A stretch of DNA of 64,000 nucleotides, taken from positions 2,902,001 through 2,966,000 of the forward strand of contig NZ_CP028918.1 of the NCBI RefSeq assembly GCF_003060865.1. Direction: 5' to 3'. The translations under genes were made by a program, and so were the position numbers. The stretch is from Gemmobacter aquarius. GTDB lineage: Bacteria; Pseudomonadota; Alphaproteobacteria; Rhodobacterales; Rhodobacteraceae. Shown one piece after another: positions 1 through 64,000 of the stretch. The stretch's first letter is position 1. Every line of letters starts with the position of its first letter. The notes under the pieces are model-generated. The model saw nothing but the letters and a program-made list of their open reading frames with translations. It did no database searches and had not been told where the DNA came from.

Positions 1-24
1 GGCGTTGTAGGTTTCGAGCGCCAT
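1..24 (-). CDS. ligD: Probable 5' end of ATP-dependent DNA ligase D (partial)
   Basis: Eight codons on the minus strand read MALETYNA and run off the left edge. LigD proteins of alphaproteobacteria typically open with M-A-L-x-x-Y-x-x-K-R-D-F, so the match plus the position 3 bp after the ku stop codon suggests the NHEJ ligase. The identification rests on eight residues and on gene context, so it is an inference; the sequence left of the window would decide it. Confidence 0.5.
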
Positions 25-27
25 GGG

Positions 28-855
28 TCAGCCTGCCTTGCGTTTGGGCTTTGGGGCGGGTTTTTGGTCGGGCTTGGCATCGTCGGGTTTGCCCGCGCTT
101 TGGCGCAGGGCGGCGAGGAGGTCGGATTGCCTTGACACCTTGGGTGCGGGCTTGGGTTTGATCCTGCGGCCTTCGATCTTGGCTTTGACCAGTTCGGCGA
201 GGGCGGCATCGTAGCGGTCGTCGAAGGTGGCGGGGTCGAAGCTGCCTTTCTTGGTGTCGATGATGTGGCGGGCGAGGTCGAGCATTTCGCCCTTTATCTT
301 GACCTTGGGCGCGTCCGACAGGGCCTCGGATGCGGGGCGGACTTCGTAATCGAAGTTGAGGGTGGTGCCGGTAAGGCCCGCGCCGTTCGGGCGGATCAGC
401 ATGGTGCGGAAGCGGCGGAAAAGGACGGTTTGCGCCAGCGCCACGACATTGCGGGCGCGCAGGCCTGCGACCAGCAGTGCGAAGGGTTCGGCGGCGTCTT
501 TGGACGAGGGCGCGAGGTAATAGGGTTTGTCGAAATATACATCATCCACGGACGCGCAGGGGATGAAATGCTCGATGGTCAGGGTTTTGTCGCTGTCGGG
601 GATGGCGGCGGCGATTTCTTCGGGGTCGAGGATGATGAAATCGTCGGGGGCAACCTCGTAGCCCTTTACCTGCGCGTCGCGGTCCACCACGGCGCCGGTT
701 TCGGCATCGACGAACTGGCGGTTGATGCGGTGGCCTGTGGCGCGGTTCAGGGTGTGAAAGGTCACGCGGTCCGAGGTGGAGGCGGCGGCGTAGAGGGCGA
801 CCGGAACCGTCACCTTTGCCAGTTTGAGCCAGCCTTTCCAGAGCGCGCGGGTCAT
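28..855 (-). CDS. ku: Ku homodimeric DNA-end-binding protein (bacterial NHEJ)
   Basis: This 275-residue protein opens with [20 protein letters not shown], the usual N-terminus of bacterial Ku, and continues through the Ku beta-barrel (residues about 10-200, including the FHTLNR and YYLAPSSK stretches). The C-terminus is lysine/proline rich ([18 protein letters not shown]), as is common in Ku tails that contact DNA and LigD. Ku binds double-strand ends and recruits LigD for non-homologous end joining. Its ATG overlaps the ctaD stop codon (ATGA), so translation may be coupled to ctaD. A probable ligD begins 3 bp downstream. Family assignment is firm; co-expression with ctaD is inferred from the overlap. 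Confidence 0.93.
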
Positions 856-2549
856 TCGACGGGCCTGCCGCCGGAGCGGTGCTTGTCGTGCGGGTCGCCG
901 TGGGGGTGGTCCCAGTCGGCGGGGGTGGGAAGCCGTTCGAAGGTGTGGGCGGGCGGGGGCGAGGGGAGCGACCATTCCAGCGTGTCGGCGTTGGCAGTCC
1001 ACGGGTTCGCCACGGTCAGGCGGCGGCCGAAGAACAGCGTGTAGAAGACGATGCCGATGAAGAAGAGGAAGGAGGCGAAGGAAATGAACGCGCCGAGGGT
1101 GGAGACGGAGTTCCACAGGGCGAAGGCCTCGGGGTAGTCGATGTAACGGCGGGGCATGCCCTGGCGGCCAAGGAAATGCTGGGGGAAGAAGGTGAGCATG
1201 ACGCCGGTGAAGAAGGTGACGAAATGCACGCGCCCCGCCCATTCGGGGTATTGGCGGCCCGACATCTTGCCGATCCAGTAGTAGATGCCTGCAAAGAGCG
1301 AGAAGACCGCGCCTATGGACATGACGTAGTGGAAATGCGCCACGACATAATAGGTGTCGTGGTAGAAGCGGTCGATGCTGGCTTGGGACAGCACGACCCC
1401 CGTCACGCCGCCGAGGGTGAACAGGAAGATGAAGCCGATGGCAAACAGCATCGGCGTGGCGAAGAGGATGGACCCGCCCCACATGGTGGCGATCCAACTG
1501 AACACCTTGATGCCTGTGGGGACGGCGATGACCATGGTGGCGAGCATGAAGTAGCTTTGCTGGGTCAGCGACATTCCGGCGGTATACATGTGGTGCGCCC
1601 AGACGACGAAGCCCAACACCCCGATGCCGATGAGCGCATAGACCATGGGCAGGTAGCCGAAGATCGGCTTCTGGCTGAAGGTGGAAATCACATGGCTGAT
1701 GATGCCGAAGCCGGGCAGGATGATGATGTAAACCTCGGGGTGGCCGAAGAACCACAAGAGGTGCTGGTAAAGGACCGGATCGCCGCCGCCCGAGGCGTCG
1801 AAGAAGGTGGTGCCGAAGTTGCGGTCGGTCAGCAGCATGGTGATCGCGCCCGCAAGCACCGGCAGGGCGAGGACGATCATCCATGCGGTGACGAAGACCG
1901 ACCATGCAAAGAGCGGCACCTTGTGCAGGGTCATGCCCGGCGCGCGCATGTTCAGGAAGGTGGTGATGATGTTGATCGACCCGAGGATGGAAGACGCGCC
2001 CGAGACGTGGACGGCGAAGATCGCGAGGTCGGTGGAATAGCCCGGTTCCTGCGTCGAAAGCGGCGGGTAAAGCACCCAGCCGATGCCCGACCCCGCGCTG
2101 TCATTGCCGCCGGGCGCGAAGATCGAGGCCACGCCGAGGGATACGCCCGCCACGAAGAGCCAGTAGGACAGGTTGTTCAGGCGCGGAAAGGCCATGTCGG
2201 GCGCGCCGATGTGCAGCGGCATGAAGTAGTTGCCGAAGCCGCCGAACAGCGCAGGGATCATCACGAAGAACATCATCAACACGCCGTGGTAGGTGATGAA
2301 GGTGTTGTAGCGGTGGCCATCGGGGGTGCATTCCGCGGATGAGGGCCAGAGGCGCATGCCCTCTTCGCACATGAACTGCACGCCGGGGTTCATCAGTTCC
2401 ATCCGCATGTAGACCGACATCAGGACCGCGATCAGCCCGACGATGCCTGCGGTGAAGAGGTAAAGGATGCCGATGTCCTTGTGGTTCGTCGACATGAACC
2501 AGCGCTGGAGGAAGCCGGGGTGGTCGTGGTTATGGGTTGCGTCAACCAT
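852..2549 (-). CDS. ctaD: Cytochrome c oxidase subunit I (aa3 type)
   Basis: A 565-residue polytopic protein containing the haem-copper oxidase signature. The segment [17 protein letters not shown] holds the cross-linked His/Tyr ligand region of CuB, and the later [15 protein letters not shown] segment holds the haem a/a3 histidines. The N-terminus ([15 protein letters not shown]) and the length match alphaproteobacterial aa3 oxidases. It is the catalytic subunit of the terminal oxidase in the inner membrane, reducing O2 and pumping protons. The start at 2549 is chosen because the protein begins [13 protein letters not shown] before the conserved STNHKDIG; the open frame upstream has no family similarity that I recognise. 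No other cox subunit gene is nearby; instead a ku gene overlaps the stop codon. Confidence 0.97.
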
Positions 2550-2647
2550 GCGGAAAGCCCTCGCTTTGCGGCTGAACACGGGTCGGGGGCGGGGCGTTCC
2601 GCGCGGAGGGGTGAAAAATCGCGCGCGGGATTGCTGCGGATGGGGCT

Positions 2648-3280
2648 TCAGCTTTGCCCTGTCAGGGTGGCTGCGGCCTCGGCCATGATCAGCAGGCCCG
2701 TTGCGCCGATGATGCCTGCTGCGATGCGGTTGGTCAGCCGCAGTGCGCCGGGGCTTTGCATCAGCCCGCGGGCGCGCGAGGCGAGCAGGGCGTAGGGGGT
2801 CAGGATCGCTGTCAGCACGCAGATGGTTATGGCCACCAGAAGCGCCCATTGCGCGAGGTCGATCTTGTCGAGGTCAAGCACGGTGGGCAGGAGGGCGAGG
2901 TAGAAGATGATCGTCTTGGGGTTGCCCAGCGTCAGCGAAAACCCCGCAAGGACCGTGCCGAGGCCGCTTTGGCCCCGTGACGCGGCGATGCGCGACGGGT
3001 CGGTCGGGCCGGTCCAGAGCTTGACGGACAGATAGATCAGGTAGGCCCCGCCGGTGATCTTGACGAGCAGGATCACGCCCGCAAAAGTTTGCGCGATGGC
3101 GGCGAAGCCCGCGATGGCGACGGTCAGGTAGACCACATCGCCCAGAACGATGCCGGCCATCAGGCAGAGGGCGGATTGCAGGCCGCGACCCATTGACTGC
3201 CCGACGAGGGCCGCGACGCCGGGGCCGGGAATGGCGACCGCCAGACCAAGCGCTGCGGCATAGGCGAACAGCGATGCCAT
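2648..3280 (-). CDS. LysE/RhtB family exporter
   Basis: A 210-residue protein with about six hydrophobic segments. The N-terminal [20 protein letters not shown] is the PGP motif region of LysE-family translocators, and [14 protein letters not shown] in the middle is the second conserved family stretch. Members export amino acids or related small molecules across the inner membrane; the substrate cannot be told from sequence. The start [12 protein letters not shown] is preceded by a long hairpin (3291-3330) followed by a U-run on the transcribed strand, which suggests attenuation of this gene. It is divergent from the desaturase at 3569. Confidence 0.88.
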
Positions 3281-3290
3281 CGAAAAAGCC

Positions 3291-3330
3291 TTTCCCCCGA
3301 TCGGCGCGTTATCGGGCCGATCGGGGGAAA
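3291..3330 (-). terminator. 14-bp leader hairpin followed by a T-run, upstream of the LysE-type gene
   Basis: On the minus strand the arms (3330-3317 and 3304-3291) are perfectly complementary over 14 bp around a 12-nt loop. They are followed by GGCTTTTTCG and then the ATG at 3280. The right arm also contains the only purine-rich stretch that could be a ribosome binding site (GGGGGAAAGG). The structure could therefore act as an intrinsic terminator/attenuator or sequester the RBS. Seen directly; function inferred. Confidence 0.6.
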
Positions 3331-3349
3331 AGAGAAGCACCAAGACCAG

Positions 3350-3416
3350 CCCGAAGGCGTGACGACCGACAGGGGTTGCCGCAGATGGAATGCACGGGTG
3401 CAACCCGAAGGCGTGC
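3350..3416 (-). promoter_or_regulatory. Candidate structured 5' leader of the LysE-type gene
   Basis: Two copies of CCCGAAGGCGTG (3351-3362 and 3404-3415 on the plus strand) bracket two mutually exclusive stems. One pairs GGGTTGC (3373-3379) with GCAACCC (3400-3406); the other is TGCAC-GG-GTGCA (3391-3402). Competing stems ahead of a terminator-like hairpin are the layout of a cis-regulatory RNA. I do not recognise a known riboswitch class. The remainder of 3281-3568 must also hold the promoters of the two divergent genes. Confidence 0.3.
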
Positions 3417-3568
3417 GGCGGGGCGTGCAAACGCCCCTATGGGCGGGTTTTGGCTGACATTGCCGCAACGTTTCTAGCCTTCGACGAAATAGGGGGTTCC
3501 TTGCGGGCCTGTCATGCTCCATTTGGGAAACGGGGCCCGACGCAGGCCCTGAATGAAAAGGCGACAGG

Positions 3569-4651
3569 ATGACCCGACCCGAGTTTGTGGCCCCGCGTAC
3601 CGAGGGGCAAGGTTTTGTGACATCGGTTGAAGGAGCGCAGACCAAACCGCGCGATGCGGTGGCTTGGGTCAGGGTGCTTGCGAAGTATCGCGAGCCGTCG
3701 ACCCGCCGCAGCGTGCTGGAACTGGCGGCGACGCTGGTGCCCTTTGTCACGCTCTGGGTGCTGGCATGGGTGTCCCTGTCGGTGAGTGTCTGGCTGTCGC
3801 TGGCCATCGCGGTGGCAAACGGGTTCTTTCTGGTGCGACTGTTCTGCATCCAGCATGACTGCGGGCATGCGTCGTTCTTTCATGACCGTCGGGTGCAGGA
3901 CTGGGTCGGGCGCTGCATGGGGGTGTTGACGCTGACGCCCTATGACGTGTGGCGGCGGACGCATTCGCTGCATCACGCGCAGCATGGCAATCTGGACATG
4001 CGCGGCATCGGTGACATCACCACGCTGACGGTCGAGGAATACCGCGCGCGCGGGCGCTTGGGGCGGTTGGCTTACCGGCTGTATCGCAATCCGGTGGTGC
4101 TGTTCGTCCTGGGGCCGGCCTATCTGTTCTTCGTGCAGAACCGTCTGCCGGTGGGGCTGATGACGGCGGGGGTGCGCTATTGGGTTTCCGCCATGGGCAC
4201 CAATGCGGTGATCGGGATCGCTCTGGGGCTGATGGTCTGGGCGGGCGGGTTCATGCCGCTTTTGCTGATCTATATCCCCACGTCGGTCGTGGCAGGCACT
4301 TTGGGCGTGTGGCTGTTCTATGTGCAGCACCAGTTCGAGGAAACCCATTGGGCCAAGGGCGAGGATTGGCAGTTGCATGATGCGGCCCTTGCCGGATCGT
4401 CGCATTACGTGCTGCCGCAGCCGTTGCAGTGGTTGTCGGCCAATATCGGCATCCACCATGTGCATCACCTTTACAGCCGCGTGCCGTTCTACCGGCTGCC
4501 GGAAATCTTGCGCGACCATAAGGAGCTGGACGAAGCACAGCGCCTGACGCCGTGGGAAAGCCTGAAGTCGGTGGGGCTGCACCTGTGGGACGAGAAGCGG
4601 GAAAAGCTGATGTCGTTCCGCGAGGCGAAGCGGCTTTACGGCGCAGCTTGA
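3569..4651 (+). CDS. Membrane fatty acid desaturase
   Basis: A 360-residue integral membrane protein with the three histidine boxes of the FA_desaturase family: HDCGH at residues 96-100, HSLHH at 132-136 and HHVHH at 296-300. These coordinate the di-iron centre that inserts a double bond into acyl chains. Four or more hydrophobic segments lie between the boxes. The box pattern resembles omega-6/delta-12-type bacterial desaturases, but the regioselectivity and substrate are not determinable from sequence. It is followed 21 bp later by the DCC protein gene on the same strand. RBS-like GACAGG precedes the ATG. Confidence 0.88.
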   Translation: MTRPEFVAPRTEGQGFVTSVEGAQTKPRDAVAWVRVLAKYREPSTRRSVLELAATLVPFVTLWVLAWVSLSVSVWLSLAIAVANGFFLVRLFCIQHDCGHASFFHDRRVQDWVGRCMGVLTLTPYDVWRRTHSLHHAQHGNLDMRGIGDITTLTVEEYRARGRLGRLAYRLYRNPVVLFVLGPAYLFFVQNRLPVGLMTAGVRYWVSAMGTNAVIGIALGLMVWAGGFMPLLLIYIPTSVVAGTLGVWLFYVQHQFEETHWAKGEDWQLHDAALAGSSHYVLPQPLQWLSANIGIHHVHHLYSRVPFYRLPEILRDHKELDEAQRLTPWESLKSVGLHLWDEKREKLMSFREAKRLYGAA

Positions 4652-4672
4652 GGGTTTCGTTGCCCGCGCTAG

Positions 4673-5053
4673 ATGGGACGCATGGGCGACGATATCCGCG
4701 TTTTATACAATGATACCTGTCCGGTTTGCCGGTTCGAGATCGACAGCTATCGCAGGCTGGCCGAGAGCCACGGGATTGCTATGGGCTTCGATCCGGTGGC
4801 GAAGGCTGCCGACTGGGGGCTGACGCAGGACGCGGCGGCGCAGCGGTTGCACGTGGTGCTGGACGGCGAGTTGTTGTCGGGGATGGCGGCGTTCCGCGCG
4901 ATATGGGCGCGGTTGCCACGCTGGCGCTGGGCGGCGATGGTGACAGGCTGGCCGGTGGTGCGGCCCGTGATGGATTTCGTTTATGACCGGATCGCAGCGC
5001 CCGTGCTTTACCGCGCGCATCTGCGGCGGCAGGGGCGGCAGGGCGAAATCTGA
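4673..5053 (+). CDS. Thiol-disulfide oxidoreductase DCC family protein (DUF393)
   Basis: A 126-residue protein with the DCC-family signature near its N-terminus, VLYNDTCPVCRFE, whose CPVC pair is the presumed redox-active dithiol. The family is small, single-domain and of poorly known function. An in-frame ATG at 4682 is an equally possible start. The C-terminal codons GEI and the TGA stop lie inside a palindromic repeat (5043-5065), so the end of the protein is defined by that element. The last ~100 bp of the gene are repeated immediately downstream as part of a 140-bp tandem duplication. Confidence 0.82.
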   Translation: MGRMGDDIRVLYNDTCPVCRFEIDSYRRLAESHGIAMGFDPVAKAADWGLTQDAAAQRLHVVLDGELLSGMAAFRAIWARLPRWRWAAMVTGWPVVRPVMDFVYDRIAAPVLYRAHLRRQGRQGEI

Positions 5054-5235
5054 CGCAGATTTCGCGGCGGAATTTGACGCAAATTCCGGATCGTGTGGTG
5101 CGGCCCGTGATGGATTTCGTTTATGATCGGATCGCAGCGCCCGTACTTTACCGCGCGCATCTGCGGCGGCAGGGGCGGCAGGGCGAAATCTGACGCAGAT
5201 TTCGCGGCGGAATTTGACGCAAATTCCGGATCGTG
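4955..5235. repeat. 140-bp tandem duplication including the 3' end of the DCC gene
   Basis: The segment 4955-5094 is repeated directly at 5095-5235 with period 140. The only differences are a C/T and a G/A. Read in the frame of the DCC gene both are at third codon positions and synonymous (GAC/GAT, GTG/GTA). The second copy carries the last 33 codons or so of the gene plus two palindromic hairpins, without a start codon. Seen directly in the sequence. Confidence 0.95.
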
Positions 5236-5292
5236 ACGGGTGGGTGCGGAATTTGCGCCAAATTCCGGCGCGGAAAATGCGTCATTTTCCGC
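5043..5292. repeat. Palindromic hairpin cluster 1 (TG-ACG-CA family)
   Basis: Six short hairpins. Stems GCGAAATCTG (5043-5065) and CGGAATTTG (5068-5088) have loop ACG; both recur at 5183-5205 and 5208-5228 through the tandem duplication. CGGAATTTG with loop CGC follows at 5247-5267, then GCGGAAAATG with loop CGT at 5270-5292. The arms are perfectly complementary, and the last hairpin ends 3 bp before the stop codon of the GNAT gene. The first lies over the DCC stop codon. Related clusters are at 16496, 26074 and 48142. Confidence 0.93.
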
Positions 5293-5294
5293 TG

Positions 5295-5720
5295 TCAGAA
5301 GGTTAGCACCATATCGCGGTGGGGAATGCCCGCGTCGTCGTATTGCGGGCCGGTGGTGACGAAACCGAGGCGCTCGTAAAAGCCGATGGCATGGGTTTGC
5401 GAGCCGAGCTTGGCGCGGGTGATGCCGGGCATGGTGCGGAAGATTTCGACCGCTTGCCGGATCAGCGCCGCGCCGAGGCCGGTGCCCCGCGCGTCACGCA
5501 AGACGCAGACGCGGCCGATCTTGCCGGTTTCTCCCATCGCGATCAGGCGGGCCGATCCGGTGGGGACGCCGTCTACAGTTGCCAGAAGGTGGATCGCCTG
5601 ACCGTCGAGGTCGTCGAGTTCGTCGGCTTCGGGAACGCCCTGTTCGTGGATGAACACGATGCGGCGCAGGCGGCGGCAGGTTTCGATGTCGGTCGTGGGC
5701 TTGATGAGGATTTCAGGCAA
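5295..5720 (-). CDS. GNAT family N-acetyltransferase
   Basis: A 141-residue single-domain protein. The acetyl-CoA-binding region [20 protein letters not shown] (residues about 73-92) carries the R-G-x-G-x-G/A motif of GNAT enzymes, and [18 protein letters not shown] is the typical C-terminal part. It transfers acetyl from acetyl-CoA to an amine; the acceptor is unknown. [16 protein letters not shown] near the N-terminus resembles the ElaA-type subgroup. The start appears to be TTG at 5720-5718, overlapping the end of dapE by 8 bp, so the two are probably cotranscribed. A repeat hairpin sits directly after the stop. Confidence 0.88.
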
Positions 5721-6873
5721 AGTAATCTTTCAGGATGCGGCTGTAGATGGATTTCAACTGGTGGATCTGGGTCATGCTGACGCGTTCGTCGACCTGATGC
5801 ATGGTGCGGCCCACAAGGCCGAATTCCACCACCGGGCAGTGGTTCTTGACAAAGCGGGCGTCCGAGGTGCCGCCGGTGGTGGAGAGTTCCGGCGTGACGC
5901 CGGTTTCGGCCTGCACTGCGCGGGCGATCAGGGCGGACAATTCGCCCGGAGGGGTGACGAAGCTTTCGCCGGAGATCTGGATGCGGGTGGCGATGGTCAC
6001 GCCGGTTTCGGCTTCGACCTTGGCAGCCTCGGCACGCAGCCAGTCGGCGAGGGCGGCGCCCGTGTGGCTGTCGTTGAAGCGGATGTTGACGGTGGCGCTG
6101 CCTTTGGCGGGGATCACGTTGTTGGCGGGGTTGCCACAGTCGATGGTGGTGATCTGCAGGGTCGAGGCGTCGAAATGCGCGGTGCCTGCATCCAGCGTAT
6201 CGGGCAGGCGCGACAACAGTGTGGTCAGCGCCCGCATCGGGTTCTTGGCGCGGTGCGGATAGGCGGAATGGCCCTGCACGCCCTGGGCGGTGAACCATGC
6301 GGTCATCGACCCGCGGCGGCCGATCTTCATCATCTGGCCCATCGTATCGGGGCAGGTCGGTTCGCCCACGAGGCAATGCGTCATCCGCTCGCCCTGCCCT
6401 GCCATCCAGTCCAAGAGCGCCACGGTGCCATCGGTGGCATCGCCTTCTTCGTCGCCGGTGATGGCGAGGATGACGGCGCCGTCGGGGGGCGTTTCGCGCA
6501 CGAAGTCGATGGCGGCGGCAGCAAAGGCGGCTACGCCCGATTTCATGTCGGTGGCGCCGCGTCCGTAAAGCCAGTCGCCTTCGGTTTCGGCGCCGAAGGG
6601 GTCGTGCGTCCATGCCGCAAGGTCGCCCACGGGGACGACGTCGGTATGTCCGTTGAAGCCGAAGCTGCGGTTCGCGCCGCGTGCGCCCCAGCGGGCGAAA
6701 AGGTTGGGGGTGCCGTTGCGGTCGACCCGCGTGCAGGCAAAGCCCGCTTGCGACAGCAGGTCTTCGAGCAGGACCAGCGCGCCGCCTTCGGCAGGGGTGA
6801 CAGAGGCACAGCGGATCAGTGCGGCGGTCAGGGCTGCGGGATCGGTGGGGGCTGCGGGATCGGTGGGGGGCAT
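5713..6873 (-). CDS. dapE: Succinyl-diaminopimelate desuccinylase
   Basis: A 386-residue M20-family metallohydrolase. Metal-binding signatures are visible: [13 protein letters not shown] (His/Asp), [10 protein letters not shown], and the ITGDEEG stretch with the catalytic and metal glutamates. [10 protein letters not shown] marks the dimerisation domain. It hydrolyses N-succinyl-LL-2,6-diaminopimelate to LL-DAP in lysine and peptidoglycan biosynthesis, the step after those served by DapD, whose gene lies 3.5 kb upstream on the same strand. The start is placed at 6873. The N-terminus contains a duplicated 18-bp unit (6833-6868) encoding PTDPAA twice; a more internal start cannot be excluded. 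The GNAT gene overlaps its 3' end. Confidence 0.95.
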
Positions 6874-7177
6874 CGGAACCTCGGGCTGCGCGGTGCGGCA
6901 GGGATAGCGGCTTGGCGGGGCGGGGGCAAGTTGGGCGGCAAGGCCGCGCGACTGTTGCCGTTGAGTCACCCGCCCCGTGCCGCGCGACCCATCCTTTCGG
7001 ATGTTGGTGACAGCGCGGATGCGCTTCGCTACGGTGGGGGCAATAACAATGTCCCGAGGCAGGACGGTTGGGCCAATGTGCCCGTCAGAGCAGACCCGAC
7101 AGGACCGGATGCGCGTAGCGCGTTCGCGGGGCGGCCATGGCATATCCGTTTTGCACCCGGGAAGATGGGGTGTGGTG
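6874..7177. other. Gene-poor interval between dapE and the Hint protein gene
   Basis: About 300 bp between divergent genes. Open frames continue through it in several registers, but none shows family similarity, so I see no gene. It must contain the promoters of dapE (minus strand) and the Hint-domain gene (plus strand); no clear -35/-10 pair stands out in this GC-rich stretch. Confidence 0.4.
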
Positions 7178-8176
7178 ATGGTGCAGATCGGGTCGGGGAC
7201 GGACTGGATAGCGCTTTCGGACAGGGCAGGACAGACGGGCGGGGCCGATGTGGCGGACGGGCTGTTCGTGGCCGAGTTGCGGCTGCCGATCGACGGGCCG
7301 CAGGTGCTGCTTGACCAGCGCAGTGCGGACGGGGCCGAGGTGTTTTCCATCCTGCATGACGCGGCCGCCGGGCTTTCGGTGCTGCATCGCCGCGACGGTC
7401 GCCTGACGCGGCACGAACTGCCCGGGCCGTTGCCGGTCGACCGTGCGACGGCGCGGCTGGAATTCGGCTGGAATACGGGGCGGGACCTGTGGCGGCTGGA
7501 ATTCGGGCTGCTGACCGACGGTCACGGCACGGGGCTGCGGATCGAGGCGCAGGGGCGCGGGGTGCAGGGCTTGGGTGCCGGGATGCTGTCCGACCTATGC
7601 GCGGGGCGCGGGCAGCGGCATGACGCGGTGCTTTGGTTTGGCGTGACCGGCGGCGCAATGCCTGCGCGGCGGGCTTGGGTCGGGCCGAGAAGCAAGCTTC
7701 GCACGGTGCGCGGGCCGGTCGCCGCCGAAGACTTGCGGGTGGGCGAGGTGGTGGTGACGCGCAACGGGTTGGTGCCGATCCTTGGTCTCGCGCGGCATGC
7801 GGTTCCGGCGCGGGGCAGTTTCCAGCCGGTCCTGTTGCGCGCGCCGTGGTTTGGGGCTTCGGATATCCTCGTGTCAGGCGAGCAACTGGTGCGGCTGGGC
7901 GGGCCGGAGGCGGAATACCTGTTCGGCGAAGAGGAAGTGCTGGTTCCCGCGCACCTGCTGGTCGACGGGCAATCAGCGCTGGCCGAGGTGCGGCGGGCGG
8001 TGGTGAAAGGCATCACGGTCGATCTGGGCGGGGCCGAGTTGATCGAGGTGCAGGGCTGCACGCTGTGCACCGAGCCGCCCCCCGGTCTGGAGTTGCCGTT
8101 GCGGCTGCTGGACCGCTACGAGGCGGTGCCCTTGTTGGCGCAACTGGGCAGGTTGCCGCAGCGGGCGGTGGGTTAG
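7178..8176 (+). CDS. Hint-domain (hedgehog/intein-like) protein
   Basis: A 332-residue protein from the ATG at 7178. The N-terminal half (residues 1-165) is unassigned. The C-terminal half, from about [22 protein letters not shown] to the end, matches the Hint_2 domain common in Rhodobacterales surface or secreted proteins; [17 protein letters not shown] is the characteristic start of the fold. The catalytic N-terminal Cys/Ser of a splicing Hint module is not evident at the expected place, so autoprocessing is doubtful. The open frame extends upstream to 6977 without recognisable content; GTG codons just ahead of 7178 are alternative starts. It converges with the gene at 8173 with a 4-bp overlap. 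Confidence 0.72.
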
Positions 8177-8517
8177 TCGAAAAACGGGGTCATCTGGGCG
8201 ACGACGACCGAGTTTTCGTCGAGCGCGCGTTGCATCAGGGCGCGTTCCTCGGGGTCGATCTCGTCGCCTGCGGCCACGCGGTCGTCGAGCGTGCCGTAGC
8301 CCGACACATCAAGCGGCGCGAGGTCGGCCTGTTTCAGGATGGCCACGGTTTCGCGCACGGCCTCGTCCTCGTCCACGCCGGAAGCATAGATCATCAGGGC
8401 AGCACCTGTCGCCTTGGCGGGCAATCCGTCACCGGGTTTGCGGCCGACCTCGACCACCAGGGTATAGACCTGCTGCGGGCGCTTTTCCTTTTTGGGCTTT
8501 TCCGTCTCGTCGGTCAT
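8173..8517 (-). CDS. Conserved hypothetical protein
   Basis: A 114-residue soluble protein starting MTDETEKPKKEKRP, with a charged, lysine-rich N-terminus followed by the pattern YTLVVEVGRKPGDGLPAKATGAALMIYASGVDEDEAV. I recall similar small proteins in other Rhodobacteraceae, but no function is known to me. No transmembrane segment, signal peptide or metal motif is visible. The start at 8517 is chosen over the upstream in-frame codon because the conserved part begins soon after it. It converges on the Hint gene. Confidence 0.75.
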   Translation of the reverse strand: MTDETEKPKKEKRPQQVYTLVVEVGRKPGDGLPAKATGAALMIYASGVDEDEAVRETVAILKQADLAPLDVSGYGTLDDRVAAGDEIDPEERALMQRALDENSVVVAQMTPFFD

Positions 8518-8724
8518 GGGGTGGTCCTGCGTGTTTTGTGGCCCTGTTAGCACTGGCGCGGGGAAAGCGCAAAGCGTCGGGCCTCTGCAACTGGGGTTGC
8601 AGACGGGGATTTCGGGGCAGTCTGTAACCTTTGGTCAATTTGCGGCGGTGCAGCAAAGGGGCAAGTGGGGGGCACCGGAAGCGGGGCGCTTGTGCCCTGA
8701 CCGGATGCTGATGGAGAGACCCGA

Positions 8725-8979
8725 ATGAAACGCACCCTGACCGCCGTGGCGCTTGCCTTTGCCTGCCTGTCGGCCCCTGCCTTTGCCGATGGCGATGCGG
8801 TGGACGCTGCGGTGAAGGACAAGCTGACCGCGCAACTGGTTGCCGAAGGCTATGACGTCCGCAAGGTCGAGACCGAGGACGGGCTGATCGAAGCCTATGT
8901 CGTCAAGGACGGCGCGACGCTGCAACTGTGGTTCGACGCCGACCTCAAGCCGGTCGAGCATGGCGCCGAAGCGGATTGA
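8725..8979 (+). CDS. Small periplasmic PepSY-like protein
   Basis: An 84-residue protein with a clear Sec signal peptide (MKRTLTAVALAFACLSAPAFA, cleavage after AFA). The mature part has the PepSY pattern V.A.V...L...GYDV..VE.EDG..EAYVVKDG. Such proteins are often encoded beside cytochrome b561 genes, as here (9073). A good RBS (GGAGAGA) precedes the ATG. The 207 bp upstream contain an 8-bp hairpin (TCTGCAAC-TGGG-GTTGCAGA, 8584-8603) and no other gene. Confidence 0.82.
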   Translation: MKRTLTAVALAFACLSAPAFADGDAVDAAVKDKLTAQLVAEGYDVRKVETEDGLIEAYVVKDGATLQLWFDADLKPVEHGAEAD

Positions 8980-9072
8980 TCCGCGTCTTGGCGGGCTGCG
9001 CCGGTCGTAGCCCGCCGATGGTCTGATGCGAAGGGCCGCGCGGGACGTGGCCGGAAGTTAGGGTTTTGCGAA

Positions 9073-9591
9073 ATGCGGAAAATCAAAGTCTGGGATCCTG
9101 TGGTCCGCCTGTTTCACTGGTCGCTGGTCGTGGCTTTTGCCGCGAACGCCTTTTACACCAAGCCCGGGCGCGATGTGCACCAATGGGTGGGCTATGCCGT
9201 TGCGGGGCTGATCGCGCTGCGGCTGATCTGGGGGTTGGTCGGCACGCGCCATGCGCGGTTCGCCGATTTCCTGCCTTCGCCCCGCGCGGTGCTGGGGCAG
9301 TTGCGCGATATGGCGACGGGGCGGCGGCATGTGCATGTCGGCCATTCGCCGCTGGGGTCGCTGATGATCTATAACCTGTTGCTGACCATGGCCGCCCTTG
9401 CCGGGTCGGGCTATGCGATGACCACCGTCGCCTTCTTCGGCGTCGAATGGGTCGAGGAGGTGCATGTGGCGCTGGTGACTTGGGCCGAGATCAGCATCGT
9501 GGTGCATGTGCTGGCGGTTGTGGTGGAAAGCCGCAGGCTGGGGATCAACCTTCCGAAGGCGATGGTTACGGGCTACAAGACCTTGCCGTGA
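9073..9591 (+). CDS. Cytochrome b561 family protein
   Basis: A 172-residue membrane protein with four predicted transmembrane helices. The N-terminus KVWDPVVRLFHWSLV has the D-x-x-x-R-x-x-H-W motif of b-type cytochrome subunits, and further histidines suited to haem b ligation appear in DVHQWVGYA, VGHSPLG, EEVHVALV and VVHVLAVV. It probably transfers electrons between the quinone pool and a periplasmic partner. It follows the PepSY gene on the same strand and precedes a LuxR-type regulator, suggesting a three-gene unit. Confidence 0.88.
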   Translation: MRKIKVWDPVVRLFHWSLVVAFAANAFYTKPGRDVHQWVGYAVAGLIALRLIWGLVGTRHARFADFLPSPRAVLGQLRDMATGRRHVHVGHSPLGSLMIYNLLLTMAALAGSGYAMTTVAFFGVEWVEEVHVALVTWAEISIVVHVLAVVVESRRLGINLPKAMVTGYKTLP

Positions 9592-9609
9592 ACCGGAAGG
9601 ACTGGCCCG

Positions 9610-10209
9610 ATGACTGCGCCGATGGATGGCCTGAAATCTGTCCCCGAAAGTGAGACCGAGACTGTTGCGGGGGCCACGAGACGTGACATGACGCTGCGGT
9701 CCCTGCCCCATCGCGGGGACCGGCCCTATGCGCTGGTCGCGCTGATCGTGTTCCAGTGCTTTTGCACGGCGTTCTTCGTCTATGACGTGACCCGCGATCT
9801 GGACGAAGGCTTGACGAGCCTGCTGTACATGCTGCCCGAAGTGGCTGCCACGGTGGGGCTGGTGGCGGGGCTGGTCTTCGAGGTGCGGTCGCTCGTGGGG
9901 CTGTTGCAACGGCAGGCGCGGATGGAGCAGAGCCTTGGCGTGGCGTCGGGCGCATTGGCCGAGGTGATGGAGGGGCATTTCCGGGCATGGGGGCTGACGC
10001 CTTCGGAACAGGACGTGGCGACGTTCACCATCAAGGGCTGTTCGATTGCCGAGATCGCCGCGCTGCGCGGATCGGCAGAAGGCACGGTAAAGACGCATCT
10101 GAACGCGATCTACCGCAAGGCGGGGGTGCAGGGGCGCGGGCAGTTGGTGAGCGTGCTGATCGAGGATCTGATGGGCGGGCCGTTGGTGGCTTCGCCAGAC
10201 AGGTCGTGA
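9610..10209 (+). CDS. Membrane-anchored LuxR-type transcriptional regulator
   Basis: A 199-residue protein with two hydrophobic helices (about residues 38-58 and 68-92), a short helical linker, and a C-terminal LuxR-type helix-turn-helix. The last is recognisable from LTPSEQDVATFTIKGCSIAEI and GTVKTHLNAIYRKAGVQGR. No receiver domain is present, so activation is not by a standard phosphorelay; signals may come through the membrane segments or a partner. An AAGGA box precedes the ATG and it lies 18 bp after the cytochrome gene. Nested inverted repeats follow its stop. Confidence 0.85.
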   Translation: MTAPMDGLKSVPESETETVAGATRRDMTLRSLPHRGDRPYALVALIVFQCFCTAFFVYDVTRDLDEGLTSLLYMLPEVAATVGLVAGLVFEVRSLVGLLQRQARMEQSLGVASGALAEVMEGHFRAWGLTPSEQDVATFTIKGCSIAEIAALRGSAEGTVKTHLNAIYRKAGVQGRGQLVSVLIEDLMGGPLVASPDRS

Positions 10210-10229
10210 GATAACAACGGCAGGGGTTG

Positions 10230-10335
10230 CCCCGTGGCCCAAAGCCACGGGGCGCGCCCGACCCGCCCCGCCGAATCTGTTGGGGGGGGAGGGCGCACGT
10301 ATACGTGCACCCACCCCTCGGTTCGGGCGCGCCCC
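10230..10335. terminator. Nested inverted repeats between convergent luxR-type gene and dapD
   Basis: A perfect 9-bp stem (10230-10238 with 10244-10252, loop CCAAA) lies 20 bp after the regulator gene. A 13-bp inverted repeat (10250-10262 and 10323-10335) encloses a 14-bp perfect palindrome, GCACGTATACGTGC (10295-10308). The location between convergent genes suggests bidirectional termination, but no U-run follows, and the inner palindrome could instead be a protein-binding site. Confidence 0.55.
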
Positions 10336-10358
10336 TATCGGCAGCGCAATATGCGACC

Positions 10359-11186
<828 letters not shown>

Positions 11187-11266
11187 GTTTCCCCCGTTTT
11201 GGTTGGTGTCGGTCTTTGCGCCCCTATAAAGACAGGATTGCCGCCACGCAATCACGAGGGACCGCC

Positions 11267-12127
11267 ATGACCGACGACAGCCGCAGCCACCCGTTCCGCG
11301 ACAGCACGCAGGACGCAGCCGCGGCGGAACGGCTGCCCGACACCGCGCAGACGCGCGCGCCCGCTTACCGTCTGGCCTTTACCGACACCGATTTCATGAT
11401 GCGCGAGGAGTTGCGCCCCGTGCGGTTGCAGCTTGAGCTGCTGAAACCGCAGATGGTGATGGACGAGCGCGGGATCAGATCGACGGTGGTGCTGATGGGG
11501 TCGGCCAGAATTCGTGAAGGCGGGGTGCGTGAAGGCGGGGTGCGCGAAGGCGGGGCCGCTGCGGGGCTGATGCCGTGGTATGCCGAGGCGCGGCGGCTGG
11601 CGGCGATGATCACGGTGGAAAGCCTGAAAAGCTATGGCCGCGAATGGGTGGTGGTGACGGGTGGCGGGCCGGGGATCATGGAAGCGGGCAACCGGGGTGC
11701 TGCCGATGCGGGGGGCCAGTCGATCGGGCTGAACATCGTGCTGCCGCACGAGCAGGCGCCCAACCCCTATGTGACGCCGGACCTGTGCTTCAACTTTCAC
11801 TACTTCGCGATCCGCAAGATGCACTTCCTGATGCGGGCGCGGGCGGTCTGCATCTTTCCGGGGGGCTTTGGCACGCTGGACGAGATGTTCGAGAGCCTGA
11901 CGCTGATCCAGACGGGGCGGATGAAACGGGTGCCGTTCCTGCTGTTCGGTCGGGCCTTTTGGGAAAAGGTGGTGAACTGGCAGGCGCTGGTGGACGAAGG
12001 CGTGATCGGTGCGGGCGATCTGGAGCTGTTTTCCTTTGTCGAGACGGCGGAAGAAGCGATGGCGGCCATGGTCGGCGGCGGGTCGGGCGAACCCTTGGGC
12101 GACACCGCCGCAGGGCGCGCAATCTAG
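11267..12127 (+). CDS. LOG-family / TIGR00730 nucleotide 5'-monophosphate nucleosidase
   Basis: A 286-residue Rossmann-fold protein with both family signatures: [22 protein letters not shown] and [13 protein letters not shown] (PGGxGTxxE). Such proteins release ribose 5-phosphate from nucleoside monophosphates (LOG, PpnN). It is longer than minimal LOG proteins because of about 60 extra N-terminal residues. A 15-bp unit repeated three times (11513-11557) encodes REGGV repeats in an exposed loop and looks like a recent minisatellite expansion. RBS GAGGG precedes the ATG; a terminator-like hairpin follows the gene. Confidence 0.85.
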
Positions 12128-12134
12128 GCGGGAA

Positions 12135-12164
12135 GTCCGTGCTTTTTCGAGCACAGACTTTTGT
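12135..12164 (+). terminator. Intrinsic terminator candidate after the LOG-family gene
   Basis: Arms GTCCGTGCT (12135-12143) and AGCACAGAC (12150-12158) pair with one mismatch around a 6-nt loop and are followed by TTTTG. It lies 8 bp after the stop codon. Confidence 0.6.
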
Positions 12165-12323
12165 CGAGGAATCCATACTTTGGTCTGTAAAATACATTTG
12201 AACGGATATCGGGCCTCGTGGGCATGAATTTGCATGCCCGACCGGCTGGCGGATCCTTTGTGACCCGCGACCTGGCGTGAACAGGTCGGCCTGATGCGGG
12301 TGTAGCGATTGATGGAGTGTGTG

Positions 12324-15232
12324 ATGTTCGACGCGATTGTGCGCCGGTTCTGGCGCGGCTTGATGGTTCTATGTCTGTCGGTGACAGCGCTGGTTTCGCC
12401 GAGCGGGCGGGCGGAGGCTATAGGGGCTGTTCCTTTTACAGTCCGAACTCTTGGGACTTGCCAGGTTTGGTTCTGGGGCGAGTTTAATTCCTATGTTCGG
12501 TTGATCCTTCCTACGGGTGAACAATTTGCGGGAGGCACATTGTTCAGTGGCAGCGGCTTAGCGGGTGAGGCTCAAGCCATTACCGAAGCAGGCTTGGCTC
12601 AGTGTGGCCTATCCAATGTGACCATCACTTCCCAAAATGGCGCGGACTCGACCCAGCCGTCGGTCCTTACATGGGAATCATCTTCCGTGCGACAGAAGGG
12701 GGGATTTTGTATGATTACGAATATGCGTTGGTCGGCGCCACCGACACGCTAATTGTGGCAAATAGGACGGCGTTGAACACTGCTCCCACCGCCAATGCTG
12801 GCGGCAACAAGGAGGTGGGGTCGGGAAAGACTGTCACATTGGACGGTTCGGGGTCTGACCCCGACGCAGGGGCTGTTCTGACCTATTCCTGGACCGCGCC
12901 GATCGGTGTGGGAACCTTGTCGAACGCGACCTCTGCGACGCCGGTCTATACAGCGCCCAAGGTACCTGCGGGAACGTCGGATGTCGTCGTCACGTTGACG
13001 CTGACGGTCAGTGACGGCACCGCCTCGGCCACGTCGACGATGCAGGTTACGGTGAAGCCGAACACGGCTCCGGTCGTGAGTGCGGGGGGTGACCTGGAGG
13101 TCGCTTCGGGCGGGCAAGTCTCGTTGAATGCGACGGTGATCGATCCGGATGCGGGCGATGTTGCGGCGATGGGCTATGCCTGGGTTGCGACGCCGGATGG
13201 GCTTTCGTTCAACTGGAGTTCGCCAAGCCCGATGTTCACCGCGCCTGTGCTGGAGGCGAACGCAGCGGATCAGGTTTTCGATCTGACCGTGACGGCTAAT
13301 GACGGAACCAACAGCCACAGCGATACAATGCGGCTTACCGTGACGTCGAAGAAGAACGTGGCGCCTGTCGCGGTGGCGACGAGCAGCGGTGAGGTTGAGG
13401 CGGGCGGGACCATCACGCTGTCAGCGGCAGGGTCGACCGATGCCGACGAGGGTGATGTCGATTCCCTGGACTATGTCTGGGCGCAAACCGGGGGACCGAG
13501 TGTCTTGCTGTTGGGGTCCAACGCGGCCGAGGCGTCGTTCGGTCTGCCCACTCCGCTGCCGACGAATGCGGGTGGCGATCTGGTGTTCACCGTCACGGTG
13601 ACCGACAATGACGGGGCGTCCGACACCGAGACGATCGTGGTCGAACTGCCCGAGCCGCCTGCTTTGGTGGTTACGGCGACCGCGTCGGACGACGCTGTCG
13701 TGACGGGCGGGTTTGTCGGGCTGGAGGCAACCGTATCGGGTGCAGACCCCGAGAGCACGCTGACCTATCAGTGGGAGACGGAATCCGACGTGATGATCGA
13801 CGACCCGGCGATGCAGAATACCTATTTCTTCGCGCCGAACGTCGCCACCAGCATCACGGCCGAGTTCGTGCTGACCGTGACCGAAACCACTGCGAAGAAC
13901 ACGACCCGCACGGCACGCTCGTCGGTATTCGTGACCATCGGACCGAACACGGCACCGGTGATCGTGGTGACCGGGCCTACGACGGCTAAGGAAGGCGAGA
14001 GCGTGACGCTGGACGCCTCGGGATCGACGGATCCGGACGAGAGCAATCTGCGCATCCGCTGGGTCCAGACCGCAGGGCCGACGGTGCTGGAGGAAGAGAT
14101 CGTGAGGGTTGTGGAGAGTGCGGCCCTGACGGAGGATCAGCTTCCGCCGACGTCGAGGGGGGCTGCGATCAGCTTTACCGCCCCCGCCGTGCCAGAAGGC
14201 GAGACGCAGGTTTCGCTGGTGTTCGACGTGATGGTGTCCGACGGGGTCGACACGTCGACCAAGACGGTGACGGTCACGGTGACGCGCGCGGGAGCCGAGG
14301 AACCGGGGACCGATGACGACGAGCGCGAAAAGGTGATCGCCGAAACCGAGGCGCAGATTGACCAGTTCGTGCAGACCCGCATGAACAACCTGATCGGCAC
14401 GCAGCCCGACCTTGGCTCGGTGGTCTCGGGCGGTGACGGGACGGCCAATGTCACCATGTCGTCGATGGGGGGTCAGGTCGACCTCGCCACCGCGCCGGAT
14501 CAGCCGGTCTGGCTGCGGTTGAAAGGCAACTGGTCGACCGTCGGCGGGGCCGAGGGCGACTATGTGCTTGGCGCTGCCGGAACGCATGTGATGGTCGGCG
14601 AAGGGCTGGCGCTTGGGGTCATGGCGCAGGTGGACCATCTGAAGACGGTGGACGGGTTGGCCGTGGCCGAGGGCACCGGTTACCTGATCGGGCCCTATGT
14701 CGTGGCCAAGTTGCCCGACCAACCGCTGGTGGTGCAGGGGCGGCTGCTTTACGGCGCGTCGCAGAACACCTTCTCGCCGCTGGGCACGTTCGAGGACAGT
14801 TTCGACGCCACGCGGCTTTTGGCGCAGTTCGGGGTGTCGGGGCAGATTGCCAAGGGCGATGTGGTCTGGAAACCCAGCCTGCAAGCCGCCTATGCACGCG
14901 AACAGACCGATGCCTATACTGACGGCTTGGGCAATCCGATCGGGGCGGGCGACAACGCGGTGGCGCAGGTTTCGGTCGGGGTCGAAGTGACCTTTCCGCT
15001 GCCGGTGCCTGCGGGGGCCATGACGGCGACATTTGGTCTGTCGGACATCTGGGCGGGCAGCGTCAGCGGCGGGCCTGCGGTTTACGAAGGGCATCGGGGC
15101 AAGGTCAGCTTTGGCGTGAACCGCGTCTTCGGGTCGGGGGCAGAGCTGTCGCTGACCGGAAGCTACGACGGTCTGGGCGCCGACGGCTACGAAAGCCTTG
15201 GTCTGGATCTGGTGTTCCAGCACAAGTTCTGA
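12324..15232 (+). CDS. Autotransporter with PKD/cadherin-like repeats (apparent -1 frameshift near 12.66 kb)
   Basis: The first frame, from ATG 12324 (alternatives 12309, 12312), gives a signal peptide (VRRFWRGLMVLCLSVTALVS to RAEA) and a domain that stays plausible to about NGADSTQPSV, then stops at 12752. The frame one base away carries GIIFRATEGGILYDYEYALVGATDTLIVAN and continues to 15232. One gene with a one-base indel between about 12640 and 12690 explains both. The rest has five Ig-like/PKD repeats, each opening with an N-T-A-P-type stretch (starts near 12774, 13062, 13353, 13650 and 13947). Then follow a short helical linker and a ~280-residue beta-barrel ending in VFQHKF, the terminal Phe expected of outer-membrane proteins. 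It probably displays the repeats on the cell surface. It could be a pseudogene, a sequencing error or phase variation. Confidence 0.75.
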
Positions 15233-15240
15233 AAACCGGT

Positions 15241-15263
15241 TGCGGGGGGTCAGGCCCCCCGCA
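15241..15263. terminator. Bidirectional terminator between the autotransporter and ycaQ
   Basis: A perfect 9-bp stem TGCGGGGGG (15241-15249) with CCCCCCGCA (15255-15263), loop TCAGG. It starts 8 bp after the autotransporter stop and overlaps the stop codon of the convergent glycosylase gene. Confidence 0.65.
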
Positions 15264-16455
15264 GCGAACCTTGCAGCCAGTCGGGCAGGTATTCGACGCG
15301 GTCGCAGCCTGCAAAGACCGCAAGGCGGTGCAGTTCGGCATCGAGCCGTGCGAGGCGCTGTTTGGTGGTGGTAACGCCCGCCTCGGGCCAGAAGGCGCGG
15401 ACGCGCAGGGTGTTTTCGGCGCGGAAGGCCTTGGCGTCGATGCGGCCGATGAGGGTGGCACCTTGGAGCACGGGAAAGACGTAATAGCCGTAGCGGCGTT
15501 TGGCTTCAGGCACGAAAACCTCGATCCGGTAGTGGAAGCCGAACAGGTGTTCGATGCGGTTCCTGTCGCGCAGGGCGGGGTCGAAGGGAGACAGAATCCG
15601 CAGGCGGGCGGGCGGTTCGGGCGGGGTTTCGGTCAGCGTGGCGGGAAAGGCCAAGGCGCGGCGCGGGGTGCCATCGGCACCTGCCACGGTGATTTCGGTG
15701 ACCTCACCGCTTGCGCGGGCGGTGGCGACCCAAGCCTTCACCTCATCGGGGCGCAGGGCGTTCCAGTAGCCGCGCAGTTCGGTTTCATTGGCAAAGCCGA
15801 GATGCGAGAGGGCCGAGCGGCAGGCCCAATCGGTCAGGGCGCTTGCATCTGGGGCGGGGCTGCGATGGGCGGCGGGGATGACGCGTTCGGTCAGGTCATA
15901 GACCTTGCGAAAGCCGTCGCGGCGGGTGATCGCCAATTGGCCGGTGCGCCAGAGCCATTCGAGCGCGGTTTTCGACGGGTGCCAATCCCACCAGCCGCCT
16001 TTGCCACGCACCTCGCCCTCGCCCACATCGGAGGTCGATACGGGGCCGTCGCGGGCGATGCGGTTCAGGATGGTGTCGAATTGCGCGGCATAGCCGTCGC
16101 GGAACCAGCGCTGCCAGTTGTCGCGCAGGCGCAGCGCATCGCGTTCGAAGCGGTGCTGCCAGAAGGGGTAAAGCCGCATGGGCAGGATCGAGGCGTCATG
16201 CGTCCAGTGTTCGAACAGGGCGCGGTCGGTTTCGAGCAAGCGTTTCAGAGCGGGCGGGCGGTAGCTTTGGCGGCGCGACCACAGGATCATGTCATGCGCG
16301 CGGGCGACGGTGTTGATGCTGTCGATCTGCACGAAACCGATGCGGTCGATCAGCGCAGCAAGGTCGGCACCGGTGGCGGGGCCGGAGGAGGATTCGGCCA
16401 GCGCGTGACGGTCGAGGAAGATGCGGCGGGCGGTGGCGTTGTCGATGCGGGTCAT
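15250..16455 (-). CDS. Winged-helix DNA glycosylase of the YcaQ/AlkZ family
   Basis: A 401-residue protein matching the HTH_42 (DUF1006) family. The catalytic Q-x-D motif of the YcaQ branch is seen as FVQIDSI (Gln43, Asp45), and family landmarks HDMILWSRR, FEHWTHDASILP and PFDPALRDR follow. Members excise alkylated bases and unhook interstrand cross-links. The start at 16455 gives the family-typical MTRIDNATARRIFLDRH; the longer open frame reaching 16902 runs through the palindromic repeats and is rejected. Divergent from the Kef-type gene. Confidence 0.9.
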   Translation of the reverse strand: MTRIDNATARRIFLDRHALAESSSGPATGADLAALIDRIGFVQIDSINTVARAHDMILWSRRQSYRPPALKRLLETDRALFEHWTHDASILPMRLYPFWQHRFERDALRLRDNWQRWFRDGYAAQFDTILNRIARDGPVSTSDVGEGEVRGKGGWWDWHPSKTALEWLWRTGQLAITRRDGFRKVYDLTERVIPAAHRSPAPDASALTDWACRSALSHLGFANETELRGYWNALRPDEVKAWVATARASGEVTEITVAGADGTPRRALAFPATLTETPPEPPARLRILSPFDPALRDRNRIEHLFGFHYRIEVFVPEAKRRYGYYVFPVLQGATLIGRIDAKAFRAENTLRVRAFWPEAGVTTTKQRLARLDAELHRLAVFAGCDRVEYLPDWLQGSLRGA

Positions 16456-16495
16456 GGCAGCGAGGGGACGCGGGCGGCGGCCTTGCGTCAACGGG

Positions 16496-16635
16496 GAAAT
16501 TTCTGACGCAGAAATTTCGACCGGAATTTGACGCAAATTCCGGAGGCGCTGCGGAAAAGTTCGCGCTTCGCCAGCAACGGGAGCGACCCGAATTTCTGCG
16601 TCAGAAATTTTGCCGGAATTTGCGTCAAATTCCGG
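16496..16635. repeat. Palindromic hairpin cluster 2 (TG-ACG-CA family)
   Basis: Four hairpins: GAAATTTCTG-ACG (16496-16518) and CCGGAATTTG-ACG (16521-16543), then, after 47 bp, AATTTCTG-CGT (16591-16609) and CCGGAATTTG-CGT (16613-16635). The two halves have opposite loop orientation. It fills most of the 307-bp gap between the divergent glycosylase and Kef-type genes; no gene is seen in that gap. Confidence 0.93.
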
Positions 16636-16762
16636 TCGGGGAACGGGTTTACCGCGTTTTGGGTGCTTGAACCCGGGCAGAGTGTGGTTAGCTGCACCAT
16701 ACACGGAGTCATAGACCGAGCGCCCCGCCCGTCCGGCGGACAAACCAGTTCGAGGAGAACCG

Positions 16763-18001
16763 ATGCCGCATGAAACCCCGCTGATCGCAACCATCGTGGT
16801 CGGCTTGTGCCTTGCCTTTGCGCTGGCGCTGCTGGCGCAGCGGCTGAAGTTACCGTTGATCGCGGGGTATTTGCTGGCAGGGGTTATCGTGGGGCCGTTC
16901 ACGCCGGGTTATGTGGCGGACCAGAAGCTGGCGACCGAACTGGCCGAGCTTGGGGTGATTTTGTTGATGTTCGGGGTGGGGCTGCACTTTTCGGTGCGTG
17001 ACCTGCTAAGCGTCAAGACCATCGCCGTGCCGGGGGCTGTGGGGCAGATCGCGGTGGCGACGGGGGCGGGCGTGCTGCTGGCATGGGCGCTGGGTTGGGG
17101 CCTTGGCGCGGGTGTGATCTTCGGGCTGTCGCTTTCGGTCGCCTCGACGGTCGTGCTGCTGCGGGCCTTGCAGGACCGTGGATTGATCGAGACCGAGCGG
17201 GGCCGGATCGCGGTGGGCTGGCTGATCGTCGAGGATCTGGTGATGGTGGTTTCGCTGGTGCTGATCCCGCCGCTTGCGGGGCTGCTGGGCGGGCAGACGC
17301 AGCCGGTTGACGGGCAAGCGGCGGAAGTGGTGGCGCTGGGGGTCGGGCCGGTGGTCGCGACGCTGCTGGTCACGGCGGCCAAGGTCGGGGCCTTTGTCGC
17401 GCTGATGCTGCTGGTGGGGCAGCGGGTCATTCCTGCCGTTTTGCATTATGTCGCCCATACCGGCAGCCGCGAGTTGTTCCGCCTGTCGGTGCTGGCGATT
17501 GCGCTGGGGGTGGCGTTCGGATCGTCGACGCTGTTTGGTGTCAGTTTCGCGCTGGGGGCGTTCTTTGCCGGTATGGTGATGGCCGGATCGACGCTGAGCC
17601 AGCAGGCCGCACGCGAGACGCTACCGCTGCGCGATGCGTTTGCGGTGTTGTTCTTCGTGTCGGTGGGGATGCTGTTCAACCCGATGGTGGTGGTGACCGC
17701 TCCCTTGGCGCTGGTAGGAACGGTGGTGATTATCGTCGGGATCAAGGCGCTTGCGGCTTATGGCATCGTGGTTGCTTTCGGCTACGAGCGGTCGGTGGCG
17801 CTGACGATTTCGGCGTCATTGGCGCAGATCGGCGAGTTTTCGTTCATCCTGATCGTGATGGGGCTTTCGCTGGGCATCGTACCGCAAGAGGCGAAAGACT
17901 TGGTCGTGGCGGGGGCGATGCTGTCGATCCTTGCCAATCCGCTGCTGTTCCGGATGCTCGACCGCTGGTCGGCGCGGCACGAGGCGAAGGCTGCGGGTTA
18001 A
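16763..18001 (+). CDS. CPA2-family monovalent cation:proton antiporter (Kef/YbaL type)
   Basis: A 412-residue polytopic protein with about 12 transmembrane segments. LKLPLIAGYLLAGVIVGP and GVILLMFGVGLHFS are typical of the Na_H_Exchanger domain of Kef-type transporters, and SASLAQIGEFSFIL is the conserved region near the end. The sequence ends soon after the membrane domain, so the cytosolic RCK/TrkA-N domain of KefB, KefC and YbaL is absent and nucleotide regulation is not expected. RBS GAGGAG precedes the ATG. It converges with the FAD oxidoreductase, overlapping by 4 bp. Confidence 0.88.
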   Translation: MPHETPLIATIVVGLCLAFALALLAQRLKLPLIAGYLLAGVIVGPFTPGYVADQKLATELAELGVILLMFGVGLHFSVRDLLSVKTIAVPGAVGQIAVATGAGVLLAWALGWGLGAGVIFGLSLSVASTVVLLRALQDRGLIETERGRIAVGWLIVEDLVMVVSLVLIPPLAGLLGGQTQPVDGQAAEVVALGVGPVVATLLVTAAKVGAFVALMLLVGQRVIPAVLHYVAHTGSRELFRLSVLAIALGVAFGSSTLFGVSFALGAFFAGMVMAGSTLSQQAARETLPLRDAFAVLFFVSVGMLFNPMVVVTAPLALVGTVVIIVGIKALAAYGIVVAFGYERSVALTISASLAQIGEFSFILIVMGLSLGIVPQEAKDLVVAGAMLSILANPLLFRMLDRWSARHEAKAAG

Positions 18002-19032
18002 AGGTTGTCGGTGACGCGGAAGCCTTGCGGGATGGCGTCATGTCCTGACAGGATCAGGTCGGCCATGGTGGTCGCGACTTTGGGGGCCATGCCGAAGCCG
18101 ATCTTGAAGCCGCCGTTGGCGATGAAGTGCCCCGTGCGGTCGGGCCATTCGCCCAGCATCGGGGCGCGGGTGCGGGCGCGGGGGCGGATGCCGGCCCAGC
18201 GGGCGACGACGGGTGCGCCGTGCAGGGCGGGAAGGGCTGCGAGGGCGCGGGCATGCAGCGCCTCGCCCGAGGCGTCGAAGTCTGGCGTGGTCCAGTGGTT
18301 TTCGGATGTCGAGCCGATGGCGACGGTGCCGTCGGCATGGGGGACGATGTGCAGGCCATCGGTGAAAAGTTGCGGCAGGGTGGCGGCGTCATGGGCCAGT
18401 GACAGGGCTTGGCCCTTGACGCCGGCACCCACGGGTTTGGCAAAATGCTGCGACAGGGTTTGCAGGCCGCTCGCCCCTGTGGCCCAGAGGATCGCGCCCT
18501 GTGCTTGGCCTTCGGCTGTGATTTCGCCGCCCCCTGCGGTGATCGCGGCGGTCAGGGTGGCAAGCGCCATGCGGGGCGAGAGGCGGGCGGTGAGGGTGTC
18601 GTGGATCAACTGGCCTGACGGGCTGACGGGTTCCCAAGGCGCACCCGTGGCGGGGATGACCTGCCAGAGCGCCCTGCCCTGCCACAGGGTTGCGGCCTCG
18701 GCCGCGCGGGCGGTGGCGTGGGCGATTGCCTGGGCATCGGCGAGCGGTTGCAGGCGGCCCGAGCGCAGATAGCCCGTGGGCAAGCCCGATGCCGCGCCGA
18801 CCGCTGCCCACCAGCTTTCGGCCATGAGCAGGCTTTCAAGCTGGAAGGCCTTTTTCGGGTTCCAGTTTTCCGGCACATGCGGGGCGAGCGCGCCGACAAG
18901 CCCGCCCGAGGCCCCTGCCCCCGGCCCGTTCGGGTCGATCACGCGGACGCGGGCGCCACGGGTCAGGGCCGCCCATGCGATGGACAGGCCGAAGATGCCC
19001 GCGCCCATCACTGTCAGATCGACCCTTGCCAT
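17998..19032 (-). CDS. FAD-dependent amino-acid-oxidase-type oxidoreductase (MnmC C-domain-like)
   Basis: A 344-residue DAO-fold protein. The N-terminal VMGAGIFGLSIAWAALTRG is the FAD Rossmann GxGxxG motif, ANGGFKIGFGMAPKVA is near the end, and GSTSENHWTTPDFD matches the region typical of glycine/sarcosine-oxidase and MnmC C-terminal domains. The gene is divergent from mnmD with only 50 bp between. In enterobacteria the two activities form the fused protein MnmC, so it probably makes 5-aminomethyl-uridine from cmnm5-uridine in tRNA; a plain amino-acid oxidase is the alternative. Confidence 0.78.
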   Translation of the reverse strand: MARVDLTVMGAGIFGLSIAWAALTRGARVRVIDPNGPGAGASGGLVGALAPHVPENWNPKKAFQLESLLMAESWWAAVGAASGLPTGYLRSGRLQPLADAQAIAHATARAAEAATLWQGRALWQVIPATGAPWEPVSPSGQLIHDTLTARLSPRMALATLTAAITAGGGEITAEGQAQGAILWATGASGLQTLSQHFAKPVGAGVKGQALSLAHDAATLPQLFTDGLHIVPHADGTVAIGSTSENHWTTPDFDASGEALHARALAALPALHGAPVVARWAGIRPRARTRAPMLGEWPDRTGHFIANGGFKIGFGMAPKVATTMADLILSGHDAIPQGFRVTDNL

Positions 19033-19082
19033 TCCGTAATGCCTTGCCCATGGTCCGCCGCGATTTCTAGGGTTTAGGGCAG

Positions 19083-19751
19083 ATGACCGGCGGCGAACAG
19101 GGTGTGACTTGGAAGGACGGGGTAATCCCCGTCTCGACCCGTTTCGACGACCCGTATTTCTCGCTGGCCGATGGTCTGGCCGAGACGCGGCATGTGTTTC
19201 TGGCGGGCAACGGGTTGCCGGACCGGCTGGCGGACGGGTTCCATGTGGCCGAACTGGGGTTCGGGACGGGGCTGAACCTGCTGGCGCTGCTGATCGCATG
19301 GGCGGGAACGGGGCGGGCGGGGACGTTGCGCTATACCAGCTTCGAGGCCTATCCGCTGGATGCGACCGACATCGCCCGCGCGCTGCGCCATTTCCCCGAG
19401 GCGCAGGCGGTGGCAGGGCCGTTTCTGGCTGCGTGGGACAGTGGAAAGCGCCGCTTTGCGCTGGCGGGGATCGAGGTCGAGGTGGTGATCGGCGATGCCC
19501 GCGACACGCTGCCCGCATGGGGGGCCTGCGCGGATGCGTGGTTTCTGGACGGGTTTTCGCCCGCCAAGAACCCTGAATTGTGGTCGCCGGAACTGATGGC
19601 CGAGGTCGGCGCGCATACGGCCACGGGTGGCACCTTTGCCACCTATACCGCAGCGGGCCATGTGCGCCGGTCGCTGGAAGCGGCGGGTTTCGCCGTCGAA
19701 CGCGTGACCGGCCACGGGCGCAAAAGACATATGACGACAGGACGGAAATGA
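19083..19751 (+). CDS. mnmD: tRNA (5-methylaminomethyl-2-thiouridine)-methyltransferase
   Basis: A 222-residue SAM-dependent methyltransferase matching the MnmC N-terminal (DUF752) domain. ELGFGTGLNLLALL is the SAM-binding loop, DAWFLDGFSPAKNPELWS is the diagnostic family motif, and GGTFATYTAAGHVRRSLEAAGF follows. It methylates nm5s2U to mnm5s2U at the wobble position of tRNAs. It exists here as a stand-alone protein, with an FAD partner encoded divergently. The stop overlaps the next gene by 4 bp (ATGA). Confidence 0.92.
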   Translation: MTGGEQGVTWKDGVIPVSTRFDDPYFSLADGLAETRHVFLAGNGLPDRLADGFHVAELGFGTGLNLLALLIAWAGTGRAGTLRYTSFEAYPLDATDIARALRHFPEAQAVAGPFLAAWDSGKRRFALAGIEVEVVIGDARDTLPAWGACADAWFLDGFSPAKNPELWSPELMAEVGAHTATGGTFATYTAAGHVRRSLEAAGFAVERVTGHGRKRHMTTGRK

Positions 19752-20611
19752 GCCGCAATCGCTCCAAGGGTATCTGGCTGATGGTGGCAGCCGTGTTCTG
19801 CTTTGCCTTGCAGGACGGGTTTTCGCGGCATCTGGCTGAGACGTATAACACGCTCATGGTCATCATGGTGCGCTACTGGGTCTTTGCCGCTTTCGTGCTG
19901 GTGCTGGCCTTGCGCCGCCCCGAGGGGTTTCGTGCCGCGATCCGCACCAAGCGCCCCGTGGTCCATGCGCTGCGCGGCACGCTGCTGGTGGCCGAGGTGT
20001 GCCTGATCGTCTGGGGCTATACCATGATCGGTCTGATCGAAAGCCATGCGGTCTTTGCCGTCTGCCCCTTGCTGATCGCCGCGCTGTCGGGGCCGATACT
20101 GGGCGAAAAGATCGGCTGGCAGCGTTGGGCCGCGATCGGCGCGGGGCTGGTGGGGGTGCTGGTGGTGCTGCGGCCGACCTCGGGCGTGTTTTCCTGGCCT
20201 GCGCTCTTGCCCTTTGCCGCCGCGCTGATGTTTGCGACCTATTCCATCCTGACCCGCCTTTCGGCGCGGGACGAGGCGGTGTTTCCGTCGTTCTTCTGGT
20301 CGGCCATCATCGGGGCGGGGTTCATGACGCTGCTTGGCCTACCGAACTGGCAGGCGGTGCAGGGTGTCGATCTGGGCTATCTTGCGGTCTATTGCGCGCT
20401 GGCGATCCTGTCGCATTGGCTGTTGACCATCTGCTATGAAAACGCCGAGGCCAATGTGGTGCAGCCCTATGCCTATTTGCAGATCGTCTTTGTCACGGTG
20501 ATCGGGATGCTGGTCTATGGCGAGCGGCTTGCGCCCATGGTGGCGCTTGGCACGGTGATCGTGGTCGCGGCGGGGATCTTCGCACTGACGCAGGAACGGC
20601 GGCGGGCATGA
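19748..20611 (+). CDS. DMT superfamily (EamA) transporter, paralogue 1
   Basis: A 287-residue protein with ten hydrophobic segments arranged as two EamA repeats. SRHLAETYNTLMVIMVRYW and GLIESHAVFAVCPLLIAALSGPILGEKIG are typical. It starts at ATG 19748, overlapping the mnmD stop, and its own stop overlaps the next, homologous gene by 4 bp. Substrate unknown; drug/metabolite exporters of this family vary widely. Confidence 0.88.
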   Translation: MSRNRSKGIWLMVAAVFCFALQDGFSRHLAETYNTLMVIMVRYWVFAAFVLVLALRRPEGFRAAIRTKRPVVHALRGTLLVAEVCLIVWGYTMIGLIESHAVFAVCPLLIAALSGPILGEKIGWQRWAAIGAGLVGVLVVLRPTSGVFSWPALLPFAAALMFATYSILTRLSARDEAVFPSFFWSAIIGAGFMTLLGLPNWQAVQGVDLGYLAVYCALAILSHWLLTICYENAEANVVQPYAYLQIVFVTVIGMLVYGERLAPMVALGTVIVVAAGIFALTQERRRA

Positions 20612-21504
20612 CACCGAACGCCACCGCACAGAACACGCGGGCGGGCATCTGGCTGATGGTCGCAACCACACTGGTATTCGCGGTGCAGGACGGCATCTCG
20701 CGGCATCTGGCGGCAAGCTATCCGGTGCAGATGGTTGTGATGATCCGCTTCTGGTTCTTTGCCGCCTTCGTCATGGTCATGGCCGCGCGGCAAAAGGGCG
20801 GGCTGCGTGCGGCGGTCAAGACGCATTATCCGGTGCTGCAGGCGCTGCGCGGGGCGCTGCTGGCGGTGGAAATCTGCGTCTTCGTCGCCGGTTTCGTGAC
20901 GCTGGGGCTGGTGGAAAGCCATGCGGCCTTTGCCAGCTATCCCTTGCTGATCGCTGCCCTGTCGGGGCCGGTGTTGGGCGAGCGGGTGGGCTGGCGGCGC
21001 TGGTGCGCGATATTGGCGGGCTTCGTGGGGGTGGTGATCATCCTGCAACCCGGCGTGGCGGTGTTTTCACCATGGGCGCTGGTGCCGCTTTTGGCCGCGC
21101 TGCTGTTTGCGGTTTACGGGCTGCTCACCCGCTATGTGGCGCGGCGCGACGATCCTGCAGTCAGCTATTTCTGGACCGGGATCGGCGGGGCGGTGGCCAT
21201 GACGGTGCTGGGGATAGGGCATCTGCAACCGATGGCGGGGCCGGATATGGCATGGATGGCGCTGCTATGCTGCACCGCCTGTCTGGGGCACTGGCTGCTG
21301 ATCCGAGCCTTTGCGGTGGCCGAGGCCTCGGCGATCCAGCCCTTTGCCTATCTGCAACTGGTCTGGGCGTCAGGCATCGGCGTGGTGCTGTTTGCCGAAA
21401 CGGTGCGGACCAATGTGGCCATCGGCGCTGGCATCGTGGTGACAGCGGGGGTCTTCACCCTGTGGCGGCAGCGGGTCAGGGCGCGTCAGACGCCCGCCTG
21501 CTGA
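20608..21504 (+). CDS. DMT superfamily (EamA) transporter, paralogue 2
   Basis: A 298-residue ten-helix transporter closely related to the preceding gene: they share GIWLMVA, GISRHLAA and the ESHAxFAxxPLLIAALSGPxLGE block. They look like a tandem duplication that has diverged. Being translationally coupled, they might form a heteromer, as some small DMT proteins do, but each has the full two-repeat length. The 3' end overlaps convergent recO by 29 bp. Confidence 0.88.
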   Translation: MTPNATAQNTRAGIWLMVATTLVFAVQDGISRHLAASYPVQMVVMIRFWFFAAFVMVMAARQKGGLRAAVKTHYPVLQALRGALLAVEICVFVAGFVTLGLVESHAAFASYPLLIAALSGPVLGERVGWRRWCAILAGFVGVVIILQPGVAVFSPWALVPLLAALLFAVYGLLTRYVARRDDPAVSYFWTGIGGAVAMTVLGIGHLQPMAGPDMAWMALLCCTACLGHWLLIRAFAVAEASAIQPFAYLQLVWASGIGVVLFAETVRTNVAIGAGIVVTAGVFTLWRQRVRARQTPAC

Positions 21505-22207
21505 CGAGCGCCAGAAACCGCGCCCGTGCTTCCGGCAGGGGGCGGTCGTTCAGGCCGGTGATCTCGCGCAGCAGGAAATGGCCGGTTACGGCAAGGCCTT
21601 GGGCGATTTCGGCGGCGCTGCCCCCGCCCTGCCCCATCAGTACCTGCGGCAGGGGAAGCAGACGCGCGGCCCAGTCGCCCGCCCCCGCACGGCTGACGGC
21701 GCGGCCGGTTTTCGGGCTGACAAAGGCCAGATCGTCGCGCGCCCCCGTCACGGCGCAGCGCGTAAGGTCGAGGCCGAAGCCGATTTCGTCGAGCAAAAGC
21801 ATTTCCCAACGCAGGTAATCGGGCAGCCAGTCGGCCCCCCGCTCCATGGCGTCAAGCAGCGGCAGCGTAGCGCGGTAAAGGGGTGCGTGCCCTTCGCGTT
21901 CGGGCAGGGCGGCGTGCAGCAGGGCGCAAAGCGCGTTCAGGGCCGACAGCGCCAGATGATCGGCCATGATCGCGGCACGGCTTTGCAAGGGTTCGACGGT
22001 AAAGGCGCCGATATGGGCATCGAGCCGCGCCCGCCACGCCACCTGCACCTGCGTTCCGGGTTGCAACACGGGTGCAAGCTTGCGCGAGGTGCCGCCCCGC
22101 ACGACACCGGCATGGCGGCCATGACCGGCCGTGAAAACCTCGATGATCGCGCTGCTTTCGCCATGCGGCCGGGCCGAGAGCAGAACCCCTTCGTCACGCC
22201 ATTCCAT
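21476..22207 (-). CDS. recO: DNA repair protein RecO
   Basis: A 243-residue protein with the RecO layout: an N-terminal OB fold (MEWRDEGVLLSARPHGESSAIIEVFTAGHGRHAG, given here in part), then a helical domain with YLRWEMLLLDEIGFGLDL and CAVTGARDDLAFVSPKTGRAVS. The zinc-type cysteines of some RecO proteins are reduced to one (RCAVTG). RecO loads RecA on SSB-coated DNA together with RecR. It is the last gene of the conserved era block here, separated from DUF1491 by about 400 bp. Confidence 0.93.
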   Translation of the reverse strand: MEWRDEGVLLSARPHGESSAIIEVFTAGHGRHAGVVRGGTSRKLAPVLQPGTQVQVAWRARLDAHIGAFTVEPLQSRAAIMADHLALSALNALCALLHAALPEREGHAPLYRATLPLLDAMERGADWLPDYLRWEMLLLDEIGFGLDLTRCAVTGARDDLAFVSPKTGRAVSRAGAGDWAARLLPLPQVLMGQGGGSAAEIAQGLAVTGHFLLREITGLNDRPLPEARARFLALVSRRASDAP

Positions 22208-22370
22208 CGCCTGACTATCCACCCTGCGGGCCGGAACGCAAGCGCAGGCAAAGGGGTTCATCCCGCCGGAAACAAAGGGAGAAGGGCATGCGTTGGCGCG
22301 GAAGGGTCACGGCGGCGTCGATGGCGTGGCCCGCGCGGCATGACGGGCGGCGGAGGATTTCACCAACCTG

Positions 22371-22667
22371 ATGGCGCTGATCGTAGCGGTCGGTCTGGGG
22401 CGGTGGCGGCAGGCTGGCCGATTCCGGCGCAAAGGGCGGCCGGGCTGGCAGCCGGCTTGCGCCGCCCATACCCCTTTGTGCGGGGGGCTGGTGACGGGCG
22501 TCTGGCCCGATCCTTTTGCCGTTCTCGACGCGCCGGGGCCGTGGCCGCTGTCGGCCAACGTGGCAGCCCATTGCGCCGGTTTCCTGTGCCTCGGGCTTAT
22601 GGTCACACCTGCCGCGCTGGCGTTTCAGTCGCGCAGACCATCCTGCCCGAGCAGCGTGCGGCCCTGA
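22371..22667 (+). CDS. Doubtful small ORF in the 417-bp gap between recO and DUF1491
   Basis: The interval 22208-22624 has no recognisable gene. The only frame with coding-like codon use gives a 98-residue peptide from ATG 22371 with a cysteine-containing, partly hydrophobic middle (CGGLVTGVWPDPFAVLDAPG and ANVAAHCAGFLCLGLMV). A GGAGGA box lies 16 nt upstream. It overlaps the end of the convergent DUF1491 gene. I do not recognise it; it may be a remnant or chance. Confidence 0.22.
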   Translation: MALIVAVGLGRWRQAGRFRRKGRPGWQPACAAHTPLCGGLVTGVWPDPFAVLDAPGPWPLSANVAAHCAGFLCLGLMVTPAALAFQSRRPSCPSSVRP

Positions 22668-22960
22668 CGGTCCTCGACCTCGATCAGCCACAGGTCGCGG
22701 TCGCGCGCCCTTTGCCGCGCCAGAACGGCGTCGACCGCAGCCTCGTCGCCCTCGGCCAGCACGACCCAGGCCCGCCCGCCGGTTTCGAAATCGACCGAGC
22801 GTTGAAAGGCCCGCGCCCGCCCGTCGAGAGTGGCGGATTTCACGATCACCGCACCGGCGGTCGCATCGCCGCGCGCCACCACGTAAACCGCGATATCGGC
22901 CAGTCGCAGCCGGTTGAGATATGCCGAAACCCAAAGCTCGCTGGTCAGCCGGACTGTCAC
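22625..22960 (-). CDS. DUF1491 family protein
   Basis: A 111-residue protein beginning at GTG 22960 (VTVRLTSELWVSAYLNRLRL). The alphaproteobacterial DUF1491 pattern is clear: an N-terminal WVSAYLNR, VVARGDATAGAVIVKSATLDG and a C-terminal RDLWLIEVEDRQGRTLL. Function unknown. The start lies just behind a copy of the GAGGATATTT element, which supplies the AAAGGCAAGG sequence in front of it. Confidence 0.8.
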   Translation of the reverse strand: MTVRLTSELWVSAYLNRLRLADIAVYVVARGDATAGAVIVKSATLDGRARAFQRSVDFETGGRAWVVLAEGDEAAVDAVLARQRARDRDLWLIEVEDRQGRTLLGQDGLRD

Positions 22961-22971
22961 GCCTTGCCTTT

Positions 22972-23050
22972 CACGCTGGAAAAATATCCTCGGGTGGGTC
23001 CGGGAGGGCAGACAGCCCTTCCGGGGGTCGCCCAAGGGCAGACCGCGTCC
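22972..23050 (-). repeat. GAGGATATTT composite repeat, copy 1
   Basis: On the minus strand, a GGGC-TGTCT-GCCC hairpin is followed by CCCGAGGATATTTTTCCAGCGTGAAA. The same order occurs at 33706-33772 and 39867-39928. Here it lies between era and DUF1491 and ends directly at the DUF1491 ribosome binding site. Confidence 0.75.
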
Positions 23051-23062
23051 CGACCCATCGCC

Positions 23063-23086
23063 CCCCTCTCCCCTCGGGGAGAGGGG
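23063..23086. terminator. GC-rich hairpin 17 bp after the era stop codon
   Basis: Arms CCCCTCTCCCC (23063-23073) and GGGGAGAGGGG (23076-23086) pair perfectly over 11 bp with a 2-nt gap. No U-run follows. It may terminate or attenuate the era operon before DUF1491. Confidence 0.5.
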
Positions 23087-23102
23087 TCGGGGGTGAGGGG
23101 GA

Positions 23103-24056
23103 TCAATCGCCGTCCTTGAAATCGAGGCCCATCTCGGAATATCGCTCTTTCTCTTCCAGCCAGTTCGGCCGCACCTTCACTTGCAGGAACAGGTGCACCG
23201 GCCGTTCGAGGAAGGTCGCGATCTCGGCGCGGGCCTGTTGGCCGATGACCTTGATCGTCTCGCCCCCCGCGCCAAGGATGATGCCCTTGTGGCCGTCGCG
23301 GGCGACATAGATCACTTGGTCGATCCGGGTCGAGCCATCCTTGCGGTCTTCCCAGTTCTCGGTCTCGACCGTCAGCTGGTAGGGCAGTTCCTCGTGCATC
23401 CGCAGGGTCAGTTTCTCGCGCGTCATCTCGGCGGCGATCATTCGCATCGGCAGGTCGGCGATCTGGTCTTCGGGGTAGAACCATTCGCCCTGCGGCACTT
23501 CTTCGGCCAGCCAGTCGCGAAGCGTGTCGATACCGTAGCCGCGTTCGGCGCTGATCATGAAGGTGCGCGCAAAGGGGAAGGCTTCGTTCATCGACTCAGT
23601 CAGGCGTAGCAGGTTCTCGGCCTTGATCTTGTCGATCTTGTTGATCGCCAGCGCCACCTTGGTGCCGCGCGGGATCTTGTCCTTCAGGCTGTCGACGATG
23701 GCCTTGACGCCTTCGGTGGCCCCCCGATGCGCCTCGATCAGCAGCACGATGATATCGGCATCGGCCGCCCCGCCCCAGGCTGCGGCGACCATGGCGCGGT
23801 CGAGGCGGCGGCGCGGGCGGAACAGGCCGGGCGTATCGACAAAGACGATCTGCGACCGTCCTGCCATGCACACACCCCTGATGCGCGACCGCGTGGTCTG
23901 GACCTTGTGCGTCACGATAGACACCTTGGCCCCCACCATGCGGTTCAGCAGGGTCGATTTGCCGGCGTTCGGCTCGCCGATCAGGGCGACGAAACCTGCG
24001 CGTTTCGGGCTTTGGTCTTCGGGGGCGTTGGTCGGTTGGTCGATGTCGTCAGTCAT
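23103..24056 (-). CDS. era: GTPase Era
   Basis: A 317-residue protein with the Era GTPase G-motifs GEPNAGKS (G1), DTPG (G3) and NKID (G4). The C-terminal KH domain shows [22 protein letters not shown]. Era binds the 3' end of 16S rRNA and checks 30S maturation. It overlaps the end of rnc by 8 bp, the standard rnc-era pair. The protein has a short acidic N-terminal extension ([15 protein letters not shown]). Confidence 0.97.
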
Positions 24057-24753
24057 TTTCGGCCTCCATGCGGGCGAGAAGCGCGCGCGCCGCTGCCTGT
24101 TCCGCCGCCCGTTTGCCGCTGGCGCGGCCTGTCTCGGACTGGCCCGTGGTCAGACGGGCCTCGACGGTAAAAATCGGTTGATGGTCGGGGCCTTCGCGCC
24201 CCGTTTCGAGATAGGCGGGCGGCGGCAGGCCACGGGCTTGCGCCCATTCCTGAAGCGCCGATTTCGGATCGCGGGCATTGGTCTCGGCATCGGCGATCCG
24301 GCCACCCCAGAGCCGCAGCACCATGTCGCGGGCCGTTTCGAACCCTGCGTCCAGATAGACTGCGGCGATCAGCGCCTCCATGGCATCGCCAAGCAGGGCT
24401 TCCTTGCGGCGCCCGCCCGACAGCATTTCGGACCGGCCGAGTTTCAGCACATCGCCCAGACCGATGTCGCGCGCGACCTCGGCGCAGGTTTCCTGCCGCA
24501 CCAGCGCGTTGAAGCGCGGGGCAAGCTGGCCTTCGGCCGCCTGCCCGTCGGCATCGAAAAGCGCGGTCGCGATCGACAGGCCAAGCACGCGGTCTCCAAG
24601 AAACTCGAACCGCTCGTTCGAGGGGCGGGTGGGCGAGGACAGCGAGGAATGCGTGACCGCCCGGAGCAGCAACTCCGGGCGGTGGAAGTCGTGCCCGATG
24701 CGGGCCGAGAAGGCGGCCAGTTCGGCCGCGAGTTTGATCGTGGGACGGCTCAC
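24049..24753 (-). CDS. rnc: Ribonuclease III
   Basis: A 234-residue protein. The signature [14 protein letters not shown] contains the catalytic acidic residues, [17 protein letters not shown] the second acidic cluster, and a C-terminal double-stranded-RNA-binding domain runs from [14 protein letters not shown]. It processes rRNA and structured RNAs. The start is GTG at 24753, overlapping the lepB stop (GTGA); [15 protein letters not shown] then gives the normal length. Confidence 0.96.
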
Positions 24754-25541
24754 TCGATCGCCTTGAAGAAGCGGTCGGGCCGCCATGTCCAGAAATAGAG
24801 CATCGACCGGCCAGCAGACGAGAAGATCACGCGGTCGGCGCGGCCGATCAGGAATTCGGCAGGCACGAAGCCCACGCCGCCCACGGCTTGGCCAAAGCGG
24901 CTGTCCTGGCTATTGTCGCGGTTGTCGCCCATGAAGAAGTAATGCCCCGGCGGCACGGTGAAGATGTCGGTGTTGTCGGCAAAACCGTTGTTGTCGATGT
25001 TCAGGATATTGTGCTTTACGCCGTTCGGCAGGGTCTCGACATAGCGCGACGAGGTGCAGACGCCGCCTTCGCCCACTGGGCCGTTCTCGCAACGCGGCAG
25101 GTTGCCCATCGGGCCCTGTTTTTCATAGATTTCCTCGAAGGTGCCGGCGGCTTCCTGCGGCACTTGGGTGCCGTTCAGGAAAAGCACGCCGTTCTTCATC
25201 TGCACGGTATCGCCCGGCAGGCCGATCAGGCGCTTGATGAAATCGGTGCCGTTGACGGGATGGCGGAAGACCACGACATCGCCACGTTCGGGTTCGCCGC
25301 CAAGGATGCGGCCCGAGATCGGGCAGAACGAAAACGGGCAGGAATAACGCGAATAGCCGTAGGCCATCTTGTTGACGAAAAGGAAATCGCCGATCAGCAG
25401 CGTGTCCTTCATCGAGCCCGATGGAATCCAGAAGGGCTGGAAAAAGAGCGTGCGGAAGATGCCCGCGATGAGCAGCGCGTAGACAACGGTCTTTACCGTT
25501 TCGAGCAAGCCGCCATCTTGACGTGCAGAAGTTTTCGCCAT
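24750..25541 (-). CDS. lepB: Signal peptidase I
   Basis: A 263-residue membrane protease. One N-terminal transmembrane helix ([16 protein letters not shown]) is followed by [13 protein letters not shown] with the catalytic serine, [11 protein letters not shown] with the catalytic lysine, and [13 protein letters not shown], the conserved box E. It removes signal peptides of Sec-exported proteins. It lies between acpS and rnc, as in other alphaproteobacteria. Confidence 0.97.
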
Positions 25542-25636
25542 TCTCGGGTCATCCCTTGGGTGCAGCCGCCCATAGCATCACACGGCGGTCGGCGCTACAT
25601 GCGCGGGCGCGGGGCCTGAGTCAAGTTCGGCGCGGA

Positions 25637-26062
25637 TCACGTTCTTGACTGTGTGGCAGGTGCCAGCGGGCGGGCCTCGATCACCACGAAGGCCTGCGCC
25701 CAGGGGTGATCGTCGGTCAGTGTGACGTGGATCACCGCCTGATGCCCTGCGGGGGTCATGGCGGCGAGGCGTTCGGCGGCCCAGCCGGTGACATGCATCA
25801 CGGGTTGACCGGACGAGAGGTTGGTCACGGCCATGTCTTTCCACGAGATGCCCATGCGAAGGCCGGTGCCCAGCGCCTTTGAACAGGCCTCTTTCGCGGC
25901 CCAGCGTTTGGCATAGGTGGCAGCGATGGCACGCGGGCGGCTTTGCGCCTTGCGCTGTTCGCGGGCAGTAAAGACGCGGGTCAGGAAGCGGTCACCGAAG
26001 CGGGCTATGGTGGCCTCGATCCGTTCGATATTGGCAAGGTCGGAGCCGATTCCGAGGATCAT
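25637..26062 (-). CDS. acpS: Holo-[acyl-carrier-protein] synthase
   Basis: A 141-residue 4'-phosphopantetheinyl transferase. [16 protein letters not shown] carries the metal-binding Asp of the GIGxD motif, and [15 protein letters not shown] carries the second motif WxxKEAxxK. It converts apo-ACP to holo-ACP using CoA. The start at 26062 gives the family N-terminus; the longer frame upstream begins within the palindromic repeats. Cotranscribed with pdxJ and lepB in this block, though hairpins separate it from pdxJ. Confidence 0.95.
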
Positions 26063-26073
26063 GCGACGCGACC

Positions 26074-26189
26074 GAAGATTTTCTGCGATAATCTTCCGCA
26101 ACGAATTTTCTGCGAAAATTCAGCGGTCGAACGGGAGGCCTGAATTTTCGCAGAAAATTCGTTGGCCGGATTTTTCGCAGAAAACTCCG
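26074..26189. repeat. Palindromic hairpin cluster 3 (TC-GCA-GA variant)
   Basis: Four hairpins: GAAGATT(T)TC-TGC (26074-26096, one internal mismatch) and GAATTTTC-TGC (26103-26121), then GAATTTTC-GCA (26142-26160) and CGGATTTTTC-GCA (26167-26189, one mismatch). The second and third are exact reverse complements of each other over 19 nt. The loop trinucleotide differs from the other clusters, but the 2+2 inverted layout is the same. The last hairpin abuts the pdxJ stop codon. Confidence 0.9.
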
Positions 26190-26948
26190 TCACGCCAGCC
26201 CCTCACGTGCGAGGTCCATGCGGCGGCGCATTTCGTCGATTGCCCCTTCCAGCCCGCGATAGATCGCCTCGCCGATCACGAAATGGCCGATGTTGAGTTC
26301 CATCACCTCGGGCATGGCAGCGATGGGCGCCACGTTGTCATAGGTCAGGCCATGGCCTGCGTGGACTTCCAGACCCAGCGCATGGGCCAGTGCCGCGCCG
26401 CGTTTCAGGCCCTGCAATTCGGCTTCGGACTCGGCCATGCGGTCTTCGGCGTGGAGTTCGGAGTATAGGCCCGTGTGCAATTCGATGACTGCGGCGCCGA
26501 TGGCGGCCGAGGCTTCGATCTGGCGCGGATCATGGCCGATGAACATCGACACGCGGCAGCCCGCGGCGGCGAGTTCGCCGACGTAATCGGTCAGCCGCGC
26601 CTGATCGCCCGCTACATCCAGCCCGCCTTCGGTTGTGCGTTCCTGCCGCTTTTCGGGGACGAGGCAGACGGCGTGGGGGCGCAGGCGCAGGGCGATGGCC
26701 TTCATCTCGTCTGTGGCGGCACATTCGAAGTTGAGCGGGATGGCAAGCCCTGCCCTGAGGGCTTCGATATCCGTATCGCGGATGTGGCGGCGGTCTTCGC
26801 GCAGATGGGCGGTGATGCCGTCGGCGCCTGCCGCTTCGGCCAGCAGGGCGGCGCGCAGGGGGTCGGGCCAGACCGAGCCGCGCGCATTGCGGACCGTCGC
26901 CACGTGGTCGATGTTCACGCCGAGCCGCAGTCGTCCGAGGGGTTTCAT
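26190..26948 (-). CDS. pdxJ: Pyridoxine 5'-phosphate synthase
   Basis: A 252-residue TIM-barrel protein with the family start RLGVNIDHVATVRNARG, followed by GADGITAHLREDRRHI and, near the C-terminus, EVHAGHGLTYDNV and ELNIGHFVIGEAI. It condenses 3-amino-2-oxopropyl phosphate and deoxyxylulose phosphate in the DXP-dependent vitamin B6 pathway. Start MKPLGRLRLG at 26948. Confidence 0.97.
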   Translation of the reverse strand: MKPLGRLRLGVNIDHVATVRNARGSVWPDPLRAALLAEAAGADGITAHLREDRRHIRDTDIEALRAGLAIPLNFECAATDEMKAIALRLRPHAVCLVPEKRQERTTEGGLDVAGDQARLTDYVGELAAAGCRVSMFIGHDPRQIEASAAIGAAVIELHTGLYSELHAEDRMAESEAELQGLKRGAALAHALGLEVHAGHGLTYDNVAPIAAMPEVMELNIGHFVIGEAIYRGLEGAIDEMRRRMDLAREGLA

Positions 26949-26981
26949 CGCTTTGGTCCTTTTAACGCGTCTGAACGAATA

Positions 26982-27679
26982 TTAGGGCGCGGGGGGCGCT
27001 TCGTCATCCCCGCCCTTTGCCGCATCGCGCTTGAGTTTTGCCGCCGCCGCCGCCAGCGTCTCGCGCAGGGTTTTGCGGCGGTCATGGCGTTCTTTCGCCT
27101 TGGCGGCGCGGGCCTTTTGATAGGCATGCACCAAGGGGATGGTCAGGTAATAGAACACCGCCGACAGCACGAGGCCGGGGATGAGCGCGCCGATGAAATA
27201 GGGCAGGTAGATTTCATTCCAGAACTGCAAAAGCCCGTCCCAGCGGGCGTGTTCGGGGCCAAACAGGGCAAGGACGTTGAACCAAAGGTCTTCGCCCGCA
27301 TTGGCAAAGGCGCGGCCGATATAGGCGGCAGTCAGCGGCTTTTCGATGCCCATGATCCAATGCCCGAAGGACATGGCAAAGACGGCGAAGAAGGGCGTGG
27401 TGATCGGGTTGGTGTTGAAGGTGGCCAGAAGGGCCGCCAGCAGGTTGCCGTTCACCGCGCGTGACGCCGCCCATGCCGCGACGAATTGCATGCCGGGAAG
27501 CGGCAGGAAGCCGACGAGCGATCCGGCGAATACCCCCGCGCGATGCGGTGGGGTTGGTCGGGAAGGCGGCGCATGCGGTGCAGGACGTATTGCGTCGCAC
27601 GTTTGAAGCCGCCCTGGGGGTAGACCATCTCGCGCGTCCATCCCCACAGGGTTCTGGGATTGCGCCGCTTGAAAACCAA
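26982..27679 (-). CDS. DUF2062 membrane protein, apparent one-base frameshift at a C5 run
   Basis: The gene is split over two frames. The 5' part, from TTG 27679 behind a GGGGGACGG box, gives VFKRRNPRTLWGWTREMVYP and HRMRRLPDQPHRIARG, the usual DUF2062 N-terminus. The rest, from GVFAGSLVGFLPLPGMQF to the C-terminus, is in the next frame. Adding one base to the C5 run at 27533-27537 (plus strand) joins the two and gives a normal 232-residue protein with two or three hydrophobic helices and a charged tail. Either the run is miscounted in the assembly or the gene is broken or phase-variable. It lies between rsh and pdxJ, a position I recall it holding in relatives. Function unknown. Confidence 0.78.
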
Positions 27680-27717
27680 ATAACCGTCCCCCGATGTGCC
27701 GCAGAACCGTGACCGGT

Positions 27718-29838
27718 TCAGGGTTTGCGCGTCAGATCGCGGTGACGGGAAATCTGCGCCACGTCGGTCTCGGCCTCGAGCGCGGTCATGACCATGTGCA
27801 GATGTTCGACATCGCGAAGGTCCACGTCGATGATGAGCCTGTAGTAGTCGGGCTTACGGTCGGTGAACCTCAGGTCCGAGATATTGGCCTTCTGCTCGCC
27901 GATCAAGGTGCATATCCGCCCCAAGACGCCCGCGTCATTGGAAATGGTGATTTCGAAGCTGACGGTATGCACCGCGGCGTGGCGGCCCGAGTGCCAGTGC
28001 AGGTCGACCCAGCGGCCGGGCTGTTCCTCGAATTCCTCGAGCGCGGGGCAGTCGATGGCATGCACGACCACACCTTGCCCGCGGTAGGTGATGCCGACGA
28101 TGCGTTCGCCCGGAACCGGCTGGCAGCAGGGGGCGCGGCGGAAGGACTGGTCGTCGGACAGGCCCACCACGGGGCGGGTGCCGTCGACTTCGTCCGCCTG
28201 TTTGCGGGCGAGTTCGGGGTAGAGCAGTTCCACCACGCGCCGCGCTGTCTCCTCGGCTGACCCGAGGCGGGCCATCAGGTCCATCTCGTCGGCCAGACCG
28301 AGCATCTTGGCCGCTGTCCGCAGTGCCTTGTCGGTGGCCTTTTTGCCGACATGGTCAAAGGCGGCGCGGGCAAGTTCCTGACCGAGTTTGACGAATCGGC
28401 CACGGTCTTCTTCGCGCAGCGATTTGCGGATCGCGGCCTTGGCGCGGCCGGTCGTCACGATGTCGATCCAGCTGGATTGCGGGCGCTGGCCTTCGGCGGT
28501 GATGATCTCGACCGATTGGCCGTTTTTCAGGCGGGTCCAGAGCGGCACGCGGATGCCGTCGACCTTGGCCGAGACGCAAGAGTTGCCGATGCGGGTGTGG
28601 ATGGCATAGGCGTAGTCGAGCGGCGTCGCCCCGCGCGGAAGCTGGATCACATCGCCCTTGGGGGTGAAGCAGAACACCTGATCGGAGTACATCTCCATCT
28701 TGACGTGTTCGAGGAATTCGTCGTGGTCGCCTTCGTCGAAGCGTTCGGTCAGGGTGGCGATCCAGTTCGCCGGATCGACGGCAAAGGGGTTTATCGCGCG
28801 CACGCCTTCGCGGTAGCTCCAATGGGCAGCGACACCGGCTTCGGCGACTTCGTGCATTTCGCGGGTTCTGATCTGCACCTCGACCCGCTTGCCGTCGCGG
28901 CCTGATACGGTGGTGTGGATCGAGCGGTAGCCGTTGTTCTTGGGCTGGCTGATGTAATCCTTGAACCGGCCCGGAACGGCGCGCCAGCGGCCGTGGATCA
29001 CGCCGAGGATGCGGTAGCAATCGGCGACGGAGCCGCAGATGACGCGGAAACCGTAGATGTCGGACAGGCGCGAGAAGGCGAGGTCTTTCTCCTGCATCTT
29101 GCGCCAGATGGAATAGGGCTTTTTGGCGCGACCATAGACATCGGCTTCGACCTGCACCTTTTCCAACTCGTTGCGGATGTCGGCGGTGATCTTGTGGACC
29201 ACGTCGCCCGCTTCGCGTTGCAGGGTGATGAAGCGGCGGATGATGGAATTGCGGGCTTCGGGGTTCAGCACGCGGAAGGCGAGGTCTTCCAACTCCTCGC
29301 GCATCCATTGCATGCCCATCCGGCCTGCGAGGGGGGCGAAGATCTCCATCGTCTCGCGGGCCTTTTGGGCCTGCTTTTCGGCGGACATGCTTTTGATCGT
29401 CCGCATGTTGTGCAGACGGTCGGCCAGCTTGACCAGAATCACCCGCAAGTCTTTCGACATGGCCATGAAAAGCTTGCGGAAGTTTTCCGCCTGCTGGCTT
29501 TGCGCCGACGACAGTTGCAGGTTGGTCAGCTTGGTCACGCCGTCGACGAGTTCGGCGACCTCGTTTCCGAACAGGTCTGACACCTCGGTATAGGTGGAGC
29601 GGGTGTCTTCGATCGTGTCATGCAACAGGGCGGTGATGATGGTGGCATCATCGAGCCGCTGTTCTGTCAGGATCGCCGCGACGGCCACGGGGTGCGTGAA
29701 GTAGGGTTCGCCCGATTTGCGGACCTGACCGTCATGCATCTGGAAGCCATAGGCATAGGCCTTGCGGATCAGGTCGGCATTGGTGCGCGGGTTGTAATTG
29801 TGGACGAGGGCGATGAGGTCTTCGACGTCGATCATCAT
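27718..29838 (-). CDS. rsh: Bifunctional (p)ppGpp synthetase/hydrolase, RelA/SpoT homologue
   Basis: A 706-residue Rel enzyme. An N-terminal HD hydrolase domain (ALLHDTIEDT at about residues 69-78) is followed by the synthetase domain with GRFKDYISQPKNNGYRSIHT. The R-F-K-D sequence is the RxKD type associated with bifunctional Rel/SpoT rather than the ExDD type of RelA. A TGS domain (CFTPKGDVIQLPRGATPLDYAYAIHT region) and a C-terminal ACT domain (SFEITISNDAGVLGRI) complete the layout. It controls the stringent response. It follows rpoZ by 34 bp, across a hairpin. Confidence 0.96.
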   Translation of the reverse strand: MMIDVEDLIALVHNYNPRTNADLIRKAYAYGFQMHDGQVRKSGEPYFTHPVAVAAILTEQRLDDATIITALLHDTIEDTRSTYTEVSDLFGNEVAELVDGVTKLTNLQLSSAQSQQAENFRKLFMAMSKDLRVILVKLADRLHNMRTIKSMSAEKQAQKARETMEIFAPLAGRMGMQWMREELEDLAFRVLNPEARNSIIRRFITLQREAGDVVHKITADIRNELEKVQVEADVYGRAKKPYSIWRKMQEKDLAFSRLSDIYGFRVICGSVADCYRILGVIHGRWRAVPGRFKDYISQPKNNGYRSIHTTVSGRDGKRVEVQIRTREMHEVAEAGVAAHWSYREGVRAINPFAVDPANWIATLTERFDEGDHDEFLEHVKMEMYSDQVFCFTPKGDVIQLPRGATPLDYAYAIHTRIGNSCVSAKVDGIRVPLWTRLKNGQSVEIITAEGQRPQSSWIDIVTTGRAKAAIRKSLREEDRGRFVKLGQELARAAFDHVGKKATDKALRTAAKMLGLADEMDLMARLGSAEETARRVVELLYPELARKQADEVDGTRPVVGLSDDQSFRRAPCCQPVPGERIVGITYRGQGVVVHAIDCPALEEFEEQPGRWVDLHWHSGRHAAVHTVSFEITISNDAGVLGRICTLIGEQKANISDLRFTDRKPDYYRLIIDVDLRDVEHLHMVMTALEAETDVAQISRHRDLTRKP

Positions 29839-29850
29839 CGCCCCGCGCGG

Positions 29851-29870
29851 GGTCGGCCCATTGGCCGACC
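29851..29870 (-). terminator. Hairpin between rpoZ and rsh
   Basis: GGTCGGCC (29851-29858) pairs with GGCCGACC (29863-29870) around CATT, and an adjacent CCCGCGCGGG follows on the transcribed strand. It starts 2 bp after the rpoZ stop codon and ends 12 bp before the rsh start. It may attenuate rsh relative to rpoZ; there is no U-run. Confidence 0.45.
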
Positions 29871-29872
29871 GG

Positions 29873-30226
29873 TCAGTTGTCGCCCTGCGCTTCCATCAGC
29901 GCGCGCAGCAGCTTTTCTTCGGACATGTCGTCCTGCATCGGGCGGTCCATCTCGCCCGACATAAGAAGCGCCATCTGGTCTTCTTCGGGTTCGTCGACCT
30001 CGATCTGGGTCTGGTGGCTTTCGATCATCCGCTCGCGCAGCGCATCGGCGCTTTGCGTTTCCTCGGCGATCTCGCGCAGCGAGACGACCGGGTTCTTGTC
30101 ATTGTCGCGGTCGATGGTCAGGGGCGAGCCTGACTGGATCTCGCGGGCGCGGTGCGCTGCGAGCATGACCAGTTCAAACCGGTTCGGCACTTTGTCAACG
30201 CAATCTTCGACCGTCACGCGGGCCAT
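29873..30226 (-). CDS. rpoZ: RNA polymerase omega subunit
   Basis: A 117-residue protein with the omega signature [20 protein letters not shown] and [13 protein letters not shown]. It is a small core-associated subunit that aids beta' folding and ppGpp binding, and is encoded next to rsh as in many bacteria. The acidic C-terminal tail (EVDEPEEDQ) is longer than in E. coli. Confidence 0.96.
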
Positions 30227-30300
30227 ATGCTGCTCCAGTTCGGATGGGGGGCAATAGACGGTCTATGTAATGGCAGGCTTTGGCCTTGACAAGCGCTGAA

Positions 30301-30879
30301 TCACAGCGGGATCGGGACCACCTGATCGCGGTCTGTGGCGGGCAGGGCTGCGAGCATTTCCAGCGTGGTCTGGCCCAGCAGCGGGTGGCGCCAATCGGGG
30401 GCGACATCGGCGAGGGGAACCAGCACGAAGGCGCGGTCCTGCAGGCGGGGATGGGGCAGGATCAGCCGGTCGGGTGCCATGCTACGCTGCGCTTCGGGAT
30501 CAAGGTCGCGCCAGCGCGTCTGGGTTGCAGCATCGGGCAGGACAGAATTGCCAAAGGCGACAAGGTCGAGATCGAGCGTCCGCATGCCCCAGCGCTGGTC
30601 GCGCTTGCGACCGAAATCGTCCTCGATCCGGTGCAGAAGGGCGAGGACGCGCGCGGCATCCCAGCCTTGGGGAATCGGTCCGGCGGCGGCGGCGTTCACA
30701 TAGTCGGGACCGGCGCCTTGCGGGAAGCAGGGTGTGGCATAGAACGTGCTGAAATTCAGTGTCAGGCCGGACGAACCAAGGGCGTGGGCAGCGCGTTGCA
30801 GGGTGGCGAGGGCGGTCTGGTCACCGATCGGCAAATTTGCACCAAGCGCAACCAAAAGTTGATCTTCGTGACTCTCCAT
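30301..30879 (-). CDS. folK: 2-amino-4-hydroxy-6-hydroxymethyldihydropteridine pyrophosphokinase
   Basis: A 192-residue protein with VALGANLPIGDQTALATLQ at the N-terminus (the HPPK start, usually GSNLG), FYATPCFPQGAGPDYVNAA, and the signature RWGMRTLDLDLVAFG with the catalytic acidic residues. It makes the pyrophosphate precursor joined to pABA by FolP. First gene of the minus-strand block; divergent from the NYN gene. Confidence 0.93.
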   Translation of the reverse strand: MESHEDQLLVALGANLPIGDQTALATLQRAAHALGSSGLTLNFSTFYATPCFPQGAGPDYVNAAAAGPIPQGWDAARVLALLHRIEDDFGRKRDQRWGMRTLDLDLVAFGNSVLPDAATQTRWRDLDPEAQRSMAPDRLILPHPRLQDRAFVLVPLADVAPDWRHPLLGQTTLEMLAALPATDRDQVVPIPL

Positions 30880-30951
30880 GCACCTAGTCTTTCGTATATC
30901 TTATCTTGTACGACATATTCGCCGGCTGATATCTGACCTGACAACATGTTT

Positions 30952-30982
30952 TTGACATCCGACGAAACGGCCTTCGTAATAC
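30952..30982 (+). promoter_or_regulatory. Candidate sigma-70 promoter for the NYN gene
   Basis: TTGACA (30952-30957) and TAATAC (30977-30982) are separated by 19 bp in an AT-richer stretch, and the ATG follows 34 bp later. The spacing is 1-2 bp longer than ideal. The rest of 30880-31015 is AT-rich for this genome and must also hold the folK promoter. Confidence 0.5.
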
Positions 30983-31015
30983 CGATTGATCGAGCACTTT
31001 TGAGAGGAAACTGAA

Positions 31016-31591
31016 ATGTTTTACAAGGACGAACGGCTTGCCCTGTTCATCGATGGCTCGAATCTTTACGCGGCGGCAAAATCGCTCGGGTTCGACATAG
31101 ATTACAAATTGCTGCGTCAGGAATTCATGCGTCGCGGCAAGTTGCTGCGGGCGTTCTACTATACCGCGCTTCTGGAGAATGAAGAGTATTCGCCGATCCG
31201 CCCGCTGGTGGACTGGCTGAACTACAACGGCTTCACCATGGTGACGAAGCCCGCCAAGGAATACACCGACAGCCAGGGACGGCGGAAGGTGAAGGGCAAC
31301 ATGGACATCGAGCTTACCGTCGATGCGATGGAACTGGCTCCGCGGGTTGACCATATCGTGCTGTTCTCGGGTGATGGCGATTTCCGGCCGCTGATCGAAA
31401 GCCTGCAACGGCAGGGCGTGCGCGTTTCGGTGGTGTCGACGATCCGCAGCCAGCCGCCGATGATCGCCGACGAATTGCGCCGTCAGGCCGACAATTTCAT
31501 CGAGCTGGACGAACTGCGCGATGTGATCGGGCGTCCGCCGCGCGAACCGCGCGCGATGGAACGCGAAGAAGCCGAGGTCGAGGCGAAGTGA
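31016..31591 (+). CDS. NYN-domain (LabA/DUF88-like) putative ribonuclease
   Basis: A 191-residue protein with the PIN-like NYN fold. ALFIDGSNLYAAA holds the first catalytic Asp, VKGNMDIELTVDAM the second acidic cluster, and HIVLFSGDGDFRPLIESLQRQG the third with the G-D-G-D-F motif. Family members are metal-dependent RNases or toxins. The C-terminal tail is highly charged. RBS GAGAGGAAA precedes the ATG; the stop overlaps the GTG of the next gene. Confidence 0.9.
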   Translation: MFYKDERLALFIDGSNLYAAAKSLGFDIDYKLLRQEFMRRGKLLRAFYYTALLENEEYSPIRPLVDWLNYNGFTMVTKPAKEYTDSQGRRKVKGNMDIELTVDAMELAPRVDHIVLFSGDGDFRPLIESLQRQGVRVSVVSTIRSQPPMIADELRRQADNFIELDELRDVIGRPPREPRAMEREEAEVEAK

Positions 31592-32148
31592 CGACGCAGG
31601 CTGCGGATGCGGGCGTGGCCGGAGCGGTCCGCGCTCCACTGCCGCCGCACACCGTTTTGGACTATCGGCTTGAGGAAAAGGATGCGCTGGCCTGGGAGCG
31701 GCGCGATCCCGTGGAGAGAAAGCGCAAACGCGCGCTTTATGCCGCGTCGCTGCTGGCAGGCCTGATGCTGCTGTCGGTGACATCGCAGCATTTGCCAAGC
31801 TGGCTGACGGATCTTCATTCGAATGTGCTGGCTGTTGCGATCCTGCTTTTGCCGCTTGGCGTGGCCGCGCTGATCCAAGCCCGGGACCTTAGCCGGCGCG
31901 CACGCGAAGCCGTGCCCGAAGCGGTGAACGTGCGGCTCGAGGTCTGGGACCGCAGGCTTAAGGAAACGCGCGACGGTCGCAAGCAGGCGCTGGTGGTCGG
32001 GACCGAGGAGTTGCGCGACGTGGTGGAAACCGGCGAGCATGTGTTTCTATATGCGAGGGTCGGCACGATCATCGTGCCCGCTTCGGCCTTTGGCGATGCG
32101 GCCGCCAAGGAAAGTTTCGCAGAACATTGGCGGGCTGTGGTCAAATAG
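31588..32148 (+). CDS. Conserved membrane protein, YcxB-like C-terminus
   Basis: A 186-residue protein, GTG start overlapping the NYN stop (GTGA). It has a hydrophilic N-terminus (about 50 residues), two transmembrane helices (ALYAASLLAGLMLLSV and NVLAVAILLLPLGVAAL), then a cytoplasmic domain. Its end, VETGEHVFLYARVGTIIVPASAFG, resembles the YcxB/PH-like fold. No specific function known. The coupling to the nuclease gene suggests they work together. Confidence 0.75.
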   Translation: MTTQAADAGVAGAVRAPLPPHTVLDYRLEEKDALAWERRDPVERKRKRALYAASLLAGLMLLSVTSQHLPSWLTDLHSNVLAVAILLLPLGVAALIQARDLSRRAREAVPEAVNVRLEVWDRRLKETRDGRKQALVVGTEELRDVVETGEHVFLYARVGTIIVPASAFGDAAAKESFAEHWRAVVK

Positions 32149-32152
32149 TGCG

Positions 32153-32194
32153 GCACAGGACTGGGCGCACAGGACTGGGCGCACAGGACTGGGC
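32153..32194. repeat. 14-bp tandem repeat, three perfect copies
   Basis: The unit GCACAGGACTGGGC occurs three times in a row just after the stop of the membrane protein gene and is followed by a partial GCACGGGC. It lies in the 135-bp gap upstream of ispH. Short non-coding minisatellite; no known role. Confidence 0.9.
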
Positions 32195-32283
32195 GCACGG
32201 GCAGGTGATGCATCGGGCAGTGGACCCCGCGCCGCTTTCGCCTTAGGTCTTGGAAAACCGATAGCACCGACCGAGGCCCGCCG

Positions 32284-33234
32284 ATGCCCCTGCCCCCGCT
32301 TACCCTGTACCTCGCCGCGCCGCGCGGCTTTTGCGCGGGTGTCGACCGCGCGATCAAGATCGTCGAGCTTGCTTTGCAGAAATGGGGCGCGCCGGTCTAT
32401 GTGCGCCACGAGATCGTGCACAACAAGTTCGTGGTCGACGATCTGCGCGCCAAGGGGGCGGTCTTTGTCGAGGAGCTGGACGAGGCGCCGACCGACCGGC
32501 CGGTGATCTTTTCGGCGCATGGCGTGCCCAAGGCCGTGCCCGCCGAGGCCGCGCGGCGCGAGATGATCGCGGTGGATGCGACCTGCCCCCTTGTGACCAA
32601 GGTGCATAACGAGGCGCAGCGCCATTCGGAAAACGGATTGCAGATGGTGATGATCGGCCATGCGGGCCACCCCGAGACGGTGGGCACGATGGGGCAATTG
32701 CCCGAGGGCGAGGTGCTGCTGGTGGAAACCGCCGAGGATGTGGCGGGGCTGGTGGTGCGCGATGCGGGCAAGCTGGCCTTCATCACCCAGACGACGCTTT
32801 CGGTCGATGACACGGCAGGAATCGTTGCCGCCTTGCAGGCGCGGTTTCCCGCGATCATCGGGCCGCACAAGGAAGATATCTGCTATGCCACGACCAACCG
32901 TCAGGCAGCTGTCAAGGCGATTGCGGGGCGGATCGACGCTTTGCTGGTGATCGGCGCGCCGAATTCCAGCAATTCGAAGCGGCTGGTCGAGGTGGGTTCG
33001 GCTGCGGGCTGCGCCTATGCCCAACTGGTGCAGCGCGCGGTCGATATCGACTGGCGGGCACTGGACGGCATCGGGTCGGTCGGGGTGACGGCGGGCGCAT
33101 CGGCGCCGGAACTGCTGGTGAACGAGGTGGTCGATGCGTTCCGCGCGCGGTTCGACGTGACGGTCGAGCTGGTGGAAACGGCGGTCGAGGACGTCGAGTT
33201 CAAGGTGCCGCGTATCCTGCGCGAGGCAGTCTGA
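32284..33234 (+). CDS. ispH: 4-hydroxy-3-methylbut-2-enyl diphosphate reductase
   Basis: A 316-residue iron-sulfur enzyme. The three cluster-ligand cysteines are in [24 protein letters not shown] and [28 protein letters not shown] completes the family pattern. It performs the last step of the MEP isoprenoid pathway, giving IPP and DMAPP. The TGATG junction with the next gene suggests coupling. Confidence 0.97.
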
Positions 33235-33680
33235 TGCAGGTTCCGCGGTCTGCGTTGTGGCTGGGGTTGGCCGGGCTGATCCCGTTTGTCTGGGGCGCGG
33301 CAAGCGCGATGGTCCCCGCGCTGGCGGCTGCGTCATACGAGGTGCTGCCGCCGGTCTTTGTGGGTGCCGTGGTATTGGTGACCTATGGCACGGTGATATT
33401 GTCCTTTATGTCGGGCGTGTTGTGGGGGTTTGCCACCAAGGCGACCGGACGCGAGGCGGCGGTGGGCTACGCGCTTTCGGTGCTGCCCGCGCTTTGGGCG
33501 TTCATCATGGTACGCGATACGAGCCATGAGTCGCTGATATGGTTGGCTGCGGGGTTCGCCGCCCTTCTGGCGCTGGACCTTTCGTTTGCGCGGCAGGGGC
33601 TGGCGCCTGCGTGGTGGATGCGGCTGCGGGTGCTGCTGACGGGAATCGTTCTCGGCTGTTTGCTGCTGCCGCTCGTATAG
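33234..33680 (+). CDS. DUF3429 membrane protein
   Basis: A 148-residue protein with four or five transmembrane helices. LWLGLAGLIPFVWGA and VLVTYGTVILSFMSGVLWGFA match DUF3429. Function unknown. Its start overlaps the last base of the ispH stop. A GAGGATATTT composite repeat follows 25 bp after the stop. Confidence 0.82.
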   Translation: MQVPRSALWLGLAGLIPFVWGAASAMVPALAAASYEVLPPVFVGAVVLVTYGTVILSFMSGVLWGFATKATGREAAVGYALSVLPALWAFIMVRDTSHESLIWLAAGFAALLALDLSFARQGLAPAWWMRLRVLLTGIVLGCLLLPLV

Positions 33681-33705
33681 GGCGATTTTGTCTCGCGAAA
33701 AATCA

Positions 33706-33772
33706 GGGGGGCTTTCTGCCCCCCTTCGGGGCATCCGCCCCTTACCCCCGAGGATATTTGGGCCAGCGTGAA
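33706..33772 (+). repeat. GAGGATATTT composite repeat, copy 2
   Basis: GGGGGGC-TTTCT-GCCCCCC hairpin (33706-33724), a second small CCCC-TTCGGGG stretch, and then CCCCCGAGGATATTTGGGCC with AGCGTGAA (33745-33772). It lies between DUF3429 and rnhA and has the same order as copy 3 at 39867-39928. Confidence 0.85.
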
Positions 33773-33825
33773 TGGGTTTGACGCTGTAGGGGTGCGGGCC
33801 TAAACGGGGGGGAAAAGGAGCCATA

Positions 33826-34284
33826 ATGCCGGAATTGTTCGCCTATACCGACGGGGCCTGTTCGGGCAATCCGGGGCCCGGGGGCTGGGGTGTGCTGATG
33901 CTGGCCCGCGACGGGGGCGCGGTCGTCAAGGAGCGCGAGTTGTCGGGGGGCGAGATGATGACCACCAACAACCGCATGGAATTGCTGGCCGCGATCTCGG
34001 CGCTCGAGGCGCTGGCGCGCCCGTCGGAGCTGACCGTGGTGACCGACAGCGCCTATGTGAAGAACGGCGTGACCGAGTGGATCCACGGCTGGAAGCGCAA
34101 CGGCTGGCGCACGGCGGGGCGCGATCCGGTGAAGAATGCGGACCTGTGGCAAAGGCTGGATGCGGCGCAGGCGCGGCACAAGGTGGTGTGGCGCTGGATC
34201 AAGGGCCATGCGGGCCACGCCGAAAACGAGCGGGCCGATGCTTTGGCGCGGGCGGGGATGGCGCCGTTCAAGGTGGCGAAGTGA
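33826..34284 (+). CDS. rnhA: Ribonuclease HI
   Basis: A 152-residue protein with the four catalytic acidic residues in context: [38 protein letters not shown] and [10 protein letters not shown]. It removes RNA from RNA:DNA hybrids. A strong AAGGAG box lies 5 nt before the ATG. The stop overlaps the GTG of the next gene (GTGA). Confidence 0.97.
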
Positions 34285-34925
34285 CCGGAGCGGCGCTGAT
34301 CGGCGTGCTGGATTATGCCGCCGTGGCGATATTCGCGCTGACGGGGGCGCTCGCGGCATCGCGGTCGCAGCTTGATATCGTGGGGTTCATCTTCGTCGCG
34401 GCGCTGACGGCCACGGGGGGCGGGACGCTGCGCGACATCATCCTTGACCGCGTGCCGCTGTGGGTGAGCGATCCGGCGATACTGGCGGTGGCGACGGTGG
34501 CGGCGGTCGTGGTGTTTTTGTTCGCTCACCGCTTGGAAAGCCGGTATCGCGCGCTGGAATGGCTGGACGCGGTGGCTTTGGCGATAGCGGTTGCAGCCGG
34601 TGTGGGTGTGGCGCTGGCCGCAGGGATGGGCTGGCCGGTGGTGCTGGTGATGGGCATGGTGACGGGCTGCATGGGCGGGTTGATGCGCGATGTGGTCTGC
34701 AACGAGGTGCCCTTGGTGTTGAAGCAGGGTGAGCTGTACGTGACCTGCGCCTTTGCCGGGGCCCTGGTGGCGGTGGGGCTATTGGCGCTGGGGGCTGCGG
34801 GGTGGATCGCACTGACGGCTTGCGCGGGGGTGACGCTTGTGTTGCGGGCGGGGTCTTTGGCGCTGGGATGGCGCTTGCCGGTCTACCGGTCGCGCCCGCC
34901 CAAGCCGGAATCGCCGAAGCGGTAA
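34281..34925 (+). CDS. Trimeric intracellular cation (TRIC) channel family protein
   Basis: A 214-residue protein with about seven transmembrane helices in two repeats, matching the UPF0126/YicG family. The repeats contain [19 protein letters not shown] and [16 protein letters not shown], then [20 protein letters not shown]. Prokaryotic TRIC proteins conduct K+ and Na+. GTG start at 34281 overlaps the rnhA stop. The 3' end overlaps the convergent reductase gene by 43 bp. Confidence 0.88.
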
Positions 34926-35425
34926 TCGGCAAGCAGCATGCCCTTGGGCAGTCGGGTGATACCATGCAACTGCGGCTGGCGCGGCGGCGTGGCGCTGGGC
35001 GGAAAGGTGGGGATGCCGTGGCCCAGAAGCACCGGCAGGATGCAGAGTTGCAGACGGTCGAGTGCGCCACGGGCGATGAATTCGGCCTGTAGTGCCGGGC
35101 CGCCGACGACCCAGACATCGCGGTCGAGCGATTTGAGCTGCGGGATCAGGGCTGCGAGGTCGGTGGTGGTGGTGACGGGACCGCGCAGGGGTGGTGCGGG
35201 CTGGCCGAGGATGATGCCGGGGATGCCCGGATAGGGCCAGTCGGGCGCGAGGTGCCAGATATGGTCATAGGTCTTGCGGCCCATGACCACCGTGCCGATT
35301 TCGGCAATGAAGCCCTGCCAGCCCCAGTCGACATCGTGGAACGGATCGAGAAAGCCCACGCCGCCATCGTTGTCGGCCGCGTAACCGTCGAGTGTGCTGG
35401 CCATCATGCCGCGAATCTGTGCCAT
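34883..35425 (-). CDS. Dihydrofolate-reductase/RibD-C family protein
   Basis: A 180-residue protein with the DHFR-like fold of the RibD C-terminal family. SLDGYAA near the N-terminus, VVMGRKTYDHI, and DVWVVGGPALQAEFIARG are the substrate and NADPH-binding motifs. The biological substrate is unknown; such proteins often accompany TetR regulators. The TetR-type gene starts 60 bp away in the opposite direction and a palindromic operator lies between. Confidence 0.87.
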   Translation of the reverse strand: MAQIRGMMASTLDGYAADNDGGVGFLDPFHDVDWGWQGFIAEIGTVVMGRKTYDHIWHLAPDWPYPGIPGIILGQPAPPLRGPVTTTTDLAALIPQLKSLDRDVWVVGGPALQAEFIARGALDRLQLCILPVLLGHGIPTFPPSATPPRQPQLHGITRLPKGMLLADYRFGDSGLGGRDR

Positions 35426-35459
35426 GTCTTGCCTTTCGAATCTGGATAGCGCAGAGTAA

Positions 35460-35475
35460 CCGAACAAACGTTCGG
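35460..35475. promoter_or_regulatory. Palindromic operator candidate between reductase and TetR genes
   Basis: CCGAAC-AAAC-GTTCGG is a perfect inverted repeat of 6 bp arms centred in the 59-bp gap between the divergent reductase and TetR-type genes. This is the expected place for TetR autoregulation and control of the reductase. Confidence 0.6.
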
Positions 35476-35484
35476 GTAAAAGCC

Positions 35485-35982
35485 ATGGCACGACCGCGTA
35501 TCATTCCTGACGAGACGGTTTTTGTCGCGCTGCGGCATATGCTGGCGACGACGGGGGAAAAGACCGTGTCCTTTGGGTCGGTGGCGCGGGCGACGGGGCT
35601 GGCTGCAGCGTCCTTGGTGCAGCGTTACGGATCGCGCGAGGCAATGATACGCGCGGCGTTGATGTCGGCCTGGGATGCGCTGGAGCGCGATACTGTGGTT
35701 GCCGATTCCGGAGCGGATACCGTGCAAGGGTTCCTAAAGGCACTGGGGGGCGGGGGACCGGACGCGACCGACCTTGCCCTGCTGGCGATGGATTTTCGCG
35801 ACGCGGCCTTGCGGGCACGGGCCGAGGCGTGGCGGCGTCAGGTGGAAAGCGCCTTGGCGCGGCGTTTGCGCGATGCCGATGCGGCGGCGATGCTGTTTGC
35901 CGCTTGGCAGGGGCAGATGCTGTGGCATGTGGCGGGCGGCAAGGGCTTTCGCCTGAAAGACGCGGTGAAGCGGCTTGGTTAA
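35485..35982 (+). CDS. TetR/AcrR-family transcriptional regulator
   Basis: A 165-residue protein. The N-terminal helix-turn-helix reads as [26 protein letters not shown] (TetR-type, with YGSREAM in place of the usual FGSKEEL). The C-terminal ligand domain is short and not recognisable. Together with the palindrome upstream it probably represses the divergent reductase. The 3' end overlaps fmt by 4 bp. Confidence 0.85.
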
Positions 35983-36875
35983 CCGAGCCGGTCGGGCGGG
36001 GTGAGGCCGAGGAGGAAGTCTTTGGCCTCCATCGGTTTTTTGCCCTCGCGTTGGGCAAGCGTGATCTCGACCGCGCCCGTGCCGCAGGCGATGGTCAGGC
36101 CGTGCAGGACCGTGCCGGGGGCGCCCTGCCCTGCCGCGAGGCGCGAGCGCAAGAGTTTGACGCGCTCGCCGTTCATCAGGCACCACGCTCCCGGAAACGG
36201 CGAAAGGCCGCGGATCTGGCGGTCTATTTCCAACGCAGGGCGCGACCAGTCGATGCGGGCCTCGAGTTTGTCGATCTTGGCGGCGTAGGTGACGCCGGTT
36301 TCGGGTTGGGGAACGGGTGTCAGGCTTGGCAGGGTGTCGAGCGCCTCGGTTATCAGCGTGGCGCCGAGGGTGGCGAGGCGGTCGTGCAGGTCGGCGGTGG
36401 TTTCAGTTTGGCCTATGGGCAGGCGGCGCGACAGAAGGACGGGGCCGGTGTCGAGGCCCGCTTCCATCTGCATGATGCAAATGCCGGTGTCAGTATCGCC
36501 CGCCATGATCGCGCGGTGGATGGGTGCTGCGCCGCGCCAGCGTGGCAAAAGCGAGGCGTGGATGTTCAGGCAGCCGTGGGCGGGCGCGTCAAGGATGGTT
36601 TGCGGCAGGATCAGGCCATAGGCGACGACGACTGCGATATCGGCGTTCAGGGCGGCGAAGTCGGCCAGCGCCTCGGGCGTTTTCAGGCTGACGGGGTGGC
36701 GTACGGATAGGCCGAGGGCGGCGGCGCGGGCGTGGACGGGGGTGGGGCGCAGCTCTTTGCCACGGCCTGCGGGGCGCGGGGGCTGGGTGTAGACGGCGAG
36801 GATTTCATGCCTTTGGTGCAGGGCATCGAGGATTGGCACCGAAAAGTCTGGCGTGCCCATGAAGACAATCTTCAT
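35979..36875 (-). CDS. fmt: Methionyl-tRNA formyltransferase
   Basis: A 298-residue protein. [20 protein letters not shown] is the formyltransferase start, and [20 protein letters not shown] carries the SLLP-WRG-A-P signature with the catalytic Asn and His. The C-terminal tRNA-binding domain follows from [11 protein letters not shown]. Start at 36875, where ATG overlaps the stop of the deformylase-like gene (ATGA); an in-frame ATG at 36890 is less likely. It works with peptide deformylase in start-methionine metabolism, encoded upstream here. Confidence 0.96.
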
Positions 36876-37375
36876 CCGCGCTTGGCCCATTTTTCAGCCT
36901 TTGAAATCAGCATCTTGCGCTTCAGGGGCGAGAGGTGGTCGAAGAACATCTTTCCTGCCAGATGGTCGATCTGGTGCTGGGCGCTGGTGGCCCAGAGGTG
37001 GACGAGGTCGCGATCCTCGGTTTCACCGGCCGCGTTCATGTAGCGCACCGTCACGGCGCGGGGGCGCGAGATGACGGCCGAAACGCCCGGCAGGTTGGGC
37101 GAGGCTTCGTCATGGTCGCGCATCTGGCCGCTGGCGTGCAGCACCTGAGGATTGGCCATGAGGATGGCTTGGCCGCGTGTCGTCGAGCAATCGACCACGG
37201 CCAGACGCAGGGGCACGCCGATCTGCACGGCGGCAAGGCCGTAGCCGGGCATGGCGTCCATGGTGTCGACCATATCGGCCCAGATGGCGCGGATGTCATC
37301 GGTGATTTCGGGCACGTCCTGCGCGGGGTTACGCAAGACAGGGTGGGGCCACGGGACGCATTTGCGAACGGTCAT
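36872..37375 (-). CDS. Degenerate peptide deformylase-like protein
   Basis: A 167-residue member of the peptide deformylase family with motif 1 intact ([10 protein letters not shown], residues 44-53). Two catalytic motifs are broken. The EGCLS-type motif reads E-A-S-P-N (residues 90-94), replacing the metal-ligand cysteine by serine, and the HExxH motif reads HQIDH (134-138), replacing the catalytic glutamate by glutamine. It should therefore be inactive as a classical deformylase. The reading frame is uninterrupted, so it is a maintained protein rather than a recent pseudogene. It is first upstream of fmt and follows two intact paralogues. Confidence 0.85.
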
Positions 37376-37863
37376 TCGGATACTGCTTCCTCGGCTAGGG
37401 CGCGGTCTGCGGGGGACAGGTGGTCGAGGGTCAGGATGCCTTCGAGATGGTCATATTCGTGCTGGGCGCAGATGGCGGCAAAGCCGGTCAGGCGTTCGCT
37501 TCGGGGGGTGCCGTCGAGATCGGTCCAGGCTAGGTCGATTTCGGTGGCGCGGGTGACGTTTGGCAGGGGGCCGGGGATCGACAGGCAGCCTTCGGGGCCG
37601 GTGGCGGTGGTTGGCGAGCGCCAGACGATCTGCGGGTTGACGGCGACCACGGGGCTGCGCCTGCCCTGTTTCCATGTGGTATCCATGACGAAGAGCCGAA
37701 GCGACACGCCGACTTGCGGGGCGGCGAGGCCTCGGCCGGGTGCTGCATACATGGTGTCGAGCATATCTGCGGCCAGACTGTTCAGCACGGGGCCGATGGT
37801 TGCGGGCGCGCAGGGCGCCTTCAGGCGCGGGTCGGGCCAGCGCAGGATCGGCAGGACTGCCAT
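37372..37863 (-). CDS. def: Peptide deformylase
   Basis: A 163-residue metalloenzyme with motif 1 GRGLAAPQVG (residues 44-53), EGCLSIPG (91-98, Cys93 metal ligand) and HEYDH (135-139, catalytic Glu136). It removes the formyl group from nascent proteins. It is the middle gene of three paralogues, and its ends overlap both neighbours by 1-4 bp. It differs from the downstream gene by retaining all catalytic residues. Confidence 0.92.
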   Translation of the reverse strand: MAVLPILRWPDPRLKAPCAPATIGPVLNSLAADMLDTMYAAPGRGLAAPQVGVSLRLFVMDTTWKQGRRSPVVAVNPQIVWRSPTTATGPEGCLSIPGPLPNVTRATEIDLAWTDLDGTPRSERLTGFAAICAQHEYDHLEGILTLDHLSPADRALAEEAVSE

Positions 37864-38384
37864 CAGCCCTGCCGCGCCAGTTCGCGCTTGAGCTTTTCCA
37901 TCTTGCGCGTGATCATCTGGCGCTTGAGCGGGCCGAGGTAATCGATGAAGAGCTTGCCGTTCAGGTGGTCGATTTCATGCTGGACGCAGGTGGCCCAGAT
38001 GCCCGCGAACTGGTCTTCGTGGCTTTGCCCGTCAAGGCCCGTCCAGCGCACGCGCACCTGCGAGGGGCGATCGACCTCGGCGTATTGGTCGGGGATCGAC
38101 AGGCAGCCTTCGTCATAGGTCGACAGGTCTTCGGAGGACCACGTGATTTCGGGGTTGAACAGCACCATCGGGCGGGGGGCGCCTTCGTCGGTCTTGATAC
38201 AATCCATCACTATCAGGCGCTTGGTCACCCCGATCTGCGGCGCGGCAAGGCCAATGCCCGGCGCGTCATACATGGTTTCGAGCATGTCTTCGGCCAGCTT
38301 GCCCAATTCCGGCGAAATGCCGGTGACGGGGTCGCAGACCTTCTTGAGGCGCGGGTCGGGATGGATCAGGATGGAGCGGATCAT
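37863..38384 (-). CDS. def: Peptide deformylase
   Basis: A 173-residue type I deformylase with GIGLAAPQIG (residues 44-53), EGCLSIPDQYAEV (Cys94) and QHEIDHLNG (His136, Glu137, His140). Of the three it is closest to the canonical housekeeping enzyme, with the usual C-terminal helix (YLGPLKRQMITRKMEKLKR). It is the first gene of the def-def-def-fmt unit, starting at 38384. Confidence 0.95.
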   Translation of the reverse strand: MIRSILIHPDPRLKKVCDPVTGISPELGKLAEDMLETMYDAPGIGLAAPQIGVTKRLIVMDCIKTDEGAPRPMVLFNPEITWSSEDLSTYDEGCLSIPDQYAEVDRPSQVRVRWTGLDGQSHEDQFAGIWATCVQHEIDHLNGKLFIDYLGPLKRQMITRKMEKLKRELARQG

Positions 38385-38439
38385 GGCGCAAGATTTACGA
38401 AATGCGGGGACTTGACGCAATGGGGCGGGCGGAGGCATC

Positions 38440-38608
38440 AGAAATTGGAAGATGTTCTAGTTTGACTATTAAATTTGGAACATAGTAATGCAATATTTGA
38501 CTTATGCAGAAATTTGTTCCGATATGGAAAATTATCTTGGAATATACGTCCGCCTCGCCTAGAAATTCCGAAACCTGTGCAGACCGCGATCAGACAAGGA
38601 CCGACAGC
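38440..38608 (+). promoter_or_regulatory. AT-rich promoter region of the MalY/PatB-type gene
   Basis: This stretch is far richer in A/T than its surroundings. Two -35-like TTGACT boxes (38462-38467 and 38497-38502) lie ahead of the ATG at 38609, with TAGTAA (38483-38488) and GATATG (38521-38526) as possible -10 elements. A GGAACA/TGTTCC inverted pair spans the interval and could be an operator. An AAGGA box precedes the start. Confidence 0.45.
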
Positions 38609-39787
38609 ATGACGAGCCCCTTTGACACCCCTATCAACCGCATCGGAACCCATTCGGTGAAATGGGATATGATGCAGGCGTTTTACGGGGTGTCACCCAA
38701 GGACGGGCTGGCAATGTGGGTGGCGGATATGGATTTCCACCCGCCGGCCTGCGTGCAACGGGCGGTCGAGGCGATGGCCGCGCATGGGGTTTACGGCTAT
38801 TTCGGCGACGATGCGGCCTATCTCGATGCCGTGCGCTGGTGGATGGCGGAACGGCATGGCTGGGCGGTCGAGCGCGAGTGGATATTCACCACGCATGGTC
38901 TGGTGAACGGTACGGGGCTGTGCCTTGACGCCTTTACCGCGCCGGGCGACGGGGTGGTGCTGACCACGCCGGTTTATCACGCCTTTGCGCGCACCATCAA
39001 AGCGGCGGGGCGCGAGGTGGTGGAGTGTCGCTTGGCCAATGACGCCGGGCGCTACGAGATGGATTTTGACGCATGGGACGCGCAGATGACGGGGCGCGAG
39101 CGGATGTTCCTGCTCTGCTCGCCGCACAATCCGGGCGGGCGGGTCTGGACGGCGGCGGAATTGCGCGGCGTGGCCGATTTCTGCAAGCGGCACGATCTGG
39201 TGCTGGTGTCGGACGAGATCCACCACGATCTGGTCTTTCCGGGGCAAAAGCATGTGCCGATGCCGCTGGCAGCGCCAGATATCGCCGACCGTCTGGTGAT
39301 GATGACGGCGACGACCAAGACCTTTAACATCGCGGGCAGCCATACCGGCAACGTCATCATTGCCGATCCGGCGCTGCGGGCGAAGTTTGCGGGCAAGATG
39401 ATGGCACTGGGGATTTCGGGCAATTCCTTTGGCCTGCATATGGCCACGGCCGCCTATTCACCCGAAGGGGCGGAATGGGTGGAGGGGTTGATGGCCTATC
39501 TCGACGGGAACCGGAAGCTGTTCGACGAGGGGATGGCGGCGATCCCGGGGCTGCGGTCGATGCGGCTGGAGGCGACCTATCTGGCGTGGCTCGATTTTTC
39601 CGGCACGGGCATGGCAGCGGGCGAATTCATCGGGCGGGTCGAGACCGAGGCGAAGATCGCCACCAACCACGGCACGGCATTCGGTGCGGGGGGCGAGATG
39701 TTCTTGCGCTTCAATCTGGGCACGCAGCGGGCGGTGGTAGAGGAAGCGGTGGCGCGGATGCAGCGGGCGTTCGGCGATTTGCAGTAG
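38609..39787 (+). CDS. PLP-dependent C-S lyase / aminotransferase (MalY/PatB family)
   Basis: A 392-residue fold-type I PLP enzyme. The N-terminus SVKWD of the MalY/PatB family is visible, along with the substrate loop MWVADMDFHPP, then CSPHNPGGRVWT, VLVSDEIHHDLVF and TATTKTFNIAGSHTGN with the PLP lysine. Members cleave cystathionine and related C-S bonds. It stands alone with its own AT-rich promoter region. Confidence 0.92.
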   Translation: MTSPFDTPINRIGTHSVKWDMMQAFYGVSPKDGLAMWVADMDFHPPACVQRAVEAMAAHGVYGYFGDDAAYLDAVRWWMAERHGWAVEREWIFTTHGLVNGTGLCLDAFTAPGDGVVLTTPVYHAFARTIKAAGREVVECRLANDAGRYEMDFDAWDAQMTGRERMFLLCSPHNPGGRVWTAAELRGVADFCKRHDLVLVSDEIHHDLVFPGQKHVPMPLAAPDIADRLVMMTATTKTFNIAGSHTGNVIIADPALRAKFAGKMMALGISGNSFGLHMATAAYSPEGAEWVEGLMAYLDGNRKLFDEGMAAIPGLRSMRLEATYLAWLDFSGTGMAAGEFIGRVETEAKIATNHGTAFGAGGEMFLRFNLGTQRAVVEEAVARMQRAFGDLQ

Positions 39788-39866
39788 TGGCGGCCCCCCT
39801 CCCCGACCCTCCCCGAGGGGGAGGGGGCGCGGGACGGGTGGCCGGAGCGCATGTGGTTAGTGTGGA

Positions 39867-39928
39867 GGGGGCATTCTGCCCCCGCGCCCCTGCGGGGCTT
39901 CCCCCTGAGGATATTTATGCCAGCGTGA
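39867..39928 (+). repeat. GAGGATATTT composite repeat, copy 3
   Basis: GGGGGCA-TTC-TGCCCCC hairpin (39867-39883), a GCCCC-TGC-GGGGC hairpin, and CCCCCTGAGGATATTTATGCC with AGCGTGAA (39901-39928). Another CCCCTCCCC/GGGGAGGGG hairpin (39799-39828 area) precedes it. The interval 39788-40010 holds no gene. Confidence 0.85.
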
Positions 39929-40010
39929 AAGCGGGAAAGCGTTTGGCGATTATGGCCACGCGGGCGGGGAGGGTACCCCGCGAGGACGGACGCGCGCGCA
40001 TGAAGGCCGG

Positions 40011-40361
40011 TCAGCCCTTGGCGATGAAGGCCACGGGGGCGTTTGCGTCGCGCCAGTAGTCGAGCGCGGGGCGGTCGAGGACGGCGGTGGAGCGTTTGAA
40101 GCTGCAGACGAGTTCGCCGTCATCCTGCGACGAGGCGATGATCAGGCATTGGAAGATGTGGTTGGCACCATCGTAGACATCGACGAGGCCGCGCAGGTGC
40201 GGGGCAAGTTTGGCATCGAGGGCGAGCCCGTCCTCCCAGAAGCGCAGCACGGGGTAGACCGCTTCGCCGACCTGCACGCGCAGGCGCGATTTGCGGCGTA
40301 ACGCTTTCTTGCGGGCGGCTTCGAGGCCGTCGCGCACTTCGCGTGGGAGAAATTCGAGCAT
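40011..40361 (-). CDS. Conserved hypothetical protein
   Basis: A 116-residue soluble protein (MLEFLPREVRDGLEAARKKALRR, shown in part) with a basic N-terminus and a beta-rich middle (RLRVQVGEAVYPVLRFWEDG). The C-terminus ends in AFIAKG. Similar proteins occur in other Rhodobacterales as far as I recall, without known function. The start at 40361 is chosen because GGAGG lies 7 nt before it; an ATG at 40373 is the alternative. Confidence 0.72.
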   Translation of the reverse strand: MLEFLPREVRDGLEAARKKALRRKSRLRVQVGEAVYPVLRFWEDGLALDAKLAPHLRGLVDVYDGANHIFQCLIIASSQDDGELVCSFKRSTAVLDRPALDYWRDANAPVAFIAKG

Positions 40362-40554
40362 TTGGGCCTCCATCCCTTGGCGTGACGGTTTCACAGATGT
40401 GCCGAAAAATGGTGGCAACGGCAGGATAAGGTACAAATGTTAATGGAGCGTGACGCAAAAGCCGCAACTCGGCTGCGCTGCGGCTGGTTCCGGGCGTGGA
40501 CAGCGGGGGCCGGATCGGGTTTCTGGCCGGTGCGACCAGAGGGGGCGGCGAATC

Positions 40555-41493
40555 ATGCAGGCGGCGGATCACGGCGGGGGCATCGATGCGGCGGTGGCGC
40601 GTTGGGGCGGGCTGCGGGGCGACTGGCTTGACCTGTCGACCGGGATCAACCCGCGGCCCTATCCGGTGGCCGCGTTTGGCGGGGATGTCTGGACCGCCTT
40701 GCCCGATGCGGCGGCCTTTGCCGCGCTGGAGGCGGCGGCGCGGGCGTTCTGGCGTGTGCCCGAGGGGGCGGCGGTGCTGGCGGCATCGGGGGCATCGGCG
40801 CTGATCGCGCGGATACCGGCGCTGGTGCCTGCGGGGCAGGTGGCGATTGCGGGGCCGACCTATAACGAGCACGGGCGGGCGTTTCGCGCCTGCGGGTGGG
40901 AGGTGGCCGAGGCGGGGGGTGACGCGGTGCCCGAGGCGGCGGTGGTGGTGCATCCCAACAACCCCGACGGGCGGTTGCAGCCGGTGCCCGATGCGGCGCT
41001 GCGGGTGGTGGACGAGAGTTTTTGCGACGTCTGCCCTGACGAAAGCCAGATTGCGCTGGCGGATCGGGCGGGCGTGGTGGTGCTGAAGAGTTTCGGCAAG
41101 TTCTGGGGCTTGGCGGGGATGCGGCTGGGGTTTGCCATTGGCGATCCAGCGCTGGTGGCGCGGCTTGCGGCGATGGTGGGGCCTTGGGCAGTTTCGGGGC
41201 CTGCGTTGCGGGTGGGGGCTGCGGCTTTGGCGGATGGGGATTGGGCGCGGGCGACGCGGGCGCGGCTGTCGCTGGATGCGGCGCGGCTGGACGGGCTGAT
41301 GCAACGGGCGGGGGCAACGGTCGTGGGCGGCACGACGCTGTTCCGGCTGTATGACGTGGGCGATGCGACAGCCTGGGCCGAGCGGTTGGCGCGGCACCGG
41401 ATCTTGGGGCGGGTGTTTCCCTATTCGTCGCGCTGGTTGCGGTTGGGTCTGCCGGACGGGGCGGGCTGGGAACGGCTGGAGGCCGCGCTGTGA
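40555..41493 (+). CDS. cobC: Threonine-phosphate decarboxylase-type PLP enzyme of cobalamin synthesis
   Basis: A 312-residue PLP enzyme. [12 protein letters not shown] is the characteristic start of the CobC/CobD(Salmonella) family, followed by [26 protein letters not shown] and [19 protein letters not shown] with the PLP lysine. It supplies (R)-1-amino-2-propanol phosphate for the cobalamin side chain. The partner cbiB overlaps its end by 4 bp. I see no cobalamin riboswitch in 40362-40554. A GAGGGGG box precedes the ATG. Confidence 0.9.
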
Positions 41494-42398
41494 GCGCGCT
41501 GTTGCTGGTCCCTGCCCTGCTGCTTGATGCGGCCCTGGGCGAGCCGAAGTGGCTGTGGGACCGCTTTCCGCACCCTGCCGTGCTGATGGGGCGCGCGGTT
41601 GGCTTTGCCGAGGCGCGGTTGAACCGGGGCGGGCAGCGGCGGCTGAAGGGCGTGGTGGCGATGCTGGGGCTGGGCCTTGGGGCGCTGGCCTTGGGATGGA
41701 TCATCCATGCCGTGCCGGATGGCGGGGTGCTCGAGGTGATTGCGGCGGCGATCCTGCTGGCGCAGCGGTCGCTGGTGCAACATGTGCAGGCGGTGGGCGA
41801 TGCGTTACGGCTGTCTCTGGCAGGGGGGCGCAGGGCGGTGTCGATGATCGTCGGGCGTGACGTGGCGGGGCTGGACGAGGCGGGCGTGTCGCGCGCGGCG
41901 ATCGAAAGTGCTGCCGAAAACCTGTCGGACGGGGTGATTGCGCCGGCCTTCTGGTTTCTGGTCGGCGGTCTGCCTGCGCTGGTGCTTTACAAGGTGGCGA
42001 ATACGGCCGATTCGATGATCGGCCACCGCACGCCACGGTATGAGGAATTCGGCTGGGCGGCGGCGCGGTTCGATGACCTGCTGAACCTTATCCCGGCGCG
42101 GTTGACGGCGCTGTTGATCGCGCTGACGCATGGCTGGCTGGACCCGCGCCCGATCTTGCGCGATGCCCCCTTGCACCGGTCACCCAATGCCGGTTGGCCC
42201 GAGGCGGCGATGGCCCCCGTGCTGGGGGTCGCGCTGTCGGGGCCGCGGTCCTACCATGGCGAGATGCGCGAATTCCCTTGGGTCTGGGCCGAGGGGCGGC
42301 GCGATGCGGGGCCGGATGACATCGATGCCGCCTGCGGGGCGCTGTGGCGGGTATGGGGCGGGATGCTGGGGATCACGCTGCTGCTCGCGCTTTTCTGA
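41490..42398 (+). CDS. cbiB: Adenosylcobinamide-phosphate synthase
   Basis: A 302-residue membrane protein (called CobD in aerobic producers). Landmarks are [58 protein letters not shown] and [21 protein letters not shown]. It joins aminopropanol phosphate to cobyric acid. GTG start at 41490 overlaps the cobC stop. Confidence 0.95.
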
Positions 42399-42467
42399 CC
42401 GCTGCGCGGTTGCCCTGACTGCGCGGCCCGCATAACCTGCCGGTTGTTCCAGCGATAGCGAGGCCTT

Positions 42468-43631
42468 ATGCGCGCCCTTTGTTTTGCCTTGATGACGACA
42501 GTGGCGAGCCCCGTGCTTGCTGCCGAATGTGGTGGCGATTTCGGCCAGTGGCTGAGCGGCGTGAAGGCCGAGGCGATTGCGGCAGGCGAGGATCAGGCGA
42601 CGGTCGAGCGGTTCTTTGACGGTGCAAAACCCGATGCCCGAGTGATAAAGGCCGACCGCTCGCAGGGGGTATTTCGCAAGAGCTTTCTGGAGTTTTCGCA
42701 AAACCTGATCTCGGGCGACCGTCTGGAGAAGGGCATCGCCAACGCGAGCCGCTATGGCGATGTCTTTGCGCGGGCCGAGCAGGAATATGGCGTGTCGCGG
42801 GGGATCTTGCTGGCGTTCTGGGCCTTTGAGACCGATTTTGGCGCGGTGCAGGGCGATTTCAACACAAGGAACGCGCTGGTCACGCTGGCGCATGATTGCA
42901 GACGGCCCGACCTGTTCCGCCCGCAGGTGCTGGCGGCGGTCAAGATGCATGGGCTGGGCGAGTTCGATCTGGATACCCAAGGCGCTTGGGCGGGCGAGAT
43001 CGGCATGGTGCAGATGCTGCCCGGCGACATTCTGGCGCTGGGGGTCGACGGGGATGGCGACGGGCTGGTGACGCTGAAAACCTCGGTTCCGGATGCCATC
43101 CTGTCGGGGGCGAAACTGCTGGCAAGCCATGGCTGGCGGGCGGGCGAGCCGTGGTTGCAAGAGGTGATCCTGCCCGACAGTTTCGACTGGGAGTTGACGG
43201 GGCTGGATACCCAGCTTTCGGCCGAGCAATGGGCGGCGATGGGGGTGCAGGTGCGTGGCGGCGTGGTGGCGGGGGGCTTGCCCGCGTCGATCCTGCTGCC
43301 GCAGGGGCGCAAGGGTCCGGCCTTCCTCGCCTATCCGAATTTCTCGGTTTTGTTCAACTGGAACAAGAGCTTCGTCTATGTGACCACGGCGGCCTATTTC
43401 GCCACGCGGCTGATGGGGGCCGAACCCTATCAGGCGGGAAACCCCGATCCGGCGCTGCCGGTCGAGGCGATGAAGGCCTTGCAGGAAAAGCTGGCGGCGC
43501 GGGGGCATGACGTGGGCAAGATCGACGGGATACTGGGGGCCTCGACCCGGATCGCGGTGCAAAAAGAGCAAACGCGGCTTGGCCTGCCCGCCGATGCCTG
43601 GCCGACGATGGACCTGTTGGAGCGGCTATGA
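42468..43631 (+). CDS. Lytic murein transglycosylase (MltB family) with peptidoglycan-binding domain
   Basis: A 387-residue periplasmic enzyme with a signal peptide (MRALCFALMTTVASPVLAA). The SLT_2 domain shows EYGVSRGILLAFWAFETDFG with the catalytic glutamate and AWAGEIGMVQMLPGDILALG. A C-terminal PG-binding repeat follows (VEAMKALQEKLAARGHDVGKIDG). It cleaves glycan strands for wall remodelling. RBS GAGG precedes the ATG; the stop overlaps the next gene by 4 bp. Confidence 0.92.
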   Translation: MRALCFALMTTVASPVLAAECGGDFGQWLSGVKAEAIAAGEDQATVERFFDGAKPDARVIKADRSQGVFRKSFLEFSQNLISGDRLEKGIANASRYGDVFARAEQEYGVSRGILLAFWAFETDFGAVQGDFNTRNALVTLAHDCRRPDLFRPQVLAAVKMHGLGEFDLDTQGAWAGEIGMVQMLPGDILALGVDGDGDGLVTLKTSVPDAILSGAKLLASHGWRAGEPWLQEVILPDSFDWELTGLDTQLSAEQWAAMGVQVRGGVVAGGLPASILLPQGRKGPAFLAYPNFSVLFNWNKSFVYVTTAAYFATRLMGAEPYQAGNPDPALPVEAMKALQEKLAARGHDVGKIDGILGASTRIAVQKEQTRLGLPADAWPTMDLLERL

Positions 43632-44170
43632 AGACCACGTCCGAATTGATGGCGGCGCTGCCGCATGTGCTGGCTGCGCCGCGCGATGCCGCCCCGGTGT
43701 TGCAACTGTGCTTTCGGCCCGATTACGGGCAGCGCGCGTTTCCCGAGCGGCTGGAGATGACGCGGGCGGGGGGAATCCCCGGCGAGCGTTGGGCCAAGGC
43801 GCCTTGGCTGAAATTGCCGGATGGAACGGGCGATCCGGCGATACAGGTGTCGATCCTGCCCAAGCGCGTGCTCGATCTGGTCTGGCACGAGGGGGATGCG
43901 GCACCGCATCCGGGAGATACGATCATCGCGGACCTCGAAACCTCGCTGGCGAACCTGCCGGAGGGGACGTTGCTGGAATGCGGAACGGCGCTGTTGCGGG
44001 TGTCGTCCGTCTTCAACGATGCCTGCGTGAAGTGGAAGGTGCGTTACGGGCAGGATGCGAAGGATTGGGTGACGGCAGCAGGCCACCCCGAATTGCGGCT
44101 GCGCGGGGTGCTGTGTTCCATCGAACGCGACGGGGTGGTCACGCTGGGGGATGTGCTGCGCAAGGTCTGA
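43628..44170 (+). CDS. MOSC-domain-like protein
   Basis: A 180-residue protein with a beta-rich fold and the ending LLRVSSVFNDACVKWKVRYG, which resembles the MOSC domain of molybdenum-cofactor-related proteins, where a conserved Cys binds sulfur. A Cys is present in NDACVKW. Function in this form is unknown. It overlaps the transglycosylase gene by 4 bp and precedes a terminator hairpin. Confidence 0.68.
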   Translation: MKTTSELMAALPHVLAAPRDAAPVLQLCFRPDYGQRAFPERLEMTRAGGIPGERWAKAPWLKLPDGTGDPAIQVSILPKRVLDLVWHEGDAAPHPGDTIIADLETSLANLPEGTLLECGTALLRVSSVFNDACVKWKVRYGQDAKDWVTAAGHPELRLRGVLCSIERDGVVTLGDVLRKV

Positions 44171-44174
44171 GTAG

Positions 44175-44195
44175 GGTGCGCGGTCGCCGCGCACC
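44175..44195. terminator. Bidirectional terminator between MOSC-like gene and the gene at 44209
   Basis: GGTGCGCGG (44175-44183) pairs perfectly with CCGCGCACC (44187-44195) around TCG, and TTGGG follows. It sits in a 38-bp gap between convergent genes. Confidence 0.65.
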
Positions 44196-44208
44196 TTGGG
44201 TCGCCCCG

Positions 44209-44571
44209 TTACATCCCGTGCAAGGGGCGCTGCCCGCGCCGCCAAGATACCGCGGCTTTTGACGCCGCCTGCATCAGGCCGCGCCAGACCGGCAGGGCCA
44301 AGGCAAGGTCGGGTTCCGGCACCAGCAGCGTCAGATGGGTTTCCCCGTTCACAATGGACAGGCGGCCCCTTTGGCTGATCTTCCAGTCGGACAGGGCCGC
44401 TTCGGGGGCGCGGACGTCGAAGCGTTGGGTCAGCAGCACGCCATCGGCCAGCGTTGCGGTGAATTCGGGGGCCGAGGGGCCATCGCCCCGCGCATAGACC
44501 AGGGGCGGGGCCAGTTCGACACCGGCGAAGCCTGCGCGGGTCAGGGCTTGGGCGAGGTCTTCGAGCGTCAC
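44209..44571 (-). CDS. Small conserved hypothetical protein downstream of smc
   Basis: A 120-residue soluble protein (TLEDLAQALTRAGFAGVELAP near the N-terminus). Its ATG overlaps the smc stop (ATGA), so it is probably translated with smc. The C-terminus is basic (SWRRGQRPLHGM). I do not recognise a family. Confidence 0.65.
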   Translation of the reverse strand: MTLEDLAQALTRAGFAGVELAPPLVYARGDGPSAPEFTATLADGVLLTQRFDVRAPEAALSDWKISQRGRLSIVNGETHLTLLVPEPDLALALPVWRGLMQAASKAAVSWRRGQRPLHGM

Positions 44572-47500
44572 GCGACCAGAGCCTCGGCTTTTTTCAAATC
44601 GACGGACACGAGTTGGCTCACACCCTGTTCCTGCATCGTAACGCCGAACAGCCGGTCCATCCGCGCCATCGTCACCGCGTGGTGGGTGATGACCAGAAAG
44701 CGCGTGTCGGTGCGGCGGGTCATTTCATCCAGCATGTCGCAGAAACGGGTGACGTTGGCATCATCTAGCGGGGCGTCGACTTCGTCGAGCACGCAGATCG
44801 GCGCGGGGTTGGCGAGGAAGACGCCGAAGATCAGCGCAAGCGCCGTCAGGGTCTGCTCGCCGCCCGAGAGAAGCGACAGGGTGGCGAGTTTCTTGCCGGG
44901 CGGTTGGCACATGATTTCAAGGCCAGCTTCCAACGGGTCGTCGGATTCGACCAGCACGAGGCGGGCTTCGCCGCCGCCGAACAGGTGGGTGAAGAGCGTC
45001 GAGAAATTGGCGTTGACCTGTTCAAAGGCGGTCAGCAGGCGTTCGCGGCCCTCTTTGTTCAACCCTGCGATGCCCGAGCGCAGTTTCTTGATCGCCTCTT
45101 CGAGGTCGATCTTTTCGCGGGCCAGCGTGTCGTATTCTTCCGAGACGGTTTTCGCGTCTTCTTCCGCCCGCAGGTTGACCGCGCCCAAGGCTTCGCGCTG
45201 GCGTTTCAGGCGGTTCACCTCGGCGTCCAGCGTTTCGGCGTCGGGCATCTTGTCGGGGTCGGTGGCTAGCGTGCTGAGCAGTTGTTCGGGGGTGGCTTCG
45301 GTTTCCTCGAGGATGCGTTCGGCGCCGTAGGCGACGGTTTCGCGGGCGGCATCGGCGCGGGCTTCGGCGCGGGCGCGGGCTTCGCGGGCCTCGCCTGCCG
45401 AGCGTTCGGCGTCGCGTTCGGCGTCTTGGGCTGCGCGAAGGGCGGCTTCGGCTGCGGCCAAGGTTTCGACGGCGGCACGGCGGCGGGCTTCGGCGGCGTC
45501 GATGGCTTCGGCCAACTCCTCGCGCTTGATGGCGATTTCTTCGGGGGCGGCGCTGGCTTCGGCCAGTTCTTCGGTCGTTTCGGCTTTGCGTTCGGCCAGT
45601 TCGGCAATGCGGCGTTCGGCGGTTTCAAGGCGGTGCTTCCAGCCCGACAGTTCCTTGACCGCCTCTTGCCGCCGCCGCACGCGGGCTTCGCCTTCGCGGC
45701 GGAGTTCGTCATGCGCCGAGCGGCGGGTGAGCATGGCAAGGCGGGCGGCTTCGACGGCCACGCGGGCGGCTTCGACGGCGTTGCGGGCGGCGTCGAGGTT
45801 CGGAAGTTCGGCGGCCTGCGCTTCGGCCTCGCGCAGGCGGGCGCGGGCGGACATCGCCTCGTCCTCATAGCGCGAGACGGCGAGGGTGGCGGCTTCCAGC
45901 TTTCCGGCGGCGATGGAGCGGTCGGCCTCGGCCCTGCTGGCGGCGCGGTTTGCTTCGGTCACGCGGGCATCGGCGGCGCGGCGGGCATCGCGGGCCATCT
46001 GGTCGGCGCGGGCAAGATCGGACAGGCGGGCTTGCAGCGATTCATGGGCCTGGCGTGCGCCATCGGCACGGGCGGCGACGTCTTCGAGGTCGCGCTTCAG
46101 CTGCACGAGGCGGTTGAGTTGTTGCAGGCGCAGGGCGGCGGCCGATGGTGCGTCTTCGGCACCGGCACGGAACCCGTCCCAGCGCCACAGGTCGCCTTCG
46201 GCGCTGACGAGACGTTGACCCGGCAAGAGAGCCGCTTGCAGCGCGGCGCCTTGGTCGCGGGATATAAGGCCGATCTGCGACAGGCGGCGGGCCAGAACGG
46301 CGGGGGCGGTGACATGGGCGGAAAGCGGGCTTGCGCCTGCGGGAAGGGGCTGGCTGTGGTCGTACGGTGCAAGAGAGGCCCAGCCGGAACGCGCGGCGGC
46401 GTCGATTTCGGGCGCGCGCAGGTCATCGGCGAGGGCGGCACCAAGCGCCTTTTCATAACCCGGCGTGACGGTGAGGCGGTCGAGCAGTTGCGATCCGGCC
46501 AGTGCCTCGCGGTCGACAAGTCTGGCTAGGGCGGCGACTTCGGCGCGCAGGGCGTTGGCCTCGCCCTCGGCGGAGGAGCGGGCGGCGCGGGCTTCGGCTT
46601 CGCGGCTTTGGGTTTCGGCGCGGGCGGCTTCGGCTGCGGCCAGCGTATCCTCGGCGCGTTCGGCAAGGTCGGCGGCGGATTCCTGCGCCTCGGTCGCGGC
46701 GTCATAGGCTTCGGCGGCGGCGGTCAGGGCTTCGGTCGCGGTGTCGACGGTTTCGCGGGCGGTCGCCGCCTGCGTTTCGGCGCGGTCGAGCGTGGCGCGG
46801 GTGTCGGACAGCATGCGCTGCGCCGATTGGTGGCGGGCGGCGAGGCGGGCCGAATCCTCGGTGGCTTGGGCGAGCAGGGTTTCGCGGTCCGACAGCAGGG
46901 CACCGGCTTCGCGCGCCACTTCGGCGGCTTCGGCAAGGCGGTCGTCTTGGCCGTCGCTGGCGCGGGCGAGCTGTTCGATCTCCCATTCCAGCCGTCCGAT
47001 GGTTTCGCCCGCGTCGCGGTTCAGACCGGCCTCGCGCTCCATGTCGCGGGTCAACTGGTCGATGCGGCCGCGCAGGGTTTCGATCATCTGGCGGGCGCGG
47101 GCCTCCTGATCGCCCAGCGCGTCGCGCTGCACGGTCAGGCGTTGCAGCACGGCCGAGGCAATCGCCTCTTCCTCGCGCTTGGCGGGAAGCGCGTCTTCGC
47201 GGGCTTCGCGGGCCTTGCCGGCAGCGCGGGCCGCGCTTTCGGCCTGCGATGCGGCGACGAGGCGGTCGCGCAGCGCACTTTCCGCCTCGGCCCGCGCGAT
47301 TTCGGCCTCGCGCCAGCGGCGGTAGAGCAGCATCCCCTCGGCGCGGCGCAGGTCTTCGCCGATCTCGCGGTAGCGGGCGGCCTGTCTGGCCTGACGGGTC
47401 AGGGTCGAGAGTTGCTGCGCGAGGGTTTCGAGCACATCGTCGACGCGGGTCAGGTTATGTTCCGCGCCTTGCAGTTTGAGTTCGGCTTCATGGCGGCGGG

Positions 47501-48050
47501 CGTAAAGGCCGGAAATTCCTGCGGCTTCTTCCAGCACGCGGCGGCGGGATTTGGGTTTTGCGTTGATCAGTTCGGAAATCTGGCCCTGCCGCACGAGGGC
47601 GGGCGAATGGCTGCCGGTCGAGGCATCGGCAAACAGCATCTGCACATCGCGGGCGCGCACGTCCCGCGCGTTGGCCTTGTAGGCGGAACCGGCATCGCGG
47701 GTGATGCGGCGGATGATCTCGATCTGGTCGGCCTCGTTGAAACCTGACGGGGCGAGACGGTCCTGATTGTCGATCACCAGCGCCACTTCGGCGAAGTGGC
47801 GCGCACCGCGCGTGGCGGCACCGGCAAAGATCACATCCTCCATCCCGCCGCCGCGCATCGCGGTGGGGCGGTTTTCGCCCATGACCCAGCGCAGGGCTTC
47901 CAAGAGGTTTGACTTGCCGCAGCCGTTCGGGCCGACAACGCCGGTCAGCCCATCGTGGATCACCAGATCCGTGGGGTCGACGAAGCTTTTGAAGCCGTTG
48001 AGCCGGAGGCGGGTGAAGCGCAAAGGGGTGTCCTTGATTCCCGATGTCAT
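44568..48050 (-). CDS. smc: Chromosome partition protein Smc
   Basis: A ~1160-residue SMC ATPase. The N-terminal head has GPNGCGKSNLLEALRWVMGE (Walker A). Long coiled coils rich in Ala, Glu and Arg, with a hinge near the middle, follow. The C-terminal head holds LLSGGEQTLTALALIFG (ABC signature) and ICVLDEVDAPLDDANV (Walker B). It organises and segregates chromosomes. Start at 48050 gives MTSGIKDTPLRFTRLRLNGF; an in-frame ATG at 48083 would add 11 residues, and the RBS does not decide between them. It is divergent from the FMN reductase, across hairpin cluster 4. Confidence 0.95.
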   Translation of the reverse strand: MTSGIKDTPLRFTRLRLNGFKSFVDPTDLVIHDGLTGVVGPNGCGKSNLLEALRWVMGENRPTAMRGGGMEDVIFAGAATRGARHFAEVALVIDNQDRLAPSGFNEADQIEIIRRITRDAGSAYKANARDVRARDVQMLFADASTGSHSPALVRQGQISELINAKPKSRRRVLEEAAGISGLYARRHEAELKLQGAEHNLTRVDDVLETLAQQLSTLTRQARQAARYREIGEDLRRAEGMLLYRRWREAEIARAEAESALRDRLVAASQAESAARAAGKAREAREDALPAKREEEAIASAVLQRLTVQRDALGDQEARARQMIETLRGRIDQLTRDMEREAGLNRDAGETIGRLEWEIEQLARASDGQDDRLAEAAEVAREAGALLSDRETLLAQATEDSARLAARHQSAQRMLSDTRATLDRAETQAATARETVDTATEALTAAAEAYDAATEAQESAADLAERAEDTLAAAEAARAETQSREAEARAARSSAEGEANALRAEVAALARLVDREALAGSQLLDRLTVTPGYEKALGAALADDLRAPEIDAAARSGWASLAPYDHSQPLPAGASPLSAHVTAPAVLARRLSQIGLISRDQGAALQAALLPGQRLVSAEGDLWRWDGFRAGAEDAPSAAALRLQQLNRLVQLKRDLEDVAARADGARQAHESLQARLSDLARADQMARDARRAADARVTEANRAASRAEADRSIAAGKLEAATLAVSRYEDEAMSARARLREAEAQAAELPNLDAARNAVEAARVAVEAARLAMLTRRSAHDELRREGEARVRRRQEAVKELSGWKHRLETAERRIAELAERKAETTEELAEASAAPEEIAIKREELAEAIDAAEARRRAAVETLAAAEAALRAAQDAERDAERSAGEAREARARAEARADAARETVAYGAERILEETEATPEQLLSTLATDPDKMPDAETLDAEVNRLKRQREALGAVNLRAEEDAKTVSEEYDTLAREKIDLEEAIKKLRSGIAGLNKEGRERLLTAFEQVNANFSTLFTHLFGGGEARLVLVESDDPLEAGLEIMCQPPGKKLATLSLLSGGEQTLTALALIFGVFLANPAPICVLDEVDAPLDDANVTRFCDMLDEMTRRTDTRFLVITHHAVTMARMDRLFGVTMQEQGVSQLVSVDLKKAEALVA

Positions 48051-48141
48051 ATGGTCCGGCCAGACGGGAGCCAAGTCAACCATTGCGCCCCGCTATATGG
48101 GCGGGTTGCGCGGCTTATCCCCAAGATGTTGGGGCCACAGG

Positions 48142-48252
48142 GCGGAATTTGACGCAAATTCCGCGACGATTTCTGACGCAGAAATCGGTGGTGCGCGGGT
48201 GGCCAGCGGAATTTGTGTCAAATTCCGGCGCGGAGTTTGCGTCAAACTCCGC
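48142..48252. repeat. Palindromic hairpin cluster 4 (TG-ACG-CA family)
   Basis: Four hairpins: GCGGAATTTG-ACG (48142-48164) and CGATTTCTG-ACG (48167-48187), then CGGAATTTG-TGT (48207-48227) and GCGGAGTTTG-CGT (48230-48252). The last differs from the first by a paired change, A to G in one arm and T to C in the other, so the stem is conserved while the sequence is not. Located between the divergent smc and FMN reductase genes. Confidence 0.93.
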
Positions 48253-48289
48253 TCTTGACCGGTGGCGGAGGAGCGGTCACGCTTCGGGC

Positions 48290-48826
48290 ATGATCACCTT
48301 GCTTGGCATTTGCGGCGCGTTGCGGGCCGGTTCCACGAACCGGCTTTTGCTGGCCGAGGCGCGGCGCGTCTTTGGCGAGGCGGAGCATGCCGAGGGGCAT
48401 ATCCGCATGCCGCTGTTCGACGAGGACCTCGAGATCGCCGAGGGGTTTCCGCCCGAGGCGGCGGCTCTGCACGGGCAGATCGTGGCGGCCGATGCCATCG
48501 TGATCGCCACGCCGGAATACAACAAGGCGGTGCCGGGGGGCCTCAAGAACGCGCTCGATTGGGTGAGCCGCGTGCCGGGGGCAGCTTGGCGCGACAAGCC
48601 GGTTGCCATCATGTCCGCGGCTGACGGGCGGGCGGGGGGCGACCGGTCGCAATTCGCGCTGCGCCTGTGCCTGACGCCGTTCCGTCCGCGTCTGGTCACC
48701 GGCCCCGAGGTGATGATCGCGAATTCGCGTGCCGCATTCGACGAGGACGGGCGGCTGAAGGACGAGCGCAACGTCAAGGTCTTGACCGAGCTGATGCAGG
48801 TCTTGCGGGCCGAGGCCGAGCGTTAG
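48290..48826 (+). CDS. NADPH-dependent FMN reductase family protein
   Basis: A 178-residue flavodoxin-like protein. [19 protein letters not shown] binds the FMN phosphate, and [21 protein letters not shown] is the family signature. Members are quinone, azo or chromate reductases or sulfonate-linked FMN reductases. Start MITLLGICG at 48290. It converges on the oxoprolinase gene with a 4-bp overlap. Confidence 0.9.
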
Positions 48827-51800
48827 CCCCAGCCGCCGCCGCCGGGGGTGAGCATCTCGAAGACCGCGCCTGCGGGCAGGTCGCGTTCATCGTTGCCTTT
48901 CAGCACCTCGACCCTGCCATCGGGCCAGATCACGCGGTTTTCCCCCAATGCACCTGCCCCGCCGCCTGCCCCGCCGAAGGGGGCGACGATGCGGCTGGAG
49001 CAAAGCGTGGTGACGGTGACGGGTTCGAGAAACCGCATCCGCCGCACCGCGCCATTGCCGCCCTGCCATGTGCCGCTGCCGCCCGATCCGGCGCGGATGC
49101 CAAAGGTTTCCAGCCGGACGGGGAAGCGTTTTTCAAGGATCTCGGGGTCGGTCATGCGGGTGTTGGTCATGTGGCTTTGCACCGCGTCGCAGCCCGCAAA
49201 GCCGGGGCCTGCCCCTGTGCCGCCCGCGATGGTTTCGTAATTCTGGAAGCGGTCGTTGCCCCAGACGAAGTTGTTCATCGTCGCCTGCGAACAGGCCATG
49301 GTGCCGAGCGCGCCGTAAAGCGCATTGCAGGCGGCCTGCGACACCTCGGTATTGCCAGCGATCACGGCGGCGGGCGCGTTCGGGTTCAGCATCGTGCCCG
49401 AGGGGACGATGATGGTCAGCGGGCGCAGGCAGCCTTCGTTCAGGGGGATGGCTTTGCCGACGAGGGTGCGGAAGACGTAAAGCACCACGGCGCGGGTCAC
49501 GGCCTGGGGCGCATTGTAATTGCCCGTGTGCTGGGCGGATGTTCCGGTGAAATCGACCGTGGCACTGCGGGCGGCGCGGTCGACCGTGACGCGGACGCGG
49601 ATTTCGGTGCCGATGTCCATCGGATAAGTGAATTCACCGTCCGACAGGGTGTCGATCACTTGCCGGACGCTTTCTTCGGCGTTCCTTTGCACGTGGCCCA
49701 TATAGGCGGCGACGCCCCCTGCCCCGTAGCTTTCGACCACGCGCAAAAGCTCGCGCCGTCCGGTTTCGTTGGCGGCGATCTGGGCTTTCAGGTCGGCCAT
49801 GTTCTGGTCTATGGCGCGGCAGGGATAGGCTCCGGAGAGCAACAGGCTGCGGGTCGCGGCCTCGTTCAGCTTGCCAGCCTGGACAAGGGGGAAGACGTCG
49901 ATCAGCACGCCTTCTTCGGTGATGCTGCGGCTGTCGGGCGGGGATGATCCGGGGGTGCGTCCGCCGATATCGGCATGGTGCCCGCGCGAGCCGAGCCAGA
50001 AGGCGGGTTTTCCGGCCACGAAGACAGGCGTGATCACGGTCACGTCAGGCAGGTGCGTGCCGCCGTTGTAGGGCGAGTTCAGCATATAGGCATCGCCATC
50101 GCGCAAACTGGCGGCGGTTTCGGCCATGACGGTTTTGACCGCATGCGACATCGACCCCAGATGCACCGGAACGTGCGGGGCATTGGCCACCAGATCGCCC
50201 GCCGCATCGAAGATGGCGCAGGAAAAGTCCAAGCGCTCCTTGATGTTGACCGACCAAGCGGTATTGGCGAGCGTGGCGCCCATCTGGTCGGCAATGGACA
50301 TGAAGAGGTTGTTGAACACCTCGAGCAGCACGGGATCGGCCTGCGTTCCAGCGGCGGGTGTGCGGGCGATGGGGGATTGGCGTTCGAGGATCAGGTTGGC
50401 GTTTGGATCGACGCGGGCGGACCATCCGGCCTCGACCACCACCGTTCCGGTCTGTTCGGTGATGATGGCGGGGCCGGCGAGCGTGGCCCCTGCGCCAAGG
50501 GTGGCACGGTCGTAAAGCGGCACGTCGCACCAGCCGTCTGCCCAGACCGGCAAGACCGCCTTGGCGCGGGTTTCGCAAGGAGCGAGGGGTGTTTCGGGCA
50601 AGGGCGAGCCGCCGCCGATCGCTTCGACCGCGAGCATTTCGTAAAGCAACCCGCGCTCGGGCGAGATGAAGCCGAAGCGGGCAAGGTGGGCTGCCTCGAA
50701 GGCCGCTTGCATCGCGGCGGGCGGGCCGTAGGGCACCTCGAGCGGTTGGTGCGACCCGTCATAGCGCAGGTGGGCGCGGGTCTCGAAGCGGGGGGCGCTG
50801 ATGCCTTGGGCGGCAAGGTCGGCGCGGGCCTGCGCTTGCAGGCGGGCGACCGTCGGGGCGGCGTCGGCGGTGAGGGGGGCGTCGAACTGCGCCTGATGCA
50901 GGGCGCGTATGTCGGCCAGACCCATGCCATAGGCCGACAGCACGCCCGCCAGAGGATGCAGGAACACGCGGGTCATGCCCAGCGCATCGGCCACGCCGCA
51001 GGCATGCTGGCCCCCTGCCCCGCCAAAGCATTGCAGGGTGTAGCCGGTCACATCATGGCCGCGCTGGACGCTGATCTTCTTGATCGCGTTGGCCATGTTG
51101 TCGATGGCGATGCGCAGGAAGCCGGTCGCCATGGCTTCGGGTGTCAGGTGCTGGCCGGTGGCGGCGGCGACCTGTTCGCCAAGATCGCGGAAACTGTCGC
51201 GCACGGCGATCACGTCGAGCGGTTCGTCGCCGTTCGGGCCGAAGACGGCGGGGAAATGGGCAGGCGACAGGCGGCCCAGAAGCACGTTGCAATCGGTCAC
51301 GGTCAGCGGGCCGCCGCGACGGTAGCAGGCGGGGCCGGGGTTTGCGCCGGCACTTTCGGGGCCGACCTGAAAGCGCCCGTCGCGAAAGGTGCAGATCGAT
51401 CCGCCCCCTGCCGCGACAGTGTGGATATCCATCATCGGCGCGCGCATCCGTACGCCTGCCACCTCGGTCTCGAAGGAGCGTTCGTAAACGCCTGCGTAAT
51501 GGCTGACATCGGTCGAGGTGCCGCCCATGTCAAAGCCGATCAGCCGGTCGAAACCTGCGGCGGTGGCGGTGCGGACCATGCCGACGATGCCGCCTGCGGG
51601 GCCGGACAGGATGGCGTCCTTGCCCTGAAAGCGGGCGGCTTCGGTCAGGCCGCCGTTCGATTGCATGAACAAAAGCCGTCCCGTGGCGGTGCCGATGTCG
51701 AGTGCGGCTTCTACTTGGCCGACATAGCGGCGCAGGATGGGGGACAGGTAGGCATCGACCACGGTGGTATCGCCGCGCCCCACGAGTTTGGCCAGACGGC

Positions 51801-52389
51801 TGACCTGATGCGAGAGCGAGAACTGGGTGAAGCCGATCTCGGCCGCGATCTCGCCGATCCGCACCTCATGCGCGGGGTTGATGTAGCCGTGCAGAAGGGC
51901 CACGGCCACAGCGCGGATGCCTGCGGCATGGGCGGCGGCAAGCGCGGCGAGGGTGGCGGGTTCATCCAGCGGGGTGACGATTTCACCCGCGGCATCAAGG
52001 CGTTCGGGAACCTCGGCCACCTGTTCATACAGCAGATCGGGGCGCTTGATGTGCAGGTCGAACAGCGCAGGGCGAGCCTGCGTGCCGATGCGCAGCAGGT
52101 CGCGGAAGCCTTGGGTTATAAGCAGGAGCACCCGCTCGCCCTTGCGTTCCAGAAGCGCGTTGGTGGCGACGGTGGTGCCCATCTTGACGGCGGCGATGGC
52201 ATTGGCGGGCAGCGGATCATCCGGCCCGAGGCCCAGCGTGTCGCGGATGCCCTGCACGGCAGCATCGGGGTAGCGTTCGGGGTTTTCCGACAGCAGTTTG
52301 CGCGTGCTTATCCCCCCGTCAGGGCTGCGGGCGACCACATCGGTAAAGGTGCCGCCACGGTCGATCCAGAATTCCCACGCGCCCGACAT
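48823..52389 (-). CDS. 5-oxoprolinase (ATP-hydrolysing), fused hydantoinase A/B
   Basis: A 1188-residue protein: hydantoinase A domain first ([45 protein letters not shown]), then hydantoinase B domain from about residue 690 ([43 protein letters not shown]). The full-length fusion matches OPLAH-type enzymes that open 5-oxoproline to glutamate with ATP, recycling pyroglutamate. Hydantoin hydrolysis is the alternative. It is a single gene with no obvious partner. Its upstream region contains the repeat at 52461-52530. Confidence 0.92.
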
Positions 52390-52460
52390 GAAACCCTCAT
52401 TTTGCCGCCTGCCCTTGGGTCGGGCAAACGACAGCCCGAGTCAACGCTGCGCCGCTGCAA

Positions 52461-52530
52461 AATGAGTATTTGGGCAAAGGTGAAGCACAATGCCGAGCGC
52501 CCTTGTTCATCCTTGTCTTAAATACTCATT
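52461..52530. repeat. GAGTATTT-type inverted repeat, variant of the GAGGATATTT element
   Basis: AATGAGTATTT (52461-52471) is followed by GGGCAAAGGTGAAG, reminiscent of the GAGGATATTT-GCCAGCGTGAA element. An exact inverted copy, AAATACTCATT, lies at 52520-52530. It sits in the 179-bp gap between the oxoprolinase and the FAD protein genes. No gene seen there. Confidence 0.7.
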
Positions 52531-52568
52531 GGCCGACACCTGCCAGAGGCGCGCCGCTTGCCGATCGG

Positions 52569-54170
52569 TCAGTCTTTCTTCGCCTCGTGGTATTCCTGTT
52601 CGGTGTTGATTTCCCACAATTCGGCATGGGTGTCGCGGCCTTCGAGGATGCCGTCGACGGCGACCATGGCGGTCAGCATGGAATGATCCTGATTGTTGTA
52701 GCGGTGCATGCCGTTCCTGCCGACGAGGAACAGGTTTTCGAAGCGGTTCATGTAGTCGCGCACTTCGTCGAAGCGGTCGTAGCTGCCGAAATAGGCGGGA
52801 TAGGCTTTCAGCGTGCGGACAACGACGGCGTCTTTCACATCATCGGGGTCCGAGACACCGAGTTTGGCGAGTTCTTCGACCGCGAAACGGGTCAGGTCGG
52901 CATCGGGCATCGACCAGATGTCGTCGCCTTCGTTGACGAAGTATTCCAGTCCGATCCAGATGTCGTCGGGGTTGGCCACCAGATAGGGGCTCCAGTTGTT
53001 GAAGATCTGGATGCGGCCCACCTTCACATCGGGTTCCTGCACGTAGATCCAGTTGTCGGGCACGCGGTCGTAAAGGTTGGCCGCAGTCGCGCCGCCGTTC
53101 AGCTTGATGCGTTTCAACAGCACGCCCACGGTGATGAAGTCGCGGTAGGTCAGGCCATCGGACACTGCCTGCACCGCTGCGGGGGCGGGCGGGATCAGGC
53201 CTTGCAGCAGGTCGCGCACGGGCATGGTGGAAAAGAAGTAATCACCGGTGATGGTGCGCTGTTCGCCCGACGCATCGGTGACGTCGATGGCGGTAACGCG
53301 CGAGCCGTCATGATGCACGGCGGTGACGCGGGTTTGCATGTGCAATTCGCCGCCCTTGGCGGTTACACCGGATGCGACCTTTTCCCAAAGCTGGCCGGGG
53401 CCGTGTTTGGGGTAAAGGAAACGCTCGATCAGGCTGGTTTCGACATTGCGCTGCGAGATCGTGGCGCTTTGCGGTTTCAGCTTGCGGAGGGCATTCTTCA
53501 GAAGGGCGGTGATCGAGAGGCCCTTGATGCGCTGCGCGCCCCATTCGGCGGGGATATCCTCGCACGGGACACCCCAGACCTTTTCGGTGTAGTCGCGGAA
53601 GAAGGTGGCATAAAGCTCGGCCCCGAAGCGGTTGATGATGAAATCGCGCAAGGACCGTTCGGGGCGGATCGGCAGGATGCGGGCGCGGGCGTAGCTGAAG
53701 AAGATCTTGGTGCTGCGCCACAGGCCAAGGCCCGCCAGCGTGGCGAGGCTGAACTTGATCGGGTAGTCGAAGAACTGCCGCAGGTAGAGGATGCGCGACA
53801 CGCGGGGGCGCACCAGCATGACATCATCGGTCAGCGCAGGGTCGGCCCCGCCGGTGGGGTTGTCGATGCTGCGGTGCTTGTTCTGGTAGCTGATGGTCAG
53901 CGACGAGGCGTCTTCGTGCATGGATTGCAGCGGCAGGACATTGGCCCACCAGTCCATCACGCGGTCGGATTTGGAAAAGAAGCGATGGCCGCCGATGTCG
54001 ATGCGGTTGCCCTTGTAATTCACCGTCCGGCTGATGCCGCCGACTTGGGTGTCGGCCTCGATCAGCACGGGTTTGATGCCCGAGCGGGTGACGAATTCAT
54101 GCGCGGCGGTCAGGCCTGCGGGGCCTGCGCCGATGATGACGGCGGTGCGTCCTTGGGTGGGGGTGGTCAT
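52569..54170 (-). CDS. NAD(P)/FAD-binding protein, UDP-galactopyranose-mutase/amine-oxidase-like
   Basis: A 533-residue flavoprotein with an N-terminal FAD motif ([17 protein letters not shown]) and [24 protein letters not shown], typical of the UDP-galactopyranose mutase/protoporphyrinogen-oxidase-like group. [20 protein letters not shown] is the C-terminal FAD region. Such proteins often sit in surface-glycan clusters, here next to GtrA (ATGA overlap). The substrate is unknown; mutase or oxidase activity on a sugar or lipid is the inference. Confidence 0.82.
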
Positions 54171-54601
54171 TGCGGGAACCCTTTATCGGCGTCATGCGGG
54201 CGGCGCGCATGGCGGAAACTGACGTATTTATGCGCGAGGAAAGAGTAGATCGCGGTCAGCCCGACCGCGCCGACATGGGCCAGCGCCTCGGGCGGGAGAT
54301 GCGGGTCGAGGGCGGGCATATGGGTCCGCAGGTATTGCGCGAGCGAGGTGGTGATCGCGAGGCCACCGACCGAGACGGCGAAGAAGTCGATGGCTTCCGA
54401 CCGCGTGAGCCGCCCCGAGGGTTCAAAGGTGAAGCGGCGGTTGAGAAAGAAGCTGACGCCCATGCCCGACAGGAAGGCGAATGCCACCGACAGGCCGTAT
54501 TGCCAGCCCTGGGAATACCCGAGCACGGCATAAAGCACGTAGCCGACGGCCAGATTGACCGCGGCCGCAAGGCCGGAACACAGCAGGAATCTGTGAAACA
54601 T
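54167..54601 (-). CDS. GtrA family membrane protein
   Basis: A 144-residue protein with four transmembrane helices and the family pattern [39 protein letters not shown] and [14 protein letters not shown]. GtrA-like proteins are thought to flip bactoprenol-linked glucose or related sugars. The start at 54601 ([10 protein letters not shown]) is chosen over a longer frame to 54835 that lacks family similarity. It overlaps the FAD gene by 4 bp; they form a small surface-glycan unit downstream of the tad operon. Confidence 0.88.
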
Positions 54602-54794
54602 CAGCCGGACAGGGGCTGATGCTGGGCCGGATACGGCGCTGACACCTTCAAGACTGCTCTCCTTTTTCGCGCTCTGCTGGCGACGATTGCGACCAAGGAT
54701 AGAAAGCGACCACCTTTCGCGCAACAATGGCGACGTGCGGCGGTGAATTGTGCCGCCGACTGTGGCCAAGGTGCATCCTGCGCGGTGGCGGCCG

Positions 54795-55712
54795 TCAGAC
54801 GCCCGGCGGGCGCATGTTGCCCAGAAGTTCGACAACGGTGATCAGGATCGGCACGATCACGATGATCAGGTTCACCGGAAACAGGAAGATCGCCATGGGG
54901 AACAGCATCTTGATCGGCAAGGAGTTGGCCTTTTCTTCCGCCCGCAGCAGGCGCATCTGGCGCATCTCTTTGGAATAGGTGCGAAGGGTCCGCACCACGC
55001 TTGCGCCAAGTTCCTGGCTTTGGCGGAACAGGGTGGCAAGGGTGCGGGCCTCTTCCAGCCGGACGCGGACGGAAAAGTTGGTCAGCGCGTCGTGCAAGGG
55101 GCGACCGGCGCGGACTTCGAGGCTGATGATCGCAAGGTGGGTGCCGAAGACGGGCTTGGTGGCAAGGAATTCGCGCGCGACGCGGTCGATTGCGGCTTCG
55201 ATAGACAGGCCAGCGTCGACGCAGACGATCAGCATGTCCATGAAATCGGGAAAGAGTTTGCGGTTCTGGATTTCGGTCTTGTTCACGTAATAGTCGAGCA
55301 CCGCGCTGCACAGGATGAAGGATACCCCGCCGAAGATCGCGGCCATCAGGACGGTGGCGGCAGGGTTCGTGTCGGGAAACAGGCGAACGATCAGGCTTCG
55401 CATGCCCACCATCACCACGACGACTGTAACAAGGCGCAGGATGTGAAAGGTGCGCGGCGCACCGGCGCCCATGAAACCCGCCGCGATCAGCTTCATTTCC
55501 AGACTGTCGGGCTGGGCCTTGTTCTGGATGTTGAAATAGTGGCTGAGCTTTTCGTTGTCGGTCGAGAAGATATCGCCGACCGAAGCGCGCTGCGTGGTCG
55601 CCGCCTCGATGTTGCGGGCGATGTCGCGGTTTCGCAACAGGACGGTCAGCATGGAAAAGGCGACCAAGGCCACGGCTGCAAAGACGGCGAGGTAGATCAG
55701 GTTTTCGTTCAT
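54795..55712 (-). CDS. tadC: Flp pilus assembly protein TadC
   Basis: A 305-residue inner-membrane protein of the type II secretion F family. It has an N-terminal transmembrane helix, a pair of helices in the middle and a C-terminal helix, with FMDMLIVCVDAGLSIEAAIDRVA as the T2SF signature. TadC and TadB form the platform that the CpaF ATPase drives. Last gene of the tad operon here; about 190 bp without a gene separate it from gtrA. Confidence 0.92.
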   Translation of the reverse strand: MNENLIYLAVFAAVALVAFSMLTVLLRNRDIARNIEAATTQRASVGDIFSTDNEKLSHYFNIQNKAQPDSLEMKLIAAGFMGAGAPRTFHILRLVTVVVVMVGMRSLIVRLFPDTNPAATVLMAAIFGGVSFILCSAVLDYYVNKTEIQNRKLFPDFMDMLIVCVDAGLSIEAAIDRVAREFLATKPVFGTHLAIISLEVRAGRPLHDALTNFSVRVRLEEARTLATLFRQSQELGASVVRTLRTYSKEMRQMRLLRAEEKANSLPIKMLFPMAIFLFPVNLIIVIVPILITVVELLGNMRPPGV

Positions 55713-55731
55713 GGACCGGCGTGCCCCCCGT

Positions 55732-56688
55732 TCAGAAGTCGAACCGGACGAGCCGGTTCAGGATGAACATGCCGATCGACATGATAACGAGAAGCGCGAC
55801 CACGATCTGGGTGCCGTAGCCGCTTTCCCAGACCGGATCGAAATAGGTCGGAACCAGCAGCGAAATCAGCGTGTAAAGCGCGAAGGGGAAGATCGCCATG
55901 ATGACCGAGGTGATGCGCCCTTCAGCCGAGATCGCCTTGATCTTTCCGCGGATCGTGCCGCGGTCTCGGATCATGTTGGACAGGTTTTCAAGGATTTCGG
56001 CGAGGTTGCCGCCCGTGCCGCGCTGCACGCTGACGGTGACGGCCAGAAGCGAAAGCTCTTCCGCGCCGACGCGGTCGACCATGTTGAGCATTGCGTCGTC
56101 AAGTTCCGAGCCAAAGGTGAGCTGATCGCTGAGAAGGCCGAATTCGCTGCCGATGGGGTCGGCCATCTCGCGCCCGACAAGGGCGATGGCGGTGGTCAGG
56201 GGGTGGCCCGCGTTCAGGCTGCGGACGATGATCTCGATGGCGAGCGGCAGTTGTTCGACGAATTTGCGGATGCGGCGCGAGCGGATGCGGATCACGGACA
56301 GCAGCATCAGGGCAAGGCCGATGGGCGGGCCGAACAGCACCTGACCCAGCGTCGTGGGGAAGAGGAAATCGGCGGCGACGATGCCTGCAAGCACGAAGCC
56401 CACAGCGTAAAGCATGCGGCGCTGCACCGACAGGCGCAGGCCCGATTGGCGGTAGACGCGGGTCATCCACGCGATGATGCCGCGCTCGCCCCAACCTGTG
56501 GTCGCGCTGCGGTCCTTCAGCAATTGGCGATAGGTTTCGGACTGGTTGCCGCCCCCCTCGGTTAGGCGTGCCAGACGGTCGTTCACCTCGCGCCGCGAAC
56601 GCGAGAGTGACACGCCGTAGCGCAGGAGCGAGTCGACGGCGAGAAGGACCGCGGCGAAGACGAAGGCGTAGATGAGGATGAGCGACAT
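55732..56688 (-). CDS. tadB: Flp pilus assembly protein TadB
   Basis: A 318-residue T2SF-domain inner-membrane protein. The family segment EQLPLAIEIIVRSLNAGHPL is followed by VQRGTGGNLAEILENLSNMIRDRG and C-terminal hydrophobic helices. It works with TadC. It starts 3 bp after the cpaF stop and 19 bp precede tadC. Confidence 0.94.
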   Translation of the reverse strand: MSLILIYAFVFAAVLLAVDSLLRYGVSLSRSRREVNDRLARLTEGGGNQSETYRQLLKDRSATTGWGERGIIAWMTRVYRQSGLRLSVQRRMLYAVGFVLAGIVAADFLFPTTLGQVLFGPPIGLALMLLSVIRIRSRRIRKFVEQLPLAIEIIVRSLNAGHPLTTAIALVGREMADPIGSEFGLLSDQLTFGSELDDAMLNMVDRVGAEELSLLAVTVSVQRGTGGNLAEILENLSNMIRDRGTIRGKIKAISAEGRITSVIMAIFPFALYTLISLLVPTYFDPVWESGYGTQIVVALLVIMSIGMFILNRLVRFDF

Positions 56689-56691
56689 GGA

Positions 56692-58059
56692 TCAGAACCG
56701 CGTGGTCGGGTCAAAGATGCGGGGGTCGACCCGTAGCCCGATGCTTTGCACATCGGTCAGGAAGCGGGGCCGGATGCCGGTGGCGCGGAATTCGCCGATG
56801 ATCATGCCCTTGTCGTCGACACCAAGGCGGTTGTAGCGCACGATGTCCTGCATCTGGATCACATCGCCCTCCATGCCGGTCAGTTCCGAAATGGCCGTCA
56901 GGCGGCGCGTGCCGTCGCGCATGCGCGACAGTTGCACGATCATGTGGATCGCCGAGGAAATCTGCGAGCGGATGGAGTTTTGCGACATCGGCATGCCGGC
57001 CATGCCCACCATCTGCTCCATCCGCCCCAGCGCGTCGCGCGGATTGTTGGCGTGGATCGTGGTCATCGAGCCTTCGTGGCCGGTGTTCATGGCTTGCAGC
57101 ATGTCGAAAGCCTCGCCGCCGCGGACCTCGCCGATGATGATGCGGTCGGGGCGCATCCGCAGGGCGTTCTTGACCAGATCGCGCTGGGTGATTTCATTCC
57201 TGCCGTCCAGCGTGGGCGGGCGGGTTTCCATGCGGACGACGTGTTCCTGTTGCAGTTGCAGTTCGGCGGCGTCCTCGATGGTGACAAGCCGTTCGTCACC
57301 GGGGATCGAGGCGGAAAGCGCGTTGAGGAAGGTGGTTTTCCCCGACCCCGTTCCGCCCGAGACGACGATGGACACCTTGCCTTCGACGGCGGCGGACAGC
57401 AGGTCGGCCATGCCCTGCGGCAGCGCGCCGCGGTCGACAAGGCCCGACATGCCGATGGGGCGCTTGGCGAATTTGCGGATGGAAACCTGCGGGCCGTCGA
57501 CCGTGACGGGACGGATCGCGGCGTTCACGCGGCTGCCATCGGCAAGGCGGGCATCGACGAGGGGCGAGCTTTCATCCACACGGCGCCCGACCGAGGCCAC
57601 GATCTTGTTGATGATCCGCAGAAGGTGGGCTTCGTCCTTGAAGCGGACGTTGGTCTTGGACAGCTTGCCCGAGCGTTCGATGAACACGGTTTTCGGGCCG
57701 ACAACAAGGATATCGGCGATGCTGTCGTCTTTCAGCAGGGGTTCCAGCGGGCCAAGGCCCAGCATCTCGTCGGCGGTATCGGACACCAGCGCGTCGAGTT
57801 CTTTGGCGTTGAGCGCAAGGTTGTTGGTGCGGACATAATCGCGGACCAGCGGGCGGAGTTCTTCCAGAAGCTGGCTGTCCTCCATGCTGTCGAGGATGGT
57901 GAGGTTGATCTTGTCCAGCAGGAAGCGGTGCAGGTTGACCCGTTCGGCCACCATGTCGGGGCCTGACGAGAAATCGACCACCGCCGGTTCGACGGCGACG
58001 GCGCTGCCGGTCTGGGGAAGCGGTGACTCGTCGGTCTTGCGGAAAAAGCGCCCTACCAT
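56692..58059 (-). CDS. cpaF: Tad pilus assembly ATPase CpaF/TadA
   Basis: A 455-residue secretion ATPase of the GSPII_E family. It contains GGTGSGKTTFLNALSA (Walker A), then TIEDAAELQL (Asp box) and PDRIIIGEVRGGEAFDMLQAMNTGHEGSMTTIHANN (Walker B and His box, given in part by family). It powers pilin polymerisation. It lies between the L,D-transpeptidase and tadB. Confidence 0.97.
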   Translation of the reverse strand: MVGRFFRKTDESPLPQTGSAVAVEPAVVDFSSGPDMVAERVNLHRFLLDKINLTILDSMEDSQLLEELRPLVRDYVRTNNLALNAKELDALVSDTADEMLGLGPLEPLLKDDSIADILVVGPKTVFIERSGKLSKTNVRFKDEAHLLRIINKIVASVGRRVDESSPLVDARLADGSRVNAAIRPVTVDGPQVSIRKFAKRPIGMSGLVDRGALPQGMADLLSAAVEGKVSIVVSGGTGSGKTTFLNALSASIPGDERLVTIEDAAELQLQQEHVVRMETRPPTLDGRNEITQRDLVKNALRMRPDRIIIGEVRGGEAFDMLQAMNTGHEGSMTTIHANNPRDALGRMEQMVGMAGMPMSQNSIRSQISSAIHMIVQLSRMRDGTRRLTAISELTGMEGDVIQMQDIVRYNRLGVDDKGMIIGEFRATGIRPRFLTDVQSIGLRVDPRIFDPTTRF

Positions 58060-58087
58060 GCTGGTCCTCCGGAAATGTCTTTTGCGG

Positions 58088-58633
58088 TCATCTGACGATC
58101 ACCTTTGTGCCTTCGGGCACGGTCTGGAAAAGTTCGATCACATCGGCATTGGTCAGCCGGAAACAGCCCGAGGTCTCGTAATTGCCGACCGAGGGCGCGT
58201 TGTTGGTGCCGTGGATGCGGTAAAGCGTGTCGCGCCCGCCCGCGTAGAGGTAAAGCGCACGCGCGCCGAGCGGGTTGTAAGGACCGGCGGGGACCATGTC
58301 GGGAAGCGACGGGTCACGTTGACGCATTTCTGTGGGCGGGCGCCATTCGGGCCATTTGGCCTTGCGCCCCACGGTGACGGTGCCGGTCCATGTGAAACCA
58401 TCGCGCCCGACGCTGATCTGGTAGCGGGCGGCCTGACCCTTGCCCAGCACCATGTGCAGGGTGCGGTCGGCGTTCGAGATGATGATGGTGCCGGGTTTTT
58501 CGGTCGTCTCATAGGCCACGACTTGGCGCGTGTGCTGGCCAAGATCGCGCGGGATGGCCTTGGTCTCGGCATGGGCGAGGCTGGCGAGCACCAGCGACAG
58601 GAAGGCCATAAGCGAAAGGCGAAGCACCCTCAT
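58088..58633 (-). CDS. L,D-transpeptidase (YkuD family)
   Basis: A 181-residue periplasmic protein with a signal peptide (MRVLRLSLMAFLSLVLASLAHA). The YkuD catalytic motif appears as HGTNNAPSVGNYETSGCFRL, with the nucleophilic cysteine in SGCFR and His upstream. Such enzymes make 3-3 cross-links or attach proteins to peptidoglycan. It is an unusual member of a tad operon: it overlaps cpaE (ATGA) and precedes cpaF by 28 bp, so it is probably co-expressed with pilus genes. It could alter the wall for pilus passage. Confidence 0.92.
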   Translation of the reverse strand: MRVLRLSLMAFLSLVLASLAHAETKAIPRDLGQHTRQVVAYETTEKPGTIIISNADRTLHMVLGKGQAARYQISVGRDGFTWTGTVTVGRKAKWPEWRPPTEMRQRDPSLPDMVPAGPYNPLGARALYLYAGGRDTLYRIHGTNNAPSVGNYETSGCFRLTNADVIELFQTVPEGTKVIVR

Positions 58634-59811
58634 TTCGCGGCCTTTTCGGTCAGCATGGTGTCTTTGACGTAGCGCGCGATCTCGCGCTCGAATTTCGAAC
58701 GGCCATTCACATCACCCGGCACAACGCCGCGGTCGAGCGCTTCGGCAAAGGTGCTGTCGTCGCGCGGCAACAGGCGGTAGGGCGTGTCGCCGAACAGTTC
58801 CTTTAGCTTGGCCGCCGGAATGCGCGAGCGTTTGAACAGGCCGGTCTCGCACTTGTTGATCAGCACATTGGCCTGTTTGGGCGCACCGGGAAGGGCGCGG
58901 ATCGTCTTTAGAAGGTCAAGCGCGTGCTTGATCGAGGGGATGTTCATTTCGCAGACGATGGTGGCGGTGTTGACCGCCGAAAGCACATCCTGCGCCCAGT
59001 CCACCTCGTAATAGGGCACGTCGAGAACGGTGTGGGCGTGTTCCATCGTCACCGCATCCAGAAGGCGCAGCACCAGTTCGTAGCCGTTCAGGTGCGTGAC
59101 GAAATCACGGCGCTTGAAGCTGTAAAGGTGGAAGTCGTGAGGGTGCTTTTGCTGGATCAGGCTGACGAATTCGTGGTCGATCCGTTCCGGCTGGGTGATG
59201 ATGGAATCAAGGTTCAGCGTGGTCGAAAGGTTCAGCATCATCCCGCAGGAGCCGCTGGAAAAGTCGAGATCGAACAGCCCGACCGAGGCCTTTTGCTTTG
59301 CAAGGCTGCGGGCCAGCGCATCGGTGATGGAAATGGCAACCGTGGTGCCGCCTGCCCCCGCCATGGCGGAGATAACGGCATGGACGCGGGTGGAAAGCTG
59401 CTTGGCGTTGCGGATCGACGAATTGAGCGAGGCGTGGAAATCAGCCTGACCCAGCGGCTTGCGGTGCCAGTCGTGGATTTTAAGCTTCAGCAGGCGGCGC
59501 ATCTGCGCGTCGTCCAGCGCCTCGGAGACGATGATCACGGGTACGTCGCCGTAATGGCCGCGGATCTCGGCCAGCACTTCCAGTTCCGAGGTCGTGGGGC
59601 TGCCGAGGTCGAGCACCACGATATCGGGCGCGTGGGCATGCGGGTTGGTGATGACGGATTCGATGCGCGCCCGTTCGGCACGGTAATCGCCGGTGCGGGT
59701 GACGAGTTCGACGATCTCTTCCGCGCCGCTTTGCCCGGTATCGACGACAAGCACCGAATACTTTCGCATCGGTTTGCGGAAACTGCTCGGTTCGTTTTCC
59801 ATGGCATTCAT
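58630..59811 (-). CDS. cpaE: Pilus assembly ATPase-like protein CpaE/TadZ
   Basis: A 393-residue protein with a response-regulator-like N-terminal domain (YSVLVVDTGQS, DIVVLDLGSPTTSELE), without an obvious complete phosphorylation triad, and a C-terminal ParA/MinD-type ATPase (ISAMAGAGGTTVAISITDALA is a deviant Walker A). It localises the Tad machinery to the cell pole. Start at 59811; an ATG at 59802 is equally possible. It overlaps the ldt gene by 4 bp. Confidence 0.92.
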   Translation of the reverse strand: MNAMENEPSSFRKPMRKYSVLVVDTGQSGAEEIVELVTRTGDYRAERARIESVITNPHAHAPDIVVLDLGSPTTSELEVLAEIRGHYGDVPVIIVSEALDDAQMRRLLKLKIHDWHRKPLGQADFHASLNSSIRNAKQLSTRVHAVISAMAGAGGTTVAISITDALARSLAKQKASVGLFDLDFSSGSCGMMLNLSTTLNLDSIITQPERIDHEFVSLIQQKHPHDFHLYSFKRRDFVTHLNGYELVLRLLDAVTMEHAHTVLDVPYYEVDWAQDVLSAVNTATIVCEMNIPSIKHALDLLKTIRALPGAPKQANVLINKCETGLFKRSRIPAAKLKELFGDTPYRLLPRDDSTFAEALDRGVVPGDVNGRSKFEREIARYVKDTMLTEKAAK

Positions 59812-59860
59812 ATGCGGTCAGGACTCTGTTTTGCCTGTGGAAGGCGGGTGTTCGGCTGCG

Positions 59861-60544
59861 TCACAAGGTCGGGCAGGGGTTCGAAAAGGTGGTCGCGGAG
59901 CGGGCGGGGTTGTTGCAGGTCGACAGGTCTTCGCCGGTCACGGTGACCGGGCTGAAGGGAATGGGGATGGACCGGATGCCGAGGAGCGGGCCCAGAAGGA
60001 AGGTGCTGAAATTCAGGTTTCGCAGTTGCACGGTCACGTTGACGACAGGTCCGGCATCGCGGCCGATGTATCCCAGACCGTTGCGCGTATAGGTGACGAT
60101 CACATTTTCCGCCTTTATGCGCGGGTTGACGTCGCACATGCCGGGAAGGGCGCCGCCATAGGCGGTTTTGCAAATGCCGTCCGACCCGTAGAGGATGCGG
60201 TTGAAATCCTGGGTGCATTTGGCCAGACCCGCCGTCGCACCGTCACCGACGCAACTGACCCTGACCGTGTCGCCCCCGACGGGGTCACCCGGCAATCCGG
60301 CGGAATAGCTGCCAAGCGTCTTGAAGTCGGTCTCTTGCGCGACCGGATCCGAGACCGCCGCGACGCGCGCGCCGATGGCGATGGCGCGGCCTGTCTGTTC
60401 CCACTGGAACACCGCATAGCCGAATTCGACAAAGGTAATGATAACCGTCAGCATCAAGGGAAAGACGATCAGCCCCTCGATCAGGGTCACGCCGCTTTCG
60501 CTGCGGCGGAACCGGGAAAGGCGCGCGAAGGGGCGGGTTACCAT
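59861..60544 (-). CDS. TadE/TadG-like minor pilin, paralogue 2
   Basis: A 227-residue protein with a positively charged N-terminus, one transmembrane helix (GVTLIEGLIVFPLMLTVIITFVEFG) of the TadE type, and a disulfide-rich periplasmic domain. It is longer than classical TadE. Probably a pseudopilin of the Tad pilus. Its start overlaps the previous gene by 7 bp. Confidence 0.85.
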   Translation of the reverse strand: MVTRPFARLSRFRRSESGVTLIEGLIVFPLMLTVIITFVEFGYAVFQWEQTGRAIAIGARVAAVSDPVAQETDFKTLGSYSAGLPGDPVGGDTVRVSCVGDGATAGLAKCTQDFNRILYGSDGICKTAYGGALPGMCDVNPRIKAENVIVTYTRNGLGYIGRDAGPVVNVTVQLRNLNFSTFLLGPLLGIRSIPIPFSPVTVTGEDLSTCNNPARSATTFSNPCPTL

Positions 60545-61041
60545 CCGATATACCTCAGCGAGTATTTGTAGCTCAGCGGTATTCCGGGCAGGCGGAGCAG
60601 ACGGAAGGTCGGCGACTGGGAATGGCTGTAGGTGCCCGTGACCGAAATCGTCGTGCCAAGGGTGATGTTCTTGAACTGCGCCACGGGCGGATCGAAGTCA
60701 TAGCTGATCGAGGGCAAGGTGGTGCCGGGCAGGCGGTTGGCGACCACGCCCGTGGCCGTGCCGGTGGGATAGAAATAGCTGGTGGCCAGTGCCGTGGCCT
60801 TGGCTTGCGAACACATCGGTGTCGAGGCGGAGGTGGCTTCGACGTTGCAACGCGACAGGTAACGGGCGGCGTCGCGCACGCCTGCCTGAAGCTGCTGGCG
60901 TTCCCAGAAGATAAAGCCGAACTCGATCACCGCGAGCGCGAAAAGGGTGATCATCGGCACGACCAGAAGCGCCTCGGCAAGGACCGCCCCCCGTTCCGAG
61001 GTTCTGAAACGCGAGAATAGGGACGCGGCCAGACGCTTCAC
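60538..61041 (-). CDS. tadE: TadE-like minor pilin
   Basis: A 167-residue TadE-family protein: basic N-terminus (KRLAASLFSRFRTSERG), a hydrophobic helix (AVLAEALLVVPMITLFALAVIEFGF), and a periplasmic domain with a few cysteines. The E residue at the TadE position of the helix is present (AEALL, IEFG). Together with the next gene it replaces the CpaD/OmpA genes often found at this place. Confidence 0.88.
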   Translation of the reverse strand: MKRLAASLFSRFRTSERGAVLAEALLVVPMITLFALAVIEFGFIFWERQQLQAGVRDAARYLSRCNVEATSASTPMCSQAKATALATSYFYPTGTATGVVANRLPGTTLPSISYDFDPPVAQFKNITLGTTISVTGTYSHSQSPTFRLLRLPGIPLSYKYSLRYIGW

Positions 61042-61126
61042 GGTTCACTTTCCATTATGGCCGGGGATCACTCCCTTTGGCTTGATCGGGGACCGGCCAC
61101 CACGCGATGCGCGGGGGCCGGTGGGG

Positions 61127-61321
61127 TCATCGGTTGGTGCGATTGCGGAAGGCTGCGGGCGGTTGCGGGTTGATCGTCTGGATCGCAAGGTTTGCGTCCA
61201 TCGCATCCCCCGCCCGCGCAGAAACCGAGTCGCGCCGATTCATGTAATCGGCACAACCCGACAGCGCCGCAGCCAGCAGGCAAAGCAGGACGAGCCGCTT
61301 ACTTCTTGGTGATGAGCGCAT
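61127..61321 (-). CDS. Small lipoprotein in the tad operon
   Basis: A 64-residue protein with a lipoprotein signal peptide (VLLCLLAAALSGCADY; lipobox L-S-G-C, lipidated Cys near residue 23) and a short polar mature part. It sits where CpaD-type lipoproteins occur in other tad loci but is far shorter than CpaD and shows no similarity to it that I can see. It may stabilise the secretin. Its start overlaps the cpaC end by 23 bp. The 85 bp after it contain a 7-bp ACCGGCC/GGCCGGT stem (61092-61122). Confidence 0.8.
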   Translation of the reverse strand: MRSSPRSKRLVLLCLLAAALSGCADYMNRRDSVSARAGDAMDANLAIQTINPQPPAAFRNRTNR

Positions 61322-62720
61322 CGTCGAACTCCAGATTGATCATATGGCCGTAGGGACCGATGACGCCTTCGCCCGAGCGGAAGCCGTTGATGGTCTTGCG
61401 GTCGACTTCGAGCATGCCCAAGAGGAACATCTCGACATCGTTGGAGGACGCGGTGTTCTCGAGCGGCGAGCGCAGCGGCTGGTTCGGCGAGGCGGGGTCG
61501 ACCAGATGCGGCGTGACGAGGATCACGAGATCGGTTTCGCGCTTCTGGAAGCCGGTCGAACGGAACAGCGCGCCAAGCACCGGAAGCTGGCCGAGCCACG
61601 GGGTCTGCGAGATGTCGCGTTCGTTGCTGACCTGCAAAAGGCCCGCGATTGCGAAGCTTTGGCCATCGAGCAGCGACACGGTGGTATCGGCGCGGCGGGT
61701 GGAAAAGCCGGGCTGGTCGTTGGTGCCGCTAAGCGTTTCGTCGATGTCGGACACTTCGGGCTGCACCCTCAGCGAGATCATGCCGCCGTCAAGCACCTTG
61801 GGCAGGAAGCTGAGCTTGACGCCCACGTCGCGGAACACGGTGGTCGGCGTGCTGCTGGTGTTGTCGGCGTTGGGCTGGTTGATGGTGATCGGCACCTGAC
61901 CGCCGACAAGGAAATTGGCCTCGATCCCGTTCGAAGTCACGAGTTGCGGGTTGGCCAGACGGCGGGCAAGGCCCTTTTCTTCCAGCGCGTTGATGACGAC
62001 ATCGACCTGATTGCCAGCCAGACGCAGCACGCCGCTGATGCGGGTGCCGACATCAGCGACATCCGCGCCAAGGAAATCGCCGCCCGCAAGCTGCACGCCG
62101 AGCGACCGGCCCGCGTCACGGTTCACTTCGAGGATGCGGACATCGAGTTGCACCTGCTGCGGGTCGACCACGCGGATCGAGTTCACCACCGGCACATCGG
62201 CTGCGGTATATTGCTGGGCAATGTCGACGATGCGTTGCAGATCCAGCCCGTCGCGCACGTCGCCCGACAGGCGGATGCGGTTGTTGACGTTGGACACCTC
62301 GACATTGGCGCTGGGAACGGCGCGGTCGATGGCATCCTGCAATTCGCCGAAATCGACGCGGACCTGAACGATGACCGACCCGATCAGCTTTTTGCTGGCG
62401 TCATAAAGCGCCACGTTGGTGGCCCCCGGCGCGTTGCCCTGGATATAGACCGAACGGTCGGTCAGCGGAAACACATCGGCCACGCCGGGATTGCCCACGA
62501 CAAGGTCGGTATAGGGTTTGTCGACCTCGACCGTCATGGTGAAACCGGGGGTGACGACGATCGGATCGACCATCGTGCCCAAGGTGACAAAGCGCGATTG
62601 CTGGGCATGCACGGCGTTCGGCACTGCCGCCGACATCACCGATGCGGCTGCGAGGGCGAGGGTAAGCCCGCGCAAACCCGCGGCTGTAAATCGCCGCTTT
62701 ATGTCCTGTATGTGTTTCAT
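61299..62720 (-). CDS. cpaC: Tad pilus secretin CpaC/RcpA
   Basis: A 473-residue outer-membrane secretin. Signal peptide from MKHIQDIKRRF to AVPNAVHA, then a pilus-secretin N domain (DLVVGNPGVADVFPLTDRSVYIQG), a BON-like segment (VEVSNVNNRIRLSGDV), and the secretin domain ending in SLLDGQSFAIAGLLQ and TDLVILVTPHLVDP. It forms the outer-membrane pore. GTG at 62744 with an AAGGGG box is an alternative start. The gene is the second in the operon visible here. Confidence 0.95.
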   Translation of the reverse strand: MKHIQDIKRRFTAAGLRGLTLALAAASVMSAAVPNAVHAQQSRFVTLGTMVDPIVVTPGFTMTVEVDKPYTDLVVGNPGVADVFPLTDRSVYIQGNAPGATNVALYDASKKLIGSVIVQVRVDFGELQDAIDRAVPSANVEVSNVNNRIRLSGDVRDGLDLQRIVDIAQQYTAADVPVVNSIRVVDPQQVQLDVRILEVNRDAGRSLGVQLAGGDFLGADVADVGTRISGVLRLAGNQVDVVINALEEKGLARRLANPQLVTSNGIEANFLVGGQVPITINQPNADNTSSTPTTVFRDVGVKLSFLPKVLDGGMISLRVQPEVSDIDETLSGTNDQPGFSTRRADTTVSLLDGQSFAIAGLLQVSNERDISQTPWLGQLPVLGALFRSTGFQKRETDLVILVTPHLVDPASPNQPLRSPLENTASSNDVEMFLLGMLEVDRKTINGFRSGEGVIGPYGHMINLEFDDALITKK

Positions 62721-62782
62721 GCTGTAACCCAATTTCCTGTCCACCCACCCCTTTGGCCGGGGCTTTATGATTTTCCGGCGTG

Positions 62783-63817
62783 CTACTGGTCGAGGAACAT
62801 CAGCACGCGGTATTCGGCACGTTGTCCGCCCCTAATCACGCCGACATTGGCGAAATCGGGAAGGGCGGCGGACGGCTCGGCGGCTGCTACGGCCACCGTT
62901 TCAGCCACCGTTTCCGCCGGAGCGGCCACGACTGCGGCTTTCGCGGCATCGGCGCGCAGGGCCTGCAATTCGGTTTCCAGCTTGGCGACACGGGCCAGTG
63001 CCTCGGCGCTGGTCTGGTCTTGGGCTGCGCGGGCTGCGGCAAGTTCGGCCTGAGCGCGGACAAGTTCCTGATCGCGCTTCGAACTGTCGGCCGAGTTCAG
63101 GTCGACCACGGTGACGCGATCGGTCTTTTGCATCTCTCCCGCGCCGAGGTTTCGCAGGGCAAGCGACAGCGTGCCGATGTTGGCGGCGAGCGTCAGTTTC
63201 TGCGCTTCGTCGGTCGATACCTCGAAGGTCACGGTCCGCACGACCGAGGGCTGGTCGGCGCGGTCATCGGCGGTCTGGTCGATGGCAACGACGCGCACGC
63301 CTTGCAGCAGCACGTCGACGAAGGGGCCGGTGCCATCGTTGCGGGTCAGCATCACGTCGACGCGGTCGCCCGGAAGCACGAAGCCCGCGACGCCGAGCAC
63401 ATCGTTGACCGAGATCGACACGGCGCGCATGCCGGGAGTGATCGCGGTCGACAGCTTGGCGCGCTGGCCGGGGGTGGTGATCTTGCCGGGCAGGATCATT
63501 TCGCCCGCTTCCATCGTGGCAAGCACGTAACGGGCGTTTTCGTCGGTGTCGCCGACAAGGTCTTCGATTTTGGTAAAGGCACCTGCGGGCAGGCGGTCGC
63601 TGGCCCATTCGAGCAATTCGACACGGTCGGCGGTGATGCGGTCGCCAAAGCCGAGGCCGCCCTTGGCGACCACGATATAGTTTTTGGTGGCATCCGCCTG
63701 CTTGGCCGAGAGTTCGATTTCGGCGCGTTCCGCCTGCATCCAGCCCCGCACACCGAAGACCGCCAGTACGGCAAGACCCAGTGCAACGGCAAAACTTATG
63801 ACGGTCGAAGCCCGCAT
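62783..63817 (-). CDS. cpaB: Tad pilus assembly protein CpaB/RcpC
   Basis: A 344-residue protein with one N-terminal hydrophobic helix (VISFAVALGLAVLAVFGVRG) and a SAF/CpaB domain (NYIVVAKGGLGFGDRITADRV and LPGKITTPGQRAKLSTAITPGMRAVSI by parts). A C-terminal coiled-coil stretch (ELAAARAAQDQTSAEALARV) precedes a low-complexity tail. It helps assemble the secretin. It is the first gene of the visible part of the operon; flp pilin and prepilin peptidase genes are probably to the right of the window. Confidence 0.94.
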   Translation of the reverse strand: MRASTVISFAVALGLAVLAVFGVRGWMQAERAEIELSAKQADATKNYIVVAKGGLGFGDRITADRVELLEWASDRLPAGAFTKIEDLVGDTDENARYVLATMEAGEMILPGKITTPGQRAKLSTAITPGMRAVSISVNDVLGVAGFVLPGDRVDVMLTRNDGTGPFVDVLLQGVRVVAIDQTADDRADQPSVVRTVTFEVSTDEAQKLTLAANIGTLSLALRNLGAGEMQKTDRVTVVDLNSADSSKRDQELVRAQAELAAARAAQDQTSAEALARVAKLETELQALRADAAKAAVVAAPAETVAETVAVAAAEPSAALPDFANVGVIRGGQRAEYRVLMFLDQ

Positions 63818-63967
63818 TTCGATTTTTCCTGCCCTATTTCGTCACGGTCCGATCCAGAAGAATTTACCAGAGCACCGTCACGAGCCGAAGGGGTTAATTA
63901 AGGTTTATTAAATGTGCGACTCGCAGGACACGCTGGTCTTTGGAGTATGCGAATGGCTTAATGGCTT
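63818..63967 (-). promoter_or_regulatory. Upstream region of cpaB with TTAA motifs
   Basis: An AT-rich core (63890-63914) contains TTAA at 63894-63897, 63898-63901 and 63908-63911. Spacing between the last two is 6 bp, one less than the TTAA-N7-TTAA of CtrA sites in alphaproteobacteria. No coding frame is seen. It probably separates cpaB from a pilin gene beyond the window. Confidence 0.3.
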
Positions 63968-63997
63968 GACCGACAGCACCTTTGGGTGCTGCCGGTC
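63968..63997 (-). terminator. 13-bp hairpin upstream of cpaB
   Basis: Arms 63968-63980 and 63985-63997 pair over 13 bp with a single G-T pair and a 4-nt loop (TTTG on the plus strand). No U-run follows on either strand. Its place just upstream of the tad genes fits a partial terminator or mRNA-stabilising hairpin after a highly expressed pilin gene. Confidence 0.6.
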
Positions 63998-64000
63998 TGT

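Follow-up and report, generated by a model that had tools for sequence, protein, structure and literature searches.

The main family of short hairpins on this chromosome belongs to one genus of Rhodobacterales and forms dozens of four-hairpin elements, mostly directly behind stop codons. Its loop and pairing are constant, the letters of the arms vary in paired fashion and neighbouring stems are kept distinct, which suggests that the separately folded hairpin, and not its sequence, is what matters. Judged from sequence comparisons, the family is probably a REP-like element passed on mostly by vertical descent, with selection for separate stem-loops of conserved loop and a putative action at transcript ends. 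The preferred reading in full, held with somewhat less than even confidence, is that these are chromosomal, genus-restricted REP/BIME-like elements in which the separate stem-loop is the unit kept, and that they are read as folded hairpins, likeliest as stem-loops at transcript 3' ends. The usual definition of REPs rests on their sequence, and there is debate over the function for which selection maintains them. In this family the stems vary, loop and folding are constant and neighbours avoid shared stems, so that "structure, not sequence" becomes directly testable. Each genome supplies dozens of natural variants, orthologous sites are available from several species, and amplified copies serve as a relaxed control; the ordinary GTAG-REP system of the same genome offers a built-in comparison.

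Hairpins in the Window

The window, i.e., the whole stretch of 64,000 nucleotides that was analysed, is part of contig 1 in a four-contig genome of 4.2 Mb. All 18 short hairpins of the original prediction were present where it had placed them, six in cluster 1 and four in each of clusters 2, 3 and 4. Family A (core TGACGCA, 23-nt hairpin) accounts for 14 of them and family B (core TTTTCTGCGAAAA) for the other four. The hairpins in the window exceed chance: perfect palindromes with arms of at least 8 around a 3-nt loop numbered 19, 16 of them within the clusters, compared with 0–5 in each of 10 Markov-1 simulations.

Cluster 1 contained only family-A hairpins. The first two (5043..5065 and 5067..5089, plus strand) have the loop ACG, and the TGA in the first loop (5051–5053) is the stop codon of a DCC1-like ORF (4673–5053). 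Duplicates of both occur at 5183..5205 and 5207..5229 (plus strand). Two minus-strand hairpins follow, one at 5246..5268 with the minus-strand loop GCG and one at 5270..5292, 2 nt from the end of a convergent GNAT ORF (5295–5720, minus). An identical 2+2 inverted layout had been proposed for every cluster; this holds as the general quartet form, but cluster 1 is 4+2, from a 140-bp tandem duplication (4955..5235, plus strand, 2.0 copies, 98% matches) that copied the end of the gene together with the first two hairpins. A similar tandem duplication with a period of 220 bp was seen at G000:C1:1281480 (G000 is the host genome).

Clusters 2 and 4 were family-A quartets between divergent genes. Cluster 2 comprised H1 (16496..16518, arm GAAATTTC) and H2 (16521..16543) on the plus strand and H3 (16589..16611, outer pairs broken) and H4 (16613..16635) on the minus strand, flanked by AlkZ-like and Na/H exchanger genes. 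Cluster 4 comprised H1 (48142..48164) and H2 (48166..48188) on the plus strand and H3 (48206..48228, minus-strand loop ACA) and H4 (48230..48252) on the minus strand, flanked by smc (44568–48083, minus) and an FMN-reductase-like gene (plus).

Cluster 3 contained the four family-B hairpins: 26074..26096 (plus; TTTTCTGCGA core, one stem mismatch), 26101..26123 (plus), 26140..26162 (minus; plus-strand core TTTTCGCAGAAAA) and 26167..26189 (minus), the last flush with the end of pdxJ (26190–26948, minus). This cluster had been described as having switched its core. The TC-GCA-GA core is there, but TG-ACG-CA and TC-GCA-GA mark two separate dispersed families. By the ORF calls of this study, all hairpins in the window lie outside coding sequence except for the TGA in the first loop of cluster 1, in line with the original claim.

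Copy Number and Architecture

Both families are dispersed over the genome. The family-A sequence TTTGACGCAAA had 82 sites in the host genome, all on the main chromosome (contig 1) and none on the other three contigs, and the family-B sequence TTTTCGCAGAAAA had 109; the reversed control gave 0 in each case. A covariance model from 14 family-A hairpins had at least 170 host matches at E<=0.01, with 150 of 2205 first-look candidates scored. The TGACGCA heptamer itself is not unusual, occurring 78 times in 400 kb (across 200 permuted versions the median was 36 and the 95% point 126). No palindrome core was seen more than once in 120 kb sampled from other host contigs.

Elements were collected from 706 kb of the chromosome, sampled in part at even intervals and in part near sites already known. 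In total, 177 family-A hairpins were found, of which 170 were kept in 46 elements and seven isolated ones were dropped by judgement. The loops of the 170 were ACG (158), GCG (8) and ACA (4), shares that lean to the consensus because the finder allowed at most one core mismatch. In the standard element, a quartet, a first pair of 23-nt hairpins at a spacing of 24 nt is followed by a middle spacer, often of 14–17 nt, and by two hairpins with inverted loop. Spacing within a half was 24 nt, and 25 nt in one half (cluster 2). This ++-- layout was found in 41 of the 46 host elements after variant hairpins, which keep the loop with another closing pair (e.g., TT-ACG-AA), had been added at the expected place. 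Stems are 9–10 bp and loops 3 nt; the hairpins share the loop and a CG foot, and arm positions 4–8 are variable.

Pairing Within Stems

Stem positions 2–10 of the 170 hairpins paired nearly always (9 exceptions in 1530 cells, with a finder demanding 8 of 10 pairs), and positions 4, 5, 6 and 8 alternated among G-C, A-T and T-A. Because of the finder's demand, the count was repeated on exact TGACGCA heptamers with no stem demand at all. Altogether, there were 273 such heptamers, 160 within 60 nt of an element and 113 elsewhere. Near elements, 150 had 7 of 7 stem pairs, seven had 6 and three had 3; away from elements, 0–5 stem pairs were found. Among 85 distinct host hairpins, 0.979 of the cells at positions 2–10 paired, compared with 0.657 when the 3' arms were shuffled (maximum 0.689 over 500 shuffles) and 0.28–0.48 when the arms were slid. 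Together with the paired double changes at orthologous sites described below, these values bear out the claim that structure and loop are kept while the arms drift.

Neighbouring Hairpins and Folding

Adjacent hairpins exclude one another's arms, a rule that is new here and absent from the original prediction. In 101 complete quartets from four genomes, all five variable arm letters were shared by H1 and H2 once (12.9 expected), by H2 and H3 once (20.2 expected) and by H3 and H4 never (12.7 expected). Sharing between H1 and H4 was 11 against 12.5 expected, and the non-adjacent pairs H1-H3 (21 vs. 12.2) and H2-H4 (19 vs. 13.6) were above expectation. As the four genomes are related, the test was repeated for each: identical neighbours made up 1 of 123 pairs in the host (17.7 expected), 0 of 54, 0 of 66 and 1 of 60, each below all 5000 permutations. 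Family B breaks the rule in cluster 3, where both inner hairpins have the arm GAATTTTC.

With neighbours that differ in their arms, the adjacent hairpins of a half fold separately. In 39 elements the two hairpins of a natural half did so in 97–100%, compared with means of 88–91% for shuffled arms and 5–13% for identical arms; under the RNA model, the top-scoring of 30 shuffles of the H3-H4 half reached the natural value of 0.97. Whole elements behaved differently. All four hairpins were in the minimum-energy fold of 0 of 39 elements in the RNA model and 12 of 39 in the DNA model, and natural arms had no advantage over shuffled ones in this respect (RNA, 0.00 vs. 0.07; DNA, 0.31 vs. 0.28). Forcing the RNA model to form all four hairpins, a poor test, gave a mean ln P of -17.1 for natural and -19.6 for shuffled arms (sd 1.6).

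It had been proposed that a cluster can fold either as separate hairpins or as one long stem. The RNA model does predict the long stem, but H2 and H3 avoid shared arms, so the long stem is apparently not conserved. As the selected fold it was rejected, since the H1-H4 arms lacked excess likeness and H2-H3 avoid likeness. Kissing or co-varying loops were also rejected: loop variants in one element did not co-occur above expectation (six pairs, permutation p 0.27–0.88). Closing-pair variants in H1 and H4 co-occurred, as a bare count, four times against 1.3 expected.

For the neighbour rule alone, an explanation compatible with the other readings is possible though doubtful, namely that neighbours differ through slippage, which removes identical copies, or through descent from a small number of copied founder combinations, and not through selection for separate folding. 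Two identical 23-nt palindromes side by side should be unstable, and direct duplications and arrays occur in these genomes. Founders could also leave a pattern as strict as that of the arm GAATT, which was in one of H2 and H3 in 82 of 101 quartets and in both in one. Several observations oppose this explanation: the rule holds without GAATT (with the commonest arm removed, the host had 0 identical neighbours vs. 5.0 expected, p 0.003), it extends to near-alike neighbours (a match at 4 or 5 of the 5 positions in 8 cases vs. 34.2 expected), the inverted pair H2-H3 also obeys it, and long direct repeats persist in arrays.

The elements may embody a structural code in non-coding DNA, a speculative idea of limited likelihood. 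A putative protein would read the constant three-base loop on a stem of free letters, and four self-complementary modules, orthogonal to their neighbours, would have their letters rewritten with independent folding preserved. If so, relatives with other loops (L018, L379 and family B) would be parallel dialects of one system.

Position at Gene Ends

Gene context was taken from a simple in-house ORF caller (87% coding). The 46 host elements were located between convergent genes (21), between genes in one direction (18), between divergent genes (6, including clusters 2 and 4) and inside a called ORF (1). The convergent share exceeded that of intergenic gaps of at least 20 nt from the same stretches, including the gaps that hold elements (68 of 418; Fisher p 1.3e-5). 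For 45 elements, 45 of 60 flanking 3' gene ends lay within 20 nt (median 3 nt), compared with 2 of 30 flanking 5' ends (median 77 nt). Ten flanking 3' ends reached 11 nt into the element, where the core TGA is the stop codon. The ++-- elements, the 3'-end position and the convergent genes support the REP/BIME-like layout of the original prediction and a niche at gene ends.

In the preferred reading the kept unit would be a short stem-loop folding alone. Four such stem-loops, the last two with the loop inverted, would make the element alike from either side. The nucleic acid would be read as folded hairpins, likeliest in the transcript, where 3'-end stem-loops working from either direction could block exonucleases, end transcription or insulate, and a putative protein might contact the constant loop.

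The six elements between divergent genes count against a role at transcript ends, as does the lack of a T-run after the stems in the element sequences inspected, which therefore did not have the form of intrinsic terminators (GC-rich stem and T-run). A consensus scan of window positions 1–20000 gave no intrinsic terminators at clusters 1 and 2, and Rfam gave no match at gathering score within the window. G-U pairs were rare among the non-Watson-Crick cells of the stems, which is unusual for RNA helices and counts against reading as RNA, and the preference of the RNA model for the long stem in whole elements counts against separate hairpins in RNA. At one-direction sites, imperfect hairpins numbered 4 of 36 in the near half and 4 of 36 in the half away from the gene end; the distal half is as intact as the near half, a pattern not predicted if only the near half acted as RNA.

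That both halves are intact whatever the direction of transcription speaks for a possible role at the DNA level, in which DNA hairpins or cruciforms would be extruded or bound by protein and would organise the chromosome or absorb supercoils at gene ends. The few G-U pairs and the confinement of TTTGACGCAAA to the main chromosome favour such a site, and so does the folding of H2-H3 as separate hairpins, predicted in 95% of natural versus 69% of shuffled cases by the DNA model and in 59% versus 42% by the RNA model. This reading is nevertheless rather unlikely: a flush stop-codon position is not needed for it, its partner protein is only hypothetical, and DNA-binding proteins that read sequence would conserve the stem letters, whereas here the loop is conserved.

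Orthologous Sites and Amplified Copies

For at least 32 of the 46 host elements, the corresponding flanks in at least one of the relatives G003, G011 and G013 also enclose an element; the comparison covered 83 relative clusters, a subset of those present in these genomes. In eight cases the flanks could be matched but the rule applied here assigned no counterpart; these include the smc site, which the rule overlooked, and a questionable cluster located within smc. Two sites are empty in the host, one at 793.5 kb, where G003, G011 and G013 each have an element, and one at 1686.8 kb, where G003 has one. In the more distant G007, three of seven sampled elements were at a site in common with the host. 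Element sites thus turn over, slowly.

Orthologous sites are the stronger test of covariation. There were 55 orthologous element pairs from 32 sites, and the count was restricted to those in which both members are complete quartets, 37 pairs from 23 sites (four species, 148 hairpin pairs, 1332 cells). The predicted arm covariation was recovered: 96 two-sided changes still paired, compared with 22 one-sided changes and 10 two-sided changes that left the cell unpaired. Counted as states over the 23 sites, there were at least 82 paired changes and 26 non-paired states. Loop differences in the 148 hairpin pairs fell on the first base 38 times, the second once and the third 11 times.

Half-elements were tandemly amplified at L287, L290 and L295 (G003) and L317 (G011), with periods of 83, 102, 110 and 112 bp, up to 6 copies and many decayed stems. 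When four tandemly amplified clusters were compared with the quartets of the same two genomes, 16 of 45 amplified hairpins were imperfect versus 5 of 160 in the quartets (Fisher p 2e-8, with copies that are related and not independent). Quartets were less clean elsewhere, 17 of 164 hairpins being imperfect in the host and 16 of 80 in G013.

Template switching during replication is an improbable source of the pattern. The elements would then be non-functional remains, palindromic only because one arm was copied onto the other. The accessible text of PMC8794818 reports that template switching creates stems and fixes pairing, and by that account it alone could keep stems paired. The excess of two-sided over one-sided changes with rare intermediates fits such a process, and the imperfect G013 quartets indicate that constraint is not uniform. 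It would not, however, conserve an unpaired loop, whose middle base differed in 1 of 148 orthologous hairpin pairs, and it leaves the avoidance of neighbouring arms unexplained; the amplified copies of the same genomes, though not independent of one another, lose pairing.

Distribution and Transposase Genes

TTTGACGCAAA was found in all 19 genomes of the genus at 2 to 82 copies (10 in G005 and 28 in G014), and in 28 of 42 other genomes of the same search at 1 to 11 copies, with up to 4 in the reversed control. When the model was applied under strict filters, matches appeared in 3 of 120 genomes of the taxonomic family, two in the host genus and one in another. The single match outside the genus was within a four-hairpin group with mixed loops. 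Locus L379 (G124, another genus) has four hairpins in a 2+2-like arrangement with the loops ACG, GCG and GCG (inverted) and a longer one. A Fuscovulum MAG contained two hairpin groups with similar arms and other loops, one of them directly after smc.

Genes for the REP-associated tyrosine transposase (RAYT), which had been raised as a possible driver, were searched with profile NF047646. Ten were found in 6 of the 19 genus genomes, two of them in the host, and 13 genomes, some of them incomplete, showed none. The latter included G003, G011 and G013, with 126, 106 and 88 family-A model matches. The host genes (G000:C1:769229-769660 and 2469532-2469963; L384 and L391) scored 187.6 and 163.8 bits, and both were flanked by GTAGGGTG-type GTAG palindromes, not by family-A hairpins (the GTAG ends of L391 were read by eye). 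PF01797 misses both; with that profile 0 of 19 genomes passed the cut-off, and the absence of RAYT genes from the genus was rejected as a false negative, a weak G008 match having scored 150 bits with NF047646. In G008, GTAGGATGGGC palindromes lie just past the end of the RAYT gene (L197:1375-1956, minus), and the same palindrome type occurs in L018.

No link was seen between RAYT genes and family A in the sequences compared. That the elements are mobile REPs spread at present by RAYT is very improbable, for although layout and niche resemble REPs and BIMEs, the host has two RAYT genes and sites differ between species, the palindromes beside those genes are of the GTAG type, the 13 genomes that showed no RAYT gene have the core like all 19, and many sites are common to several species.

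Comparison With Known Repeats

The BIMEs of enterobacteria are said to be bound by gyrase, IHF or DNA polymerase I. Like family A, they combine inverted palindromic units, with both orientations in one element; by the general description of BIMEs used here, family A differs in that each half consists of a tandem pair of hairpins, spaced at 24 nt, whose arms differ. REPs are defined in the accessible text of PMC12306157 as extragenic, short, palindromic sequences in many copies per genome, with highly similar units and a common consensus motif. Family A is likewise extragenic (one of 46 elements inside a called ORF), short, palindromic and multicopy, but beyond the loop and CG foot its units vary at arm positions 4–8.

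The accessible text of Di Nocera et al. (2013, PMC3733652) describes CGTC-REPs of alphaproteobacteria with a stem of 8–9 bp, a loop of 4–5 nt and an unpaired CGTC tag at one stem end, the tail mostly fitting CCA. For the two species presented there, most conv-REPs are no more than 20 bp from each of the two 3' ends, so the gene-end niche was already known. CGTC-REPs as described there resemble family A in being short palindromes, often oppositely oriented, at 3' ends and often between convergent genes, with no dedicated transposase known. Compared by description, without CGTC consensus figures, family A differs: no outer tag was seen, GACG/CGTC is in and beside the 3-nt loop with TGACGCA centred, the stem is longer and the loop shorter, and the inner stem letters are free.

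GTAG-REPs with RAYT (PMC3733652; NCBIfam NF047646), in the same accessible text, are palindromes near stop codons, as in family A, and their motif can supply the stop codon. In that system the RAYT gene is flanked by the same repeats, which is not so for family A, whose genome also has GTAG palindromes of different look; no GTAG foot was seen in position profiles covering 75 outer and 75 inner family-A hairpins. Quartets of loop-conserved, arm-free hairpins whose neighbours differ match neither of the tag families (GTAG or CGTC), and no description of the hairpin family was found in the literature searched, which had few subscription papers.

Other hairpin sets were seen in the genus. In the pdxJ-acpS gap, family-B-like hairpins occur at the same site in G005 (L209), G018 (L214) and G014 (L215); in G005 both have TTCGAA where the others have TGCGAA, a concerted loop change at this one site only. 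Samples from the host and G007 contained a third set of long hairpins (e.g., L365 and L372) with TTC..GAA cores and very different arms, often grouped in G007.
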